Assembly: GCA_017591395.1 (NCBI GenBank)
Contig: WEDG01003466.1
Span: forward strand, 17,405-81,404
Length of the DNA stretch: 64,000 bases
Reading direction: 5' to 3'
Source of the DNA: Schistocephalus solidus
Lineage: Eukaryota; Platyhelminthes; Cestoda; Diphyllobothriidea; Diphyllobothriidae
The notes under the pieces were generated by a model. The model saw only the letters and a list, made by a program, of their open reading frames with translations. It had not been told where the DNA came from and did no database searches. Position 1 is the stretch's first letter. Each line of letters opens with the position of its first letter. The position numbers were made by a program, and so were the translations under genes. Positions 1 to 64,000 of the stretch are shown here, piece after piece.

Positions 1-118
1 CGTCATCGGCCAGCCAGGGTGCTGCAAACACCTGAGGCCCGAACTCATGAGCGTTTGGCTAGGAAAGAGTCCAACGCTATAACCATTGAGCCGCGAGTTC
101 CTTGTCCTATCGACTGCG
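1..118 (-). mobile_element. tRNA-headed hammerhead SINE, copy 1 (cut by window edge)
   Basis: Read on the minus strand, a tRNA-like head (box A-like GGCTCAATGG, box B-like GAGTTCGGGCC) is followed by the start of the family's ribozyme module, GCTGG then CCGATGA, which runs off the window at base 1. The 5' edge near 118 matches the AGGACAA start of the copy at 7208. The core differs from CTGATGA by one base (U4 to C), so this copy is probably inactive as a ribozyme. Confidence 0.6.
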
Positions 119-152
119 AGCCGATATATTAACAATGTTAGTGTCCACTGAA

Positions 153-352
153 CATCAGACATTGGAACACCCGAGGTTGGGTATGACTGGCTGATAACGG
201 CTAATAAACCGGAAATGGAAATTCCGGTCTCCTTTATCGTTGACGGCAATGCCCTTCTGTCTCATATAGAGGAAACGCTAGGCAGCTGCTGGTGGGGTTC
301 GGGATTGAATTCCGAGGTAGGACGGGACGAACGTGTTCTGTAACGCGATCTT
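153..352 (+). mobile_element. Hammerhead SINE, copy 2 (5' truncated)
   Basis: This copy lacks the tRNA head but keeps the linker (GGTTGGGTAT), the ribozyme module at 185-229 and the distal tail that ends GGGACGAAC...GTAACGCGAT near 350. The same tail follows the module near 3222 and 7490, so the full family unit is roughly 280-330 bp: tRNA head, hammerhead, unique tail. Confidence 0.65.
185..229 (+). ncRNA. Type I hammerhead ribozyme motif in SINE copy 2
   Basis: Stem I GACTGG (185-190) pairs with CCGGTC (224-229), including one U-G pair. The core is CTGATAA (191-197), where the consensus CTGATGA has G8 changed to A. Stem II is CGGCT (198-202) with AACCG (207-211) around loop AATA, one pair lost. 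GAAA lies at 212-215. Stem III is the very short A-T-G type hairpin (215-222) with T223 as the predicted H17. G8 is the general acid/base position in hammerheads, so this copy should not cleave well. Confidence 0.6.
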
Positions 353-1187
353 TGAGCGCTCCACTAACGAAGATGCGATTACGGACGTCGATGGCGTCAC
401 AAATGCGTCCAATAACTAATACAAGCCACCCGTTTTACGTTTAGTCTCCTCAAAGCAGATGGATAACCAGGTAGAATTACTGCGACCAGACGCGAACTGT
501 CAAGTTATGGTTAACTCAACGAGACCCCGGTCACACCGTCAGGTTCGATGAGGTCAAACTCCTCGAGATGGCCATTATCCCCCCCCCCCGATGGTAAAAC
601 CAACTTGCGTTGTATTAATTCCCACCCCAAGCATCGCATCCGATGTTAGGACTAAGAAAATACGACATTCCATGACGGAATGTGCAGTCTTATTTGTGAA
701 TGATACAAAATGGTTTACCCCTAGCCAGTAACCGAACCCACATCTACCGACTCCGGAAGAGTAGACTGGGTGACAAAAGTAAGATTTCAACTGTCAGTTG
801 AAACTGGGCTCCTGACCGCAGGGATTCCAGTGGGAAAGGCTACCCTGCGTGATTAGCCCCCCAGTGCGGCCATCCACGTCTAGAGGTGACTAACCTAGGC
901 CTGAACACAGCACAGAGCCCAGGTAATAGACGACGATTGGTCGACCCACTATCCAGTCGCTAACGTAGCGCATTTTACACGTCCACAGTCGAAGTTAACT
1001 ACTAACCATCTCTCCCTCCGTCAAAGTACACACCGACTACAGACCAGAAAGATCCAAAAATATTACATTAAGCATGCAAAATATTAGGGAAAAAGGACGT
1101 GGGTGACAGGTAAATGTGGGGTGGGGAGGCAGAGCCAGGTTTAAGCGACGCGCGGGGGAAGGGTGACTGCCAATGTCTGAGGGCGGG
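353..1187. other. No gene recognised
   Basis: This stretch is downstream of the last SDR exon. Apart from a run of 11 C at 579-589 I see no conserved protein, RNA or repeat in it. A canonical AATAAA for the SDR transcript was not obvious just past the stop codon. Confidence 0.4.
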
Positions 1188-1617
1188 TTAACCAAAACGC
1201 GGCGGCAACGGCACGGGCTCCGGATGGGTATCCAGCCGTAGCCAGCGTTCACTCAGTGCCCAGAGCAGGCTGCGCGCTTTCTGTCGCTGGGCCCCCTCCT
1301 CGGGACTCCAGGCAAGGCAGCGTTGGAGGTCCTGATAGACAGGCGCCCCCGCGACTGCTGACTGTGCGCCCGTTAACTCCACAGCGGGCGGTTCAGCCAC
1401 CACGCACATAAACTCTGTCGAGGCAATGCGCTTGGGCAGCACACGGGTGAGAAGGTGGCCAAGGTTGAGAAGACCCCGTCCAAAAGATCGAAAGACACGC
1501 GCGAATGCGCCTTGGTGAGACTGATGATCAATGATGTCTGGTGGAGAGGTTCGGTTGACTCCCGGGTCCGAGATCAGCACCGAGACACCGGAGTTGGCCA
1601 TTCTGGAGGCGAGTTCA
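1188..1617 (-). CDS. SDR family protein, last exon (exon 3)
   Basis: Residues 249-391 and stop of the SDR gene. The acceptor TTTTAG ends at 1618 and the exon opens with T, completing the GA left by exon 2 to give Asp, then Glu-Leu-Ala-Ser-Arg-Met. This continues the retinol-dehydrogenase-type helix 'LF-x-ELA-x-R' without a gap. The next strand reads SGVSVLISDPGV, matching the family's 'GV-x-V-x-x-x-x-PGV' after the active site. The C-terminal part keeps the family's 'G-x-Y...W-SPE...A..LW-x-LSE' pattern (GAPVYQDLQ, AWSPEEGAQ, LLWALSERW). The family assignment and splice join are well supported. Exon 2 lies 13.7 kb away, with mobile elements between. Confidence 0.85.
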
Positions 1618-2984
1618 CTAAAAGGCGAAATGAGACCATAGTGAAAACACTAGCAAGGAATCTAACATAATCAAACTGCCCCAACCCGAGGCGTCCCCGC
1701 TGTCACCGCCACTGAAGGCATTCGAAGTCATCAAGAGTTTTGGGGGTGTATTTGATCGGATTTGCATCGATAAATCGAGTGACGGTCCCTTCGGAAAGAT
1801 GGTTTAATTGTTTTGAGCGTATAAACACGAAAGATTGGCAGTCACATCAGTGGGCAGAGCGTTTAGATTTGCTGAAAAGTGCGGCCGACATACACGCAGG
1901 GGTATAAAACGCACTGAACGTGGTGAGTGACGTTGGCTTTCGTTTTGGGTACCCAGAGCGGCTGCTGGTGTTGCAAAGGCGACGTCCCAATCTGCACCGC
2001 GTGCCTTACTCCCTCTCCCCAGTCTTGAGAGCTTATAAAAATTGGCTGTCGCCGACCTGTCCCTACTGCGAGATAGGCAGATTCCGTTTGTGTAGATCCA
2101 ACATTAGGACATTGGATTACAGGCTGAAGCAAAGCGAGGGAAGAATTTACTGAAATAAGCAAATAAAGCGACAGTGCAGTACGAATGTGGCAAGTGAGAG
2201 TACCGAGGCTTTACCGTGCTTATATTTGACCCTTCCCATCATTTGTCGTTTTATTTCATCCCAAATAACTCTTAGAGAATATCAGCTATGTTCCATACAC
2301 TTTCATGGTTTACATGCTTTAGCCCGTACGTGTTGATTCCTGCTCCCATTCTGCTTCACCATCCACGTGAATGTAAGTTGGAACATGTTTCCTCAGCCCT
2401 CATTCCTATTACACAGTGACAGGTAGCAATAGCAAAGCTCCTCCCCCATTACGAAAGCTAATAAGACCAGTCCTCACTGGAAATGATGTCATACGCCCGT
2501 GATTTACGTTAATGTTCAACGAACAGATTCCGAGTTCAAGTTCACCCCCCCTCCCACAAACCTAGGGTGAAAGTACGACTCGCTGAAGAGGGTAGACGAG
2601 CCACAAACAGCCTTCCTTGTTTGGTCGGCACATTGCTGAGACCAGAATCCCACAAGAGTGAGATGAAAAAAACTCATAAAGATGGTTCCAGTCGAGAACA
2701 AGGGGTGAACTACTATGTTGGCGGTTTCTATTTTGTGTGTTTTTCCCAGACTGGTGTCCAAGGGACAGTTTTCAGGGGCGTACCCCTCTTCACCTCGGTT
2801 GGACGAACGGGCGAGGAAGTAATTCTAAAAGTAGAGTTGAGGTGACGGCAGCATGAAAGAACTCCAGTTTGGGGCTTGTGAGAAGCCAGTTAAAACTACT
2901 GGGATCCAATCGCGTACAGAAGAGCCTTAAAAGGGGCGACCCGGATGCGTACTTACAATTCCGTCAGTAGACACTGGCTCGGGA
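1618..2984. other. 3' part of SDR intron 2, nothing recognised
   Basis: Intron sequence adjacent to exon 3. Short open frames on both strands show no family motif. No SINE or LINE similarity was noticed before 2985. Confidence 0.4.
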
Positions 2985-3228
2985 TAGGGTATTGCTGGCA
3001 GGAGACGCCAACAAAGTTAGCAATCTAGGTTCGAATCCCAGATAATCCAAACTCGGGATTGAGCATGACTGGCTGACGACGGCTGATAAGCTAAAAATGG
3101 CTATTGTAGTTTATCTCGTCTGTTCCTGCATAAATGCGTGTCGATAGGTGACTTCCTACAGGACTCTAAAATTGGGTCCCAAGACACAACAGGACGAGCA
3201 AATCCCGTAACACGATTGAGTAACGCCC
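2985..3228 (+). mobile_element. Hammerhead SINE, copy 3
   Basis: Box B GGTTCGAATCCCAG (from about 3030) is followed by GATTGAGCATGACTGG and a decayed ribozyme: stem I 5' strand GACTGG (3067-3072), core CTGACGA (3073-3079), stem II CGGCT-GATA-AGCTA. The partner strand of stem I is lost. The distal tail (AGGACGAGC...GTAACACGATTG) is present to about 3225. Confidence 0.6.
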
Positions 3229-3261
3229 TTCCCAAGATACGGAATATTCCCAATCTCGCAA

Positions 3262-3425
3262 CTGACAGGAAAGGGGCCCAATGGTGAAGCGTAAAAGAAT
3301 GCGGGTTCGAATCCAAGTTTACCGGAACCTGAGATTGGGTATGCCTGACTGATCACGGTTAACAAGCCAGAAAGTACTATCCAAGTTTCCTTTATCTCCA
3401 TCGACAGTTCCCATCTGCATTACTG
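3262..3425 (+). mobile_element. Hammerhead SINE, copy 4
   Basis: Starts with the family 5' end CTGACAGGAA and a box A-like GGCCCAATGG, then box B GGGTTCGAATCC (about 3301-3312), GAGATTGGGTAT, and a decayed ribozyme (CTGATCA, CGGTT-AACA-AGCCA, GAAA). Stem I no longer pairs. It lies directly behind copy 3 in the same orientation. Confidence 0.6.
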
Positions 3426-3584
3426 TCGAATTCTGTTTCGGTGTCCTCGTCAACAATAGGCAGAGAAGACCGAATGACTAAAGTCCATGTGCTATAAAGA
3501 TGTCAGACAGGCTGCAGTTGGGTCCAACTGCAGAAAAAATAGAGGGTGGGACTATGCGACGAGAAAATATGATGAACTACACAG

Positions 3585-4400
3585 TATGACACTACTTGCT
3601 ACGGCTGCGATCATGCCGGATCAACCCAGCCTCAACGATGTCGCTTACCGTACCTCTCCATGTCTGGCGATACACGACAGCAGATCTGAACAGGTTAACC
3701 CATTCTCTTCACCAGCGACGGAGACCGAACACTGAAGGTCCTAGAACCACTTGCATGCCTTGACAAACTGTGTCGAACTAGGTTTTGAGCTGACCCACTC
3801 TTCTATTCCCCGAAGTAGATAAAGGTGCCGAATAGAGGGCATTAATACTGAGCTCGTGAGGTGGACGACGAAAAAGGTGCCTAACTACCCCAGTCTTCTT
3901 TCTTGGATGACCTGGAACATCCTAGCGATGTTGTCGCAGTGAATGAGAACTGTCTCATTTGAGGCGATGGTTCGGAAGCAGTGGTGGTGAGACTCGAATT
4001 TTCACTCATCTCCCACGACACAGCCCAGCATTCACAACCGTCGTGGCGATGGATACATCGCATTGGATTTTGAGGCCTTTTCTAAGGCAGGAGAAAATCC
4101 GGCAAACAGCACTGATTTAGGAGACAATGTCGTCCTTACTCTGTACATTCGACAGCCGCCTCGCCTGGAGGTATTTCAAACGGTCTACCTCTTCAGGCTG
4201 ATAACAATTGATCCCGAGAGGACCCTTCTCCTGGTCAGGGATTCATAGTGAAAACACTTTGACCTTTATGGATAAACCAACCTATGTGGCGACTTAATTC
4301 ACCCGCGACACTACGGACTGCAGACGAACATGGGAATACGAATATCTGAATATCTTATCAGGACAGACTAAAACACGCCGACTCGGGAAAAAAAGTACCG
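3585..4400 (-). mobile_element. Old 5'-truncated RTE-like LINE fragment
   Basis: Minus-strand copy of the 3' third of the LINE at 20.8-23.9 kb. Recognisable pieces are the counterpart of 'GCECWA' (HDGCECWAVSWEM, near 4030), of 'SNETV...CENI', of 'KTWLDTVRQDMEVVLG' (near 3780) and the 3' end ATGATCGCAGCCGTAGCAAGT (3590-3612). Upstream similarity (TTTATGGATAA, CACCCGCGA) carries on to about 4330-4400 and then fades. Frameshifts and stops throughout show an old copy; it lies antisense inside SDR intron 2. Confidence 0.7.
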
Positions 4401-6007
4401 GAAACGGCGCTTGATTACGTCCAATAAAACCGTTAATTAACGCCCTTCACAACGTCACTTCCAGCCAAGAGCCTCCAATTAGCGTAAAAGATGATATAGC
4501 GCAAGTAGCACGATACAAAGCCTTAACCGACTTCCTCCTAAAAGCACAACAGTAGGTGACGAGGAAATAAACTAAGTCAACAGTGCTGGATAAGGAGATC
4601 TCCGTGAAAAATCTTGTGTATGGAGTTGAGCAGATGGAAGGAGCGAAAAGGCAGGAAGCCTCAGAAGTGTCTGAACCCTAACGGTGCTGCAGGCGGAGCG
4701 AAAGATCGACTTCGCAAACATAAAAATACTTGAAGACAAAACAGCAAATTATGCACCGAACACACGCACATACACACATCTGCAAGGCCTTCTCGCGGAT
4801 GAATAACAGTGAAAGTAGTGACAAACAAGCCGTCATATAAGAAAAGGGAGGTATTCCAATCAATTTAATCCCGTGGCATGCGATCCGTAAAGGGAGCATC
4901 ACGTGATGAGACGCCGTAGGTGGCGGGCGCCCCGTCTCTCTGCCGTCGCTAAATAAAATCGACGGAGGGTACACTCGTGTGATTTTAAGTGCGAGGACGA
5001 GGGCTGCGAAACGAAAAGCTCGACGCTGTTATCGTCGTCTCCGTGCGCACGCACAAGGCTCCGACATCATCATCATCACCAGGAGAGACGGCACCGAGGC
5101 AGAGACAAGTGCGCGATCGTGTGACGGACAGGCATGTATGCAAGTGTGACATCACGTGACTAGTCGGCTTGTAGACTAACGGACAGGCACGGCTGAAATG
5201 CGGGACACGCACAGCACTCGAAGGCCGGTAGCATGCGCGCACCTCAAGCAGTGTGAGACAAAACGGCAGTGAGCACAAGCTTTTAAAGCTTGTTTAAAGA
5301 CGACGCCCGCGAGAGGGGGTCAGCTTGCTGCCGGAAGGGATAGCTCAGGGCGGGAAGCCCAGTCACACTGACTGTGACGTGTGCTTTTGGTGGTTGACTC
5401 CACTTCCAACAGGAAAAATGAGAGGACGCAAAACCTGATAGGCAGAGGCAACTTTCTCCGCCGGCCTGAGCACGTGTTATACCGCGATAAGTTTCGGAGG
5501 TGTCTTCATCAGCCAGTCACTGAGTCAACGTAGGACTGTTGGTGGGTCAGTTATTAATGTAACACACCCTGTCCGCGCGGTAGCGCAAAAAATCAACCTG
5601 CCGTAGGCCCAGGGGGTAGACAGCTTCACTAAACGAGAGATCGCGCAAGATAAATGAATAGCCCTCTATGCTTTTTGTGCATCAGAATTCAGCAAAAACG
5701 CACGCATACAACAGCCTTGTTAGCGACCAGGATGCACTCCATTTCATGAATGACCAGATAAGCACGGTGGTAGGATGAATGAGCAAAGACAACAGACTAG
5801 TGATACACCGAGAGTCCCGGATTGTTTCCTATTCTAACGAACAGGTTACTTCTGTTAAATGTTAGGCAAAAAAGGCCCAAATGATTCGAGATTGAATTGC
5901 CGATCCCTGAGCAGGGGGGGGGGGTCTATCGCAGCAGTCCTGGCCCACGGAGTGGGGGCAAGAGAGTGTTCAAAGTTATATGAAAGTGGCGTTAACTGGT
6001 CTGATCT
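4401..6007. other. SDR intron 2, no gene recognised; small palindrome
   Basis: Includes a perfect 19-nt palindrome at 5275-5293 (ACAAGCTTT-T-AAAGCTTGT), a CAT repeat near 5063-5079, a run of 11 G at 5914-5924 and a fairly GC-rich part around 4900-5400. Two minus-strand open frames (4678-4974, 4985-5278) have no recognisable domain and biased composition. Confidence 0.4.
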
Positions 6008-6082
6008 GCTTTAGAGTTTGGGTACGACTGGCTTAAAACGGTAATAAGTCAAAACAACAGTTCCAATTTTTCCGGCTGTTAT
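6008..6082 (+). mobile_element. Hammerhead SINE, copy 5 (relic)
   Basis: Matches the family from GAGTTTGGGTACGACTGG through a decayed module (CTTAAAA, CGGTAATAAGTC, AAAACAACAGTTCC). Only the stem I 5' strand and part of stem II are readable. The preceding GATTCGAGATTGAATTGCC may be a worn head. Confidence 0.35.
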
Positions 6083-6279
6083 CCGTAACTGAAGAGAGAG
6101 AGAAGGATCCTTGGAAGCAGGTTGCAATGTTTCGGAATTGTCGAAGAGCAGGAAAGTTAACTCCTCACGAACGATGATGTCATCCCATGTGCCAAACAGC
6201 GTGGTGGGTGCAGGACGTTAAATTGCACACTCTCTCCTTCCACCTTGGTACAGTGGCAAAACAGACTCAGGAGGACCGG

Positions 6280-6366
6280 AAGCGGGATTGAGTGCAGTGA
6301 CTGGCGAAGCTAAGCAGCCCATAAAAGCGTGGTAACTGGATGTGCCCTGGTATGCGGTCATGTTCG
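6280..6366 (+). repeat. 5S rRNA-like fragment
   Basis: GAAGCTAAGCAG (about 6305-6316) equals the internal A-box core of eukaryotic 5S rRNA. The flanks also keep 5S-like order: GTGACTGGC before it (5S: TGATCTCGG), then TGGTAACTGGATG (5S: TGGTTAGTACTTGGATG) and CCTGGTATGCGGTCATG (5S: CCTGGGAATACCGGGTG). The match is diverged, so this is a pseudogene or the head of a 5S-derived SINE rather than a working gene. Confidence 0.4.
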
Positions 6367-6844
6367 CAGACAGAACAGAATACCTAGAGTCTGCGGTCGA
6401 CCGAAATAACTACTAACGAAATTCCCACTTTTCTAAATATTGTTATTTTTACTAAAACTCAAACTTTACTTAGACCTCTGGCCACGGACAACAGCCGAGT
6501 AACTGCGGTGTCCCAAAACGATAGTCGAGTCCTCCCTATTAGTCTTTAAATCATGTTGGTTCGAAGGTGCTGCCAAACTGTCAACCGTCTGCCCTCGAAG
6601 CGAATATTTTTATCTGATCACACGTCCCACAAACCTCCTGAGAAGTGCTAATTTTTCGAACTCTTTCCCCAAGGCGACACCGTCGTCAAGGTGGTAGGTT
6701 GAGAATTTGGAGGATGCCGGCGGCAGTTGACACTGCTCCAAAAACCGTTTTAAACTGACATTCAGCAAGAAATGCAGCTTAACTCAGGCGGACACAGGTT
6801 ACAGACAGATGTGCAACATCTGAGGCGCACTTTTTGCTTTATCA

Positions 6845-7035
6845 GTCTCATAAGGCGGTACTGACAAAGACAAAGGAGACCGGAATGGTCCTTTCAGGCT
6901 TAGTAGCTGTCATCAGCCAGTCATACCCAAGCCAAAGTGTGAAACACCTGGGACTTGAGCCCGGGATCTTTGGTCATTGAATCGGATGCCCTATTAATGA
7001 GCAACGGGCCCGTTGTCCTGTCGGTTGGGATCGGA
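6845..7035 (-). mobile_element. Hammerhead SINE, copy 6 (full head and ribozyme)
   Basis: On the minus strand: CGACAGGACAACGGGCCCG, box A-like TTGCTCATTAATAGG, the linker AATGACCAAAGATCCCGGG, box B-like GGCTCAAGTCCC, GGTGTTTCACA, CTTGGGTAT, then the ribozyme at 6922-6878 and GGTCTCCTTTGTC. Head and linker match the copy at 7208 closely, showing both belong to one family. Confidence 0.7.
6878..6922 (-). ncRNA. Type I hammerhead ribozyme, intact core (SINE copy 6)
   Basis: Stem I GACTGG (6922-6917) pairs fully with CCGGTC (6883-6878). The core CTGATGA (6916-6910) and GAAA (6895-6892) are unchanged. Stem II is weakened: CAGCT-ACTA-AGCCT keeps three of five pairs. Stem III is A-G-G / C-A-T around a two-base loop with one mismatch; predicted H17 is T6884. 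Of the copies here this has the best-preserved catalytic core, but helix II may be too weak for fast cleavage. Confidence 0.65.
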
Positions 7036-7207
7036 CATATTATTTATAGAAGATGGGTGCTCATCAATCAGGTTAGGCAACGTGCTTGTTCCGTTATATC
7101 TTAGAGGTCATTTTAGAAGCCTCGCAGGCAGTGGCATAGCGATTAATGGTATAGGCAGATAAGGTGGTACCCACAAATATCGGTGAGCATTCATCTACCA
7201 TCACTAA

Positions 7208-7495
7208 TATTTTTGATTACAGTCAACAGGACAACTAGCCCGTGGCTCATTGGTAGAGCACTTGACTCAATAACCAAAGATCCCGGGTTCGAATCCCAGT
7301 CGCTGCACACTTAGGATTGCGTATGCCTGACTGCTTAAGGCTAATATGCCCGGAATGGTCATTCCGGTCTCCCTAGTCGTTGTCTGCATAATCTTATCTG
7401 CTGACCACATTAGCCGCTATGCGACTGCCCGCGGGATTTTGTGTATGAACTTTAAGGCACAGCGGGACGAACACGTTACGTAACCTGATTGGCCA
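7208..7495 (+). mobile_element. Hammerhead SINE, copy 7 (longest copy)
   Basis: AACAGGACAACTAGCCCG and box A TGGCTCATTGG (about 7251-7261), AATAACCAAAGATCCCGG, box B GGTTCGAATCCCAG (7289-7302), GATTGCGTAT, a decayed module (CTGCTTA in place of CTGATGA, GGAATGGTCATT, CCGGTC), GTCTCCCTAGTCGTTGTCTG and the distal tail AGCGGGACGAACACGTTACG. The pol III boxes are well kept but the ribozyme is not. This copy defines the length of the unit, about 285 bp. Confidence 0.75.
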
Positions 7496-10400
7496 GTCTT
7501 TCTGACGCCAGCTGTTAAAACGTGAAGACTATGCACGCGATAAATAGAGACTCTAATGAATGCTAGGAGCAAAAGACGACCGTCGATGACCCGCACACCC
7601 AGTGTTCATTCCCCGTGACGGGAAAACGCAAACGACGCCAGATGGAATTGATTGTTATTGGTAAAAAAGGTGGAAAATTAAACCGGAGACGGAGAAGCAA
7701 CCTACGCCAGGGTCGATCTTGAACGTAAATTCACGCGCGCAAAGGGGCACAAAGGAACATATCATGCAGATGGGTTGGCTTACGGTGTGAACTACAGGCC
7801 ACGGCTTGTGTGCGAATGTGCGGTGAAAAAAAAACTCGTAAGAGCGCCATCGCATGCAAGCGAAGAGACGCAAAACGAAGGCAGCACACGCATCAGTGCA
7901 TTGACTGACGGTACGTGGAAGGCTTTACTGAACTTCACGGCTCCCCCCTGCCGGCCTTGGTCCCGCGGCCGGTTGAACTAGCTGAAAGTTAGTAGCGCTA
8001 TAAAGAGTTATTTCCCACCCAAGAACAGCAATCACAATTAACCGGTCTGATATTTTTTTCCTTTTCTCTTTTTCCTTGATCAGCCCTCCCCCTTCACCTT
8101 AGACATGACACTGTGTGCGGTCACAACAGACAAGGAATTAACAATTTCCGCGGCCTTAGTGTATTCCTTCAAGCACGTCTAGAGTCGCATGGTGGTCTTT
8201 CGGGAGTCGAAGTAGCCCGTTATAACTGATTATTTCCGTTCCCTTCAGACTAAGCCTGTGATTTGGGTGATGAGTGGAGGTCAACGACCTGTCGAGTCAG
8301 GAGATATGAAAAAGGTGTTTGAATACTTTCGTGAAATGGGCATGCTGAAAGTGGGGATAGACCGCGTGCTAGTTGTGCGGTGAGCAGGTCGTGTGAAGCA
8401 CGCGTAGACGGGTGTTGAGTTCTAACAGCCACTGTATCCAATCCCATCACCAAATACTTGAAAAGCTCTGACAGTCGACTGATGTGTAAGAGATGGCAGA
8501 GAGAATGAGGTCGACTCTGGGAACTGCATCCCTCCCCAAGGCACGTCAGCGAATTCTCGCACAAAATGACGAGGCGACTCGATCATGTTGAAACGGGTTG
8601 TTAATTGATAACACTGTGTATCGCTATCTAAGTTTTGCGTTCTCGAAGCCTCTGCCTGACTGCCTGTATTAAATTTGCCTCACAGGTTGCTTTGTCATTT
8701 GTCAGGGCAGTTTTGCCGGTCCCGTGTGAGTATACCAGGACGTCTAGTTGATTGCCAGACAGTGAAGCTTCTATGTTGCCCTTGCAGCGCCTTGCTGTCC
8801 TATTGACTAACGGTCACCTGTAGTGACGTCATCACAGAAGGCGCTCACGTGAACGCTCCTTCAGCCCTACGCCAGTTACCACCATGGCCCGAATCTCCAG
8901 AATCAGATCTTGCCTCCGAAGTGGTGGAGCTCCTGTACCTGATTCAGATGTATTTACCAAGCTTCTGTGGGGCAGAGAGGTGTTATCAAGATATCGGAAT
9001 GGCAATAACTACATCAAACCCGAGTGACAACGCAGAACGCTGAATCACATGGCGGGGATAGGTAAGTTTGTGCACTCTCTCCTCGGTGAGCTGCGCCAAT
9101 CCCAACGGTTACAGAAAACGGAGTACAACCTTGAACAAGCTACAAATACATAGATTTGCAAGCCAGACCCACTTGATTTTTTGGTTAACCGTTTCGTTGG
9201 ACGAAAGTAAGTACCTATTTGCCGTAAACAGGTGCCAGTTGAATTCGAACTTGGCCAATTTTATCTTTCACAGCTTGCCTGTGGAGATTTCGCAAGTAAA
9301 GCCAGGATCTGATGCGTGTTAATTCACTCCAGAAAATGAAGTTCAGTAAGGGGCGTTTACTGCCCATTGCTGCTGGCTGCATCAAAATGGTCGACAAAAT
9401 AGCAAAAAGTTACTTAGCCAGTCCAGTAAGCAGACTAGCAATTATTTTCTATCATAGTTATCCGGGAGATTACAAATACATTTGGCTCCAAATATTCATC
9501 CGTCAGTAATGCAGACGAACACAGCTACCGCATGAAGCAGTTGTGACTCTCGACTCATCTACCTCACTCCTTGTCAGAATCAGCATGCTCAAAATGTATG
9601 ACAAATCCAGAACCACTGAGGACAGTCCTACTAAAACCGAAGCTGACTTTAGGTGCAAAGTCGCTGGCAAAGCAAAGACACACCGACTAACTCCATCTAG
9701 ATTCGTCTGGCCCTCGAAGAGGTTGTTAGGGTTTGGCGGTTGTGCCCCGAATAGCGCGTCTCGGAGTCATAGATTAAAGTTGGGTGTTATGTGGGCTCAA
9801 AAGGGAATGATCAACTCGCGCAACCATACATTTGGTGCAGCTCTCAGTCTATGAACGTGACTATTTCTTCTAGTAGCCCCATTAAATGCACCTGTGGTTG
9901 ATTATCTCGATTGAAAATTTTAGCGATGCCCTTCCTCACTTCTGTGATGCAATCCATGTCGAAATAGCGGACACAAGGTGAAAACGAAAGACAGACCGTC
10001 TGATAATGTTGCGAGAAAGAGAGGAATATAGTCGGTCAAATGCGGTTAGAGAGGAGGCATCTTCTGCGAAGCTAGCGGCAGGCCCACGTCAACTGCTGAA
10101 TAGAACAAACGATTACACTATCCGCGGAGAGCAACTCCGTTGTTGCGGGGTGCACCCTGCTCCCAGCGGCGCATCGGACCAATAAGAAGCGAGCAGGCAT
10201 CGAAGTTAAGCGCGAAATACATGAGTCAGACAGGGTAGTCAACACCACCATCGTCGTGGCGACGACGCGATTGGCAACAATGTGGCCGTGTTGACAAAGT
10301 GACTCATTCATGAGGAAGTCCGCTTTGGCTCACCATGTCGCACGAGTCTAGTACAGCAAAAGATACCATGCTTTCGGGGTTGGTGGCGGCGTAAGAGGTC

Positions 10401-10714
10401 AGAGGGGGTACGTGACACCTGAGTAAATACGCATCTGTTCCTCACAGTTTATGACCTCCAGAATGTCGAATTATTTCCTGAGCACACAAGTCCCGTTCTC
10501 CGGAATCTATCCAGTCCAAGTTAAACATAAATAAATGGCCTCGGATCCTTGTGAAGGATAACGTTGCCAGTTAAAGAAAACCTTCGGACCTTACTGCAGG
10601 GATTAATATGCACGGTTCACTTGAGAAATTATATATGAGAGGAAAAGTTCATCTCGGAAACTGTGACTGTACTGCTCTGAATATTGAATACAGACCAGCT
10701 TTCGTAGGTGTAAG
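7496..10714. other. SDR intron 2, no gene recognised
   Basis: A strong pyrimidine tract followed by CAG (about 8047-8082) looks like a splice acceptor on the plus strand but no exon with a recognisable domain follows. Short frames at 7775-7981, 8250-8564, 8849-9043, 9068-9322, 9543-9854 and 10072-10311 carry no motif I know. Confidence 0.35.
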
Positions 10715-10800
10715 TAAGAGCGAGTGGCAGAAGGCTATTTTCGACTTATTTGCCGTCATAATTTAGCCATACCCAACCCCGGGTTTGCATAATCTGAAAT
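10715..10800 (-). mobile_element. Hammerhead SINE, copy 8 (relic)
   Basis: On the minus strand: GGGGTTGGGTATGG, a decayed core (TTATGA), CGGCAAATAAGTCG and AAAATAGCC. Linker and stem II are recognisable; the rest is lost. Confidence 0.45.
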
Positions 10801-10964
10801 TGAGACGTGGACTCTCTGGCCACAGAGGACTAAGTCTTGTTGGTTTTGATCGGGAATTTAAACCAGTCGCAGGAGGGTGTTCGCCAATCAGGCTGCAGAA
10901 TGTACTCAATCTACAACTCTTGCAGGCAGCCATGCAGCAATACCGACAAGGACAAGGGGGACTG

Positions 10965-11065
10965 GAATGAACAGTTAGGTCTCATTAGCTATCGCCAGCC
11001 AGCTATACCCGACACCGGGCCTGGCTGACTTGGAATTCGAACCCCGGTTATATGGTCATTTAGCA
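10965..11065 (-). mobile_element. Hammerhead SINE, copy 9
   Basis: On the minus strand: box B-like GGGGTTCGAATTCC, GGTGTCGGGTATAGCTGG, core CTGGCGA, a worn stem II, CTGTTCATTCCAGTC. Stem I is AGCTGG against CCAGTC, partly paired. It sits back to back with copy 10. Confidence 0.5.
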
Positions 11066-11140
11066 TGAACTGACAGGACAACAGGTCTGTGGCTCAATGT
11101 TAAAGCATTGGATTTAACAACGCTTGATGATTAAATAATC
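11066..11140 (+). mobile_element. Hammerhead SINE, copy 10 (head only)
   Basis: ACTGACAGGACAACAGGTCTG, box A-like TGGCTCAATGTTA and GCATTGGATTTAAC match the family head. The sequence leaves the family before box B, so this is a 3'-truncated or interrupted copy. Confidence 0.5.
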
Positions 11141-13659
11141 CATGGGGGTCATTATTTCAGCTTACTTATTTTTGCGATCGCAGCTAGCCGGCCTTGCCGT
11201 CATTTTTCCGGGGTTGAAGGAAGAATTTATAATCGTGGGACCTTGCTCGATCCGTCTGGGCAGACAACTGCAAGGCTAGTCGGCTGACCCAGCTACTGCG
11301 GCACCGCTGGATGGACCCAATCATATCAGCGAACCCATAAACGGGTGACTTTAACGATGACTATTTGCTACCATCTTCCCTTTCGATTCTGTTCGTAAGA
11401 TCAAACCGCATTTCTGTGCTGAGAGCGTAGATTACGTTGGCTTATCGTGGTTTTGTGACATGGAGGCATCTTGGAGGTGACAATTTGGGTGCAGATGAGA
11501 GGTAAACTTTCGGGCGTGTGCGAAGGAGAACATAGTCTGACCCATGGGCGTTATCAGTTTCAGTAACACATATCGAGCTGCTATCACGAACAAGGCTGCG
11601 GAACCTTGGCTGACTTCAATTTAGTCAATATGACTGGATGTATGGTTGTCCTGGTAAGTGTTTGTGGCGGTGCTGAAAGCTCGTGTCGGTGAGAATTAGT
11701 TCTCATCAGCAAAGTCCAACATCCTCTTAACATAGTCACACTAAAAGCCAAATACAAGGCGGTCAATGAGGTGATAGTTTAAAGTCACTGGGTCCATTTC
11801 GACTATTGTATATACTATTCGACTGTCACGTTCAAAATGTCCACCGTATGCAACACAGCAGGGTGGCGGTGACGGCGACTTGAGCCAGATTATAGTGAGA
11901 GTAGACTTGCACTGCATCTACACCTCTGTTCCACTCCCCCACGGTGTCAATAAGAATGGAGACGGGAGAGGGCGAAGACCCACGCACAAAGACGTGGGGC
12001 GGCTCGGATCCCAGCTAAGCGGGAGGGCCATTAAGGTCACATAAAGGACCTATTGCTGTCTGAATCTCAGTTCGGGGGACCGAGTTATTCCCTCAGCCGG
12101 CAGATTTCCAAGCCACAGCTTTTAACGTACCGTGATATTTTCAAGCGCGTCAGATTGTTTACAGCGAGGAGTATGCGCTGAGACTGTCGGCCTCACTCTC
12201 CCCCACCCTCAGCATCAGGCCACCGTCCGAGCCGGTCAGCTATCTGATGCGGGAGTGGGGTGCAGTGGCTGAAGAGTGTTCAAGGCAATGTTGATGAGTG
12301 TACTCGGTTGACGAAACTCGAAATTCAATGTTCATAGGGTCACTGCACGATCCCATTGAATGCATAATTTGCAATGCTGACCAGAGACATCAATTAACCG
12401 TAGCTTTTGCCGGTTACCTACCCAAACTTCGAAATTTAAGGAAGAGACTGATCTTCGGAAAGTCGATAAAGACTATATGGTTAGGGTAAGACCACCTTGT
12501 TTAGCTCATACGGTGAAAATGCGAGTTTGGATTTGAAGATCCTTTACTTGATGAGGCAAGCTATCTTCTTCAACAGCGCAGTTCGATATAACTCTGTATT
12601 TCGTGACCGGTGGATACAACGATCGGCTTTATACTAAGGATGGTTTTCTGAGATGATATCATGGTTAAAAGACAGGACTGCGTACTTCTTAGCACACCCA
12701 GGTGTAGTCAGCTTGTAGACAAGGGGACTAAAGTATCTGAACCAGCAACGCCAACCGCTTGGACGCCCCCAAATGACAGAGTGTTGGGAATCGCCGAAGG
12801 AACAGTGTGGCTGACAGAGAGACTGCCATTGAGCACCTTGCAATCCCAAAAACTGCCAACCGTACATAAGGCAAAGGCGAATAATCAGGTACGGCGTCCA
12901 ATTCGGCCCTAAATTGTCCCAGTTTGCTGGATGTATTTCCCTGGAAAGCCCTAGTGATTCAAGTACCAGCAAGTCTGCGAGCAGTGCATCATTTAGATTG
13001 GGAATTTAAAATACTGGGTGTGAACACGACAAATGACTAACTTTTCAATGTTTTTCCTGTCCTTGGAGGTGCAAATCAACAACCTATGGTATTGGAGAAG
13101 GGTCAAAACAAGCCAATTGTTACGAATTCCCAGATAATTCTTCGGAAGGTGGTTCAGACAGACCTTATTGCGAAACCAGAAACAAAGCTTCTCCGACCAT
13201 TCTAGCACCCAGCCACCAACAGCAGCCCACGGCGAGAGGATATTACAACAAAATTTTGCGACCATGGGAAAGTTTATTTATCGCGCTGGTCGGTAGCTGA
13301 TGTTGGTGTGCACAGAGCGACGACAGAGATGTTCGGAAAACTGCTTTTCACTCGGACGTAATCCATTCGGTCGTTGACGGGTCCTCATCCAAGTAGTTCG
13401 TGGTTTGCAAGTTGCGAATGAGCGATCGCCACCAGAGGATTAATTTTGGTCACTATGGTATAAAGTGAAGTCGGAGCTTAACCCCTGGGACCTTTATTTC
13501 CGTAGAGCATGAGTTGGAGGTTCGGACTTCGGACAGACCAGCAGACGCAGACATTATACTGAGGAAGACAGCGCACCCTCGTATGTTGGGTATAAGAGAC
13601 CAGTAAAGTTCAGCACCTAGAGTCCGCTCGCGATTGAGTAGTACAGATTTGCACTATTC
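11141..13659. other. SDR intron 2, no gene recognised
   Basis: No conserved protein motif, RNA gene or repeat similarity was found. The longest frames (12634-12972 minus, 12993-13265 minus, 12661-12912 plus) overlap each other and have no recognisable domain. Confidence 0.35.
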
Positions 13660-14086
13660 GGTAACGATAGGTGACGTACAGCACCAAGAAAGCCAGAAAC
13701 CCCAGGCTCGTGTTTTTATTCATGTTCAACGATGAAAAAGTAAATGTTTCCCACCAGAACAATTATCCTTTTTACACCGATGTCGAAGCAACACCATTCT
13801 ACCGAAGTCTGTGCGGGTGAAACCGGCAATGAAGTTATCCCATGGCTTTCTAATCGCAATTTGCAATGGTTATCAAATTTTGGAGCTTTTGCAACAAATG
13901 CGCTACATCGACTTCGTAAATTCAAGGAGCAGAAATAACAACACATACAATTTTGCAAGGACCATATACACCGCATATTACCAGCTGTAATGCCCCATCC
14001 GTAAAACCCCTATTACTACCAGTCCCGTATTACACGAGGCTGGGGTTTCTGGTTTTCTTGGTGCTGTATATAACCTACCGTTATCC
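13660..14086 (+). mobile_element. MITE with long terminal inverted repeats
   Basis: The left end (13660-13713) and the right end (14033-14086) are inverted copies of each other over about 54 bp. The best blocks are GGTAACGATAGGT against GGATAACGGTAGGT, and TACAGCACCAAGAAAGCCAG followed by AAACCCCAGGCTCGTG against the same with two or three changes. The interior (about 320 bp) has no transposase. Target duplications are not obvious. A truncated inverted copy lies at 14740-15094 and a fragment at 56541-56600, so it is a dispersed family. Confidence 0.7.
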
Positions 14087-14160
14087 ACGATTCTCTCACA
14101 CAATTAGACCGGGGTTGCGGAGGCCATACCGTGGGTCGCAATACTGTAATTAGACATTTC

Positions 14161-14355
14161 ATGAAGTTTCTTAGGGATTTATAATACGGGTGGGTCCCTA
14201 ACAGTCGCTCGAATTGCATGTTTTAAATTGGCTCCTGTAGAATTTTGGAGCAAGAACCAGGCCACAAGGTCGCAGTGGCAAGAAAATTTGCTCGCAATGT
14301 CATAGTGTCGTCACGGGACTTGCGTTATTTCATAAGGCAGTCCTTCAAGTCCTGG
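14161..14355 (+). repeat. Dispersed repeat R, copy 1
   Basis: About 195 bp similar to 29871-30068: both have GGGTGGGT/GCGGGTGCC, CGCTCGAATTG/CTGCTCGGATTG, TTGGCTC/TTGCTCCTC, CCACAAGG...GTGGCAAG, and a right end TTCATAAGGCAGTC/TTTATAAGGCAGTC. It has no reading frame in common and no terminal repeats, so its class is unknown. Confidence 0.5.
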
Positions 14356-14739
14356 TAATCTCGTTGATATTGGTCGGCTAATGCTTATTCGTCAGACCCG
14401 AGAACTTGCTTATTTCACAACTAACTTCCGTCGAGGGCCGGTAACTAGCAGCTAGACCACCGGGTAACCCGTCTTCTCACCACATCAGCCAATGCGTCGT
14501 CAGACTACCTGACCCAGGTAGCTAATGAAGACAAAAGGCTGTGGCCAACAGCCACAATCAAGATGTCCGGCGTCTTTGTTCAACGTCTAGCTCGCCTACG
14601 GCAACACGCACAACTGGAATACGAACCCACAAAAGCAGCCGCAACCACAGACCGTCTCCAAGGCATGACTCAACACCGGAAGCACCCGCTCTGGTCTTGC
14701 CAGTGGCTACTGCTGCCTGAGGCAGACATGGAAAACTCT

Positions 14740-15094
14740 CATTACGGGTGGGGCATTACAGCGAGTAATAGAAGGCATATATGGATGGTCCTTGCAAATT
14801 TGCATGTGTTGCTCTCTCTTCCCTTGAATATACGAAGCCGAGAGTGCGCATCCGTTACAAAGGCTCCAAGAAGTTGACAAGCATAGCTGTTAGAAAACTC
14901 TAGGATGACTTCATTGCCGGTTTCACCCGCACAGATCTCGGCAAAATCCTGTTGCTTCGACGTCGGTGTAAAAAGGATGATTGATCTGGCGTGAAACAGT
15001 CTCGTATCGCACACTTTTCCATCGTTGAGCATTCAGCAAAACACGAGCCTGGGGTTTCTGGCTTTCTTGGTGCTGTACATAACCTACTGCTACC
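14740..15094 (-). mobile_element. MITE family, copy 2 (one end lost)
   Basis: On the minus strand this matches copy 1 from its left terminal repeat (15094-15042: GTAGGTTATGTACAGCACC, AAGAAAGCCAGAAACCCCAGG) through shared interior blocks (TCATCCTTTTTACACCGACG, ACCGGCAATGAAGTCATCCT) to AATGCCCCACCCGTAATG at 14740. The right terminal repeat is missing. Confidence 0.65.
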
Positions 15095-15298
15095 CTGTTT
15101 TTTGCATAAATGATGCCTGTTGTAGACAGGCACAGCACAGGAGCAGACGGAGGGACAAGAGGCACCTCAGAGATCACTTGAGGGAGGGAAAAGACTGCGG
15201 AGCAACAAAGAGATGAGGACCGCAAACAAACACGAACCGCTTCAAACTAGAAGCACATTTAAAACAGAGCACCGAGCTTTACTGGAGGAAAAACGTAC

Positions 15299-15860
15299 TC
15301 TGCAAAGAGGCGCAGGGCCCATTGGGATCGCTGATAGCCCGCTGCCGGCGTATAGCCACTCTCCCAATTCCAGTTTTCCGCGGGCAAGCATATCTCACCC
15401 GATTCTGACCTCTCAGCTGTCATCTCCGCGAACTTGGCCGCTCGTGTGTCCAGCAGGAAGACGACTCGAGCGCCATCTCCGTCTGTCGCAGCGGAGCGCA
15501 GGCTAGGCGCCAACAAGCGGGTAAGGAGGTAGAAGGCGAAGTAATTTGTGCCCAGTTGGTGTTCGAAGGCGTCGTGTGTGGGCCGTCGAGCACCCGCGAC
15601 CACACCAGAAAGGAGGGCGGGGGGTTGGAGCACAAGTCGATCGAGGTGCGGATAGTCATGGAGGATGGAGCCCGCGAAGCGCCGAATGGAACGCGTGCTG
15701 TCTAGGTCTAGGCGTCTACAATCCACGTGCGTCTCCTCCAAACCCGCGGAGCGCATCAACTTCGAACGTACGTTTTCACAATCATCGACTGAAGCCGAGG
15801 TCAGGATAATTACGGCGTTGCGTTCGGCTAACTTACGGAGCAATTCGCTTGACATTCGGC
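15299..15860 (-). CDS. SDR family protein, exon 2 (Rossmann core and active-site region)
   Basis: Residues 62-248. The acceptor CATATAG ends at 15861; GC completes the Ser codon begun by exon 1, and the donor GA|GTACGT lies at 15299/15298. The order of the SDR core is clear: ELLRKLAER...AVIILTSAS (alpha/beta 2), CRRLDLDSTRSIRRFA (the 'DL-x-D' adenine site), LDRLV, TNYFAFYLLTRLL, ARVVFLL, GYQRSQWALRLFA. Compared with active retinol-dehydrogenase-like SDRs, NNAG is replaced by LQPPA (139-143), the catalytic Ser strand reads FLLDT (196-200), and YxxxK reads YQRSQ (Tyr237, Gln241). Asn167 and Tyr237 remain. With no stop or frameshift this suggests a maintained pseudoenzyme, not decay. Confidence 0.85.
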
Positions 15861-16194
15861 CTATATGGATGTAAGAGAAAATAGTTATGTAGACAAGCAT
15901 ATCTGCAAACTTTGAATGACGATGAGAACACCAATTCCGATAAATATATGAATTGGATTCGCGGTAATCGTAAGGGAGGCTGAGGACGAACAGTTATCCC
16001 AACGATGAGCTTATTGATGCAGCAACCCCGCTACGCTTGGCTCGTGGTCCAGACTCTAGCTGGTGGCATAGCAACCAGCAAACGGTAGCTTCAGCCAATC
16101 TGGGGCATACCACCAAAAATATATAATTAAAAGTTGAGAACGGCCTATCAATTACATATTTTCGATCAAGTCAGACATAAAGGTCAGTGCACTT

Positions 16195-16312
16195 CGAGGC
16201 AACCCAAATAAACTGTCTAGGGTCCAAATCTTTGGGCATCTCAGTCCGAGGTCGGGGCAAGACTGCAGATGATAGCTGATAGGCCAGAAACGTTCATTCC
16301 AGTGGTATACAT
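16195..16312 (+). mobile_element. Hammerhead SINE, copy 11 (in SDR intron 1)
   Basis: A worn head (GGGTCCAAATCTTTGGG) is followed by GTCGGGGCAAGACTG, core CAGATGA, TAGCT-GATA-GGCCA, GAAA, CGTTCATT and CCAGT. Relative to the consensus the 3' strand of stem I reads CCAGT instead of CCGGTC, turning the U-G pair into U-A. It lies in the same strand sense as most other copies, antisense to the SDR gene. Confidence 0.5.
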
Positions 16313-16739
16313 TAGTCAAAGACTATAGGATGCGCCTACATTTGCGAAGCCAGAAAAAGGATAGTCACGAAGAGAAACGTGAACCAGGCCGTCCTCCTAA
16401 CGTGTTGTAAACCCATCTTTTGTGAATTTGTGGGGTAATTCTTCCCGATTAAGAAAATGACACACCTGATATTGCCGCAAAACACGGTCGGAATGCATAC
16501 AGAATTAATAATTATTTCGATACGATCCCAGGTGTGGAGTTCTTCTGCGCGCAATATTGTTCTGGTGGAAACGCATACAAAATGGCGAGATAGCCGCTCC
16601 CGTCGGACAGGTTGTTGGCGGATGAGAGACACGCACACAACTGTAGGCGATTGACCCTAGATATCCCTTAGATTGATCACACAAAGGACCCGCTGATAGG
16701 CAGAAGTGGGGGACAAGTGGTTACAAGCATGCATCTTAC

Positions 16740-16923
16740 TGGTGGCCTCCGTCACGAGAACTACTTTGTCACGAATTTTCACCTCAGGACCGTCATAGGC
16801 AGGCGCCCGGACAACGAGACGATAGAGGATGATGCCTCCACCGGCTGACGCGACCGCTACGGCGGCGCCTTGTAGCCATCGCCACACTGTCCAAGGCTTC
16901 TTGAGGGGTTGGAGCGGGCGAAC
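16740..16923 (-). CDS. SDR family protein (retinol dehydrogenase-like, probable pseudoenzyme), exon 1
   Basis: First recognised exon, residues 1-62 of 391. Residues 19-38 (GAAVAVASAGGGIILYRLVV) form a membrane anchor, as in microsomal or mitochondrial RDH11-14-type SDRs. Then KIRDKVVLVTEATS begins the Rossmann fold; the glycine motif TGxxxGIG reads TEATSRMS (58-65), so all three glycines are lost. The donor ACCA|GTAAGA is at 16740/16739. The exon starts at GTT right after CCTTTTCAG, at a codon boundary, and no in-frame ATG exists. Either a small upstream exon supplies the start or a spliced leader ending in AUG does, as known in flatworms. Intron 1 is 879 nt, intron 2 is 13,681 nt; exon lengths 184+562+430 sum to 392 whole codons. 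Confidence 0.8.
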
Positions 16924-17539
16924 CTGAAAAGGCAAGACCGCGTTGGAAAATCATTGCCCCGAAGTCAACAAGGAAAGCATACCTACTTATAGGGCTTTAG
17001 CATCTAAAAACACAGCGCGATGAGAGAAAAAAGAAGACACGATTGGCTTGGAAATTACGGATTCTCACTTGAATCCACCCTTAGAGACAGTTGCAGGCAT
17101 GCGTGGAGACAGAAAGGAGTGCAGTATTTATCGGCCGCAGTGGTTATGGAACAAAACGTCTTATACAGTTAGCAGCTCTTGCGTTTATTGTTGGAGGCCG
17201 TATTTGATGCGATGATAGCTAGTTTGTCCACACCCACGTCGTTAGCTGCCGTGATTTCCTGGGTGTTGACAACTATTGGTATAATGATCACTCAACAAGT
17301 TAGCTCACCGTCACTGGTTCTATTGGTCTCCCACGCCCTCCCTACCTAGCGACATCCTGATCAAGTCTCAGCAGAGAATACAGAGGTAGAAGGTCACTGC
17401 ACTTGTTAGTCAACTGCGGACCGGAGGACCGTGACTCAAGCAGTTAACGGCTCGCGCGGTTGTCAGCTCTTGCGAGAATTTCGGCCTCGTAAAACTTGAA
17501 TGTGTTGCCGGGTTCCGTCGAATGAGCTAGTACGCTTAC
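16924..17539. other. Upstream of the SDR gene, nothing firm
   Basis: This is where a promoter or upstream exon of the SDR gene would lie. A minus-strand ATG CTA AAG CCC at about 17000 precedes a GTATGC donor-like site, but that frame ends in TAG before the donor and its phase does not fit exon 1. No TATA box was convincing. Confidence 0.3.
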
Positions 17540-17830
17540 TCCTCACGGATGCAGCATGTTCGGTTAGTTGCGTCCCCAAACAATCTACCAGTTTCACAGA
17601 CGCAGCCGATTCTTCCGCGACTGCAAGAGATGCGGCAAACTACTTCAGAGGTTACCTGTTGTGACGGTGGGTTTTTCGGCCTCATGACCTGGCGTCTGAT
17701 GGTTGCCTCCGGTCTATGTGCAACTCGAAATCCCAGTGGTGCGAGAAGGCGGTTGACGGCTTCCGAGACATTTTTCATGGACAGGAGACTATCGCTGATG
17801 AGGGATTCGAGTGAGAATCCGAAACGTCAG
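17536..17830 (-). pseudogene. Penelope-like retroelement fragment (pre-GIY-YIG and GIY-YIG start)
   Basis: The minus-strand frame reads NVSEAVNRLLAPLGFRVAH, RPEATIRRQVMRPKNPP, then SEVVCRISCSRGRIGCVCETGR. In Penelope-like elements the linker before the GIY-YIG nuclease reads 'hrpenT-r..l.rpKd' and the nuclease starts 'vVYrI-C..C...YVGeTGR'. Here Tyr-Val-Gly is worn to Cys-Val-Cys, so the nuclease is dead, and the frame stops soon after. No reverse transcriptase part was found nearby, so this is a 3' end fragment. Assignment is by motif only. Confidence 0.55.
17795..17828 (+). ncRNA. Hammerhead-like motif opposite the Penelope-like fragment
   Basis: The plus strand has CTGATGA (17795-17801), a hairpin GGATTC (17803-17808) / GAATCC (17815-17820) with one extra G at its base, then GAAA and CGTC (17821-17828). 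A, C, G, T as helix III is the dimer-type short form known in Penelope-like elements. The flanks ACTATCG and AGGCAAC do not form a stem I, and the motif is antisense to the coding fragment, so it may be a relic or a coincidence. Confidence 0.35.
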
Positions 17831-18394
17831 GCAACTATAATTTTCCCAGCGATCACATCATCTTCCGACCTGCTTACTGGAACTCGCCTCTTCGCTTATA
17901 TTGAAGATGAGAGGGAGGAGGGGGTGATGGGAAATAACGACGGTTCTACGGTCCCAAATTTGTTCAACTATTATTTGCTCGCGCGTGTTTTAACCCTGGA
18001 AATTAAATAGTGCTCTGTTGCTTTTCAAGTGTATGCAGTAGTGAAAAAAGGGCGCTTTTCTCCTAGCTATAATCTGTTCCATGATCCGGCGGGATCTGTA
18101 GCATATATATGTCAGGGATAGTAGTTGCTTTACTAGGGGGAAGGGGACGTCTCTTCATCTTGGATGCAGTCCTTTGTTCTACCATTGACTACGACAAGAC
18201 AAACTCAGGCAAGATACCCACGAGTGCCCGCTGACCGTAGAATTCCGGGATTTTTCGGAAATTAACCACTCAAATCAGAAATTGTAGGTCGGGGTGGAGT
18301 TGTTGATTTCCGGACGTCAAAGGGTTAATTACAGATGCACTAGATGAGTGTCTTAAAAAGTGCACAAACTGATATTACCGAAAAAGACAAGGGA
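17831..18394. other. No gene recognised
   Basis: Plain intergenic sequence between the Penelope-like fragment and the next SINE pair. No repeat similarity inside the window was seen. Confidence 0.35.
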
Positions 18395-18455
18395 GTCTGC
18401 ACTAGTCATTTTTGGCTTATTAGCCGTCATTAGCCATCCATACCTAAACCCACAA
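18395..18455 (-). mobile_element. Hammerhead SINE, copy 12 (relic)
   Basis: On the minus strand: GGTTTAGGTATGGATGG, core CTAATGA, stem II CGGCT-AATA-AGCCA (four of five pairs), AAAATGACTAG. It abuts copy 13 head to head. Confidence 0.5.
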
Positions 18456-18530
18456 CACCAGGCGTTGGGCATGGCTGGTTGATGACGGCTACTAAGTCAG
18501 AAATTGTCATTCCGGCCGGCCGTACCGCAC
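18456..18530 (+). mobile_element. Hammerhead SINE, copy 13
   Basis: Begins at GGCGTTGGGCAT and carries the ribozyme module at 18473-18517 followed by GGCCGTACC. The tRNA head is missing. The copy matters because its stem I has changed on both strands together. Confidence 0.6.
18473..18517 (+). ncRNA. Type I hammerhead motif with compensated stem I (SINE copy 13)
   Basis: Stem I is GGCTGG (18473-18478) with CCGGCC (18512-18517); the family pair A-T at the second position is here G-C on both strands, so pairing is kept. The core is TTGATGA (C3 to U), stem II CGGCT-ACTA-AGTCA with four pairs of five counting one G-U, GAAA 18500-18503, stem III A-T-T/C-A-T with one mismatch, H17 T18511. The C3 change should harm catalysis. 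Confidence 0.6.
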
Positions 18531-19619
18531 CTCCTCTATCCCCTTACCCGCTTGTGCCCGGTGACAAGACAGAGTAAAGAAGACCGGAGGCGGGGTCGGG
18601 TCACCCGGACCGTGGCGTCAAGCCAGATCCCACAGAGTGGAACAAAAGTGGTTGGTGCGGAATGAGCCCGCACCTACGCGTGCCCATATTCGTCATTTGT
18701 TATGCGACCTCAACCCAAATATCGTCTGCCGCACCCTGATTTGGCCCCCATGTTGGTCCAACGCATCTACCACGCGAACCGTTTGGGGACACAATTCCCG
18801 CATAACAGTCTGAGACACAAACACACTTGACAGCCGACTTATTACTACCCTCCTAGTTGAGATAGAGTCGGCAAAATAGAATAGCACATTTGATGGCATA
18901 CAATGCAGACTGGACGACAGCCCGCACTGTTGGAGACTCGGGTTCGACCACTGCAAGGGGATTACACTTTCTGTTGCGTATTCGGTGAAGTTAGAATGCG
19001 AGAATTACCTAACGCGAAAACAAGCAAACGAAACTGCCAAAAAAATGTATCAGACGCACTGGCTGCACGGCAGCATGCTAAAGATGGAGCAGTGATCATT
19101 TTTTAAAGTTGCCTGGTCCAGATCTCTGTGGCCGTCATCAAGAGAACACTGTGAGCCACAATCACCAGATTAGAAAACAGACAACCAGCGGACGACTGTG
19201 TTGGTCAGTTTCAAAATCGAGAAAGAAACTAGGTTTTCGGATAAAATACAGAAATGAATTAGCTTATACTCCAGGCAAGCGAACTTCGTTAGATGGAAGT
19301 AAAGCACTAACCCGATTCGATTCACGCAGTAGACGGGCGTCAGCGAACTTGTGGAACCATTTGGCTTCACTAAGTCGAGAAACGACGGAGTATCATCTTC
19401 ACGTTTGCGTTAGCGGCAATGTGGATTGAGGATCTAGTTGAACATAGTCTTCCAGCGATTTAGATCTCGTTGTACTGCACACGATTTCTTCGCTATCGCA
19501 TAAGGCTTACTAGGCTCTCGCGTCAGTGAGAGTGGTCTCAAGGCCACAATAAGAAAGAGAGGGAGAGAGAGCCATTGCGGCCTGACTCTCAATCCTGAAA
19601 AGCTATGTTAGCTGGTCAT
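18531..19619. other. No gene recognised
   Basis: Short frames on both strands (18693-18956, 18903-19106, 19109-19429) lack known motifs. A short GA-rich run lies at 19553-19573. Confidence 0.35.
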
Positions 19620-20170
19620 TAGGAAACCTCCCATGCCCCGACTCGTAGCGCGCAGCGGCGGTCTCCGGAGCGTCGGAGTAAGCAACGTGGGAGGGGCTAA
19701 TCTGTCGTGTGGGGATGGCGTCACCAGCGTCGGTCACAGTCTCTCTTCGCGTCCCCATGCCCCAGTCGAGCGCGCCAGCAGAGACCGACAAAGCCCTGGT
19801 TTACTATGCGCGTGCGCGCGCGCGACCGAACACGGCGTCCGTGACCTTGGAACTAGAGGGATGGAGAGGCTAAGAGGGCCTGGCGCGGACGTGTGCGACT
19901 GGATGCGGACGGTCAAAGGGCGACCATGACGTTGTGGCAGGCGCCTGTTTGACCCCGCGGGTCCTCATAACGCAGTGGGTGCGATGACGCACGAGCAAAG
20001 ACGGGCTCGACGGCGGCGGACATCCGGCGCAGTCGACTCCCTCGACAAAGAACGGCTTGCTGGCTGCCTCAAACTTGGCAGGTTACGCAGATGGGTCGTG
20101 GCTACTTGGTCAGCGTCAGTCGACCAGGTTGGCCCACAGTTGCACTGTCAACTGGGCGTAAAAATTAAGA
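19620..20170. other. CpG- and GC-rich block with alternating GC tract
   Basis: Clearly richer in G+C and CpG than its surroundings. The tract at 19805-19824 (TATGCGCGTGCGCGCGCGCG) alternates purine and pyrimidine and could adopt Z-DNA. Open frames occur on both strands but carry no motif. It could be promoter DNA or an unrecognised repeat; it lies about 3 kb upstream of SDR exon 1 and just before the RTE-like LINE. Confidence 0.3.
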
Positions 20171-20846
20171 CCGGCAATGAGGCGTAAGGGCTCTGTGTCA
20201 CTGAAAAAACGTTCGGTATGATTTTTTTAAAGAATGACTGCACCCATTACGAACACGTCCACTGGGCCTTGATTTCGATAGCCCTGGGGACATCTTGTTA
20301 GGGCCAGAAATAGGCATTATTTAACGAATCGACGTCAAATTGCCTGACACAGAGCCAAAGTTCCGACTACTGCTCCATCCAGTATGTCTGAGGACTCAGA
20401 GATCCAGTTTATAGGACGGCTACACCCTCCCCTCCCCCCGACGGTGTTTCAAGTACTTCCGTCCTGAGGAAGATGGGTTACCCATTAGCCTAGTTACTGG
20501 CTTTCCGGCGCGTCCAAAGGTGACGGATAGTGGAACGGCCTTCAGTGAAGGTTAGCTGCGAAATAAGCAGACTCGGGTCTGGCGAATAAGCAGTCGCGGA
20601 CCAGGAAAGACAGTGCCACCAAGGTGCGACGGGCTGAGGTCTGGTACGCCAACAGCCCTATAAAAAAGCCGCAAAGCCCGATGACGGCACTGTGACCTGG
20701 CGAGTGCGAACCGTCATTAAATAAGTTCGCTCACCCCCGCTGCCTTGCGAGTAGTCTCTTGAGCCAAAGCGCTAGAGGAGACAACCTCAAACAAACAATC
20801 CAAGCGGCTGTAGGGGACCGCCCGTACTCAATCCCCACAACACCTC

Positions 20847-21849
20847 ATGAAAAATATTTCCGAATATAGTTTTACGATCCATGCTACGGCGTCCGACGCG
20901 CTCCGCAACCCTAGTCCAGTGGTGCGAGCGAAAAGTGTGCGAGCTGGACTACTCAATCGGAATCGGACCCTTGGTATTGGATACTGGAATGCGCGAACGT
21001 TCCTGGACCCTGGTACCCAAAGTATGACGGCGCGCAGTCTTTATCAGTACAACGTAGATGTGTGCTGCCTGGCAGAGGTCCGAATAACTGACTCAGGCTC
21101 TGGAAATAAACATACCGGGAGGCAACTCACACTTTACCACAACGGCCCTCGCGAGTTTTCTGGTAGGCATGGTTTGGCGATTGCCCTCTCGCAACAAGTG
21201 AACCGTGCACCGCTTGCTTGGGAACACGGCAACTGACGGATGGCCTACGTGCGACTGAAAGGTCGCTTCAAAAACAGCTCTATTGTCTCTGTGTACGCAC
21301 CAACTTTCACTGCCGAACAGCACGACAAAGAGACGTTTTACTCGCAACTGCAAGCGTTAGTTGAAAAACTTCCGCGCCACGATCTGCTACTTGTCGCTGG
21401 GGACTGAAATGGCCGGACTGGACGTGGTGACTCCACTAACAGTCATCTTATTGGGCGTTTATGGGCTTGGTTCTCGATGCGAAAATGGTGGGAGACTGCT
21501 AAACTTTGCTGACCAGAAACGACTGTTTGTCAAGAACACGGGCTTCCAGCACCGCAACAAACACCTGCTGACCTGGTATTCAAACTACGGTCATACGGCC
21601 AGTCAGATCGACTACATTCTAGTCAGTTCACAGTTCCGCAGCTGGGTTCATGATAGAAGTTAGATGGGTGGTGCCGAGACTGGTAATGCCTATGGGTCTG
21701 ACCATGTTCTCGTCCATACACGCTTGAAAGTGCTCCTATCATCCGTACCCAAAAGGTCACGTGCTAGACGCCCAGATGTCGCCAAAATCCGGCTACCCAG
21801 CACTGCCGAGGCCCTGTTTTACTACCCGAACATACGAAGAAGGCAGTAG
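20847..21849 (+). pseudogene. RTE-like ORF, endonuclease domain
   Basis: Visible endonuclease landmarks: IGYWNARTF (the N-x-R-T start), VDVCCLAEVRI with the metal-binding Glu, SIVSVYAPT, LLLVAGD followed by TGA where Trp is expected in GDWNGRTG, then in another frame YGLGSRCENGGRLLNF, LTWYSNYGHTASQIDYILV and YGSDHVLV (the S-D-H end). A TGA at 21234-21236, the TGA in the GDWN motif and a frameshift near 21,455 break the frame. Confidence 0.7.
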
Positions 21850-22074
21850 TGAGTGGTCCTCACTGAAGACATTAGTCTATGGGGCACCTGAGAAAATTCT
21901 TGGGTATACTCAGCGACACCGCAGTGATTGGATCAGCGGAAGAACCTTGGTTTTCGGCCCAGACGGCTCGAGCCAGGTCCCGCAACAATGCTTCCTTTCG
22001 CCAAACCCGAAAGATGATGGCAAAATCGGCTTGGGGAAGACCGGAAGAAATATTGGGCCTAAATAGCGAGCTCA

Positions 22075-23851
22075 ATGGAGCAGGCCTCAAACGTAGGTGA
22101 CACCCGAAAACTCTACCAAATTACCCGCCAAGTTAGTGGTAGGCCCTCTACACTGAGCGACTCTGTTCGTGACGTGAATGGCAGCTTTATTGTTGAAAAC
22201 CCGGCCAAGGTCGAGCACTTCGAGAACCTTCTCAACTTCGATACCGAGCCCAGCACCCCCTTACCACGTGCAACGGAGTCTCCTCCCTCTCCTGCCTATG
22301 CAGTCATGCGACCCCCCTTCTGAAGGAGAAGTAACTGATGCCATAAGAAGGTTGCGCAACAACAAGGCACCTGGAGAGGACGATAGACCATCTGAAATCT
22401 ACAAGTATTGTGTCGACACACTGGCGCCCTGGCTCCATAAAATGATTGCACAAGCGTGGCGAGACGAGGTCGTTCCTGATGACTGGGGCTTAGGCATCCT
22501 TGTACCTGTCCCCAATAAGAGAAACAAAACGAGATGCGAAAGCTACGGGGGCATATGTCTTATCGACGGTGCTGCTAAAATCTTCGCTATTGTCCTTCTC
22601 AGGCGTTTCCAGGCTGTGCACGACTCTAGGACGAGGCCCAACCAAGCCGGATTCTGTGCTGGACGTGGATGTGCGGACCAAACATTAACACTAAGGCACA
22701 TCCTTGAATCACGCTATAGGTAACAGCCACCGACGGCCGTCTGCTTTGTCGACTTCGCCGCGTTCGATTCCGTCCATCGTGAATCCTTATGGTGGATAAT
22801 GGCCCTAGATGGTCTATCATCGAAAATCATCGCCATGATCAAGGCCTATTGCAGCTCAACCACTGCGCGAGTTTGGTCCATAACAATATTTCACAACCAT
22901 TCGGTATTCGGTCTGGCGTTCGAAAAGGTTGCATTTTGTCGCCCATCCTGTTCAACTACGCTACTGACTGGATTCTTGGGAAGGCCCTGCATGAAGAGGA
23001 CGGTGTTGAGCTTACACCCGGACGCCGGCTGGCTGATCTCGACTACGCAGATGATATCGCCTTACTAGCTTCAAGGTTTGGTGATCTGCGGGTGAATGAA
23101 GTCGCTAAATCAGTCGGCTTGTCCATAAATGAGGGGAAGACCAACGTTTTTTCAAGCTGCATCCCTGCCCAAATGAAAGCATCTCTCGAGGTTGATGACT
23201 GTCAACTTGAAGAGGTAGACAGTTTCAAATACCTTGGAGCGAGGTTGCTGCCGAATAGACAGAGTAAGGATGACATTATCTCACGAATCGATGCTGCTCG
23301 TCGGGTTTTCTCAAGCCTTAGAAAGTGCCTATGGACACGACGCGACATTTCTATCGCCACAAATATTCGCGTATATTGTGCGTCGGTCCGGTCTGTCCTT
23401 ATCTATGGCTGTGAATGCTGGGCTACACGCGTGGAAGATGAGCGAAAACTGGAAGCATTTGACCACCACTGCTTGAGGACTATCCTCCAAGTGAAGTACA
23501 CAGACTTCGTCTCAAATGAGACAGTCCGCACTCGCTGCGAAAACATCACAAGGATATCCCAGGCGATCCAAACGACGAATGAGGTGGTTTGGGCACATTC
23601 TTCGGCACCTACCTCACGAGCTCAGTTTTACTGCCCTTAATCCACTCCCACTACCGAATTGGAGGCATCGAAGAGGGGGTCAGCTCAAAACCTGGCTGGA
23701 TACCGTTCGTCAGGACATGGAAGTTGTTCTTGGACCTTCGGTATTCGGTGTCCTTCGTTGGCAAAGAGAATGGATTGAACTGTCCATGTCTGCTGCCACG
23801 AAACAACAAGCGTGGAAGGGCACAATCCGTGACATAATCGAGGCCTGCTAG
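22075..23851 (+). pseudogene. RTE-like ORF, reverse transcriptase and C-terminal domain
   Basis: LRNNKAPGEDDRPSEIYKY, SYGGICLIDGAAKIFAIVLL and RPNQAGFCAGRGCADQ are RT motifs 0-2. After a frameshift near 22,725 come VCFVDFA, RSGVRKGCILSPILFNYATD and DYADDIALL with the catalytic YADD intact at 23044-23055. Then VGLSINEGKTNVF, VDSFKYLGARL, the C-terminal YGCECWA and FDHHCLRTILQVKYTDFV, and in a last frame RRMRWFGHILRHLP. Frame changes near 22,725 and 23,560 prevent a full product. Confidence 0.75.
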
Positions 23852-23890
23852 CGCAGGCATGATCGCAGCCGTAACAAGTACAAGTAAATA

Positions 23891-24934
23891 CACGTCCTGC
23901 TGCAGATAACTAACAGCTTGTTCGCACCTACTCACACACCCACCTAAAGAGGAGGGGGAGGGGAAAAATTTGTGAAAATTAGGTAGCAAATGGTTGCCCA
24001 TCCATGTCTTTCCCTCTCTATCCTGCCGTCTTACCGTCCTCTAGCATGCAAATGTTGTCCGCTTACGAGACGCCAGTTTCAGCGGCAGCGAAACGGACAC
24101 GGCTAACTTTCAGAGATATACCGGAAATAAAGAATACACCCGACTAGTGAAGCACGGAGATGAGAGGGGCACACCAGCGAGTAGAACAACTGAATAAAAG
24201 GAACGAGGGGAACAGTGTCAAAAAATCGTTGTAAAGGGGTTACGGTAGGGTGCAAATAGCAGGCGGCTTTGGACAACCAAAAGGACTACATTCTCAACGG
24301 GTGGCCTTCAATGAGGAAAGACTGGCTGAAAAATTACCGGTGGGGAACCGCCACGATTGGAAGGTTAGCCTTGCACTGTTGGGAAGGATCAGCAATACGT
24401 GAAGATGAAAACCCTTGCGAATGCACAAGGAGAGCAGGCTAAAAACGACGGAGGCAACGCTACGAAATTGTCGCGCGCTGAACCAACCCAGGTACACAGG
24501 TCAGGTCTCGATCGTGCCAGGCTAACTCGGAGGTACTACGTAGTCTTGTTTGCCGACAGGCGCGGTCCCGAAACACACGGCGACGTCTCTTAGGAAGACG
24601 AAGGTGAAATGCAAAAAAAATGCCACAGTCTTCAAAAGGGTATTCAACAACACAAGATGGAGGAGTAGACACTGTGCAGCACGATGCGCATGGAGAAATA
24701 CCGCACCGGGATGAGAGGGGAAAACATACAAATGTCAAAAGTGGACCAATAACAAGTCCTGGAACTCTTAATGCATTGGCTTTGGCAAAAACTGTCAGAA
24801 CTAAAAACGCATGATCGGAACAATCAGTGCTAGTACCTGACAGCGGTCTGGCTCAACGATCCAAGGTCATATCCAGTCACTCATACAATGTTAACCAAAA
24901 CCCGCAAATGCGTTTTATATTAGGATTGATTACT
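23891..24934. other. No gene recognised
   Basis: Intergenic sequence between the RTE-like LINE and the inverted repeat. Overlapping short frames around 24,294-24,814 have no recognisable motif. Confidence 0.35.
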
Positions 24935-25790
24935 TAAGTGGAACCTTTTCTCGAACTGTAACATTTATTATCTTGGAGCATAATCTCAAGATATTTCACA
25001 CACGCCAGTATTTGAACAAACATCCTTTGGGCCTCCCGAAGAAACCTCACTCGATAGAAAATAGCTACTTATGTAGTGTTAATTTTGAATATAAAATTTC
25101 GTTGCCCTTACAAATTCAAACATAATGTATATAAAACATAAGCAAAATCATTTTTTGTACTTATTTCATAAAAAATCACGCATTCATCAAATTTGTCCCT
25201 CAAAGAAAGGCTATCTTGGGTTTTAAAAGAGATTATACTTGAGAAATTTTTAAAAACTATACTATGTCCATCCAAATCGCCACATATCTGTTCGTTCATT
25301 AATGCACCTCATGAAGAATACGGTATAGCCCAAATTCATGGGAGAATTTTGGGAGCACTGTATGGTATATTCTTAATGACATATCCGAGTGTAGGATACT
25401 CCTTCTAAGGAAGGCATATCACATGTAGACTGAAAACCTCCAAATGCAAATGCAAAGCCAGCTAGGAATCATAAGTATTTAGGAATTCGTAAACCTTTTT
25501 AAAACTCGAACATGCCTTTTCTTTGAGAGTAAAATTTGAAGAAAACGTGACTTGCTATCAAATGAGTACCAGAAAGAATATGTTAGCCTATTTTCGACAA
25601 ACTATATTTGAATTTGTAAAGGCATTGAAAAGTTATAGAAATGCATACTACTTAAGTAGTCATTTGTTTTATCGAGTGAGAATTTTTCAGGACGAAAAGA
25701 CGTTTATTGAAAAGTCGGCATCCCCTACGTCTTAAATATTTCGGCCCTGTGCTCCAAGATAATAAATAATTAAATTCCAGTTAAATAACC
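24935..25790. repeat. Long inverted repeat (foldback-like), arms about 300 bp
   Basis: The left arm (24935-25300) is an imperfect inverted copy of the right arm (25480-25790). The outer ends share TTATTATCTTGGAGCA. Inner matched blocks include ATCGAGTGAG, TTTGAATTTGTAA, CTACWTAAGTAG and TTTCTTTGAG. Both arms encode related peptides: minus SLRDKFDECVIFYEISTKN and plus SLRVKFEENVTCYQMSTRK, then FYRVRF / FYRVRI. It is therefore two head-to-head copies of one coding repeat or a foldback transposon. The coding family is not recognised. The region is AT-rich. Confidence 0.6.
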
Positions 25791-27911
25791 ATCTCTGACC
25801 TAAAATGTGTTTTAATACTTTGGTTAACGTGGCACGAGATTGATCAAGGATCCGCTGACGTACGGACAACTACTTACAATGAAAAATCCCCACGCTCAAC
25901 CAATGACAAGGGGGCAGAAATGTGTGCAACTTCTGAAACGGAAAAACGTCTCTTCGAACGCTGTCAAAGAAGCTTGAAAATCGTCACTGGTATGTCTTCG
26001 GTTAACCACATGAGCGAAGGAGTTTAAATCAAAGCCCTAAGTACCAACTGGCGGCTGCCAGCACGGACGCGAAAGAATACCAAAAAGGCGGAATTGTACG
26101 AGACACCTTGATGCACCTTAGAAATAAGCTGTTGGCTTGTGATTTCGTTGACTCTAGGCCACATATTTTCAATATTAGTGCCACTATCGAAGGCTCGGCA
26201 GGACGCCCCCTTGCAGCGCATTCCAGGGCTCCTCTGATCTTATTCTGACATGGCGATACGATGCGAACGTAAGCGTACCAGCCGAAACGATATTGTCTCA
26301 AGATAAAACCAAGGACACTACAGCCATGCACCGGAGGTTCAGTAATTAAATTTTCCTGTGCGTAGCACACTGCTGTGACAAGTTTTGGACCTTGAGGAGA
26401 CGTCGGTTATTCCAATAACCGTCGACCAATGAAGTAGCAAATGTTTTGACAACAGTGAGGTGCAGGAGGAAGCCCTCCGGATAATCGACAGTCTTATAGG
26501 CACATGAATTCCTTGAAAAGGGACTCACAACCAAAAAAACACGTGGGAGGGAGAGGCTTGACTCGATGCCAGCATATTCCATTGTCCACCGTACTTACAC
26601 ACGGGAATGTAGAATGAGTTGCATGTTGACACCAGCACGGAAAAGCTCGAAAGCGAGGCTCAAATCCGGTACAAAGTATCGTTCAACAAGCAAATCAGAA
26701 AGGGCATGTCGGCTTCCCGTAGCGTACAATAACAAGCACCCGAACCATCACAATGACGGGCTATTGGAAGTGCTCTAATAGTCTACAAGATTGCTACTGA
26801 ATTATAACAAGTAACAACTATGAATATAAATTGAATAAACGAACGGAAACCTGTCGGGAGCCATATTTTTAGAACGTAGAAAATCATGAAGCATTTAAAT
26901 GTGATAACAGAGAAACTAAAATACCTACCCAGAAACATAGCAGACAACAGTCTAAGGCAAAAGTAAATCCAGGAAAGTCGCCAACAGGATCTAAGTCAAA
27001 AATATGCGGCTAAATTTGGCGTGGCGCACGAGTCACTGGAAGTCGTTTAGACTAGTTATATGGCAGTAATACGAAAGAGTGAGGCTTTATGAACAGCAGT
27101 CATGGTTAAGATTTTACTCCCATGTACTAACGGCACAGAAGCCTCGGAGCCTAACAGGAAAACTCAACTGAACTACAAAACATTAAGCAGCACAAACGGA
27201 CATCCGCATTCTTGAATCGAATAGAATGTCTGATAGCTTTGCATTGCCGGTGAAGATCTACCTTAGGTAGGGCGGCCGCATCGTGGTGACTCCACATAGG
27301 TGCCCACCGAAAGAACTGCGGTTTGGTAAGCCGCAGCCAAGGACGACCTGGAAATCCCCCAAGTGTCCGGAAACTAATCAGAACTCCCGGAAAAGTAGTT
27401 TAGTCGTTTAGGACAGAAGGCCCTTTGAATCGTTATGGAAAATCAAACAGCTACCCTGGAGGTCCACCGCATACATGATAAACTGGAGAGAATTAAGACA
27501 GGGATGCTGTGATATGACGCCGAAATAAGCTAGGAGGATGGCAGAAAATTTTAAACACAATGAAATTGGTTTTGAGAACACTTGTGCTAATTTAAAGGAC
27601 TGGTATTTAAAGGCTGGTATACAAATTCTTACTTGGACGCGATTACAGAGGTAAGAATGGCACGACCCTTAAATTGAACTGCCTGCGGGATCGCAAATAC
27701 AAACACTTTAACACAGATGCTGTCATCAATTTTTAAATACAAATGTGAGCGAACGCATTTATAACATGAGGAACTTGGACAGTTCACAAATATTCAAACG
27801 GGACACGGTAAATATGAATCGTTATGATCAAAAAGAACATGAGTATCACAAGGGAACTTTACTCTCTGCCGATGGGACAAGGGGACAAAAGTAAAAACGG
27901 CGGATCTAAAA
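25791..27911. other. No gene recognised
   Basis: AT-rich intergenic DNA. Frames at 26029-26370 (minus) and 26566-26778 (plus) are open but show no domain. This includes the likely 3' UTR of the acidic-protein exon. Confidence 0.35.
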
Positions 27912-28418
27912 CTAAGTAGAAAACAAGAGGGAGTCATCAAAAGACGCATAATCGGTTTCCATACTCTCTTCAACCTCAATGGTTCGAGTTATTTCCTCGA
28001 AGAGGTGATTCATGGCAGCAGAACTTGGGTAATGTTCGAGCGCGCGCAGAGAGCTAGAGGGAGGACTGAAAGCAGATGGCGAAGTGGCTGCAACGTTGCG
28101 TGGAATGGAAGCAGAGAACTGGCCACGAGCAATGTCACCGAGACGTAAATTAGAAGCACCTGAATGATCTAGAGAGTTTAGACCTTGGGCGGTGCGAGGT
28201 AGGGTTTCACCTAGGTCAGAAATATTAATTGGAGAGGAGGCAGAGACTTCATCATATTCTTCTTCGCCCTCTTCGTCTTCATCCTCTTCAACTGGAGTGC
28301 CAAAGCTGGAACGAGTAGTGTTCAATTGGCGACGATCCGAGCCAGAGAACCGAGGGGGTTGGCTGAGTGTCCGACCTGCCCGACTATCACGCGGTGTTGG
28401 AAGGGCTTGATCAAAATC
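27912..28418 (-). CDS. Acidic, low-complexity protein, last coding exon
   Basis: A strong acceptor (CACCTTTTTTATTAG, ending at 28419) opens at a codon boundary into 168 residues and TAG-type stop at 27912. The exon starts DFDQALPTPRDSRAGRTLSQ, continues with basic SGSDRRQ, then an acidic block (VEEDEDEEGEEEYDEV), a Ser/Pro-rich middle (SPSAFSPPSSSLRALE) and an acidic tail (FEEITRTIEVEESMETDYAS). There is no upstream in-frame ATG before the acceptor, so earlier exons exist but were not found in 28.4-30.9 kb. Composition suggests a disordered tail of a nuclear or scaffold protein; the gene is not recognised. Confidence 0.6.
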   Translation of the reverse strand, partial: DFDQALPTPRDSRAGRTLSQPPRFSGSDRRQLNTTRSSFGTPVEEDEDEEGEEEYDEVSASSPINISDLGETLPRTAQGLNSLDHSGASNLRLGDIARGQFSASIPRNVAATSPSAFSPPSSSLRALEHYPSSAAMNHLFEEITRTIEVEESMETDYASFDDSLLFST

Positions 28419-29870
28419 CTAATAAAAAAGGTGTAAATTAACTTGAGGAAACACTTAAATGGTACGCAAAAATACTTCTTTAGTGACGTGAGTCGGTTGG
28501 GGGTTGGCAAAGTTTATTCATTTTAAAAACCATCATAAGTGCAAAAAATATTATAAAGTAACTATGGAGTTTTATCATGTTGCAACTTAAGAAGTTGTGA
28601 AAAGGACTTCACGCATGTATTTAGGGCATAGCAAACGTTGAAAGGTACTGGACGCAACCCTTTACGAAGCCGTCGAAAATTGCAACCCCTTTAGGGTTTC
28701 TCCATGATTTTCTGTAAACCAACAAGATAAATAACGATCTGAGCTAGAATTGACTGCTTAACACTTACAATTACGGTGAAAAAGGAAACGAGCATTCATA
28801 AACACCCAAACAACTCACGAGTAAGCTGTGTTGTAATTCATTTTAAAAAATACGTATTAGCTGACACGAATAAACTTAGGAAACGGTAGTATGATTATTT
28901 TTCCATGAGTGGATTCACCTTTCACAAATAGAAACAGTAGAAAGGGAAAACTAGGGTGCTGATCTATGAGAAATTGCGGAGTGTTTCAAACAGCGAAAAA
29001 TTGGAATGCTAGCTAGTATCAGTTACAGCACCGACAGAAAACTGCTGTCACGGCAAGGGATTTTTTTCATACATTTAATTTAAGGCAGAAAAGGTGATAA
29101 ATGCATTGCATTATGTACGGTACTAGGTACTGAAAAGAGCCCGGATGATCAGTAGATTATGAAACCATGATGAGCATGATTCATTGAGGTTTATGACGTA
29201 GGTTGACGTGCTAAGTTACTGAGGCACTCCTAAGGTAACAACCGCATGAAATCTACGTATGTACTAGAACGAGAAAGGATTAAGAGGAAAAACCAATTTG
29301 AAAGCGGATTGGGAGAATTTTTAAGACCCTAACATCCCAAAATAGCGTTGAGCAGTCCTCAGCGACAGCTGCTAAATTCCACGATGGACAACTGATTTAG
29401 TGAATAGACGACTCGAATGAGCCTGGGATGCATATGAGATTAAATATCGTTCCCCCCAGTTCGGGGATGGGGAGGGGTTTGAAAATTAGTTCAGGCGACT
29501 AATCAGTAGGAAGACACGACGTACATTTATTTGGTCTAGCACACTGGTCAGTGATGTTTACTGGAGTGCAGCCGCCATGCTGAGCACGACTTCAAGGAGC
29601 CGGGGGGAGGATTACTAGGTTTAAAAACGTGGACGACGCAGAACTATCCATCAGTTAATCGATGATTTCCAAAGGGACTGTCAGTGTACTGGTTATAGAT
29701 ACTATTTACCATCCTAGTTGTTCCTATCTTACGTCATCATGCATGGCCGTGTATGCGCGGAAAGGTATACTCGTCAGCATACGCGTGTGCAACATTCATC
29801 CAACCGCATCAACAAAACGGGAGTGACAGTACAACTAAAATGTGAGTACTCGGTGAGGCGGACATATTTT
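28419..29870. other. Probable intron or intergenic DNA; direct repeat starts at its end
   Basis: No exon for the acidic protein was found here. 29715-29870 is about three quarters similar to 30108-30250 in the same orientation (shared: CTATCTTACGTC, GGCAGTGTATGC/GGCCGTGTATGC, GCGTGTGCAACATTCA), a direct repeat pair flanking dispersed repeat R. Confidence 0.45.
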
Positions 29871-30068
29871 CATGAGGTATCTTGGGAATTGTGAGTAGGG
29901 CGGGTGCCCACAAGCTGCTCGGATTGTTTGTTAGAGGTTGCTCCTCTAGTGCTTTGGCTCAGGAACCTAACCACAAGGCAGTGGTGGCAAGCAAACTTAT
30001 TTAATGGCCGTTCACGGTCGCCATGTCAGTGCCATATTAGGGATTTGCAGCATTTTATAAGGCAGTCG
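29871..30068 (+). repeat. Dispersed repeat R, copy 2, between two direct repeats
   Basis: Matches 14161-14355 over nearly its whole length with some indels, the largest an insertion around ATGGCCGTTCACGGTCGCCA. The 29715-29870 / 30108-30250 direct repeats on both sides are too long and diverged to be target-site duplications and suggest a tandem arrangement. Confidence 0.5.
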
Positions 30069-30927
30069 GCGTGCCAGACCTCAGCCCTCCACGCTCTGGT
30101 AGCTCCCTAGTCGTGCCTATCTTACGTCTGCATGTATGGCAGTGTATGCACGGCAAGGTATACACGTCAGTGTAAGCGTGTGCAACATTCACCAACCGCA
30201 TCGACAACACCGGAGTGACCGTAAAACTATAACGTAAGTCCTCGCCCACAGCACACCGTATCCACAGAACCACGAGACACTAGGGTTATGGCAGGCAATG
30301 TTTGCGATAAAACACCTCAAAAACTATAGAAAGCGGGTAGGTTCTGTAGTTTCATCCCTTATGAGCAATACGCCTCGGCCTTGTAAAAAAACATTGAATC
30401 ACTTTGCTTCTGATGGAAACAATAAAAACCTCTTGAGGCCTGTAGCAAAAGATGAGTAACGTTTGGCATCTTTAAAATTCAAGAATTCTGCTGTTTCTAG
30501 AGCCATAACTGTAAAAGTATCATATTAAAGTTTCTTAGGTTTATACCCTGACCCATACTTCTACGAGCTGCGCATAAATGAAGGAAACGTGAAGGAACTA
30601 ACAATTAAAGAACTAGAATAAACAGTAAGAAGTTAGGGCGAGGAGAAGAAATAGACGACATTTGCAGAGGGTGAAAAAAAATAAAAATCGAAAAAATCTA
30701 ACTGAGTAAAATGGCTGAAAATTATTACTTAGGGAGGACTCCAATCATTCAAACCGGGATCGTATTTTCAGCTTACAGATGAGGTTAATTGGGATGTTAC
30801 GTGCTGAAGAGATGTTTCGGCCTCTGCAATGACTCGCTCTTCATCAAAATTGTCCGATTCCGTAAAGATCGATGCAGAAAAGTTAAATGGATGGAGCCGG
30901 GGGAAGTACAAACTGGAAGAAAACATT

Positions 30928-31062
30928 CTAATCCCAATTGGAACTATGTTGGTCTAAGGGTGATATTTCGTTTTCTCTGAAATCGCGAGTGACGAAGTTG
31001 TAGGCGAGGAATCCAGTACAAAAGATGAAGCAGGTCACACCAAAGACCACAAGATGTTTGTT
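30928..31062 (-). CDS. SMIM8-like small membrane protein, last exon
   Basis: The acceptor TTTTTGTTGCAG ends at 31063. The exon reads NKHLVVFGVTCFIFCTGFLA with the hydrophobic stretch continuing to AYNFV, then TRDFRENE and the end SSNWD before TAG (30930-30928). Animal SMIM8 (small integral membrane protein 8) has the same layout: 'KPNKP...FG' at the start of its single membrane helix and 'KWD' as its last residues. The join to exon 1 is at a codon boundary and recreates V-K-P-N-K. Function of SMIM8 is not established. The 38-nt intron (31100-31063) is typical of flatworm short introns. Confidence 0.7.
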   Translation of the reverse strand, partial: NKHLVVFGVTCFIFCTGFLAYNFVTRDFRENEISPLDQHSSNWD

Positions 31063-31100
31063 CTGCAACAAAAATAAAGGTAGCAAACGTTGCAGCTTAC

Positions 31101-31178
31101 TGGTTTAACGAAAAGCTCAAAGTTGAGCAGTCAAAACAAAGACGTTGACGTTACAGGAGGAGCTTTTTTTTCTGGCAT
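31101..31178 (-). pseudogene. SMIM8-like protein, first exon, with in-frame TGA
   Basis: ATG at 31178-31176, then PEKKAPPVTSTSLF, TGA at 31133-31131, and LLNFELFVKP to the donor CCA|GTAAGC (31101/31100). Vertebrate SMIM8 has an 'R-T-T-T-L-F-R-x-V-N-P-E-L-F-I-K-P-N-K' stretch; the TGA stands exactly at the Arg after L-F. CGA to TGA is a single transition. No other stop or frameshift exists and no downstream ATG could start the protein. Either the copy carries a nonsense allele, the base is a sequencing error, or the stop is bypassed. The 8-A run in codons 3-5 is another possible error site but does not explain the TGA. Confidence 0.65.
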
Positions 31179-31349
31179 AGAGACGAAACCCGCTGCTACG
31201 CCAATCACGTATGTCCTTGTTCCCGCGACGCCAATTTCAGCCTACTAAAATTTCCGCCAATGAAATTTTCACATTCTCTCTGGGCGTGATTTAAAGTTTG
31301 ATAAATACCTATTTTAAAAGATGCAGAGGCATTCACAGCGAGTTTAAAA

Positions 31350-33085
31350 TTAATCATTAACGCTGGTCCAGTGCTTCAGTGTATACTCTTCCCGGAACCT
31401 GTCGTGGAACGTGAACTGCAAAATCTCAAAGAAGCAAAGTCATCTGGTCCGGACGATTTATCGGCAAATTTCTTGAAGAACCTTGCTTGGGAACTCTCCA
31501 AACCACTAGCACGTATATTCAATTCGTCGTTTGAATCAGGGAAACTGCCATCCGAATGTAAGGCAGCAAACATGTACTCCATATACAAGAGTGGGGCTCG
31601 ATATAATATCAACAATTATAGCCTGTCAGCCTAACCTCTATTTGCTGAAAAATAATGGAATAAATAATTAAGAAGGCGACCATGCAGTTCCTGAAGGAAA
31701 ACCGATTACTCTCAGAGCTCCAGCATGGCCTCAGACAGAATCGCTCTTGTCTTTCCAGTATATTGCTCTCCACAGAGCTGTGGACTCGCGCATTGGACGA
31801 AGATGGTAGGATTGACGTCATCTACACTGATTTCAAGAAGGCGTTTAACAGTGTCCCAAACAAACGTCTAATCTATAAATTATCTAAAATTGGCATAAGA
31901 GGAACGCTGCTGAAATGGATCGCAGATATTCTTGCGGGAAGATTGCAAACTTTGTGCATCGATACCTCGAAGTCAACGCCTACTCCGGTTCTAATTGGCG
32001 TCCCGCAAGGCTCCGTCTAATAGCCGTTACTCTTTTTAGTGTACATCAACGACTGTGTCGACGACCTGGGTTGCAGCGCCATCATGTTTGCAGACTATGC
32101 TAAATTGAGGAGGGTCATCAGGTTTGATTCCGATAGGCACGCACTTAAAGAGAGTCTCAACCATCTTAGCAGCTGGTCTGCTCGTTGGCTCTTAAATTGT
32201 AACGTTGGGAAGTGTGTGGTCCTAATCCTCCGTACCAGAAGGACCAGTGAGGAGGATGATTCCTACCAATAACTTCTCAATGGGCAGCCCCTTTAGATTG
32301 TCGAGGAACAGAAGGACCTCGGTGTTCTTATAAACTCCTCTCTCAAACCAGCTTCACAGTGTTTAAAGGCAGCTCAACGCGTGACAAGGTCTTATTTGTG
32401 CTCAGACGTGGATTTGTGCAGATTGATAAGGAACTCTTCCAAAAAACTACGGGGTATTCGTTCGATCTCACTTGGAATATGTCGTCCACGTCTGGCGTCC
32501 GTGGTTTAAGAAGGATTATCTACAGCTGGAACGAGTGCAGGCGAGGGGTAAAAAGATGGTCAAAAATCTTAGTCATCTGCCTACGAAGCCAGGCTGTCTG
32601 AACTTGAATTGTTCCCTCTCAATTACAGGCAACTACGCGGTGACCTCATCCAAACCTACCGGATTATCAGAGGCCGCGAGTTCGCCCTAGAATTTGCTGA
32701 CTTTTTCGAAAAGGCTGGGATGGAACATCTGAAGGGTCATCCATTTAAACTGCAGAGGAATTTGGTCCACACAGACGTCCGTCGGAACGCCTTTTCACAG
32801 GGGGTCGTTGGTGCATTGAACGGACTTCCTGATGAGGTGGTCCTTTCAGAAACTGTTGACACATTTAAATGCAAACTGGATACTCATTTGCTGAGAAAAT
32901 ATTGTACATATAATGAAGATTGTGTCAGTAGCGGCAGCTTGCGCCTGGCCCACACATATCGATGACCCTACATTCTCATTTGTCAGATTTATTGATGTAA
33001 ACGTTCATTCTATTGACATTTTTGAATGTGAATAGGGCGCTCAAGGGCGAAAGCCTAATTCCCTCAATAAAGTGACTTAAAGTGA
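31350..33085 (+). mobile_element. CR1/Jockey-like LINE, 5' truncated
   Basis: RT landmarks in order: LKEAKSSGPDDLSANFLKNL, INNYSLSA, QHGLRQNRSCLSSIL, VIYTDFKKAFNSVPNKRLIY, GVPQGSV, MFADYAKL, then a C-terminal part LNYRQLRGDLIQTYRII and HPFKLQ...NAFSQGVVGALNGLPDEVV. The catalytic FADD reads FADY (32087-32098), which alone would kill the enzyme. Several stops and frameshifts follow. The 3' UTR ends CCTCAATAAAGTGACTTAAA, with the short repeat AAAGTGAC as the 3' tail. No endonuclease is present. It lies just upstream of the SMIM8-like gene in the opposite orientation. Confidence 0.75.
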
Positions 33086-35480
33086 CATATCCAAAGTCTT
33101 ACGTAGCGGTATTAACTGTCCATTTTGACAAATCCTTACTAAGGAATTTAACATTTAACAACAATGCATCTCAATTCAGAGTTCCGGTAAGCCACACACT
33201 TAATCTGAAAGCCTTACATTTTTATAGGGTAATCAGTAAGAGACTGGTTTTGCTAGCTTTGGTTGATGTAAGCAGGCCCTGGAATAGTGGGTTGCGGATC
33301 AATAAGGGTACCTGAGGGTGCATAAAAATGCTTAATGAAGAAGAACCGAAAATGCATATATAAAAACGGGATTAAGGAGTAGTCTGCAACCTGAACCAAT
33401 CGCAATAACCGAACAGCAGTAAAATCGGGACGAAAATAATAAGGGACCTTAGAGGTAAAAGAGAAGCCGGAAAAAAGGCTGCAGGAAAACATTTTGTCTA
33501 CGTTTTTTTGATGTCGCATTTGACTTTGAAGACCCTTTTATCCTCTCATAACCGAAAACTCTCACACCTGACAGAAGATAACTCCAATTCAGCATTTAGC
33601 TAAGTCGATTAACAGAACTTTGCCTATCTTCACCCACGTTGAGGTGGGAGATCAAACGCCCTCGTAACTCATGCGATAAATGTATTCTTTACTTGCCAGA
33701 TGTCACATTGATGGCACATTTTTTTGCGAGATCTTGTTGGCCGAATTGCTTATTGCCATGCCACAGATCCCGATCATGCTCAACAGGAGCCACCATATGC
33801 AGAGCGACTGAAGGCCACAATGGCATTTGCTCCAAATTGGACTATATGGATTCTGATAGAACTTCACTGATACTTTGCTCTGGATTATCGCTGCAACTAT
33901 ACGTACGTAATTAATTTCTGCACTTAATGAATTTTTCTTGCTTTCAATTGCTCAGAAAACGGAGCGAAAGCTCAGCCTACTAGAGTATTTATCTTATAAG
34001 TGTAACATACGAGATTGCATGTATTGCTTGAATGAAAGGACACTTGCTAGCGGATATGAGATGGTGAAGGTGTAATTGTGTGTCAGTGAAGATTGCCAGT
34101 GCGTTTCCCTCATTACGGCCGACCCCTTCTCCCATAACTGGTCCCAACACTCTTCTCTCACTATGCAAGCACCTCCTACGGCCGTTTACTGCAGTTACTG
34201 ATCGCTTTGCATTCCTTACCGGTGTTTAGCAAACATATCAGCGTCACCTCCCACCCAGACGTGTCATCCCTTACTATAACTCATCCCTTTTTATATGGTT
34301 TTATTACTATATGTTCAATTCACGTTCGTTCATAGTATACGCTCCCGACTTTCTGAATGCTTATCCTCTCTTATCGTCGGGATGAGCGTTGAACTTTTTG
34401 TAAAAACAATAACACACTTAGGGTTGAGTAGAGTTGTTATGACAAGTCTGTTCAAATCAGACTGAACCAGAATTTGTTCAAAGTGTTGCACATTACTCGG
34501 TGTGTGCTACCCCCGACGTCTTCGGTTGCTACATAAGAATAAACTGACAACGACACAAAAACTGCACAATGCTTGAAGATCAGCAGTTTTTCAAGAACGT
34601 TCAGATCGATAAACACTGAGTCGTTCCTGCATCTTCTTCGTATCGTTCATCAAGTTTAAAATTGATTGTGAACATCTAGGTGCATATGCCACTCACTTTG
34701 TTTTCAATGTTCGCCATACCTCCTACACCGTCAGAACTATTTGTTATAAGCTCGATAGCGAATATATTAATCATCATATGTACGAGTACCTTAGGATTCT
34801 TCAACTCTGTAACGTTCGAACACTATTATAAAACTGCAAGAAGACAAGGATAACCTCAGTCAGGAGCCATTTGTGCAAAGAAGAGATATCCACAAGAACC
34901 GCACACCCGGGATTCGAAATCGGTACCTTCTGTACCAAACAGCAATGCAAATACCACTGTACTACGAGAGTATCGTCTGTGGCCAAACAGACTCATACTT
35001 AAACCAATGAGCAACAGCTCAGCGCAATTGTAAAAAAGATTAACGGTTTTTTGCAAAAAATGCAAAAATGTATTATTAGAACCCAGGGTGATAGAACAAT
35101 TAAAATCAAGGAGCCACAGCAAAAGTATATCCCTGGCGTTCTGGTAAGGGACATTAAAAAGCAGTTGTATTGAGACAAAGTAGTTGCTATATTTCAGTAC
35201 CCTTTTTACGGATTTGTATATAATTTCACAGCATACGTTTACTGACATCAACCGCCTAACACACCAGCTATTCGCTCAACTACAATCGCAATACTTATAC
35301 TACTCATAATATTTGAGTACTTATTTTCTACATACTCTTTTCTATTAGCCGAAGGCTGATTGTTTTCCACATGCATTTATGCAAACCATCTGTTTTTGCC
35401 TTTTGTTCGTGTATCGAAGCTTTTTCTTAGCCACCTCGTAACTAATAGGAAGTTCAAAGGTATTTGCCTATCTTTCCCTT
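33086..35480. other. Intergenic, one tRNA-like stretch; otherwise nothing recognised
   Basis: AT-rich sequence with short overlapping frames. Apart from the tRNA-like stretch at 34905-34985 no family similarity was noticed. Part of it could be an LTR in front of the gag-like frame at 35548, but I could not delimit one. Confidence 0.35.
34905..34985 (-). repeat. tRNA-like sequence with pol III box A and box B
   Basis: On the minus strand TAGTACAGTGGT fits box A and GATTTCGAATCCC fits box B at tRNA-like spacing. The anticodon arm does not fold well and CCA-side pairing is poor, so this is a tRNA pseudogene or a SINE head of a different family from the hammerhead SINE (no ribozyme follows). Confidence 0.35.
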
Positions 35481-35955
35481 AATAAACTGCACAGAACTTA
35501 AACCCGGTTGCAGTCAGTCGGCGCGTGGGTTATTAAAATTTTAACAAATGAGTTATGATGCTGAAGAACAATTTAACCGGCTGACTGATATTATCGCGGT
35601 TTTTATGGAGCACAGAAAAATCAAACCGCTTAAAACGAATCAATTCTCCAACAGACAACCGCACGATAATCTGTTACGCAAAATACCGAGACCAAAAGCC
35701 CAAATCCAGCCAAAAAATCGAACAAATTAATCAGAGCAAACTCCACATAACTGTTTCCAACAATCCAGCGAAAAGGTTGCTGTGAATATGACAGAATTTA
35801 GTGGCTCACCGTTCCAAGCCACGGAGACGCTACTTAACAACTCGAAGCATGCTAAAAGCGTCAAAAACAGAGGAAGCATCCGGCTGCCTGCCAAAAACCA
35901 CATAAAAGACTTGTAGTTAATTGTATAAGGTGACGTTGCAACCTCACTTCGTTCT
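35480..35955 (+). mobile_element. Possible LTR-retroelement start (leader and gag N-terminus)
   Basis: AATAAA near 35481, a leader, then an open frame from ATG 35548 beginning MSYDAEEQFNRLTDIIAVFM, a pattern that resembles retroelement gag starts, continuing after a stop at 35728 with TEFSGSPFQATETLLNN. It ends where LINE B begins. The gag reading is tentative; no protease or RT belongs to it here. Confidence 0.3.
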
Positions 35956-35956
35956 T

Positions 35957-37100
35957 TCAAGGTCAAGCCACGCAGCTCGTTTTTGAAATCTAAGTGAAAA
36001 TTCTAATTTTTTCAGGATTTCCTCATCCCAAGCTTAAATTACTAACTAATTTTTGGAAAAAACTTTGCATTTTAACACTATCACCTGCTAATACATGTGG
36101 TGCTTGTCCTCTTCTACAAGCGAGAACCTTTAGAGTCAACTTTTTCACCCGACATATCCTCACTGTTAGTCAGGTGGATCTGTAATACTGAGAAGTTAAC
36201 ACAAGCACGTATAAAGGTCCTAAGTTAACATTTTTGAAAATCATTTGTCGCAGAATATCATTTGTCTGATTTTTCCTAAGTTTGACCAAATTTAAGCCTC
36301 CTCCTAGCAAAAATGAGAACGAAAATCTCAGCTCACGCAAACTCTGAGCCGTTGAACCGAAGCATTGCTTGGTTGCATCTAGTAGTCACAGCATTGCTAT
36401 GCATATGCAACCAGTTGTTAAAGCTTAGCAGCTTGATCCCTCTGCTTTACAAAATTGTAGAGATTTTATATTAAAGTTTGGATCAGTTTTCTCTATACTG
36501 AGGAACTTATTCGACGGTGACATCTCTGCTATTTCCTCTCAGGAATGTGAGCGTCTGGACTCTTTCGTCCATTTGGTTGCCAGTGAAACATTAGACCGAC
36601 AGAAAAGAAATGATAATTTTCTTTTAAATTTTTTTTCCCGAGACAGACGACTTTTTGACGTTGCCGTAGACTTCCTGTGTTCGTGTGGCTTCAACTACAA
36701 ATAGTGGAAGCCAAACACCTTTCCTCACGTAGCAAAAATCCACCTTTATTACTCACCGTTTATTCACTAATTGAGGTGGACTCCATCTTTACACAATGAG
36801 GTCACATTTCTCGTTATCTAGAAGCTGAAAAAATTTCCTTTGTCGGGCTCTTACACCGATGGAGCGAAGAAATGGGTTGCCACTCTCGCATAGGTCTTCG
36901 GCCTCTCAGTCTATTATCTATAAGTCTGGTCATGGCTTTGTAAATCACAACGAGACGGTAAAGATATCTCCTCTGGTGCCGGGTTCAAAAACCCACTTAG
37001 CTTCACCTCCCACTTTTCTTCCAACGAATCCCTTAACGCGTTCTACCTCGCGAATAGGAATTTCACACTCAGGAGCTATCAACCATGTCGTAAGCCTGAC
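35957..37100 (+). mobile_element. LINE B, 5' part (host of a nested LINE)
   Basis: Begins at the family 5' end TCAAGGTCAAGC and covers a 5' UTR with micro-variation and ORF1: ATGAGAACGAAAATCTCAGC (36312), ILKFGSVFSILRNLFDGD region, RDRRLFDVAVDFLCS, then MERRNGLPLSHRSSASQSII and ISPLVPGSKTHLASPPTFLP (36859 on). The copy is the same as the 5' part of LINE A in opposite orientation. It stops inside ORF1 at about 37,098 and its next bases reappear at 42,140, which shows that LINE A was inserted into it. Confidence 0.7.
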
Positions 37101-37453
37101 TTTAATAAATAATAATAAAATAAATAATTGGTATATTTAAGGCCCAGAGGACCCCATTATTACAAACTTAGTATCGCGGTATAAATAAATACAAAAGTGG
37201 ATAATTGCTGTACTATGTGAGCAGCCATATGAACAGCAGAAATGAGTAGTATGGTAGGTATATCCGATTCAGAGCGAGTTGCCATTTTTAAAACATTAGT
37301 CAACAATCTTTGGAATATACGGTGAACAAGAAAATAAGCAGTAAAAAACTCCTTCGGTTAAATCGGGGGCGGAGTTCGGCGAGCAGCCAATTAAAAAAAA
37401 TATATGAGAAAAAAACTGCTTTTTTAATAAATTAATACCTAGAGTTGATGAAA

Positions 37454-40261
37454 TTAATACGATGCTATGGGATAGTATTTTGATGTTGCTGACAACGTAT
37501 GTGGGTTCGAAACGCTCCTTGCCGGATGAGATATAATATAACAGTCAGAGCTTCTGTTTATAGCCACCATGGAAGTGAGAGAGGAGGAACTCATGGTCTT
37601 GGTTTTGAAAATTGCTAATGTAGACGACAACCTAATTAGCAGTGGAAGATTATTCAATATGAAAGCATATTTGGAGGCTAAAAACTGAGAACGGTTCGTT
37701 GTGGAGCTAAGGGGTGGTGACATGATCCTGGAGGAATTACGAGGGGCATAAGGTCGATCTACCGGAGTGAGAGCGTTAATTCGTGGGAGATTTTGGCTAG
37801 AGTTAACGCGAAACAGGAAGCAGAGACCGGCTTCGAGTCTTCTAACCCACAGAAATTTAATGTTTGCTAACTGGCATCTATCCGTATAAGAGATACTGGA
37901 TCCAGGAAGAGAAAATAGTCTTCGAGTAAAAACCCTCTGAACTTTTTCAATCTTACTGCGATCAGAGGCTTTCATCAGCCCAAAGAGGGGACAGCAGTAT
38001 TCTAGGATAGGAAGAGCAAACATGCGGTATAGGTTTAACTTTATTTCCGGATGGAAGAAATTATGTGATATAAAACCACATATATGTGCAGCCTTTGATG
38101 AAATTCGATCTGTATGACACGATAATGCTAGCTTATTCGTGTAACTTAGACCTAAATCTTTTATGGTTGATCGTTCTATAAGTGTACTATTTTGAAATAC
38201 TAGGGGTCCAGAAAGCTTAGCAGGCTAAAAAGGAGAAACTACTCTTGGATGGAAAAATTTTTATCTGTAAACTAGAGCTATAACGTGAGAGCATAAGTAG
38301 CTCAGTGTTGATTTTATCAACGCAAATATTGGCAGTGTCCTTAGAAAATTAATAAATGAACTTTTGAGATCGTAAGTGTAAACGAAATTTTGTAAAAATT
38401 TGTGAGTACAGTAGAAATTTCGTTTATGTACAGAATGAAGAGAAGGGGACCTAGAACCGTGCCTTGAAAAACGCCACTCGTGATCGCCTGAGACGTCGAA
38501 TAGCTATTACCGACTAAGAACTTCTGACTGTGGTTAGACAAGTAGGAACCAATGAAATCAAGGAGAGGAGGCCGGATGCCGAGGGCTTCCAGTTTCACCA
38601 GAAATCGTCTGTGCGGTACCTTGTAAAAGGCTTTGCTCAGGTCATAGTAGATCAAAACCACTGACTATTGCTCTTTACGAAGGAAAGTGACGAGGTTAAG
38701 AAAAGCTAAGTGACACCTTTCGCATGATCTCCCAGGTAGAAAACCCTATTGCGAGTCGCTTAAGAGCTTATTTTCTAGGCAAAAGTTGAGAATTTGATTA
38801 AAAATAATTTTTTCAAGAAGTTTTGTTTGAGCCGGGGTCTTGTGAACGCCTCGATAATTATTTACGTCCGAACGAGATCCCGACTTGAAGACAGGAAGAA
38901 TAATAGATGTCTTCCATGAGTCAGGAAAGAACCCGTTTGAAAGATAAACTGAGAATAAATGACTAAGCAATCGGGGAAAGCTCGGCACTCTCTTAATAAC
39001 TGAGTTTGGAATACCGTCATTCCCCGAAGAGTGCGAGTTTTTTAGACGTATTATTTTCTTATGAATTAGTTCTAAGGAGAAATCAATGGTACTGATAACA
39101 TTGAATGAGGATGCCTGAAACGTCGGAACCGGTTCAGATGCAATCGTAAGATGATTTGCAAGAACGCACTAAGCAATTCTCCCTTGTCAGTGTCTTTGAG
39201 AACGAAGTTCTTAGCTTCATTTAGTAATGGAAGAATTTCATCACCTCGTTTAGAGAGGGATGGACGGCGGAACAGTTGAGCAACAGATTTTGCAAAGTTT
39301 GGCTTACTAGTTGCGCAAGATTCCCTCTGTCTGTCACGTGCAAGTCGGATCTTAGAGGTTAATTTAAAAATCTGTGCAATCCTTAGATGAACAGAAAACG
39401 AACTAGTATAGTGATCTTTTAACTGCTTCCTCAATTTCTTTAGTTGTGGCAAAATAAAGTGAGGAACGGTGGATTCCCGAAGCGTAGGGCTTGAAAATTT
39501 TGGTTGACATGAAGTCACAAAGACTTTCTGCGTCGTTCATGGCGGAGAGACGCTGCCAGTCCAATGAGTCCAAAAAGTTATTAATTAAGCTCATATCTGC
39601 GAGGTCAAAAGCATGATAGGACGAACGGCGATAGCCTTTTTCGATGAGACAATCGCAAGGCAACAGTGAATTTATGTATGGTCACTTTGAAAGAGGCCCT
39701 TATTAAAATCAATGAAGAGGGGAGCAATGTCGTTAGTGAAAATCAGGTCTAAAATATGCTTGTCTCTCGTTGAAGAACGGACAAGCTGGGACCAATTAGA
39801 AAATTAATGGTATTGAGGAAAGGCTGAAATCTGGGTGGACAAAAGTTTAAAATCCATTCAATTTCAGGAAACTTAAAATCCCCAGCAACTGTTTTAATGT
39901 TAAAATTGGACTCCGAAGCCAATTTAAAAATTTCACAAAGTGTTGCATCATCATCGGATGATGAATTAGGCGGGTTGTAAATCCATCCGAGAATCGCCTT
40001 TAGCCGGGGCGACAGGATAATGGATGCGAAGCAGTAATTACCAGAAAATGACGTAACATCTAGATCAAACGGGAAGTGCTTAAATGAATCTTTAATATAG
40101 AGAAGACAACCACCACCACGCTTGCTTATGCGGTTTTGACGGTAGAGATCATACTGATCTATGACAAGCAAAGAGTCGGAAATTAAGGGATGGGTCCAAG
40201 ATTCAGTTACACATAAAACATCGAGCATTAACTCGAAAGCAATGGCTCTCAGTTGGGCCAT
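37454..40261 (-). pseudogene. LINE A ORF2: endonuclease, reverse transcriptase, C-terminal domain
   Basis: Endonuclease: LDVLCVTESWTHP (with catalytic Glu), KRGGGCLLYIKDS, and GDFKFPEIEW where the expected GDFN has Asn changed to Lys. Linker: DLADMSLINNFLDSLDWQRL, VPHFILPQLKKLRKQLKDHY. RT: WKTSIILPVFKSGSRSDVNN, LIYYDLSKAFYKVPHRRFLV, ITSGVFQGTVLGPLLFILYI, then a degraded YADD. C-terminal: ILEYCCPLFGLMKASDRSKI, IKFLWVRRLEAGLCFLFRVN. Domain order is normal; multiple frame breaks make it dead. Confidence 0.75.
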
Positions 40262-40764
40262 CTTATTTATAACAGATCTAGCATTAAGATTTATGACATC
40301 TAGCGTAGTTCAAGTATCCAAACTAGGGTTATCGCTATTTATAAAAAAAGGAGGACTTGGTGGTGGAGAAGTAAACTGTAGAGAGGAAGGTGCGGGCGGA
40401 AAATAAAATTACTGTGGTCTAAATATAGCTTAGCTTTAACTGTTAACTAAATTAGCATTATTGTAGAGAAACATATTTTGGTGGTATCTATTGAGAGGAA
40501 GGCTATTTTCTGCGTAAGCGAAAATAGGAGAAGGCCTTAAATAGGATTTTGAGGAAAATTGGAATTATATGGGGGAGAATAAGATTTGAAAATGGAACAA
40601 GTTGTTTTGGAAAACTGTTACAATAAGGGGTAGAGTTAATAAATTGGGGAGCCTGAAAAATTGTTTGATTGGGATGATTGCAAAGGAAATTTTAGGTATT
40701 TAAAGTAAACGCTGGAGGGTTAGGAGGTTTCCGTACTGTAATGACGCTTTTTTCGGTTCGGAAC

Positions 40765-41762
40765 TTAAATAAGGAGCATACTTAGACTTGCCCAGGTTAT
40801 TGATAAGTTAAGTTGATTGAACAGCTGACACCGGAGTGCATTGCCTGGAATGGTATCTAGGCGGACTTGAACCAGATTTTGGACTTTTTCAACAGTAGGA
40901 ATACAAGGAAAACTGCTTTGAAACGGAGAAGCAGTCGGTCTTGGCACTTTAGTCGGAGTCACTGACATTAAATGTGGGCTTTCGACATGTTTGATAGCTC
41001 CTGAGTGTGAAATTCCTATTCGCGAGGTAGAACGCGTTAAGGGATTCGTTGGAAGAAAAGTGGGAGGTGAAGCTAAGTGGGTTTTTGAACCCGGCACCAG
41101 AGGCGATATCTGCACCGTCTCGTTGTGATTTACATAGCCATGACCAGACTTATAGATAATAGACTGAGAGGCCGAAGACCTATGCGAGAGTGGCAACCCA
41201 TTTCTTCGCTCCATCGGTGTAAGAGCCCGACAAAGGAAATTTTTTTCAGCTTCTTGATAACGAGAAATGTGACCTCGTTGTTCAAAGATCGAGTCCACCT
41301 CGATTGGTGAATAAAGGGTGAGTAATATAGGTGGATTTTTGCTACGTGAGGAGAGGCGTTTGACTTCCGCTATTTGTATTTGAAGCCAAACGAGTACAGG
41401 AAGTCTACGGCAACGTCAAAAAGTCGTCTGTCTCGGGAAAAAAATTTTAATTTAAAATTATAATTTCTTTTCTGTTGGTCTAATGTTTCACTGGCAACCA
41501 AATGGACGAGGGAGTCCAGACGCTGACATTCCTGAGAGGAAATAGCAGAGACGTCACCGTCGAATAAGTTCCCCAGTATAGAGAGAACTGATCCAAACTT
41601 TAATATAAAATCTTTACAATTTTGTAAAGCAGAGAGATCAAGCTGCTTAGCTTTTACAGCTGGTTGCATAGGCATAGAACTACTGGGACTACTAGATGCA
41701 ACCAAGCAACGCTTCGGCTCAACGGCTGAAAGCTTGCGACGAGCTGAGATTTTCGTTCTCAT
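40765..41762 (-). pseudogene. LINE A ORF1
   Basis: Two open pieces: 41762-41370 (MRTKISARRKLSAVEPKRC, QNCKDFILKFGSVLSILGN, RDRRLFDVAVDFLYSFGF) and 41298-40765 (MERRNGLPLSHRSSASQSII, VPGSKTHLASPPTFLPTNP, VPRPTASPFQSSFPCIPTVE). No CCHC zinc knuckle or RRM is visible; the protein is Ser/Pro-rich. A stop near 41,369 separates the pieces. Function is presumed to be RNA binding as in other LINE ORF1 proteins. Confidence 0.6.
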
Positions 41763-42122
41763 TTTTGCTAGGAGGAGGCTTAAATTTGGTCAAACTTATG
41801 AAAAATCAGGCAAATGATATTCTGCGACAAATGATTTTCAAAAATTTTAACTTAGAACCTTTATACGTGCTTGTGTAAACTTCTTAGTATTACAGATCCA
41901 CCTGACTAATAGTGAGGCTATGTCGGGTGATAAAGTTGACTCTAAAGGTTCCCGCTTGTAGAAGAGGACAAACACCACATGTATTAGCAGGTGATAGAGT
42001 CTTAAAAATGCAACGTTTTTTCCAAAAATTAGGTAGTAATTTAAGCTTGGGATAAGGAAATCCTAAAAAAAATTAGAATTTTCACGTGGCTTTCAAAAAC
42101 GAGCTGTGCACCTTGACCTTGA

Positions 42123-43422
42123 TGAAGCTAAAATTTCTGTTTGTTAGTGACTCCGTCTTAATTGCCAAGACCGACTGCTTCTCCGTTTCAAAGTAGTTTT
42201 CCTTGTATTCCTACTGCTGAATTAGTCCAAAAAACTGGGTCAAGTTCGCCTCGTTCATGTTCCACGCCATCCACTCCAGTCTCAGCTGTTCTATCTAATA
42301 AGCATATCAATACCGCGGGCAAGGCTAAGTATGCTATTATTTAAGTTTCAAACAGAAAATAGCGTCATTACAGTTGGGATACCTCATATGCTTTGGGCTT
42401 GACAGACTACCACAAGCAGTTATTTTTCAAGGCACCCCTATGACCGAATTTTCCATCATCAAGGGCTTCGGTTTAGGCTACACTAATAAGTTAGATCTGT
42501 CGCCTCATGCCGATAGAATTACGACCAAAGCTGCCCAGATATGCGGTTTTATCTCTTATAATTTCTATCTTACTGAAATTGAACTACGACTTTATCAAAT
42601 GTTTGTCCTTCCTATTCTTGCACATTGCTGTCCATTTTTCGGTTAACTGACCAAGTGTAGGCGTTCTAAAATTGAAAAGGTCCAAAAAATGTAACTCGGA
42701 AACTCTTACCTCCGACACTTTCAACTATTTCCTACTCGAATAGGTGCATGCTAACTAACCTAAAATTTATTTGGGTTCGGAGACTGGAAGCTGGCTTCTG
42801 CCTCTTTTATTGCCTTATTAGTAGTTCAAATACTCCCCGAATTGCAGCCCTAATCCCCGTTAATTGTTCGTTCAACCTACGTAACCCTTCACTGATTATA
42901 CCGCCTCCTATATCCTCCACATCTAAACGCTCTCCATTCGTTGCTTTCAGGTATTGCTTTCTTTGGAATAACCTGCCAATCGATATAAGGTTATCAAATA
43001 ACCTGTCCACTTTTAAGCCAAGACTGCACATTTATCTTAATACTGGTTCAATTAACCTTTTATTTTCCTCTTCCTTCCCGAGCAGCTTTCCATGACCCCG
43101 AGAAACGACCATCGGGTATTAAGAAGGCCACCTACAAATTATACCTTCCATGCATCGTTTCCCCTACGAACTATGATGCCTTCATAACCCATGCATCCGT
43201 AAAATGATCGCCAAACAATTATTTCATATTGTGCGCTCGTTGTGAAGCACTGCCGTTTTGAATGCCGATAACCATCATCAGAATTACAAGCTGAATACTG
43301 AGCTGTGCAGGCCTCAGATTCATTATCGATTCTCATGCCAACTGGCACCCCTGAGTGAATTATTTTGATCTCTTCTTACTCAATTACCGGATCTCCCATT
43401 ATCCTTTCGTAATACGCTCAGA
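42123..43422 (+). mobile_element. LINE B, middle part (internally deleted)
   Basis: Resumes ORF1 at AGTGACTCCGTCT...CCAAGACCGACTGC (42147 on: RPTASPFQSSFPCIPTAELV) and then jumps to the ORF2 C-terminus (42374-42646: GLGYTNKLDLSPHADRITTK, LPILAHCCPFFG; 42748-43095: LKFIWVRRLEAGFCLFYCLI, IPPPISSTSKRSPFVAFRYC, LWNNLPIDIRLSNNLSTFKP). Endonuclease and RT are missing, so an internal deletion removed about 3 kb. The 3' UTR follows until the second nested insertion at 43423. Confidence 0.7.
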
Positions 43423-44083
43423 AGCAACATAAATAAATTAATAAATTGTATCTTAAAGGCCCAGAGGACCCCATCATTACAAAATTAGTATCGCGGTATA
43501 AAATAATTCAAAGTGGATAATTGCTGCACTATGTGAGCAGCCATATGAACAGCAGAAATGATTAATATGGTAGGTGTATCCGATTCAGAACGATTTGCCA
43601 TTTTGAAAACAATAGTCAACAATCATTGGCATATACGGTGAACTAGAAAAGAAGCATTTAAGAAAACTCCGACGGTTAAATTGGAGGCGAAGCTCGGCGA
43701 GCCGCCAATTTAAAAAAAATAGGAAAAAAACTGCTTTACTAAAAAATTAATAGCTAGATGCAATGGAAAAGTATTGTGATGTTGCTGACAACATATGAGG
43801 GTTCGAACGCTCCTTGTCGGGTGAGAGATAATATAGCAGTCAAGGTACTGTTTATAACCACCAGTGGAAGTGAGAGAGGAGGAACTCATCAAAGACAACA
43901 GGGTTGAAACGAAGAGGGGACAGTAGAGGTCACGAGATCATCATCGAGATGCGACTTGCTGACTGCATAGTCCACCAACAAAAAGGCGAAACCATCAGAA
44001 CCCGCCTCGATCATCAACTGAACCTGGAGACCATAATTAGGGTTGCAAAATCAGAGGAAAGTATCAAGGTTGCAGTAGGAGTT
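43423..44083 (-). mobile_element. LINE A variant 3' fragment nested in LINE B 3' UTR
   Basis: On the minus strand it ends in a TTTATTTATG tail (43423-43450) preceded by the 3' UTR GGTCCTCTGGGCCTTTAAGA. Bases 43890-44083 carry a gag-like segment that reads in the plus direction (DCIVHQQKGETIRTRLDHQL, NLETIIRVAKSEESIKVA). The same junction occurs at 48365-48620. Breakpoints in the host are supported by the copy at 62,640-62,760. Confidence 0.65.
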
Positions 44084-44305
44084 TTTTCACTGCCTATTTT
44101 CTAGTTCACTATTAACTTCATAACATCGCTAACTGTTGACCTAGCAGGACAAGTTCTGTCTACATTATTAAGTATTTGTACATTTTATCTGCACACATTT
44201 TCATAACTTTATTTCGTTACTAATGTTTGTTTAGACAGAACCTTACCGGTGCTAACCAAATATAAATTCTAAATTCTAAATAAATAAATTCTAAAAGTCT
44301 ACTGT
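44084..44305 (+). mobile_element. LINE B, 3' end with (AAATTCT)n-like tail
   Basis: Continues the LINE B 3' UTR (GGAGTTTTTTCACTGCCTAT, CTAACTGTTGACC) and ends GCTAACCAAATATAAATTCT followed by further AAATTCT units. The copy at 62,735-62,925 has the same 3' end, confirming the assignment. Confidence 0.65.
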
Positions 44306-46885
44306 ACACCAAGAAGAGACCCCGTAACCGATGATTACCTGCTAGAGGAGCTTGAAAAGATTGCTACACGGTTGGATATCCTGATCATGGGTGACTTAAA
44401 TGTGCCTCACATCGACTAGAGCTCGACCTGCGCACATAGTTCTGATCTAGCCTTTGACGGTTGTCTTCTGAGCACGAGGCTAAAGCTACTTCTCACACAG
44501 CACGTCACTTTTCTAACAAGGGTGTGCAAAGGACAACAGGCCAATTGCCTGGGCCTAGTTCTCACGAAGTCGCAGGACAGCATCGACGAAGTGTCATGTC
44601 TACCACCACTAGGTCAAAGTGACCACGTGGTACTGAGATCTTAGTACTCACTATTTTCTATACCAGCAAGACCCAAAACAATCAGAAGAAATATATGGCA
44701 AGGCGATTTTGGTGGAATGAGGGCCGAACTCATGCGCACTCAGTGGGAACCTTTATTCTTTGGAAACATAACCGAGGACTGGGAAACGTTCCGGGACATA
44801 CTGCACAGGCTCATCGAAAATCACTGTCCGATTGTAAGAAAAAGGTAAACCAACACACCGCGATGGCTTACGCAGGCCTTACAAATCGAAGTTAACAAAA
44901 AAACGGAGATTGTGGAAAAAATCGCTTACAGACGGAACTCCTGAATCTCTAAATGCGTACAAAATGCAGAGAAATCGGGTCAAAGGCCTTATTGTTAGAA
45001 CAAGACAGGCTTTCAAAGTGGACCTGCTGAACCGGGCCACCATGAACCCAAAACTGTTTTACGGTTACCTCGGGCAGAATACACGGAACAAGGATCCGAT
45101 ACACCTGCTGAGGACCGCCGAGGGTATGGACCTTACTGAGGACGGTGCGAAGGCTGATCATCTTTCGGAATTTTTCCAGTCTGTTTTTACAAAGGAAACG
45201 AGATACGATTACCCTACCGATGGCTTCGAAGTGGATACAATAGTCGAGACTGTTCATTTCACCGAGAATACTGTCCTCAAGGAACTTTTGTGGTTAAAGG
45301 AATCTAAGTCACCGGGTCCCGATGAAGTACCTGCCAAGCTGTTGAAAGAGCTCGCGAGATAGTTGGCAAAACCACTCTCGACGCTTTTCCAAACATCCTT
45401 ACAGACCGGAAGTCTACCAGCCGACTGGAAAACTACATGGATTACGCCGCTGTATAAGGGTGGAAGCCGGGTCTCTGCAAAAAATTATCGACCGGTCAGC
45501 CTAAATTCAGTTTGCTGCAAAATCATGGAAAAAATAGTTACAGTAGATTGCTTAACTCATGAAATCTCATTGTTTTTACAAGAAAGGGCCTCTTACGCGA
45601 ACACAGTCCATGCTGCGTATCCAAAAGTTTTAAACACGCAAAGAAACGACCGTTCTTATAAAGAAGGCCTTGATTGTTTTGTAAATTAATATTTAGTGAC
45701 ATAAAAATAATTAATTTTCACTAAAAACCTGAATTTAAGATAAGAGCAACCAAATAAGGCTTAATATAAGTGTTCATAAGGAGAAAGGGGGCATAAAAAT
45801 GGGAAAATAATGTAAAAAAGAATCAAATGTACAAGATCAGTACTTTGTCAACTGTCCTTTTGCATTTATAACAGCACAAAGTCTGACATGGAGGTAGCCA
45901 GGTAGTAAAATGCACACATACAAGAAGGTTTGGTCCAGAAAGAGTAATAACGTAGGAAAACTCCTGGAAATCAAGTAACTTCGGATTTTGCCCATTTTCG
46001 CCCAGTAAAGCCTTCAATAAATAGAACTAAACTGAACTATTTTTTCGTAAATAGCTTTTTGTGCCTAAGATCAGTACAAAAAACAAAATTAAAAACCTCA
46101 AATGTGTGCCAAGCGACAACCTTAAATTTTAGGCATCACATTTCATGAGTTAGGCAATCTACTGTAAGCAACAACTAATGCAGTTCCTAGAACATAATAA
46201 TCTGCTATCCAAGGTCCAGCACGGTTTCTGTAGAGGTAGATCCTGCGTCAAAAATTCGCTCTACTGTTTATAACGTTGGATTGAGGCGGTCGATAGAGGA
46301 AATACGGTGCACGCAGTCTATATCGACTTCAAAAAGGCTTTTGATAGCATGCCGCACCACCACCTTCTTTATAAACTCAACCGCATAGGAGTAAGAGATA
46401 GACTTCTGACGTGGATAGAAAACTTCTTAACTGGCCGCTCGCAAGCTGTCCATATCAGCAACAAACAGTCGACCAATTTAAAACTTGTGAGCGGTGTTCT
46501 CCAAGGCTCTGTTCTCTTCCGTTCTGATGGCGTCCACGGACTCTGAATCCTGTGCCGGACTTCATGCTGAAGGCAATACTGCTGGCTCTGCAGTCCGTAA
46601 TCGGGTTATTCCTCAGTCAACAGCGAGCAGCCGTTCACCGGTATACATGCTGCCAGTACAGAAAACCAGATCCACAACACTGAAAGAAGAAGTACTACAC
46701 CCTGCACCTGTGTCAACACTTCCCTGTCCTGAACTCTAATCCGTTCAATAAGCTGCAGTTTTTCTCCTGAAATCACTTTAAAGAACGATCAGGAGTTTTT
46801 TCACTGTCAGCTCGACCCCATACTGTATATCCCTTTTGACCTTGCCTGTAAACTGGCAATAAAAAATTAAAGTAAAATAAAAATA
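44306..46885 (+). mobile_element. CR1/Jockey-like LINE split by a MITE
   Basis: Endonuclease end: LDILIMGDLNVPHID (GDLN intact), LGQSDHVVL. Linker: RNIWQGDFGGMRAELM region, QRNRVKGLIVRTRQAFKVDL. RT: LKESKSPGPDEVPAKLLKEL, WITPLYKGGSRVSAKNYRPV, SLNSVCCKIMEKIV, then the MITE, then VYIDFKKAFDSMPHHHLLYK, IGVRDRLLTWIENFLTGRSQ, GVLQGSV. The part with YADD is deleted. The 3' UTR runs to an A-rich tail near 46,885 (CTGGCAATAAAAAATTAAAG). Related to, but not the same as, the LINE at 31.35-33.1 kb. Confidence 0.7.
45541..46164 (+). mobile_element. Tc1/mariner-type MITE with TA target duplication
   Basis: 624 bp with terminal inverted repeats CAGTAGATTGC-T-TAACTCATG (45541 on) and its inverse with one mismatch (46137-46164), flanked by TA on both sides (45539-45540 and 46165-46166). 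The CAGT start and TA duplication are those of Tc1/mariner elements. No transposase frame is present. It interrupts the RT of the CR1-like LINE between IMEKIV and the 'QHGF' motif. Confidence 0.75.
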
Positions 46886-47766
46886 GTTAGCGATGTTTTG
46901 AAATTAATTGTGAACTACAAAATAGGCAGTGAAAAAGAAACAACGTTGGCGAAATAACAATAGGACAAGAAGGATCAAGCGAGAGAGTACTTGCATATAT
47001 AAATCCGCAGACTACCAGCCATTGACTGCTAATGAATACCGAATCATTATCTATCTCTGCTTCACCATCGCTAACCAAAGCTTATCACGAATTTTACACA
47101 GTGTGCTCACAGCAGCGGTGACCTCACGTGGACAAGTCTAAAGTGAGACTGGGTTTGCAGCATTTAGCGACCTCTCTCCCTCATCCACTTTGTCTGACGG
47201 TACGAAGAGGTCCACCGTGTGCTCCATAGCATGGTGGTGCTGGGACGGTGGCTTTATCGGTAGGTATTTTTCATTAAAGGATACTTGCGCTGCATCCTTC
47301 GCACACTTCATCTTCCCTCAACCACCTGTGCCCGTCCCATTTGCCTCCACGGAATGACAGTGTGCATACGACCAGAGGTGGTCAGAGGCACAGTGGATTT
47401 ATTAAAAAACATTCAACTTATACTTACCACACACAGCCCACAGCCACCACAGCAATACCAGACTTACATTATGGCTGCTCCAATCCAATATTTTCTTTAG
47501 AGTTCTAAAAGCAAGGCTAATAATTCGCTATTACAGCCGAGCTCTCAGTTATAAGAACGAGCAAGTTATCCCATCAGTTGCTAATCCTCAAAGCGTTAGA
47601 TTCAAGGACTTGAGATAGATAAATAGATTCCCATGTGTCGATCTAACACTGTCTTCTCTCATGCACCAGTTCACTGTTCCAACACCCTTGCTAACTGATG
47701 GGGTGAGTGGGTGCACTGGTTTACGCGGCCTAAGACGTAGTAGTAGTAGTTAGCGATGTTAGTAGC
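46886..47766. other. LINE B 3' UTR scrap (46884-46935, minus), else nothing recognised
   Basis: 46884-46935 on the minus strand matches LINE B 3' UTR (CACTGCCTATTTTGTAGTTC, CATCGCTAACTA). The rest, including 47,140-47,740, shows no motif; frames at 46929-47141 and 47285-47500 are not recognised. Confidence 0.45.
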
Positions 47767-47830
47767 GTATTATTAGACGTGCGTATTATTAGACGTGCGT
47801 ATTATTAGACGTGTTATTACAAGACGTGCG
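47767..47830. repeat. Short tandem repeat, 16-bp unit, about 3 copies
   Basis: Unit GTATTATTAGACGTGC repeated nearly perfectly, followed by a partial copy GTTATTACAAGACGTGC. A (TAG)n run lies just before it (about 47,744-47,757). Confidence 0.8.
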
Positions 47831-47849
47831 ACCTCATTGATGTCTCTCA

Positions 47850-49066
47850 TTGACTCATTTTTACTCGAAGACTATTTTCTCTTCCTGGATCCCGTATCTC
47901 TTATACTGATAAATGCCAGTAAGCAAACATAAAATTTCTGTGGGTAAGAAGACTCGAAGCCGGTCTCTGCTTCCTGTTTCACGTTAACTCTAGCCCAAAT
48001 CTACCACGAATTAACGCTCTCACTCCGGTAGATCGACCCTATGCCACTCGTAATTCCTCCATGATCAGGTCACCACCCCTTTAGCTTCAAAACGAACCGT
48101 TCTCAGTTTTGAGCCTCCAAATATGCTTTTATATGGAATAATCTTCCACAGGAAATTAGGTTGTCGTCTACATTAGCTATTTTCAAAACTAAATTACGCA
48201 AACATTTAATTTCGGAAGATATAAAGTCCTTAGTGTCTGTTTCCTTCCCAAACTCGCAACTTTTGGATTTTGAAAAGGATCCTCCTGGTATTTGAGGCAG
48301 CTCCCTTAAATATTATGTTGATCTCTAAAACTATTTCCATCATCCTCTGCAGATTCAATCTTTGCATTCACTTTTTCGTCCCCTCCTTTTAAACAAGCAT
48401 CGCCAACTCTTGGCAACCTTGACACTTTCCTCCAATTTTGCAACCCTGATGATTGTCTCCAGGGTCAGTTGATAATCGAGGCGGGTTCTGATGGTTTCGC
48501 ATCTTTGATTGGTGGACTATGCAGTCAGCAAGGTCGCATCTGGATGATGATCTCGTGACCTCTACTGTCCCCTCTTCGTTTTCGAACCTGTTGTCCACGA
48601 TGAGTTCCTCCTTTCTCACCTCCACTGGTGGTTATAAACAGTAGCTATGACTGCTATATTATCTCTCACCGACAAGGAGCGTTCCGAACCCTCATACGTT
48701 GTCAGCAACATCACAATACTATTCCATTGCATCTAGCTATTAATTTTTAGTGAAGCAGTTTTTTTCCTAGTTTTCTTTTAAATTGGCGGCTCGCCGAACT
48801 CCGCCTCCGATTTAACCGTATGAGTTTTTTTAAATGCTTCTTTTCTAGTTCACCGTGTATGCCGAAGATTGTTGACTATTGTTTTAAAGATGGCAAATCG
48901 TTCTGAACCGGGTATGCCTACCATACCACTCATTTCTGCTGTTCATATGGCTGCTCACATAGTGCAGCAACTATCCACTTTTTATTTATTTTAACCAAGA
49001 TACTAAGTTTGCAATGATGGGGCCCTCTGGGCCTTTAATATACAATTTATTTATTTATTTTCTTGA
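47850..49066 (+). mobile_element. LINE A variant, 3' part, with antisense gag-like segment
   Basis: ORF2 C-terminal relic (47,870-48,200: ATTTTCTCTTCCTGGATCCC, TCTGTGGGTAAGAAGACTCG, CTCACTCCGGTAGATCGACC), then about 420 bp not found in LINE A (48,190-48,610) that includes an antisense gag-like segment (48,600-48,390), then the common 3' UTR (GATGAGTTCCTCCTTTCTCA to GGGCCTTTAATATACAATTT) and an ATTT tail at 49,047-49,062. Confidence 0.65.
48389..48610 (-). pseudogene. Gag-like segment captured in LINE A variant
   Basis: On the minus strand: RSSSRCDLADCIVHQSK followed, after a small frame break, by an R-T-R-L-D-Y-Q-L-T-L-E-T-I-I-type pattern and AKLEESVKVAK-like residues. Gag proteins of Ty3/Gypsy elements have a comparable 'LRD.IV.G..d..iR.rLl....LTle.ai.ia...E.a' stretch. 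The parallel copy at 43,930-44,070 reads more cleanly. Assignment to gag is by pattern only. Confidence 0.4.
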
Positions 49067-49744
49067 GAGGCCACTGCGCGGTCTAAATCGCCAACTATCG
49101 TTGACCACTCGATCCCCGCGACGGTGCAGTGCAGCCTGCATGCTTGTCAGGGGGAGTTGGGATTCAGGAGACAGAGAGACAAATAGTAAGCAAAACTCGT
49201 CGTTCATTCACTAAAGAAAAAATATATAAATTACCAGGTGACAATGATAGGGTAAATGTGTCCAATTAAAACTGGACAGCCATTATGGAGGTGCATCGAC
49301 CCAACTCTGTGCCCATGCTGAACGCCAAACCTCGTGCGTCTACATGCACGTGCTCACCAGTGGCTGTCTGGCCCTTGACAATCCTGGCTGTCCACACCGG
49401 CCAAGTATCTTCAAGGCTGACTCACACCTTACCGCGCTGGATGCCCTGTGACGACCGCACGGTCTCACAGAGACTTGGGAACGTCGCAGACGCGGCGGCT
49501 GGACGTGTCCTCGTCTGGCAGCCAACTTTATCTAAACCCTTATACGATAGTTTTGTACAGAAAAAACTATCCTCCCAAGTGGCGTCCTTCTTCTTATCTC
49601 CTTATACGGAACATGGCCAGAAAGTCGTAGCGACTAGGGCCTCCCCTACCAACTTAGCTTGCTGCGATATAAGGGACCTTAACGTGATCCAATCACGCAA
49701 CCTTCTAATTTAAACTGCCTACCTAGTTCAACTTTCTGGCCTGT
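49067..49744. other. Possible gag region of the Gypsy element, not recognised
   Basis: Lies between the LINE tail and the zinc motif of the Gypsy element. A 142-residue frame at 49285-49713 and opposing frames are open, but I cannot see capsid motifs, and no 5' LTR matching 53,223-53,565 is present. Confidence 0.3.
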
Positions 49745-49959
49745 CCATTCATCATCGTCTCGTCCCACCTCAGCCGACACCTGCTGGTATCACATTACCT
49801 TCGATGCCAAAGCCCGTTGCTGCATCTCTCCCTGCTCTTTCGTCTCCCAGCAGAGCAAATGAGTAAAACGCGTCAGCCCGAGGGTCAATAAGACCAACAT
49901 CACTGAAGTCACCACTCCTGGACGTACCTTTTACAACTGCAACAGCAAGAGTGGCAGAT

Positions 49960-52000
49960 GTTTTCTGGTTCATAATGGTGCTCAACTGAGTGCCATCCCT
50001 CCCACAACAGCCGACCATCGATGCCCCAATCCTGGCCTCTTCCTTAAGGCCGTCAGCACCTCACCAATTACCACCTTCGGTAACCGCTACCTCTCCCTGG
50101 TTCTCGGTCTCTGGCAGGTCTTCACTAGGGTCTTTGACGTTGCTGACATCCCTGTGCAATGCTCGGTGCAGATTTCCACACTGCTTTCGATCTTATGTTA
50201 GACTGCCGCCACTCCCGTTTACACGACGAAACATTCAAGTTGGCCATCTGAGGTTCCCATTCTTCCGAGGTGTTCCGCCAACTAGCCATCCTGGACCCTG
50301 AACCTGATAGTCTATTTCGGCCGCTCCTTGGCAAACCCCCTGGACTCACCCGTCCCAACTGCAGCTTCTGTCTCTGCAGCATCTGTTCCTCTGTATAATG
50401 CACTTAATTTTACGTTACAAATAGGGTACTAAAGGCCCATGCCTATTCCCCCTAATAAATTGAATTTAAATGAATCTGTACCCCAACGCACGACGTTATT
50501 CACAACATCTGAATGGCTGCTCCTTCTGTGTTTTATTGGCCTCACCGTCTTGTGCCTGCACCACTGACTGCCAACAAGTCCGAGTTAGACCACATGCTTC
50601 AAATGGGTATCATCCGTAAATCAGAAATGCCATGGGTCTCGCATCTCCACATGGTTCCAAAAGACCGCCACTTGGTGACTGGCGCCCCTGTGATAACTAT
50701 CGGACCTTGAATAATGTCACCATCCCTGACCGCTACCCTGCTCCGCATCTTCAGGACTTTGCCAGTGTTCTTTACGGAAAGTCGATGTTTTCGAAAATCG
50801 TCTTGGTTCGGGCCTTTCACCAAGTCCCTTTAGCCCCAAAGGACGTTCCAAATACAGCCGTTACCACAATCTTTGACCTCTTTGAGTTCCTGCGTATGCC
50901 TTTCAGACACTGCACCGCCTCCAAAACTTTCCAGAGATTCGTAGATAGAATGTTTCATGGTTTATTCTTTGTCTACGCCTATATTGACGACAGATTAATG
51001 GCCAGCTCCACCACCGAGGAACATATTGACCGCCTTCAACAATTTAGCGTTGTCATAAACCTATCAAACTCTGTCTACAGTGCGTCTTCTCTACAGTTTC
51101 TTGGACACCTGGTCAACAGAAACGGTATCCATCCTCTCCCTTCGAAGATTGCGACTATTAGTGAGTTCCCATCTCCTTCATCAAAGTGTCAGCTGCAGCG
51201 ATTTCTGGGCATGGTGAATTTCTACAATCGGTTCCTCCCTAACTGTGCCGACACCATTCTGCCACTCACGAATCTCCTCTCTGGTCCTAAACGTTCATTT
51301 GAGCTCACTGCAGACACCCTCGTTGCTTTTGAGGAGGTGAAGGCTGCTCTGGCCGATGCCACTCTCCTGACGCATTCAGCTTCCGATGCTCTCATCTCCC
51401 TCATGGTTGATGCTTCCAGCATTGCACTTGATACAGTTCCTCAGCAGCACCTTGCAGGTTAAGCCCAACCCTAAGCTTTATTCTCCCGAAAGTTAACACC
51501 TACCAGATAGCGCTACAGCACGTTTTGACGGGAGTTGCTTGCTGTCTATCTTGCCATGAAACACTTCCGGCACTTCCTTGAGGGCAGGGACTTCACAGTC
51601 TTCCCGTATCATAAGCACCTTACCTTCGCCCTCAAGTCTTATTCAGATAAAATCAACCCCCGGGAGCTGCGCCAACTGGATTATATCTCGCAGTTCAACT
51701 CAGACATCCACCACATCGACGGAGCACGCAATGAAGTGGCTGGCGCTCTGTCCAGGCACTCCATCACTCCCCTACAGCTTTCTTCTGGGATCGACCTCAC
51801 TGAGATAGCCACTGAACAATGCCGTGTTGGTTCGCCTTGTGACGAGGATGGTTCCGGACTCTTACTCCAGGAGCTACCACTGACTAATGGCTACGGTACT
51901 ATTCTATGCGATATCTCCACTCCATCCCATCGTCCATTTGTACCACCATATTTTCGCAGCAAAGTTTTCTCCTCCCTGCACCCTATCTCACCCTGGGAGT
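49960..52000 (+). pseudogene. Gypsy pol: protease, reverse transcriptase, RNase H
   Basis: Protease: FLVHNGAQLSAIPP, where the catalytic DTGA reads HNGA, so protease is inactive. RT (50,520-51,460): WVSHLHMVPK, NYRTLNNVTIPDRYPAPHLQ, FLRMPFRHCTASKTFQRFVD, VYAYIDDRLMAS with YIDD intact at 50980-50991, LQFLGHLVNRNGIHPLPSKI, LQRFLGMVNFYNRFLPNCAD. RNase H (51,300-51,760): an ALISLMVDASSIALDTVPQQ start (DAS), a stop near 51,460, then LAVYLAMKHFRHFLEGRDF, FPYHKHLTFALKSYSDKINP (TDHKPL worn), LDYISQFNSDIHHIDGARNE. Several single-base frame changes. Confidence 0.8.
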
Positions 52001-52960
52001 AGAGCTACTTACAAGCTAGTTTCTGAACGCATCGTCGGGCCTGAGATGGACAAGGAGTTGAAAGCTTGGACACGGGCTTGTCCCGCCTGTCAACGATGCA
52101 AGGTCCAGCGCAAAAAAAGCCCCCCATCGGCATTTTCCCTGGCCATGGTGCAAGCCTCAGCCATGTTTACCCGGACATTGTTCGCCCCCTGCCTCTGTCT
52201 GATGGCTGTTCCTATCTCCTTATGTGTGTTGATCGATTCACCCGGTGGCCAGAAGCCATCCCTCTGCACGATGTCGCTGCTTCAACGGTGGTCAAAGCGG
52301 TTCTCAGGCGTTGACTGTCATCTTTGGTGCCTCCTCAACTATCACGACTGATCGCGGTGCCCAGTTCGAATCTCACATTTTTGAGTCTCTCCACTCCTTC
52401 GTAGGCTGTACTCGCTTTCGTACGACAGCCTATTACCCCGCTGTCACCGTTATGGTCGAGAGGTTCCACTGCCAGCTGAAGGCCTCCCTACGCGCCAAGG
52501 GCGATACGGAGAACTGGACAGACCATCTCCTCCTGGTCCTTTTAGACATCCGTTCCGCTCTCAAGTCGGACCCTGATATTTCCACTGCTGAACTCGTGTT
52601 TGGCGCCAACTTCCAACTTCCTGGTGGGATGACCACGCCAAATCTTCGTGGTGTGGTTGAGGATCCTACCAACCTCCTACACCACCTCCGGCAATTCATG
52701 CGGACTCTTTCGCCGATTCCGCCCTGGCCATCAGTCTTCGAGTCTTATATTGAGAAAGAAATGACGACCTACTCTCATATCTATCTCCAATGTAATCGAG
52801 TACAGCGGTCATTTGAACCCCATTCCAAGTTGTCTGTCGAGGGACGAAGACCTTCCCCATCCACCGCTAAACTCGCGAGGAGATCATGAGCGTGGATCGT
52901 CTCAAAGCTGCTGTCCCGGACACACCACCGGACGAGCTCTGTGGTCCCCTAACCTCTGGT
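52000..52960 (+). pseudogene. Gypsy integrase
   Basis: Zinc domain: HPGSRATYKLVSERIVGPEM and RACPACQRCK. Core: HVYPDIVRPLPLSDGCSYLL, VDRFTRWPEAIPLHDVAAST, then TTDRGAQFESHIFESLHSFV (second Asp) and YYPAVTVMVERFH (Glu), giving the D,D-35-E triad although the 'ANG' before the Glu helix is worn to TVM. C-terminal: LLVLLDIRSALKSDPDISTA, ELVFGANFQLPG, MSVDRLKAAVPDTPPDELCG. Three frames are needed, so it is not functional. Confidence 0.75.
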
Positions 52961-53208
52961 CCTCCCCCCCTCATCGTTTTTCCCCCCATCCCGCATACTA
53001 CCTCTTCATCTATATCTGCATCCTCATACTGCAACTTCCTCATCATCAACCTACAGCCCACAAGCTGCAAGCCACACTCATTCTTCCCGTGTGCCCCCCA
53101 TATATACCATCTGTAGTGAACGCAATGTGCATTTTCATGATCATTTTGTTACTTATGTTTTTTAGTCATGAACCATGCCCTCAGCGTCCCTGCACGACAC
53201 CTTCGGTC

Positions 53209-53565
53209 TAGCTGGGGGGTACTGTAGCAGCCCGTTCCCACGTGCGCCGCTTAGTTCGCCGCTCTTGGTTGAGGCAGTCGGTTCACGTTATGGCCGGCGC
53301 AGACACTGACTCACACCATCCGTCTTACACTCCTGCTGAGACTACCAGAGTCTTGGTACCATCCTCGCGAGTCCTCGAAACCAATCCACGTGCGGTATTT
53401 CGCTGAATGGGTGCAGGCAACAAATAAAGCACTGAGGTCAAGTGGTCTTAAGAGCGGACACCCACAACCACAAAGGCAATTGGCCTAAGGAGACCGCTAG
53501 CTGCAGCTGTGTGCAGAGCCCCTTGTAAGCTCTTTGCCTCAGTAAAAGCTTGTCCTACCACATTC
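53209..53565 (+). repeat. Polypurine tract and 3' LTR of the Gypsy element
   Basis: The purine-rich AGCTGGGGGGTA (53,209-53,221) is the plus-strand primer site. The LTR starts TGTAGCAGCCCG at about 53,223 and seems to end near 53,565 (TTGTCCTACCACA). The AATAAA at about 53,423 may be its polyadenylation signal. The exact 3' edge is uncertain because no second LTR is available. Confidence 0.6.
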
Positions 53566-54189
53566 GGCTTTCCTGAATTCTTATATGGGAAAACGTCTTG
53601 TGGTTGACCGAAAGACCTCGACAGAGTCTCTATTGCCGTATTGCAGTCCTTTTATAGTAAGGTATCGTGCCCGAAATGATTATACGGAACATTGGTATGG
53701 ACCGATGATATACAGGAAGCCTCAGCACATGGGGAAATGACGTTACAGTAATTAATTAACAGTGAAAGGAGCGCATAACGTCACCCAGATTTTTATAAGT
53801 CAATTGATGGCTCGTTGATTGAGTGGTTGTACTAAAAAGCGAAACAGTGGCAGCAGAAGACAGCATTCCAAGAAAACGTTTAAAATGCACATATGTTGTT
53901 TGAACAACGCAGGAAATATGAAGAAGAAGACCATAAAGACCGAGGGAGAAACTACCTACATCTATAAATCTGCGAGTACGAGCAGCGGCATGTGATAGGA
54001 ATTTAAAAGATGAAGTTGCTAAATTACTTAACTAATTTTAGTGAAACAAATATGGGAGTGAGTGGCATTCAAAAATTAAACTGGGATGATTTATGACTAT
54101 TAATTAAGAGATAATTTTCCTGTTAACATGCAAAGACACGAACAAACCAGCCTCTACTATACATTGCAAGGCCTAACAGAAGGCCTCCT
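53566..54189. other. No gene recognised
   Basis: Intergenic DNA after the LTR. No repeat or coding similarity seen. Confidence 0.35.
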
Positions 54190-54356
54190 CAATTTCCTTC
54201 CACAAAAGACCATTATATCAAATGGGGCTTCTTCCACGGTGCCACAATTTCTTCAAAATCGACTTAAAAGATTACGAAAGCAGCTTAAGAATCCGTCCAT
54301 AAGTTCATTATCAGTCCACTTAAGGACCGCACAAATATTTGTATTAGCTTCATAAA
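54190..54356 (+). mobile_element. LINE A/B ORF2 linker scrap
   Basis: Reads NGASSTVPQFLQNRLKRLRK, then QLKNPSISSLSVHLRTAQIF, matching the linker of LINE A (VPHFILPQLKKLRKQLK... SVHLRIAQIF). Only this part of the LINE is present. Confidence 0.6.
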
Positions 54357-54389
54357 TGAGGATTGCCCAAGATAGGCGTATGTAGTCTC

Positions 54390-54990
54390 TCATGCCTACC
54401 TCAAGGTACACTATCTTCCCCAAGTACGTTCCTTCAACCGCACAGCGTTCCCAGCCTTCATACTTATCAACGTATTTCATTTGCTTAACTAAAGCCCGTG
54501 CGCGAACATCGCAAATGACACTATCGATACGAACAGGTCTAGGGCGATGGTTAAATGAAATTCTAGCCCTCGTTCATGTAGGGAAATTATTTCCTCTACA
54601 AGTCTGTCACACAAGACTTCAAAATTAGATGGCTTAACGTTTCCACAGTAAATGGCAACTGGAAAGACGATACTCACAAAATAACTGACAATACGACCTA
54701 ATATGGGCCAATATTCAGACCTAGACCTCTGATATAGGGATAATCCATCTATAGCTAAATTAACAACTACTTCACCTTCCTCTGCAAACACTTTCTCACT
54801 TTCTACCATGTGGCTGAGTTGTTTTTGCAGTTTAACTGTACTTATTCCCCAGTACCCATAGAGCCTACTTGCAAGGCATGGAAGTCATGGAAACTAGGAG
54901 TTCTATCTCTTCCTCTATTTCTTTAGACAGTTCCTCAATTTCCTTTTCACACAACTTCGCAATTTCCGTTTATATTCGTACTGAAATATG
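54390..54990 (-). pseudogene. CACTA/EnSpm-like transposase fragment
   Basis: Minus strand: VVNLAIDGLSLYQRSRSEYW, PILGRIVSYFVSI, VAIYCGNVKPSNFEVLCDRL, VEEIISLHERGLEFHL, a worn segment, then YEGWERCAVEGTYLGKIVYL. Animal CACTA/EnSpm-like transposases have 'iDGLPLykSs...FWPILG', 'GiycG.sKP.....L.dFv.El..L...G', and 'GyyGCerC...G.y.gr'. The order fits. The 'GCERC' reads GWERC, and ends are missing. Family naming is tentative; it may belong to another transposase group with the same block. Confidence 0.5.
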
Positions 54991-56540
54991 TTAAACATAA
55001 GAATTAAGGGTTAAATACAATAAGAAAGGTATCTCGCGAAAGACAACAGAGGACAGGAGAGCACACGAAGCACGTGAGACACACGCAATTATGGCGGCTA
55101 GCGCGCGCCATTAGTGCTCGAAAAATAGGCAACCAATCATAGCACGATCAATGGAATCAGAATAAATCCTTTGATCCCTTTGTGAATAACTCGGCAGCCT
55201 CGGTGAGATTGGAATCCACGCCAGCAAGGGGAAGGCTTTAGTACAGCCAACTGATCTACAAGGCCCCACCGCGAGCCGTGAGTTTAATCACACTTGGATC
55301 AAATTACCCTCCCAGCCTACTACAACTTATGGAATCCACCAATTCTGATACAGTAAGCTGACTGCCTAAGCAGGATTTCCTAAGCAATCAATCTAGAATC
55401 CACCAGATGACTACCAGGCACAATTAATTAGCAGAGGGTTTTGGCAGATTTGAATAATTCCTTTGACCCACTTGTGAAAAACTCGGTGGCCTCAGTGGAA
55501 TCAGAATAACCAATTTAATGGCGCAACATCTCTATAGCGAAAAGTTGCGATTAGAGTATATCCAGGCGCCATTGGATGCTACAAGGGATTTGTTTGTTTT
55601 TTTACAATTCAATTTTATTAATCTATTGTGTTCTGCGACCGTTCCTCAGTTTACATATGTAAGCAAATGCTTACACGTCCTTATTACGCTCATTTTCATT
55701 CGGTTGTATTTTCTTAGCTGCGCTATTATTCCCATTCGTTTGCATACTCCTCAGGTAGAAAGCTCTAGCTATGTTCTCCTTGTAGAAAGTTCAAGAACCA
55801 CGTGTGATCCATGGAGCATTCTAGAACACGCGCCAGTACGGGGCACGCACGATTCTTCTTCATCTTTAGATGACTAGCACGCAAACACAATTTAGGTTTC
55901 TTATAACATAATAATATAATTTAAATATTGATTCAGGGAAAATATGCCCAGCTTAAGTTTGTTTAATCTCTCTTCCCACTACAACTTAAACAATAATCAC
56001 CGATGGGATCCAACCTTGCCAATGGAGAAGCTATAAGTACGAGTAAGAAATGGACTCAAAGAACCCCATTTTTGGTCTACCCACGATCAGGATTCCCTCG
56101 TTGCTGCCCGTCCTTCGCTTATCCCAGATCCCTACTGGATAATCTTTCCTCGGATGCAGATTATTTTTGTACCTAGGTTTCCCCTTTCCATAATTTTGCA
56201 TTGTACTTAAGGTTTATTAGTATACTACATTCACTAACGTCTTCCTTTCCCTCCCTGGGTCACAGCTACCGTCTTCTGGGCACATCACACTCATTTACAG
56301 GTTCAAGTTGTGGGGTCGGAATTCCCCTGTCTTGCTTTAGATTGGCTTTCTGCGTCATTGGTTCCTTATCTATTCCATCTCTTCTCGATGGGGTTTTTTC
56401 AATAACCTACAATTTTTGCTTTCCTTTCTGTTTATTTTTTACTCATCGCGCATTTTCAAGTTTCTATATTTCATTTTCTAAATAAATTTCACAAAAATTT
56501 ATTTTTTTGTTTTTCTATCTCTTTCTCTTATTCTCCTCCG
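54991..56540. other. Intergenic; a diverged 55-bp direct repeat pair
   Basis: 55,158-55,215 and 55,448-55,508 share CCTTTGA-CCC-TTGTGAA, AACTCGG-GCCTC-GTG and GGAATC. Frames at 55518-55877 (119 residues) and 56201-56485 (94 residues) are open but unrecognised; the second ends in an AT-rich tail (AAATAAATTTCACAAAAATT) and may be a LINE 3' UTR. Confidence 0.35.
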
Positions 56541-56600
56541 TAATGCCCCATCGATAAAACCCCTATTATCACCGGTCCCGTATTACATTGGTCTGGGGTT
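56541..56600 (+). mobile_element. MITE family fragment (third copy)
   Basis: TAATGCCCCATCGATAAAAC, CCCTATTATCACCGGTCCCG, TATTACATTGGTCTGGGGTT matches 13,988-14,048 of the MITE (interior end plus start of the right terminal repeat), about 85% by eye. Confidence 0.6.
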
Positions 56601-58397
56601 ATTATTTTGCTTGTGGCTGCTCTAAGTGGACTGTGATTGATTGTGTTTGCTTCTCCTACCTCGACGCCTTTGAAATTGCTCCTGCTGTCACCCCAAACAT
56701 ATTATGATTACACATGCAGTTGATAGCCTCATGTGGTTTAAAAATTTCTACATTGACATGGACCTCTCGTATCCCCTATAAACTCTCACTTGCCGGGTGG
56801 TATTGTCCTTCACACAATTACATTCTCATGAGTGACACATTTTTTTCTCTTTGAATACTAATCAAATTACATTCATTTTCTTTTCAAACAAACTTGAAGG
56901 AGTCTTTATTGTTCGTCAACGGGTATTCATAGCAGTCTGCCTATTTTTAAATAGAAACTGAACACTTTATTTTGTGTGCTCACGCGTTATAGAAGTCATT
57001 TGAAAATGGGTTTTTAAAGGGTATCATGACGGTACGCTTATGGTTATCCAATAAAACAATTTAATTTATTTAGTTATGTATGATGAAGATTTGAGCTACC
57101 TGTATACTGACATTGAGCTTGCACATATAATCTCAAAAAACGATTGCAAAACCATGAGCACTCGCTGTCAATTGAATAGACTGTCCTATGCGCCTATAAG
57201 AGTTATCAAGCTAACAAAAAGCACGATAATACGTATGTTCTTCGATCAACAAACTTATCCCGCATATCTATGTGTCATAGATATTACCTTCAGAGCCAGA
57301 AACAAAATTGAATATAAACGGAAGCTTCACAAAAAAAAAACTACAATTGGATCTTCCGACATTTTATAAACTTTTGCTTCTCGGATGTGATTATTTTGAC
57401 ATGTATAGCTTGATGGTAAATGTTTACACGGTACCTGTGCGCCTGGTTCTCTGGTGAACCACTTTCGAAATATTCACTCATAATTATTTTCTTTTCTCAC
57501 CGAGTTTGCACTACTGGATGGTGTATCTCTGTCGAAGCGCATGTCCCTTCGATTAAATTATCCGTAAAATTAGTCCCGTTTTCTGGCTTTGGGATTTGCG
57601 ACTGCGAACAACTAATGCGGACACTGAATTACACGAAGCATAACAGTTAGGTGGTTTGTGAGCACAAAATGGAGCTAATTTTATGTGAGGAGCCGATCAG
57701 GTGAAACATTACGCACCGTCAAGATGGCTGCAGTTGGGAGACACTGCATAGGCAAACGGGCTTAAATTTGCTGCTAACTCACTGACCATGCCTGTCAACC
57801 ATGTGCGCATCTTTTTTTACGTATTTCAGTATCATGGACCTATAGAATTACTAACCCACAGAGGGAGTAGCTATACCCAAAACAAGGAAAGAAACCCGAG
57901 TTTTTAAGCTGAACCTGTAAGGCTGGTCTTCACAGCAAGTAGTGAAACAGAAGAGATGAGAAGTTGTTATCAACAATTTATTGGAGAGTAAGACAACAGT
58001 TTGAATGTCCCCTTTGGCTTTTATATTAGCCTCAAAGTTGGGAGAGCTCCTGGCAATTCATTGTTGACGCTCAATTTGTTCGTAGCACGCACCTCGCACA
58101 TTGTTGGCATACAAGATTTAATGACAGCATTTAACAATGTGTGCGCCTTGTGATACCCCGTTCGCTGACCTTTGTATATCAGGCTTATGTTGGATGACCT
58201 ATGAAAGGCTGACGCAGACCGAACGAAATCCCCTGAAATCTTGATATTTTTCCACACCACTGTCTCCGTCAGTTCAGAGTAAACCCTCTAAAATGTTGGA
58301 GTTAAGTTAAATTGCGAAAACTAGAAACAGTCAATATCGTTTAAATTAATAGAAAAAAAAACAATCAGGAGAATTCGGACGTCTCATCGCAGGTAAT
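56601..58397. other. No gene recognised
   Basis: AT-rich. A 97-residue frame at 57076-57369 and smaller ones have no recognisable motif. Confidence 0.35.
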
Positions 58398-58504
58398 TTT
58401 ATTGAACACGTGAAAGTTCAAATCTGCTTGTCTTTAAGAATCAACATGGGAAAAAATATTCAAATAAGGTCCTGCTGGATAAAACTAATTTATGTGAACC
58501 TGGC

Positions 58505-58994
58505 TTAGGTCAGACCGCAGATAAGAAAGAGTTCTGTGCATGACAAAAAATATATTTTATGTATAATAGTAAGTCTGAAACACCATGATTTATTAACGTT
58601 AAAACGCACCATGTATTTTAGCCTCAACCCAAGCGATTGTAGGTCTAGTTCGCATCCTATACGCTTAGTAGCCTTCGCAGTTTCTTGCGTTTTACAGATG
58701 CTGTCGTTAGTGGGAACAAAATTCACAACTGAGGCATAACAGGAAGCCCAGTATGGATGATGCCATCCATGCAATCTGCTCTGGCACATAGACAACATAC
58801 TCTGAAAACTTAATATATCGGACATATTTGACGGCAAATGGCAGATTTGCTTTTCTACAAAATGAAGATAAGGAAGCATAGGATGTCAAGTTACCCCCCT
58901 TGACCATACAGGCAGAGATAAATGCATGATGTACCTGCAAGACAAAATTTGTGCCCCCGAGCACTAGAAGCAAGAGGCTCAAACTTGAGCTCAT
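58505..58994 (-). CDS. Candidate small secreted protein gene with a 40-nt intron
   Basis: ATG at 58994-58992 starts MSSSLSLLLLVLGGTNFVLQ, a good signal peptide. After ISACMVKG a donor GGG|GTAACT (58894) and a pyrimidine-rich acceptor TTCATTTTGTAG (ending 58855) define a 40-nt intron, the size of the SMIM8-like intron. Splicing gives EKQICHLPSNMSDILSFQ and a frame that stays open to 58505, 149 residues in all, with about eight cysteines. TATATAAG lies 59 nt upstream of the ATG (59060-59053) and AATAAA about 100 nt past the stop (58403-58398). No family is recognised. Without splicing a 95-residue frame reads through instead (to 58707). A real gene is plausible but unproved. Confidence 0.35.
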
Positions 58995-59060
58995 TTGAGA
59001 ACCACAATTGTCGTTTAACGCAAACAACTATATGCAAGCTCAGTGAAGGCTGCTTATATA

Positions 59061-60639
59061 AACGCTATTGAAAGCCTGCCCACCAACACTGATTGGACAC
59101 ATAAACGGCAATTTTGAGTTCAAACAGCAGATTAAAACAATTTTGAACGTCCAAAAACTGAGTTCGTAAAGTCAATCTGCGACTTTCACCCGCTTTTTCC
59201 ACTGATAAGCTCAATGTTGCGCCCTAGTTTTTGAATATGTCTCGCGGTTATTTTGCGTGCGACAACGGTTTTATTGCCCACGTAAAAACTGACGAATTTT
59301 TAACATGATAAGCGGCTTAGTTCAATCATACTAAAATATTACAACCAACAGTAAAACTAGTAATATTTACCCCACGATGGTGCAATATCTTGGGAACAAA
59401 TTTAAGTTTTTAAAGAGCTGTATAAGGTTTGGGAAATGTTAGTTAATTTATGGAAGTTTGTAGTGTCGGTTTGAGCTGCTAGGCTGTACGCGTTTCCGTA
59501 GACGATAAACTGAGCGTACGGATAAAATGATATGGGGATTACATTCAAAAGTACGGCGTGTGGTTAGCTGGAACGTTTATTATGCTCTAACAAGGACTGG
59601 TAGGGATTTTAAAAGTATACACAGAAATCACTTTTTAGAAGTAAAAATGCATTTGGGTAATTAATTACAAGGCATTAGGGGCAAAATTCGTCAGCACGAG
59701 AAATACCCAAAACTCAAAGTATGACATTTTTGAGCTGGGAAAATATCAGAAATTTCAAAAACAATGCTCAGTACGACGCCCTCCCATATTTCATCATCTA
59801 CGGTTCTTCAGAGAATTTTCCAGGTCTAATCAAAATCGTCCCAATATTGGGCTCCGTTTAGGACCATCGGGTTTTCAAAATGCCAGTTGGAACAGCTACA
59901 TAAGTATAAATTTTCAATCAAGTTTTAGCCATCAAACTTGACCTCCTTTCTAAAATTATGTGAATTGGTTCAAAAGCAGTCTTTGAGAAGTATTAATACC
60001 AAGTACCAGGGGATCAGAAGCAACAGTTCCAACCTATTTGGCAAAGTCGCCCAGTAATGTTCGAAATGAAAATTTAAAATTTAGGTTCAATCATTTTCTG
60101 AGTTGAATACAGGCTTTCCGACATAATGGTGCATAGGAGTAGACGAAGGCAGTCAGAACGATGAAAATTACTTCCCCAGGATATGTGGACATTGTGAATA
60201 AGCCTAGGCAGTTGCTGCTTATTCATTTTTATGTGACCGCCTACGCAAAGTCTTGGTTGGAACCACAAGTCAAAAATGCATCTCGATAAAGCCGTCAGCA
60301 ATCGAACTATAACGGGATATACCACTCTTATATCAATTTCACAGTGACCTCTTTGGCCAAAGACAACTGCCTAGCATTTTGTGTTGTAGCAGAGTGCATA
60401 GAACGCACTTCTCCCAAGTATAGCAGGGATATGAGCACTGAAATGGCGGCTACAATTGGTGTGCATGCTGATTACAATGCTGGTTTCTGTGTAATTATAG
60501 CAGGTGCCTTGACTTATGAATCTTTTATAGGTAGCTTTTAAAAGGAAAATAATACGCATGCACATTTGCTCTACCACTGATAATGGAACCTGAGACTCGC
60601 AAGTGACACTCCACTACGGTCAGACTTCCGGTGGACCAA
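59061..60639. other. No gene recognised
   Basis: AT-rich intergenic DNA. The frames at 60074-60325, 60344-60541 and 60371-60577 overlap on opposite strands and lack motifs. Confidence 0.35.
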
Positions 60640-62925
60640 AGAGTAATATATATCCAGAAAATAGGGATTTACCAAATTTATAAACTCTGTTTTGTTTCCT
60701 AGGACAAAAATTACCAGAAATGCTCAACTCGCTGTCACCTGCGGTTGACGAGTGATCTATCATCAATCTTGAAGAACGCTTTGCTCTGCTGAAATCAACC
60801 ACAAAGAAGTAAGACGAAGTGTTAAGGCTCTTTGATGGATTCTGTGACCTCATCGAAAACCTTTCGAGATAAGCAGGAGATATTAACCTCCTCACCGAAA
60901 TACTAGCCGTACTCATCACAGAGCTAAATTAAATCTGCCGTAGTAAACACGTAATAACACTTGGAGATTGTAACTCTCCTTAAACTCGATTGGGAATTGA
61001 TAAACTCTGCGTGATCGTAAAACTACGTCAAACAGATATTACTTCGTTTGGTACTTGATGAATTCCATACTCAACACGTCATGATTGACAGGCGCTGCCG
61101 AAATGGACAGCAGTAAATCTGCCTTGATCTCATCATTATTTTTGATTAAATTTCTATCCATCGGTTGAGTTCTCACACGCCCCTTGGCCGAAGTGATCTT
61201 TGCGTACTTGCGTGGGAGTAAAGTTATTTTTATCTACCAAACTTCGAGCAGTAAGCGGAGAAGTATATGGAAAGGTGATTATACCAAGATGTAAAAACTG
61301 CTGAATGAGATATACTGGAATGCCACTCACATAACTAACCCAAACCTTGACTGATTCCTCGTAAAGAACTTGATTGGGAACTTCTTAGAGAAATGTTACC
61401 CATTTTAAAAGGAGATCATGCGTCTCCCCACTGGAGTTGGTGACATGGAGTACAAAAATAAATTACAGGATCAGAAGGAGACTGTGGAGATTATATTTCT
61501 GATATCAAAAACCTGATCCTTGCCCTGATTTAAGAAAAAGCGAAGTCAATATTGGAATCCCCTGCGGACCAAATGATCAGCATTTGCAGAAGAATACAAA
61601 AATTTAAAAAATGTCTTCGCATACGTGAAAAGGAACGAATTTATCGGGACTCTATTTTTCATCTGAAGGTTGAGGAGTGAAACAATTTGACGATTACTCT
61701 GAGAAGATGAATTTCTTATCTGATTTTCTATTGTTTGACACCGAGGAGCAGCCTTTGTATGAGGAGGTACACCGACATATTGCTCACACGTTATGGACAC
61801 GGTTTAAATAACGAATCTTGCCGCTCAAAAATGTAAAATGTCCAAATACATTTCACGAAAAGTCTTCTGTATGTGACTCTTTCAAATACTTCCTACTCAA
61901 CTAGATGCCAGCTGACCAAGCTAAAATTTATTTGGTTCAGGAAACTGGAAGCCGGATTTTGTCTCCTTTTTCGACATAATAATTGCTAAAATCTCCCCAA
62001 ACTTTCTGTCATTACCCTTGTTATTCTTCCTTGTCACCTAAGAGATTCACCACTTATTGTACCTCATCCTGCATCCTCCACATCCAAATGCTTTCTTTTC
62101 TTCGCTTCTAGGAATAACTCTCTGTGGAATAACTTGGAAATTGAAATTAGATCGTAAACTAGTATATCTGCATTCAAGCGAAGTCTGCACACTTATCTAA
62201 AAAAAACGGATTCTATTAACCTTTTATTTTTCTCATCTTTTCCGAACGGCTTTCTCCATGACTCGGAGAAAGGACCTTTGGGAATTTAAGTAACCCTCTT
62301 GAAACTATATTTTCTCTACCTCGAGTCCTCCAGGAACCATGATGTCTCCTTATACCAACAGTCATTCAAACAATGGAAGTCATTTGGACGTACACAGTCA
62401 ATAATGCTCCCACTTCGTTTGATATTTACCATCATCAGAATTTAATTCTGGATCCTGAGATGCTAAGGCTTCGTTTGATACGTACCCTCATCAGAATTCA
62501 ATTCTGGATCCTGAGATGCTGAGGCCTCACAACAACTGACGCCTTTTCGCGAGATTTAGTTTCACGCGCCTCCGTGATCAAGAATGAACCATATCAATGA
62601 TGCATTATCTCCTTTTGAAATGCTTCTGTAGTATAAGCCTACCCTACCCCCTACCTTATTTTCCTGAGCAGTTTATTCTCCTCACCTCTTTTCTAATATG
62701 GAGTCCTATTGAACTCTGCCTCCATTTTAAAGTAGGAGTCTTTTAACTGCCTATTTTATACTTCAAAATAAATTTCAAAACATTGCTAACTATTGCCCTA
62801 ACAGGGCAAGTTCTGCCTACATTTGCACATTTTAGCTACACACTGTCATAATTGTATTTCGGTACTTAGTTTGTTACGACAGTGCCTTCCCGGCGCTAAC
62901 CAAATATAAATTCTAAATTAGCACG
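60640..62925 (+). mobile_element. LINE B, second copy, decayed and without RT
   Basis: An endonuclease relic (LITELN, GDCNSP for GDFNSP near 60,965; FSHAPW near 61,170) and an endonuclease-RT linker relic (61,260-61,420) are followed directly by the ORF2 C-terminal relic (61,890-62,200: CTAAAATTTATTTGGTTCAG, GGAATAACTCTCTGTGGAAT) and the LINE B 3' UTR ending GGCGCTAACCAAATATAAAT at about 62,915. The RT is absent, as in the copy at 42.1-43.4 kb, but the deletion borders differ. The 3' UTR holds a tandem duplication. Confidence 0.55.
62409..62523. repeat. Tandem duplication of about 57 bp in LINE B 3' UTR
   Basis: Two adjacent units share CTTCGTTTGATA, CATCAGAATT, AATTCTGGATCCTGAGATGC and differ at a handful of bases. 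Confidence 0.8.
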
Positions 62926-63329
62926 GTGAGGCTTAGAAGAAACAAGTCTCTTAAAATACTCGCACTCATTAGGAACGGATGGTATTACGAACTCAAAAAT
63001 CAAGGACGTGCCAGAACTGCCCAGATTGCCTCACCGTCTATTCTCACCTTATCTTGCAAGGGGACTCTTCATTGAAACGTAGAAAACATATAATGATCTT
63101 CTTTTCTTCAAATCTACATCCCGCTCCGGCATCGGTTACTATATATTTAACCTTTCAGTAGAACTCAAAATTTGCGAACATCCATTAACACTGATGACAG
63201 CAAGTCCCTTTTCTCATTCTCTTAGGAAAATGCCTATTATTTTATTGATAAATTTAGCTCAAGTCTACTTTTAATATCAAAGTGGAGGTCAACTTAGAAG
63301 ATCGACTGTTCTCCATTCAGGTAAAGCTT
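62926..63329. other. No gene recognised
   Basis: Between two LINE stretches; a short frame at 62979-63161 has no motif. Confidence 0.35.
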
Positions 63330-63970
63330 CATTATTTTCGGCCCCGTCAAGCTTTTTGAAGCTGAACATTTACCAAATGTTTGTCATTCCCATCTTCGAG
63401 TACTGTTGTGCATTTTTCGGTATACTGCCTGTTTGTGACCGTAGAAACATAGAAAATCAATGGAGGACTTTTATTCGAGGTCTCTTTTCAGATTTTCGAT
63501 CAAGTGTCTTGTATACTGACAGACATCAGTTAGAGAACCGTAGAGATAAAAAGGCCCAAGCTGGCCACTGCTTCCCACTTTGCGTTAATTCTAGATCTAA
63601 TCTGCAGCGAATCAACGCCCTCGCTCCAGCAGATCGGCCTTTTAATCTAAGCAAGGCGTTTGATAAAGTGCCTCATAGGAGACTCATAGTTAAGTTAGAC
63701 GGTTTGCCGATTTCATTACGTCATAGCTAACTTATCGTAAAAAAGATCTTATGGGGGTCCTCATTGGCAGTGGGGGCCCTTACTGTAAGCGGTGTCCTTC
63801 AAAGCATCGTACTAGGGTCTCTTTTATTTTTGCTTTACATTAGTGACTTGTCATCCGCAGTTAAACACTTTCAGTCTGTTCTTCATGCGGACGATCTTAA
63901 ATGTGTATATTCCTTCTCTAAAGGTTCGGCCCAAATAGGCTAAGTAGGAATCCATGCAGACATGCATGCT
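63330..63970 (+). mobile_element. LINE A/B fragments in permuted order (C-terminal part, then RT)
   Basis: 63,356-63,640 is the ORF2 C-terminal region (KLNIYQMFVIPIFEYCCAFF, DRRNIENQWRTFIRGLFSDF, RINALAPADRPFN). It fuses at about 63,643 to the RT core (LSKAFDKVPHRRLIVKLDGL, then LQSIVLGSLLFLLYISDLSS, HADDLKCVY near 63,885, with YADD as HADD). In an intact LINE the RT comes first, so this is a junction of two pieces by deletion, recombination or insertion. It continues to the window edge. Confidence 0.6.
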
Positions 63971-64000
63971 CTTTTCGCGTGGAGGTCACCGTGGCAAATT

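Follow-up and report, generated by a model that had tools for sequence, protein, structure and literature searches.

The 64,000-nucleotide stretch of Schistocephalus solidus DNA analyzed here (the window) contains decayed copies of a mobile repeat, whose consensus unit of 305 bp combines tRNA-like boxes A and B, a hammerhead and a tail. A search with a profile of array units (nhmmer, E<=1e-3) found 12 decayed segments in six clusters (2-367, 3027-3412, 6849-7496, 10731-11118, 16145-16303 and 18377-18516), all within positions 2-18516, and no family segment between 18.5 and 64 kb. The preliminary description had counted at least 13 copies, which is close: there are the 12 profile segments and one weak fragment at 6013-6066, and a search with the ribozyme module gave 11 rows having at least part of it. 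The window shows no enrichment of the bare motif CTGATGA, whose 14 matches are reached in 9 of 100 shuffles. The copies are the following.

2..144, minus strand: left arm of a -/+ inverted pair, a partial copy comprising the tRNA-like part (nhmmer E 5.5e-9)
167..367, plus strand: partial copy, right arm of a -/+ pair (nhmmer E 2.4e-24)
about 185-229, plus strand: hammerhead module of the 167..367 copy, core mutated (CTGATAA)
3027..3412, plus strand: decayed head-to-tail dimer, modules starting near 3067 and 3343, 276 bp apart
6013..6066, plus strand: weak hammerhead-module fragment (module profile E<=0.01; blastn E 0.004)
6849..7179, minus strand: near full-length copy whose hammerhead retains its core nucleotides but has imperfect stems; left arm of a -/+ pair (nhmmer E 2.8e-69)
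7177..7496, plus strand: near full-length copy, right arm of a -/+ pair, core mutated (nhmmer E 4e-56)
7243..7299, plus strand: tRNA-like part in which box A and box B are present (24 bits with the Rfam tRNA model, short of its cut-off of 29)
10731..11062, minus strand: two overlapping partial tandem copies, decayed (nhmmer E 7.3e-9 and 1.4e-20)
11068..11118, plus strand: weak fragment that would turn the 10731-11118 cluster into a -/+ pair (nhmmer E 2.6e-4)
16145..16303, plus strand: lone decayed partial copy (nhmmer E 1.9e-8)
18377..18465, minus strand: fragment of the hammerhead end that forms the left arm of a -/+ pair (nhmmer E 2.3e-14)
18455..18516, plus strand: hammerhead-end fragment, right arm of a -/+ pair (nhmmer E 8.8e-11)

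Genome-wide, in an assembly of 603.7 Mb, one 31-mer of the core has 19,170 exact matches and its reversed control has 0; the 305-letter repeat is present in many thousands of copies. Together with the profile segments, this bears out the earlier claim that positions 1..18530 hold repeated copies of a family that unites boxes A and B with a hammerhead-like module. The consensus has a GC content of 52% (from base counts) and is free of TTTT, and no coding capacity was seen in it. Its pol III boxes (box A TGGCTCAATGG, box B GGTTCGAATCC) belong to a tRNA-like part at about consensus 224-286. The Rfam tRNA model scores up to 30.3 bits, and in six array loci three of its matches reach the cut-off of 29; ARAGORN called 0 tRNAs in the window and one tRNA-Leu-like sequence in one of 19 loci. 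Young copies often stand in head-to-tail arrays with a spacing of about 300-310 bp. These units are tandem and circularly permuted, and the tRNA-like part is not the fixed 5' head that it had been taken for. Nor do we find the layout of a SINE, with a 5' tRNA part and a fixed LINE-like 3' tail, since the 3' ends lie at consensus 195 or 84. The element is something other than an ordinary SINE.

The consensus retains the CUGANGA and GAAA core and H17 of a type I hammerhead, which agrees with the core first described. Among the 225 rows used for core counts, 74 young and 43 old ones are distinct and gapless; both core motifs are kept in 68 of the 74 and in 18 of the 43, and position 17 is U in all 74 young rows and H in all 43 old ones. 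In the window, the copy at 6845-7035 had been credited with a whole core: CTGATGA and GAAA are indeed present at 6857-6943 on the minus strand, but stems II and III are mismatched. The stem II given in the preliminary description (CGGCT/AGCCG) is not that of the family, which has AGCCA, so that a C.A mismatch lies at 10.1-11.1 in place of the closing pair. Exact 31-mers with A at this position number 19,170 genome-wide, against 84 with G (C-G), and C.A is found in 69/74 young and 27/43 old rows. Three pairs closed by a two-base loop, as drawn initially for stem III, are sterically unlikely; a better fit is a two-pair stem capped by a GGCC tetraloop, or a palindromic stem III of 8 bp formed between two units. 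The pair at 10.1-11.1 is, alongside 15.1-16.1, the most conserved of the hammerhead, and U.U is given as its best tolerated mismatch (PMC3088659).

Other observations also bear on the activity of the motif. At a threshold of E<=10, the Rfam hammerhead models matched neither the window nor six array loci, and they also gave no match in loci L051 and L035. Over 78 distinct 45-mers, the stems contain 88.7% standard pairs, as do shuffled ones (88.7%; 616 of 1000 shuffles reach the observed share), in a test with little power because most copies are too alike; stem pairing is 89% against 13-50% in slid controls. Neither the Rfam models nor covariation provided the support anticipated for the ribozyme; of the two refutations named beforehand, loss of the core from the consensus does not apply, while stems that fail to covary are what this low-powered test shows. 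The isolated motif is predicted to misfold (-12.5 versus -6.5 kcal/mol). The lowest-energy fold predicted for a consensus tandem dimer is a double hammerhead, a fold predicted for only 19 of 96 natural tandem pairs. As far as sequence can tell, the C.A mismatch, the Rfam and covariation nulls and the predicted misfolding speak against efficient cleavage.

The placement of the copies in DNA hints at which retrotransposon enzyme spreads the element. Two 3' end sites were found, near consensus 195 and 84, which both end in TATCA and run into (TA)n. (TA)3 or longer directly follows the site in 14/96 occurrences at consensus 195 and in 8/80 at consensus 84, against 1/605 at four control sites. Neighbours on opposite strands within 60 bp are arranged -/+ in 20 cases and +/- in 2; therefore, in 20 of these 22 pairs both outer ends are 3' ends. 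The 5' ends are scattered along the unit. We have the impression, from no formal count, that they cluster near consensus 78-98. Linear cleaved monomers were considered as the template but found no support, since just one of the 5' ends inspected (in locus L014) lies within 2 nt of the predicted cleavage position, between consensus 47 and 48.

This anatomy bears on the possibility that a LINE spreads the element as an ordinary tRNA-derived SINE, the hammerhead being a passenger and the arrays having formed later by satellite-like recombination. Such an origin could account for the tRNA-like boxes and the many dispersed copies, and L1-type LINEs can make 5'-inverted copies too (PMC2912911). Unit identity is only somewhat higher within arrays (0.91) than between them (0.87; below 0.87 in L001, L015 and L023), and array homogenization would look similar. 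However, the insertions end within the unit, either in the tail or at a point upstream of the tRNA-like part, rather than at a fixed SINE 3' tail, the -/+ arrangement is the rule, and one single-unit copy (L045) has both of its ends near consensus 85 and its tRNA-like part mid-unit. We consider this origin unlikely.

The same genome contains Penelope-like elements, found adjoining or joined to the hammerhead element in loci that were chosen around the latter. One locus (L051) has a reverse transcriptase ORF (PF00078, 2e-11) and a GIY-YIG ORF (PF01541, 5.3e-6) and ends at (TA)n. These Penelope-like elements generally end at (TA)n, sometimes with a tail of about 38 nt, and have two alternative 3' ends. 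After merging 20 rows into 15 distinct Penelope 3' ends, 11/15 had (TA)4 or longer within 70 nt, against 46/4,828 background windows; three more lie within 18 bp of the hammerhead element and one has neither, in a small sample where adjacency of the two elements is biased by the choice of loci. Three -/+ Penelope copies were seen, with both outer 3' ends visible only in L040. The ends of one family, P1, have in common CTGACGA...GAAA, a hammerhead-like motif with an ambiguous stem II register, for which we claim no activity and from which the hammerhead of the 305-bp element differs. In L014, an array of the element (-) is joined to a Penelope of family P2 (+), and (TA)n borders each partner on its outer side. 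P2 matched nothing in Pfam and is 48% identical over 54 residues to the GIY-YIG ORF of L051; we keep it as a putative GIY-YIG protein solely on this similarity. A PDB match of P2 under an unrelated name (E 0.0017) was not used for its identity.

Target, alternative internal 3' starts and apparent two-ended priming are thus common to the element and the Penelope copies of this genome, within a small sample. The preliminary description had passed over the (TA)n target, the two 3' end sites, the -/+ form and the Penelope link, as well as the 305-bp tandem unit and the C.A mismatch. The purified lizard Penelope enzyme provides a biochemical parallel: it is reported to extend both DNA strands, to prefer AT-rich DNA and to start at two internal RNA sites, which explains an optional tail of 30-40 bp, and its insertion did not need the hammerhead (PMC11167929). 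We propose, with a probability of roughly 0.68, that the element is a non-autonomous retroelement whose unit of about 305 bp combines a small type I hammerhead with tRNA-like pol III boxes and a tail that pairs with itself, and that it is moved by the Penelope-like (GIY-YIG endonuclease-reverse transcriptase) machinery of the same genome. An alternative is that the element merely prefers the (TA)n of older Penelope copies and is moved by a different enzyme, the shared target being secondary. Next to Penelope 3' ends, many copies do lie embedded in (TA)n, and (TA)n could be usable by other retroelements too. Yet the two alternative 3' ends and the -/+ copies are shared by Penelope elements, and L014 unites both in one -/+ composite, which makes a separate enzyme improbable.

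The route by which a Penelope-like enzyme might spread the element can be sketched more tentatively. Arrays would be read through into multimeric RNA, as the consensus unit lacks TTTT. Neighbouring hammerheads could then pair in trans and cut the multimers into monomers, perhaps circles. The enzyme would break (TA)n DNA and use both broken ends to copy RNA, multimeric or circular, beginning internally at either of the two 3' sites. It might sometimes join its own RNA and that of the element in one insertion; we give such two-ended copying with occasional joining slightly less than an even chance. Alternatively, RNA circles made by the hammerhead could be the one template used, a route that has been proposed for animal retrozymes. 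Tandem arrays and scattered 5' ends agree with such circles, as does the strong self-pairing predicted for a circle (-111.7 versus -82.0 +/- 4.7 kcal/mol for 100 shuffles). But uncut array multimers would be expected to give the same anatomy, the lizard Penelope inserts without the hammerhead, and the C.A mismatch argues for weak cutting, so that we regard circles as the only template as the least probable of these explanations.

How does the element relate to known systems? No description of a hammerhead element in diphyllobothriid tapeworms was found among the matches listed in the open-licence literature. SM-alpha and Sj-alpha of Schistosoma, compared here by description only, are likewise SINE-like, tRNA-related (to tRNA-Gln-TTG in S. 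mansoni SM-alpha), satellite-like, very high in copy number and furnished with a type I hammerhead (PMC2770079, PMC8490949). The idea of a tapeworm counterpart in build, with tRNA-like pol III boxes and a type I hammerhead motif, is thus sustained. The SM-alpha hammerhead is described as active and fast in vitro, whereas that of the tapeworm has C.A as the closing pair of stem II, and the excerpts of these two papers do not mention a (TA)n target, two 3' ends or a link to Penelope. Like SM-alpha and the animal (non-LTR) retrozymes, the element has short tandem units with a type I hammerhead, and its 305 bp fall in the retrozyme range of 150-450 bp (PMC7229834, PMC7761336). It differs from animal retrozymes in its tRNA-like pol III boxes, in being known here from DNA, and in a GC content above the value of less than 50% stated for them. 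Penelope-like elements with minimal hammerheads resemble it in (TA)n or AT-rich targets, in having alternative 3' ends, two in number, in occurring as tandem and inverted copies and in a hammerhead with a weak stem III (PMC11167929, PMC6155905); unlike them, the tapeworm element carries tRNA-like boxes and shows no coding capacity. Helenus is a further short non-autonomous retroelement that captured tRNA-derived pol III boxes; in contrast, it is of LTR type, with a PBS and a PPT, and no hammerhead is reported in the available text (PMC10886601).

Penelope elements have been proposed as the drivers of animal retrozymes (PMC7229834, PMC7761336) because the two co-occur and each carries hammerheads (PMC7761336). 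The insertion anatomy provides a different line of evidence, in that the element and the Penelope copies share a rare target, alternative 3' ends and apparent two-ended priming, and meet in a composite insertion. If our reading is right, it would identify the proposed driver, and the paired 3'-end signature could be used to find such elements. With thousands of young copies, the steps are open to testing, and the family-wide C.A mismatch raises the question of whether slow or protein-assisted cleavage is favoured. In keeping with a tapeworm source, an ORF of the window matches a protein of Sparganum proliferum with 90% identity across 77% of the ORF.

The repeat forms head-to-tail arrays in which the hammerhead module recurs every ~300-310 bp in many loci. 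From 116 extracted units, one of them empty, we obtained a consensus of 305 bp:

consensus 9-53, hammerhead
consensus ~224-286, tRNA-like part with boxes A and B
remainder of the 305-bp consensus, tail

tRNA-model scores reach 30.3 bits, with three matches in six loci at or above the cut-off of 29 and the majority under it; TTTT occurs in 23/115 units and is absent from the consensus. A predicted circle of the unit folds at -111.7 kcal/mol versus -82.0 ± 4.7 for 100 shuffles. Mean unit similarity is 0.91 inside arrays (11 arrays) versus 0.87 across them, three arrays having internal values below 0.87. Old and young consensuses differ at 0/45 hammerhead and 14/112 tail positions, although local alignment may favor conserved parts. 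Older copies in L034-L049 have a different tRNA-like anticodon region, around TTGGACTTCTGATCAA, which may resemble that of tRNA-Arg(TCT).

The assembly that contains the window comprises 603.7 Mb in 8,019 contigs. With a 72-nt query we obtained 2,959 first-look candidates; 40 of these were scored, and the 30 top-scoring ones were kept as L001-L030, a set skewed towards young copies. Seventeen 10-kb stretches placed arbitrarily on contigs already known to carry copies (L034-L050) held 20 clusters covering 3.5% of bases, from which a rough extrapolation gives ~71,000 clusters genome-wide. One 43.6-kb contig (G000:C1755) has at least 22 tandem units within the parts covered (L003-L005).

The ends of the copies suggest how they are inserted. 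Element 5' ends are scattered, and two 3' end sites stand out:

near consensus 195, 3' end site, CACACTATCA
near consensus 84, 3' end site, CTTTATCA

Allowing up to 2 mismatches and (TA)3+ within 3 nt, the TA run follows site 195 in 14/96 occurrences and site 84 in 8/80, most of the rest reading on into the following unit. The counts at four control sites were 0/294, 0/142, 1/109 and 0/60. Among opposite-strand neighbors at most 60 bp apart, 20 were -/+ and 2 were +/- (overlapping loci L002, L004, L005, L022 and L024 excluded). In the -/+ arrangement the outer end on each side is a 3' end, the pattern predicted when reverse transcription is primed from both DNA ends.

Penelope-like elements of the same genome have comparable surroundings. 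Scoring 150 of 1,471 GIY-YIG candidates revealed at least five places over the curated cut-off, with E values between 3e-4 and 1e-3. One of them, L051, contains an RT ORF and a GIY-YIG ORF together with a 244-bp direct repeat (98% identity), and its 3' end lies at (TA)n. Between L051 and an element array in L052 sits a second family, P2; its fragments have no Pfam match, and one of them matches the GIY-YIG ORF of L051 at 48% identity over 54 residues. Twenty rows reduced to 15 Penelope 3' ends (rows of one element merged, one internal repeat omitted). (TA)4+ lies within 70 nt at 11/15, against 46/4,828 background windows; three ends (in L006, L040 and L052) have the element 3-18 bp away, and one (L045) has neither nearby. 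Six ends of the other family, P1, at (TA)n were judged by eye as three short and three ~38-42 nt longer, TCA preceding the TA run in all six. Penelope pieces are in -/+ order in L035, L051 and L040. L040 alone has 3' region sequence at each outer end; the minus piece is internal in L051 and runs off the locus in L035. In a single case (L014 2175-2860), an element array (-) is joined to P2 (+) at most 2 nt from the predicted hammerhead cleavage position, with (TA)n outside the array 3' end and beyond the P2 3' end. The Penelope terminal repeat (L051 675-801 and 3337-3441) carries a hammerhead-like motif, CTGACGA...GAAA, with an ambiguous stem II register; the motif recurs in most of ten aligned P1 ends.

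For the lizard Penelope, the purified enzyme cuts and extends each of the two DNA strands, preferring AT-rich DNA, and starts at two sites inside the RNA; these sites account for the optional tail of 30-40 bp on genomic copies. Its hammerhead depended on protein and was dispensable for insertion (PMC11167929). Because the tapeworm element and its Penelope neighbors show this same insertion anatomy, we prefer mobilization by Penelope to mobilization by a LINE, and from these sequence comparisons Penelope appears the likely driver. Both ends of a broken target would then prime reverse transcription, generating -/+ copies. Our confidence is slightly reduced because P2 matches nothing in Pfam and, of the Penelope -/+ copies, a single one shows both outer 3' ends.

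The hammerhead itself gives mixed signals. It has stem I GACTGG/CCGGTC, with CCAGTC in many of the older copies, followed by CTGATGA, stem II, GAAA, stem III ATGGCCAT and U17 as predicted cleavage-site nucleotide. We counted 117 distinct gapless rows among 225 module rows. The CTGATGA/GAAA core claimed in the preliminary description holds, both motifs being retained in 68/74 young and 18/43 old rows. Its stem II, CGGCT-AATA-AGCCG, stands as GGCT-AATA-AGCC but loses its closing pair, 10.1-11.1, which is C.A: genome-wide, 19,170 exact matches to the core 31-mer stand against 84 for the paired version (reversed controls of both, 0 in the assembly). All stems are paired except 10.1-11.1 in 46 young and 7 old rows, and including it in 3 and 4. 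That description also proposed Rfam hammerhead models and stem covariation as checks; the models gave no match in the window or six array loci, and the stems show no covariation above shuffles in this rather uniform family. The isolated 45-mer motif is predicted to misfold. For a consensus dimer, the fold of lowest energy is a complete double hammerhead, with both stems I (six pairs each) and stem III (eight pairs) in trans and 18/20 core nucleotides unpaired, yet mean pairing probability of the trans stem III is 0.08. Among 96 natural tandem pairs, 19 adopt this fold (L012, L013, L017, L026, L027) and 32 form a monomeric stem I instead. The mismatch, Rfam result, missing covariation and misfolding count against ribozyme activity, and the modeled dimer counts towards it. 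According to PMC6155905 and PMC7761336, newt and Penelope hammerheads may work as dimers. Given the lizard parallel, a weak ribozyme would not be fatal to a Penelope driver.

Related elements are known. SM-alpha is tRNA-related, carries a hammerhead and is abundant (PMC2770079, PMC8490949), a build that our element resembles. Animal retrozymes, as described in PMC7229834, are tandem hammerhead units that occur as circles, with flatworms among reported hosts; the element shares the tandem units and may also form circles. Since both are already described, the general kind is known and the tapeworm form is a variant.

A profile of array units found 12 window segments in 6 clusters, all within 2-18516, and none from there to the window end. 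These copies are old (68-81% identity to the consensus); four clusters contain a -/+ pair, one with a weak + arm, and the others are a decayed tandem dimer and a lone piece. Other window features are:

15259-15993 (-), dehydrogenase-like ORF; short-chain dehydrogenase match, E 7.6e-5, below the Pfam cut-off
22783-23637 (+), RVT_1, within ORF 22178-23640 (+)
50620-51459 (+), RVT_1, within ORF 50620-52889 (+), which also has a weak RNase H match

The first is closest to a Sparganum proliferum protein (90% identity over 77% of ORF length), and we therefore take the host as a diphyllobothriidean tapeworm. The two RT ORFs belong to other retroelements. Long inverted repeats (91-96% identity, arms several kb apart) occupy 36007-42071, with retroelement-like ORFs around them.
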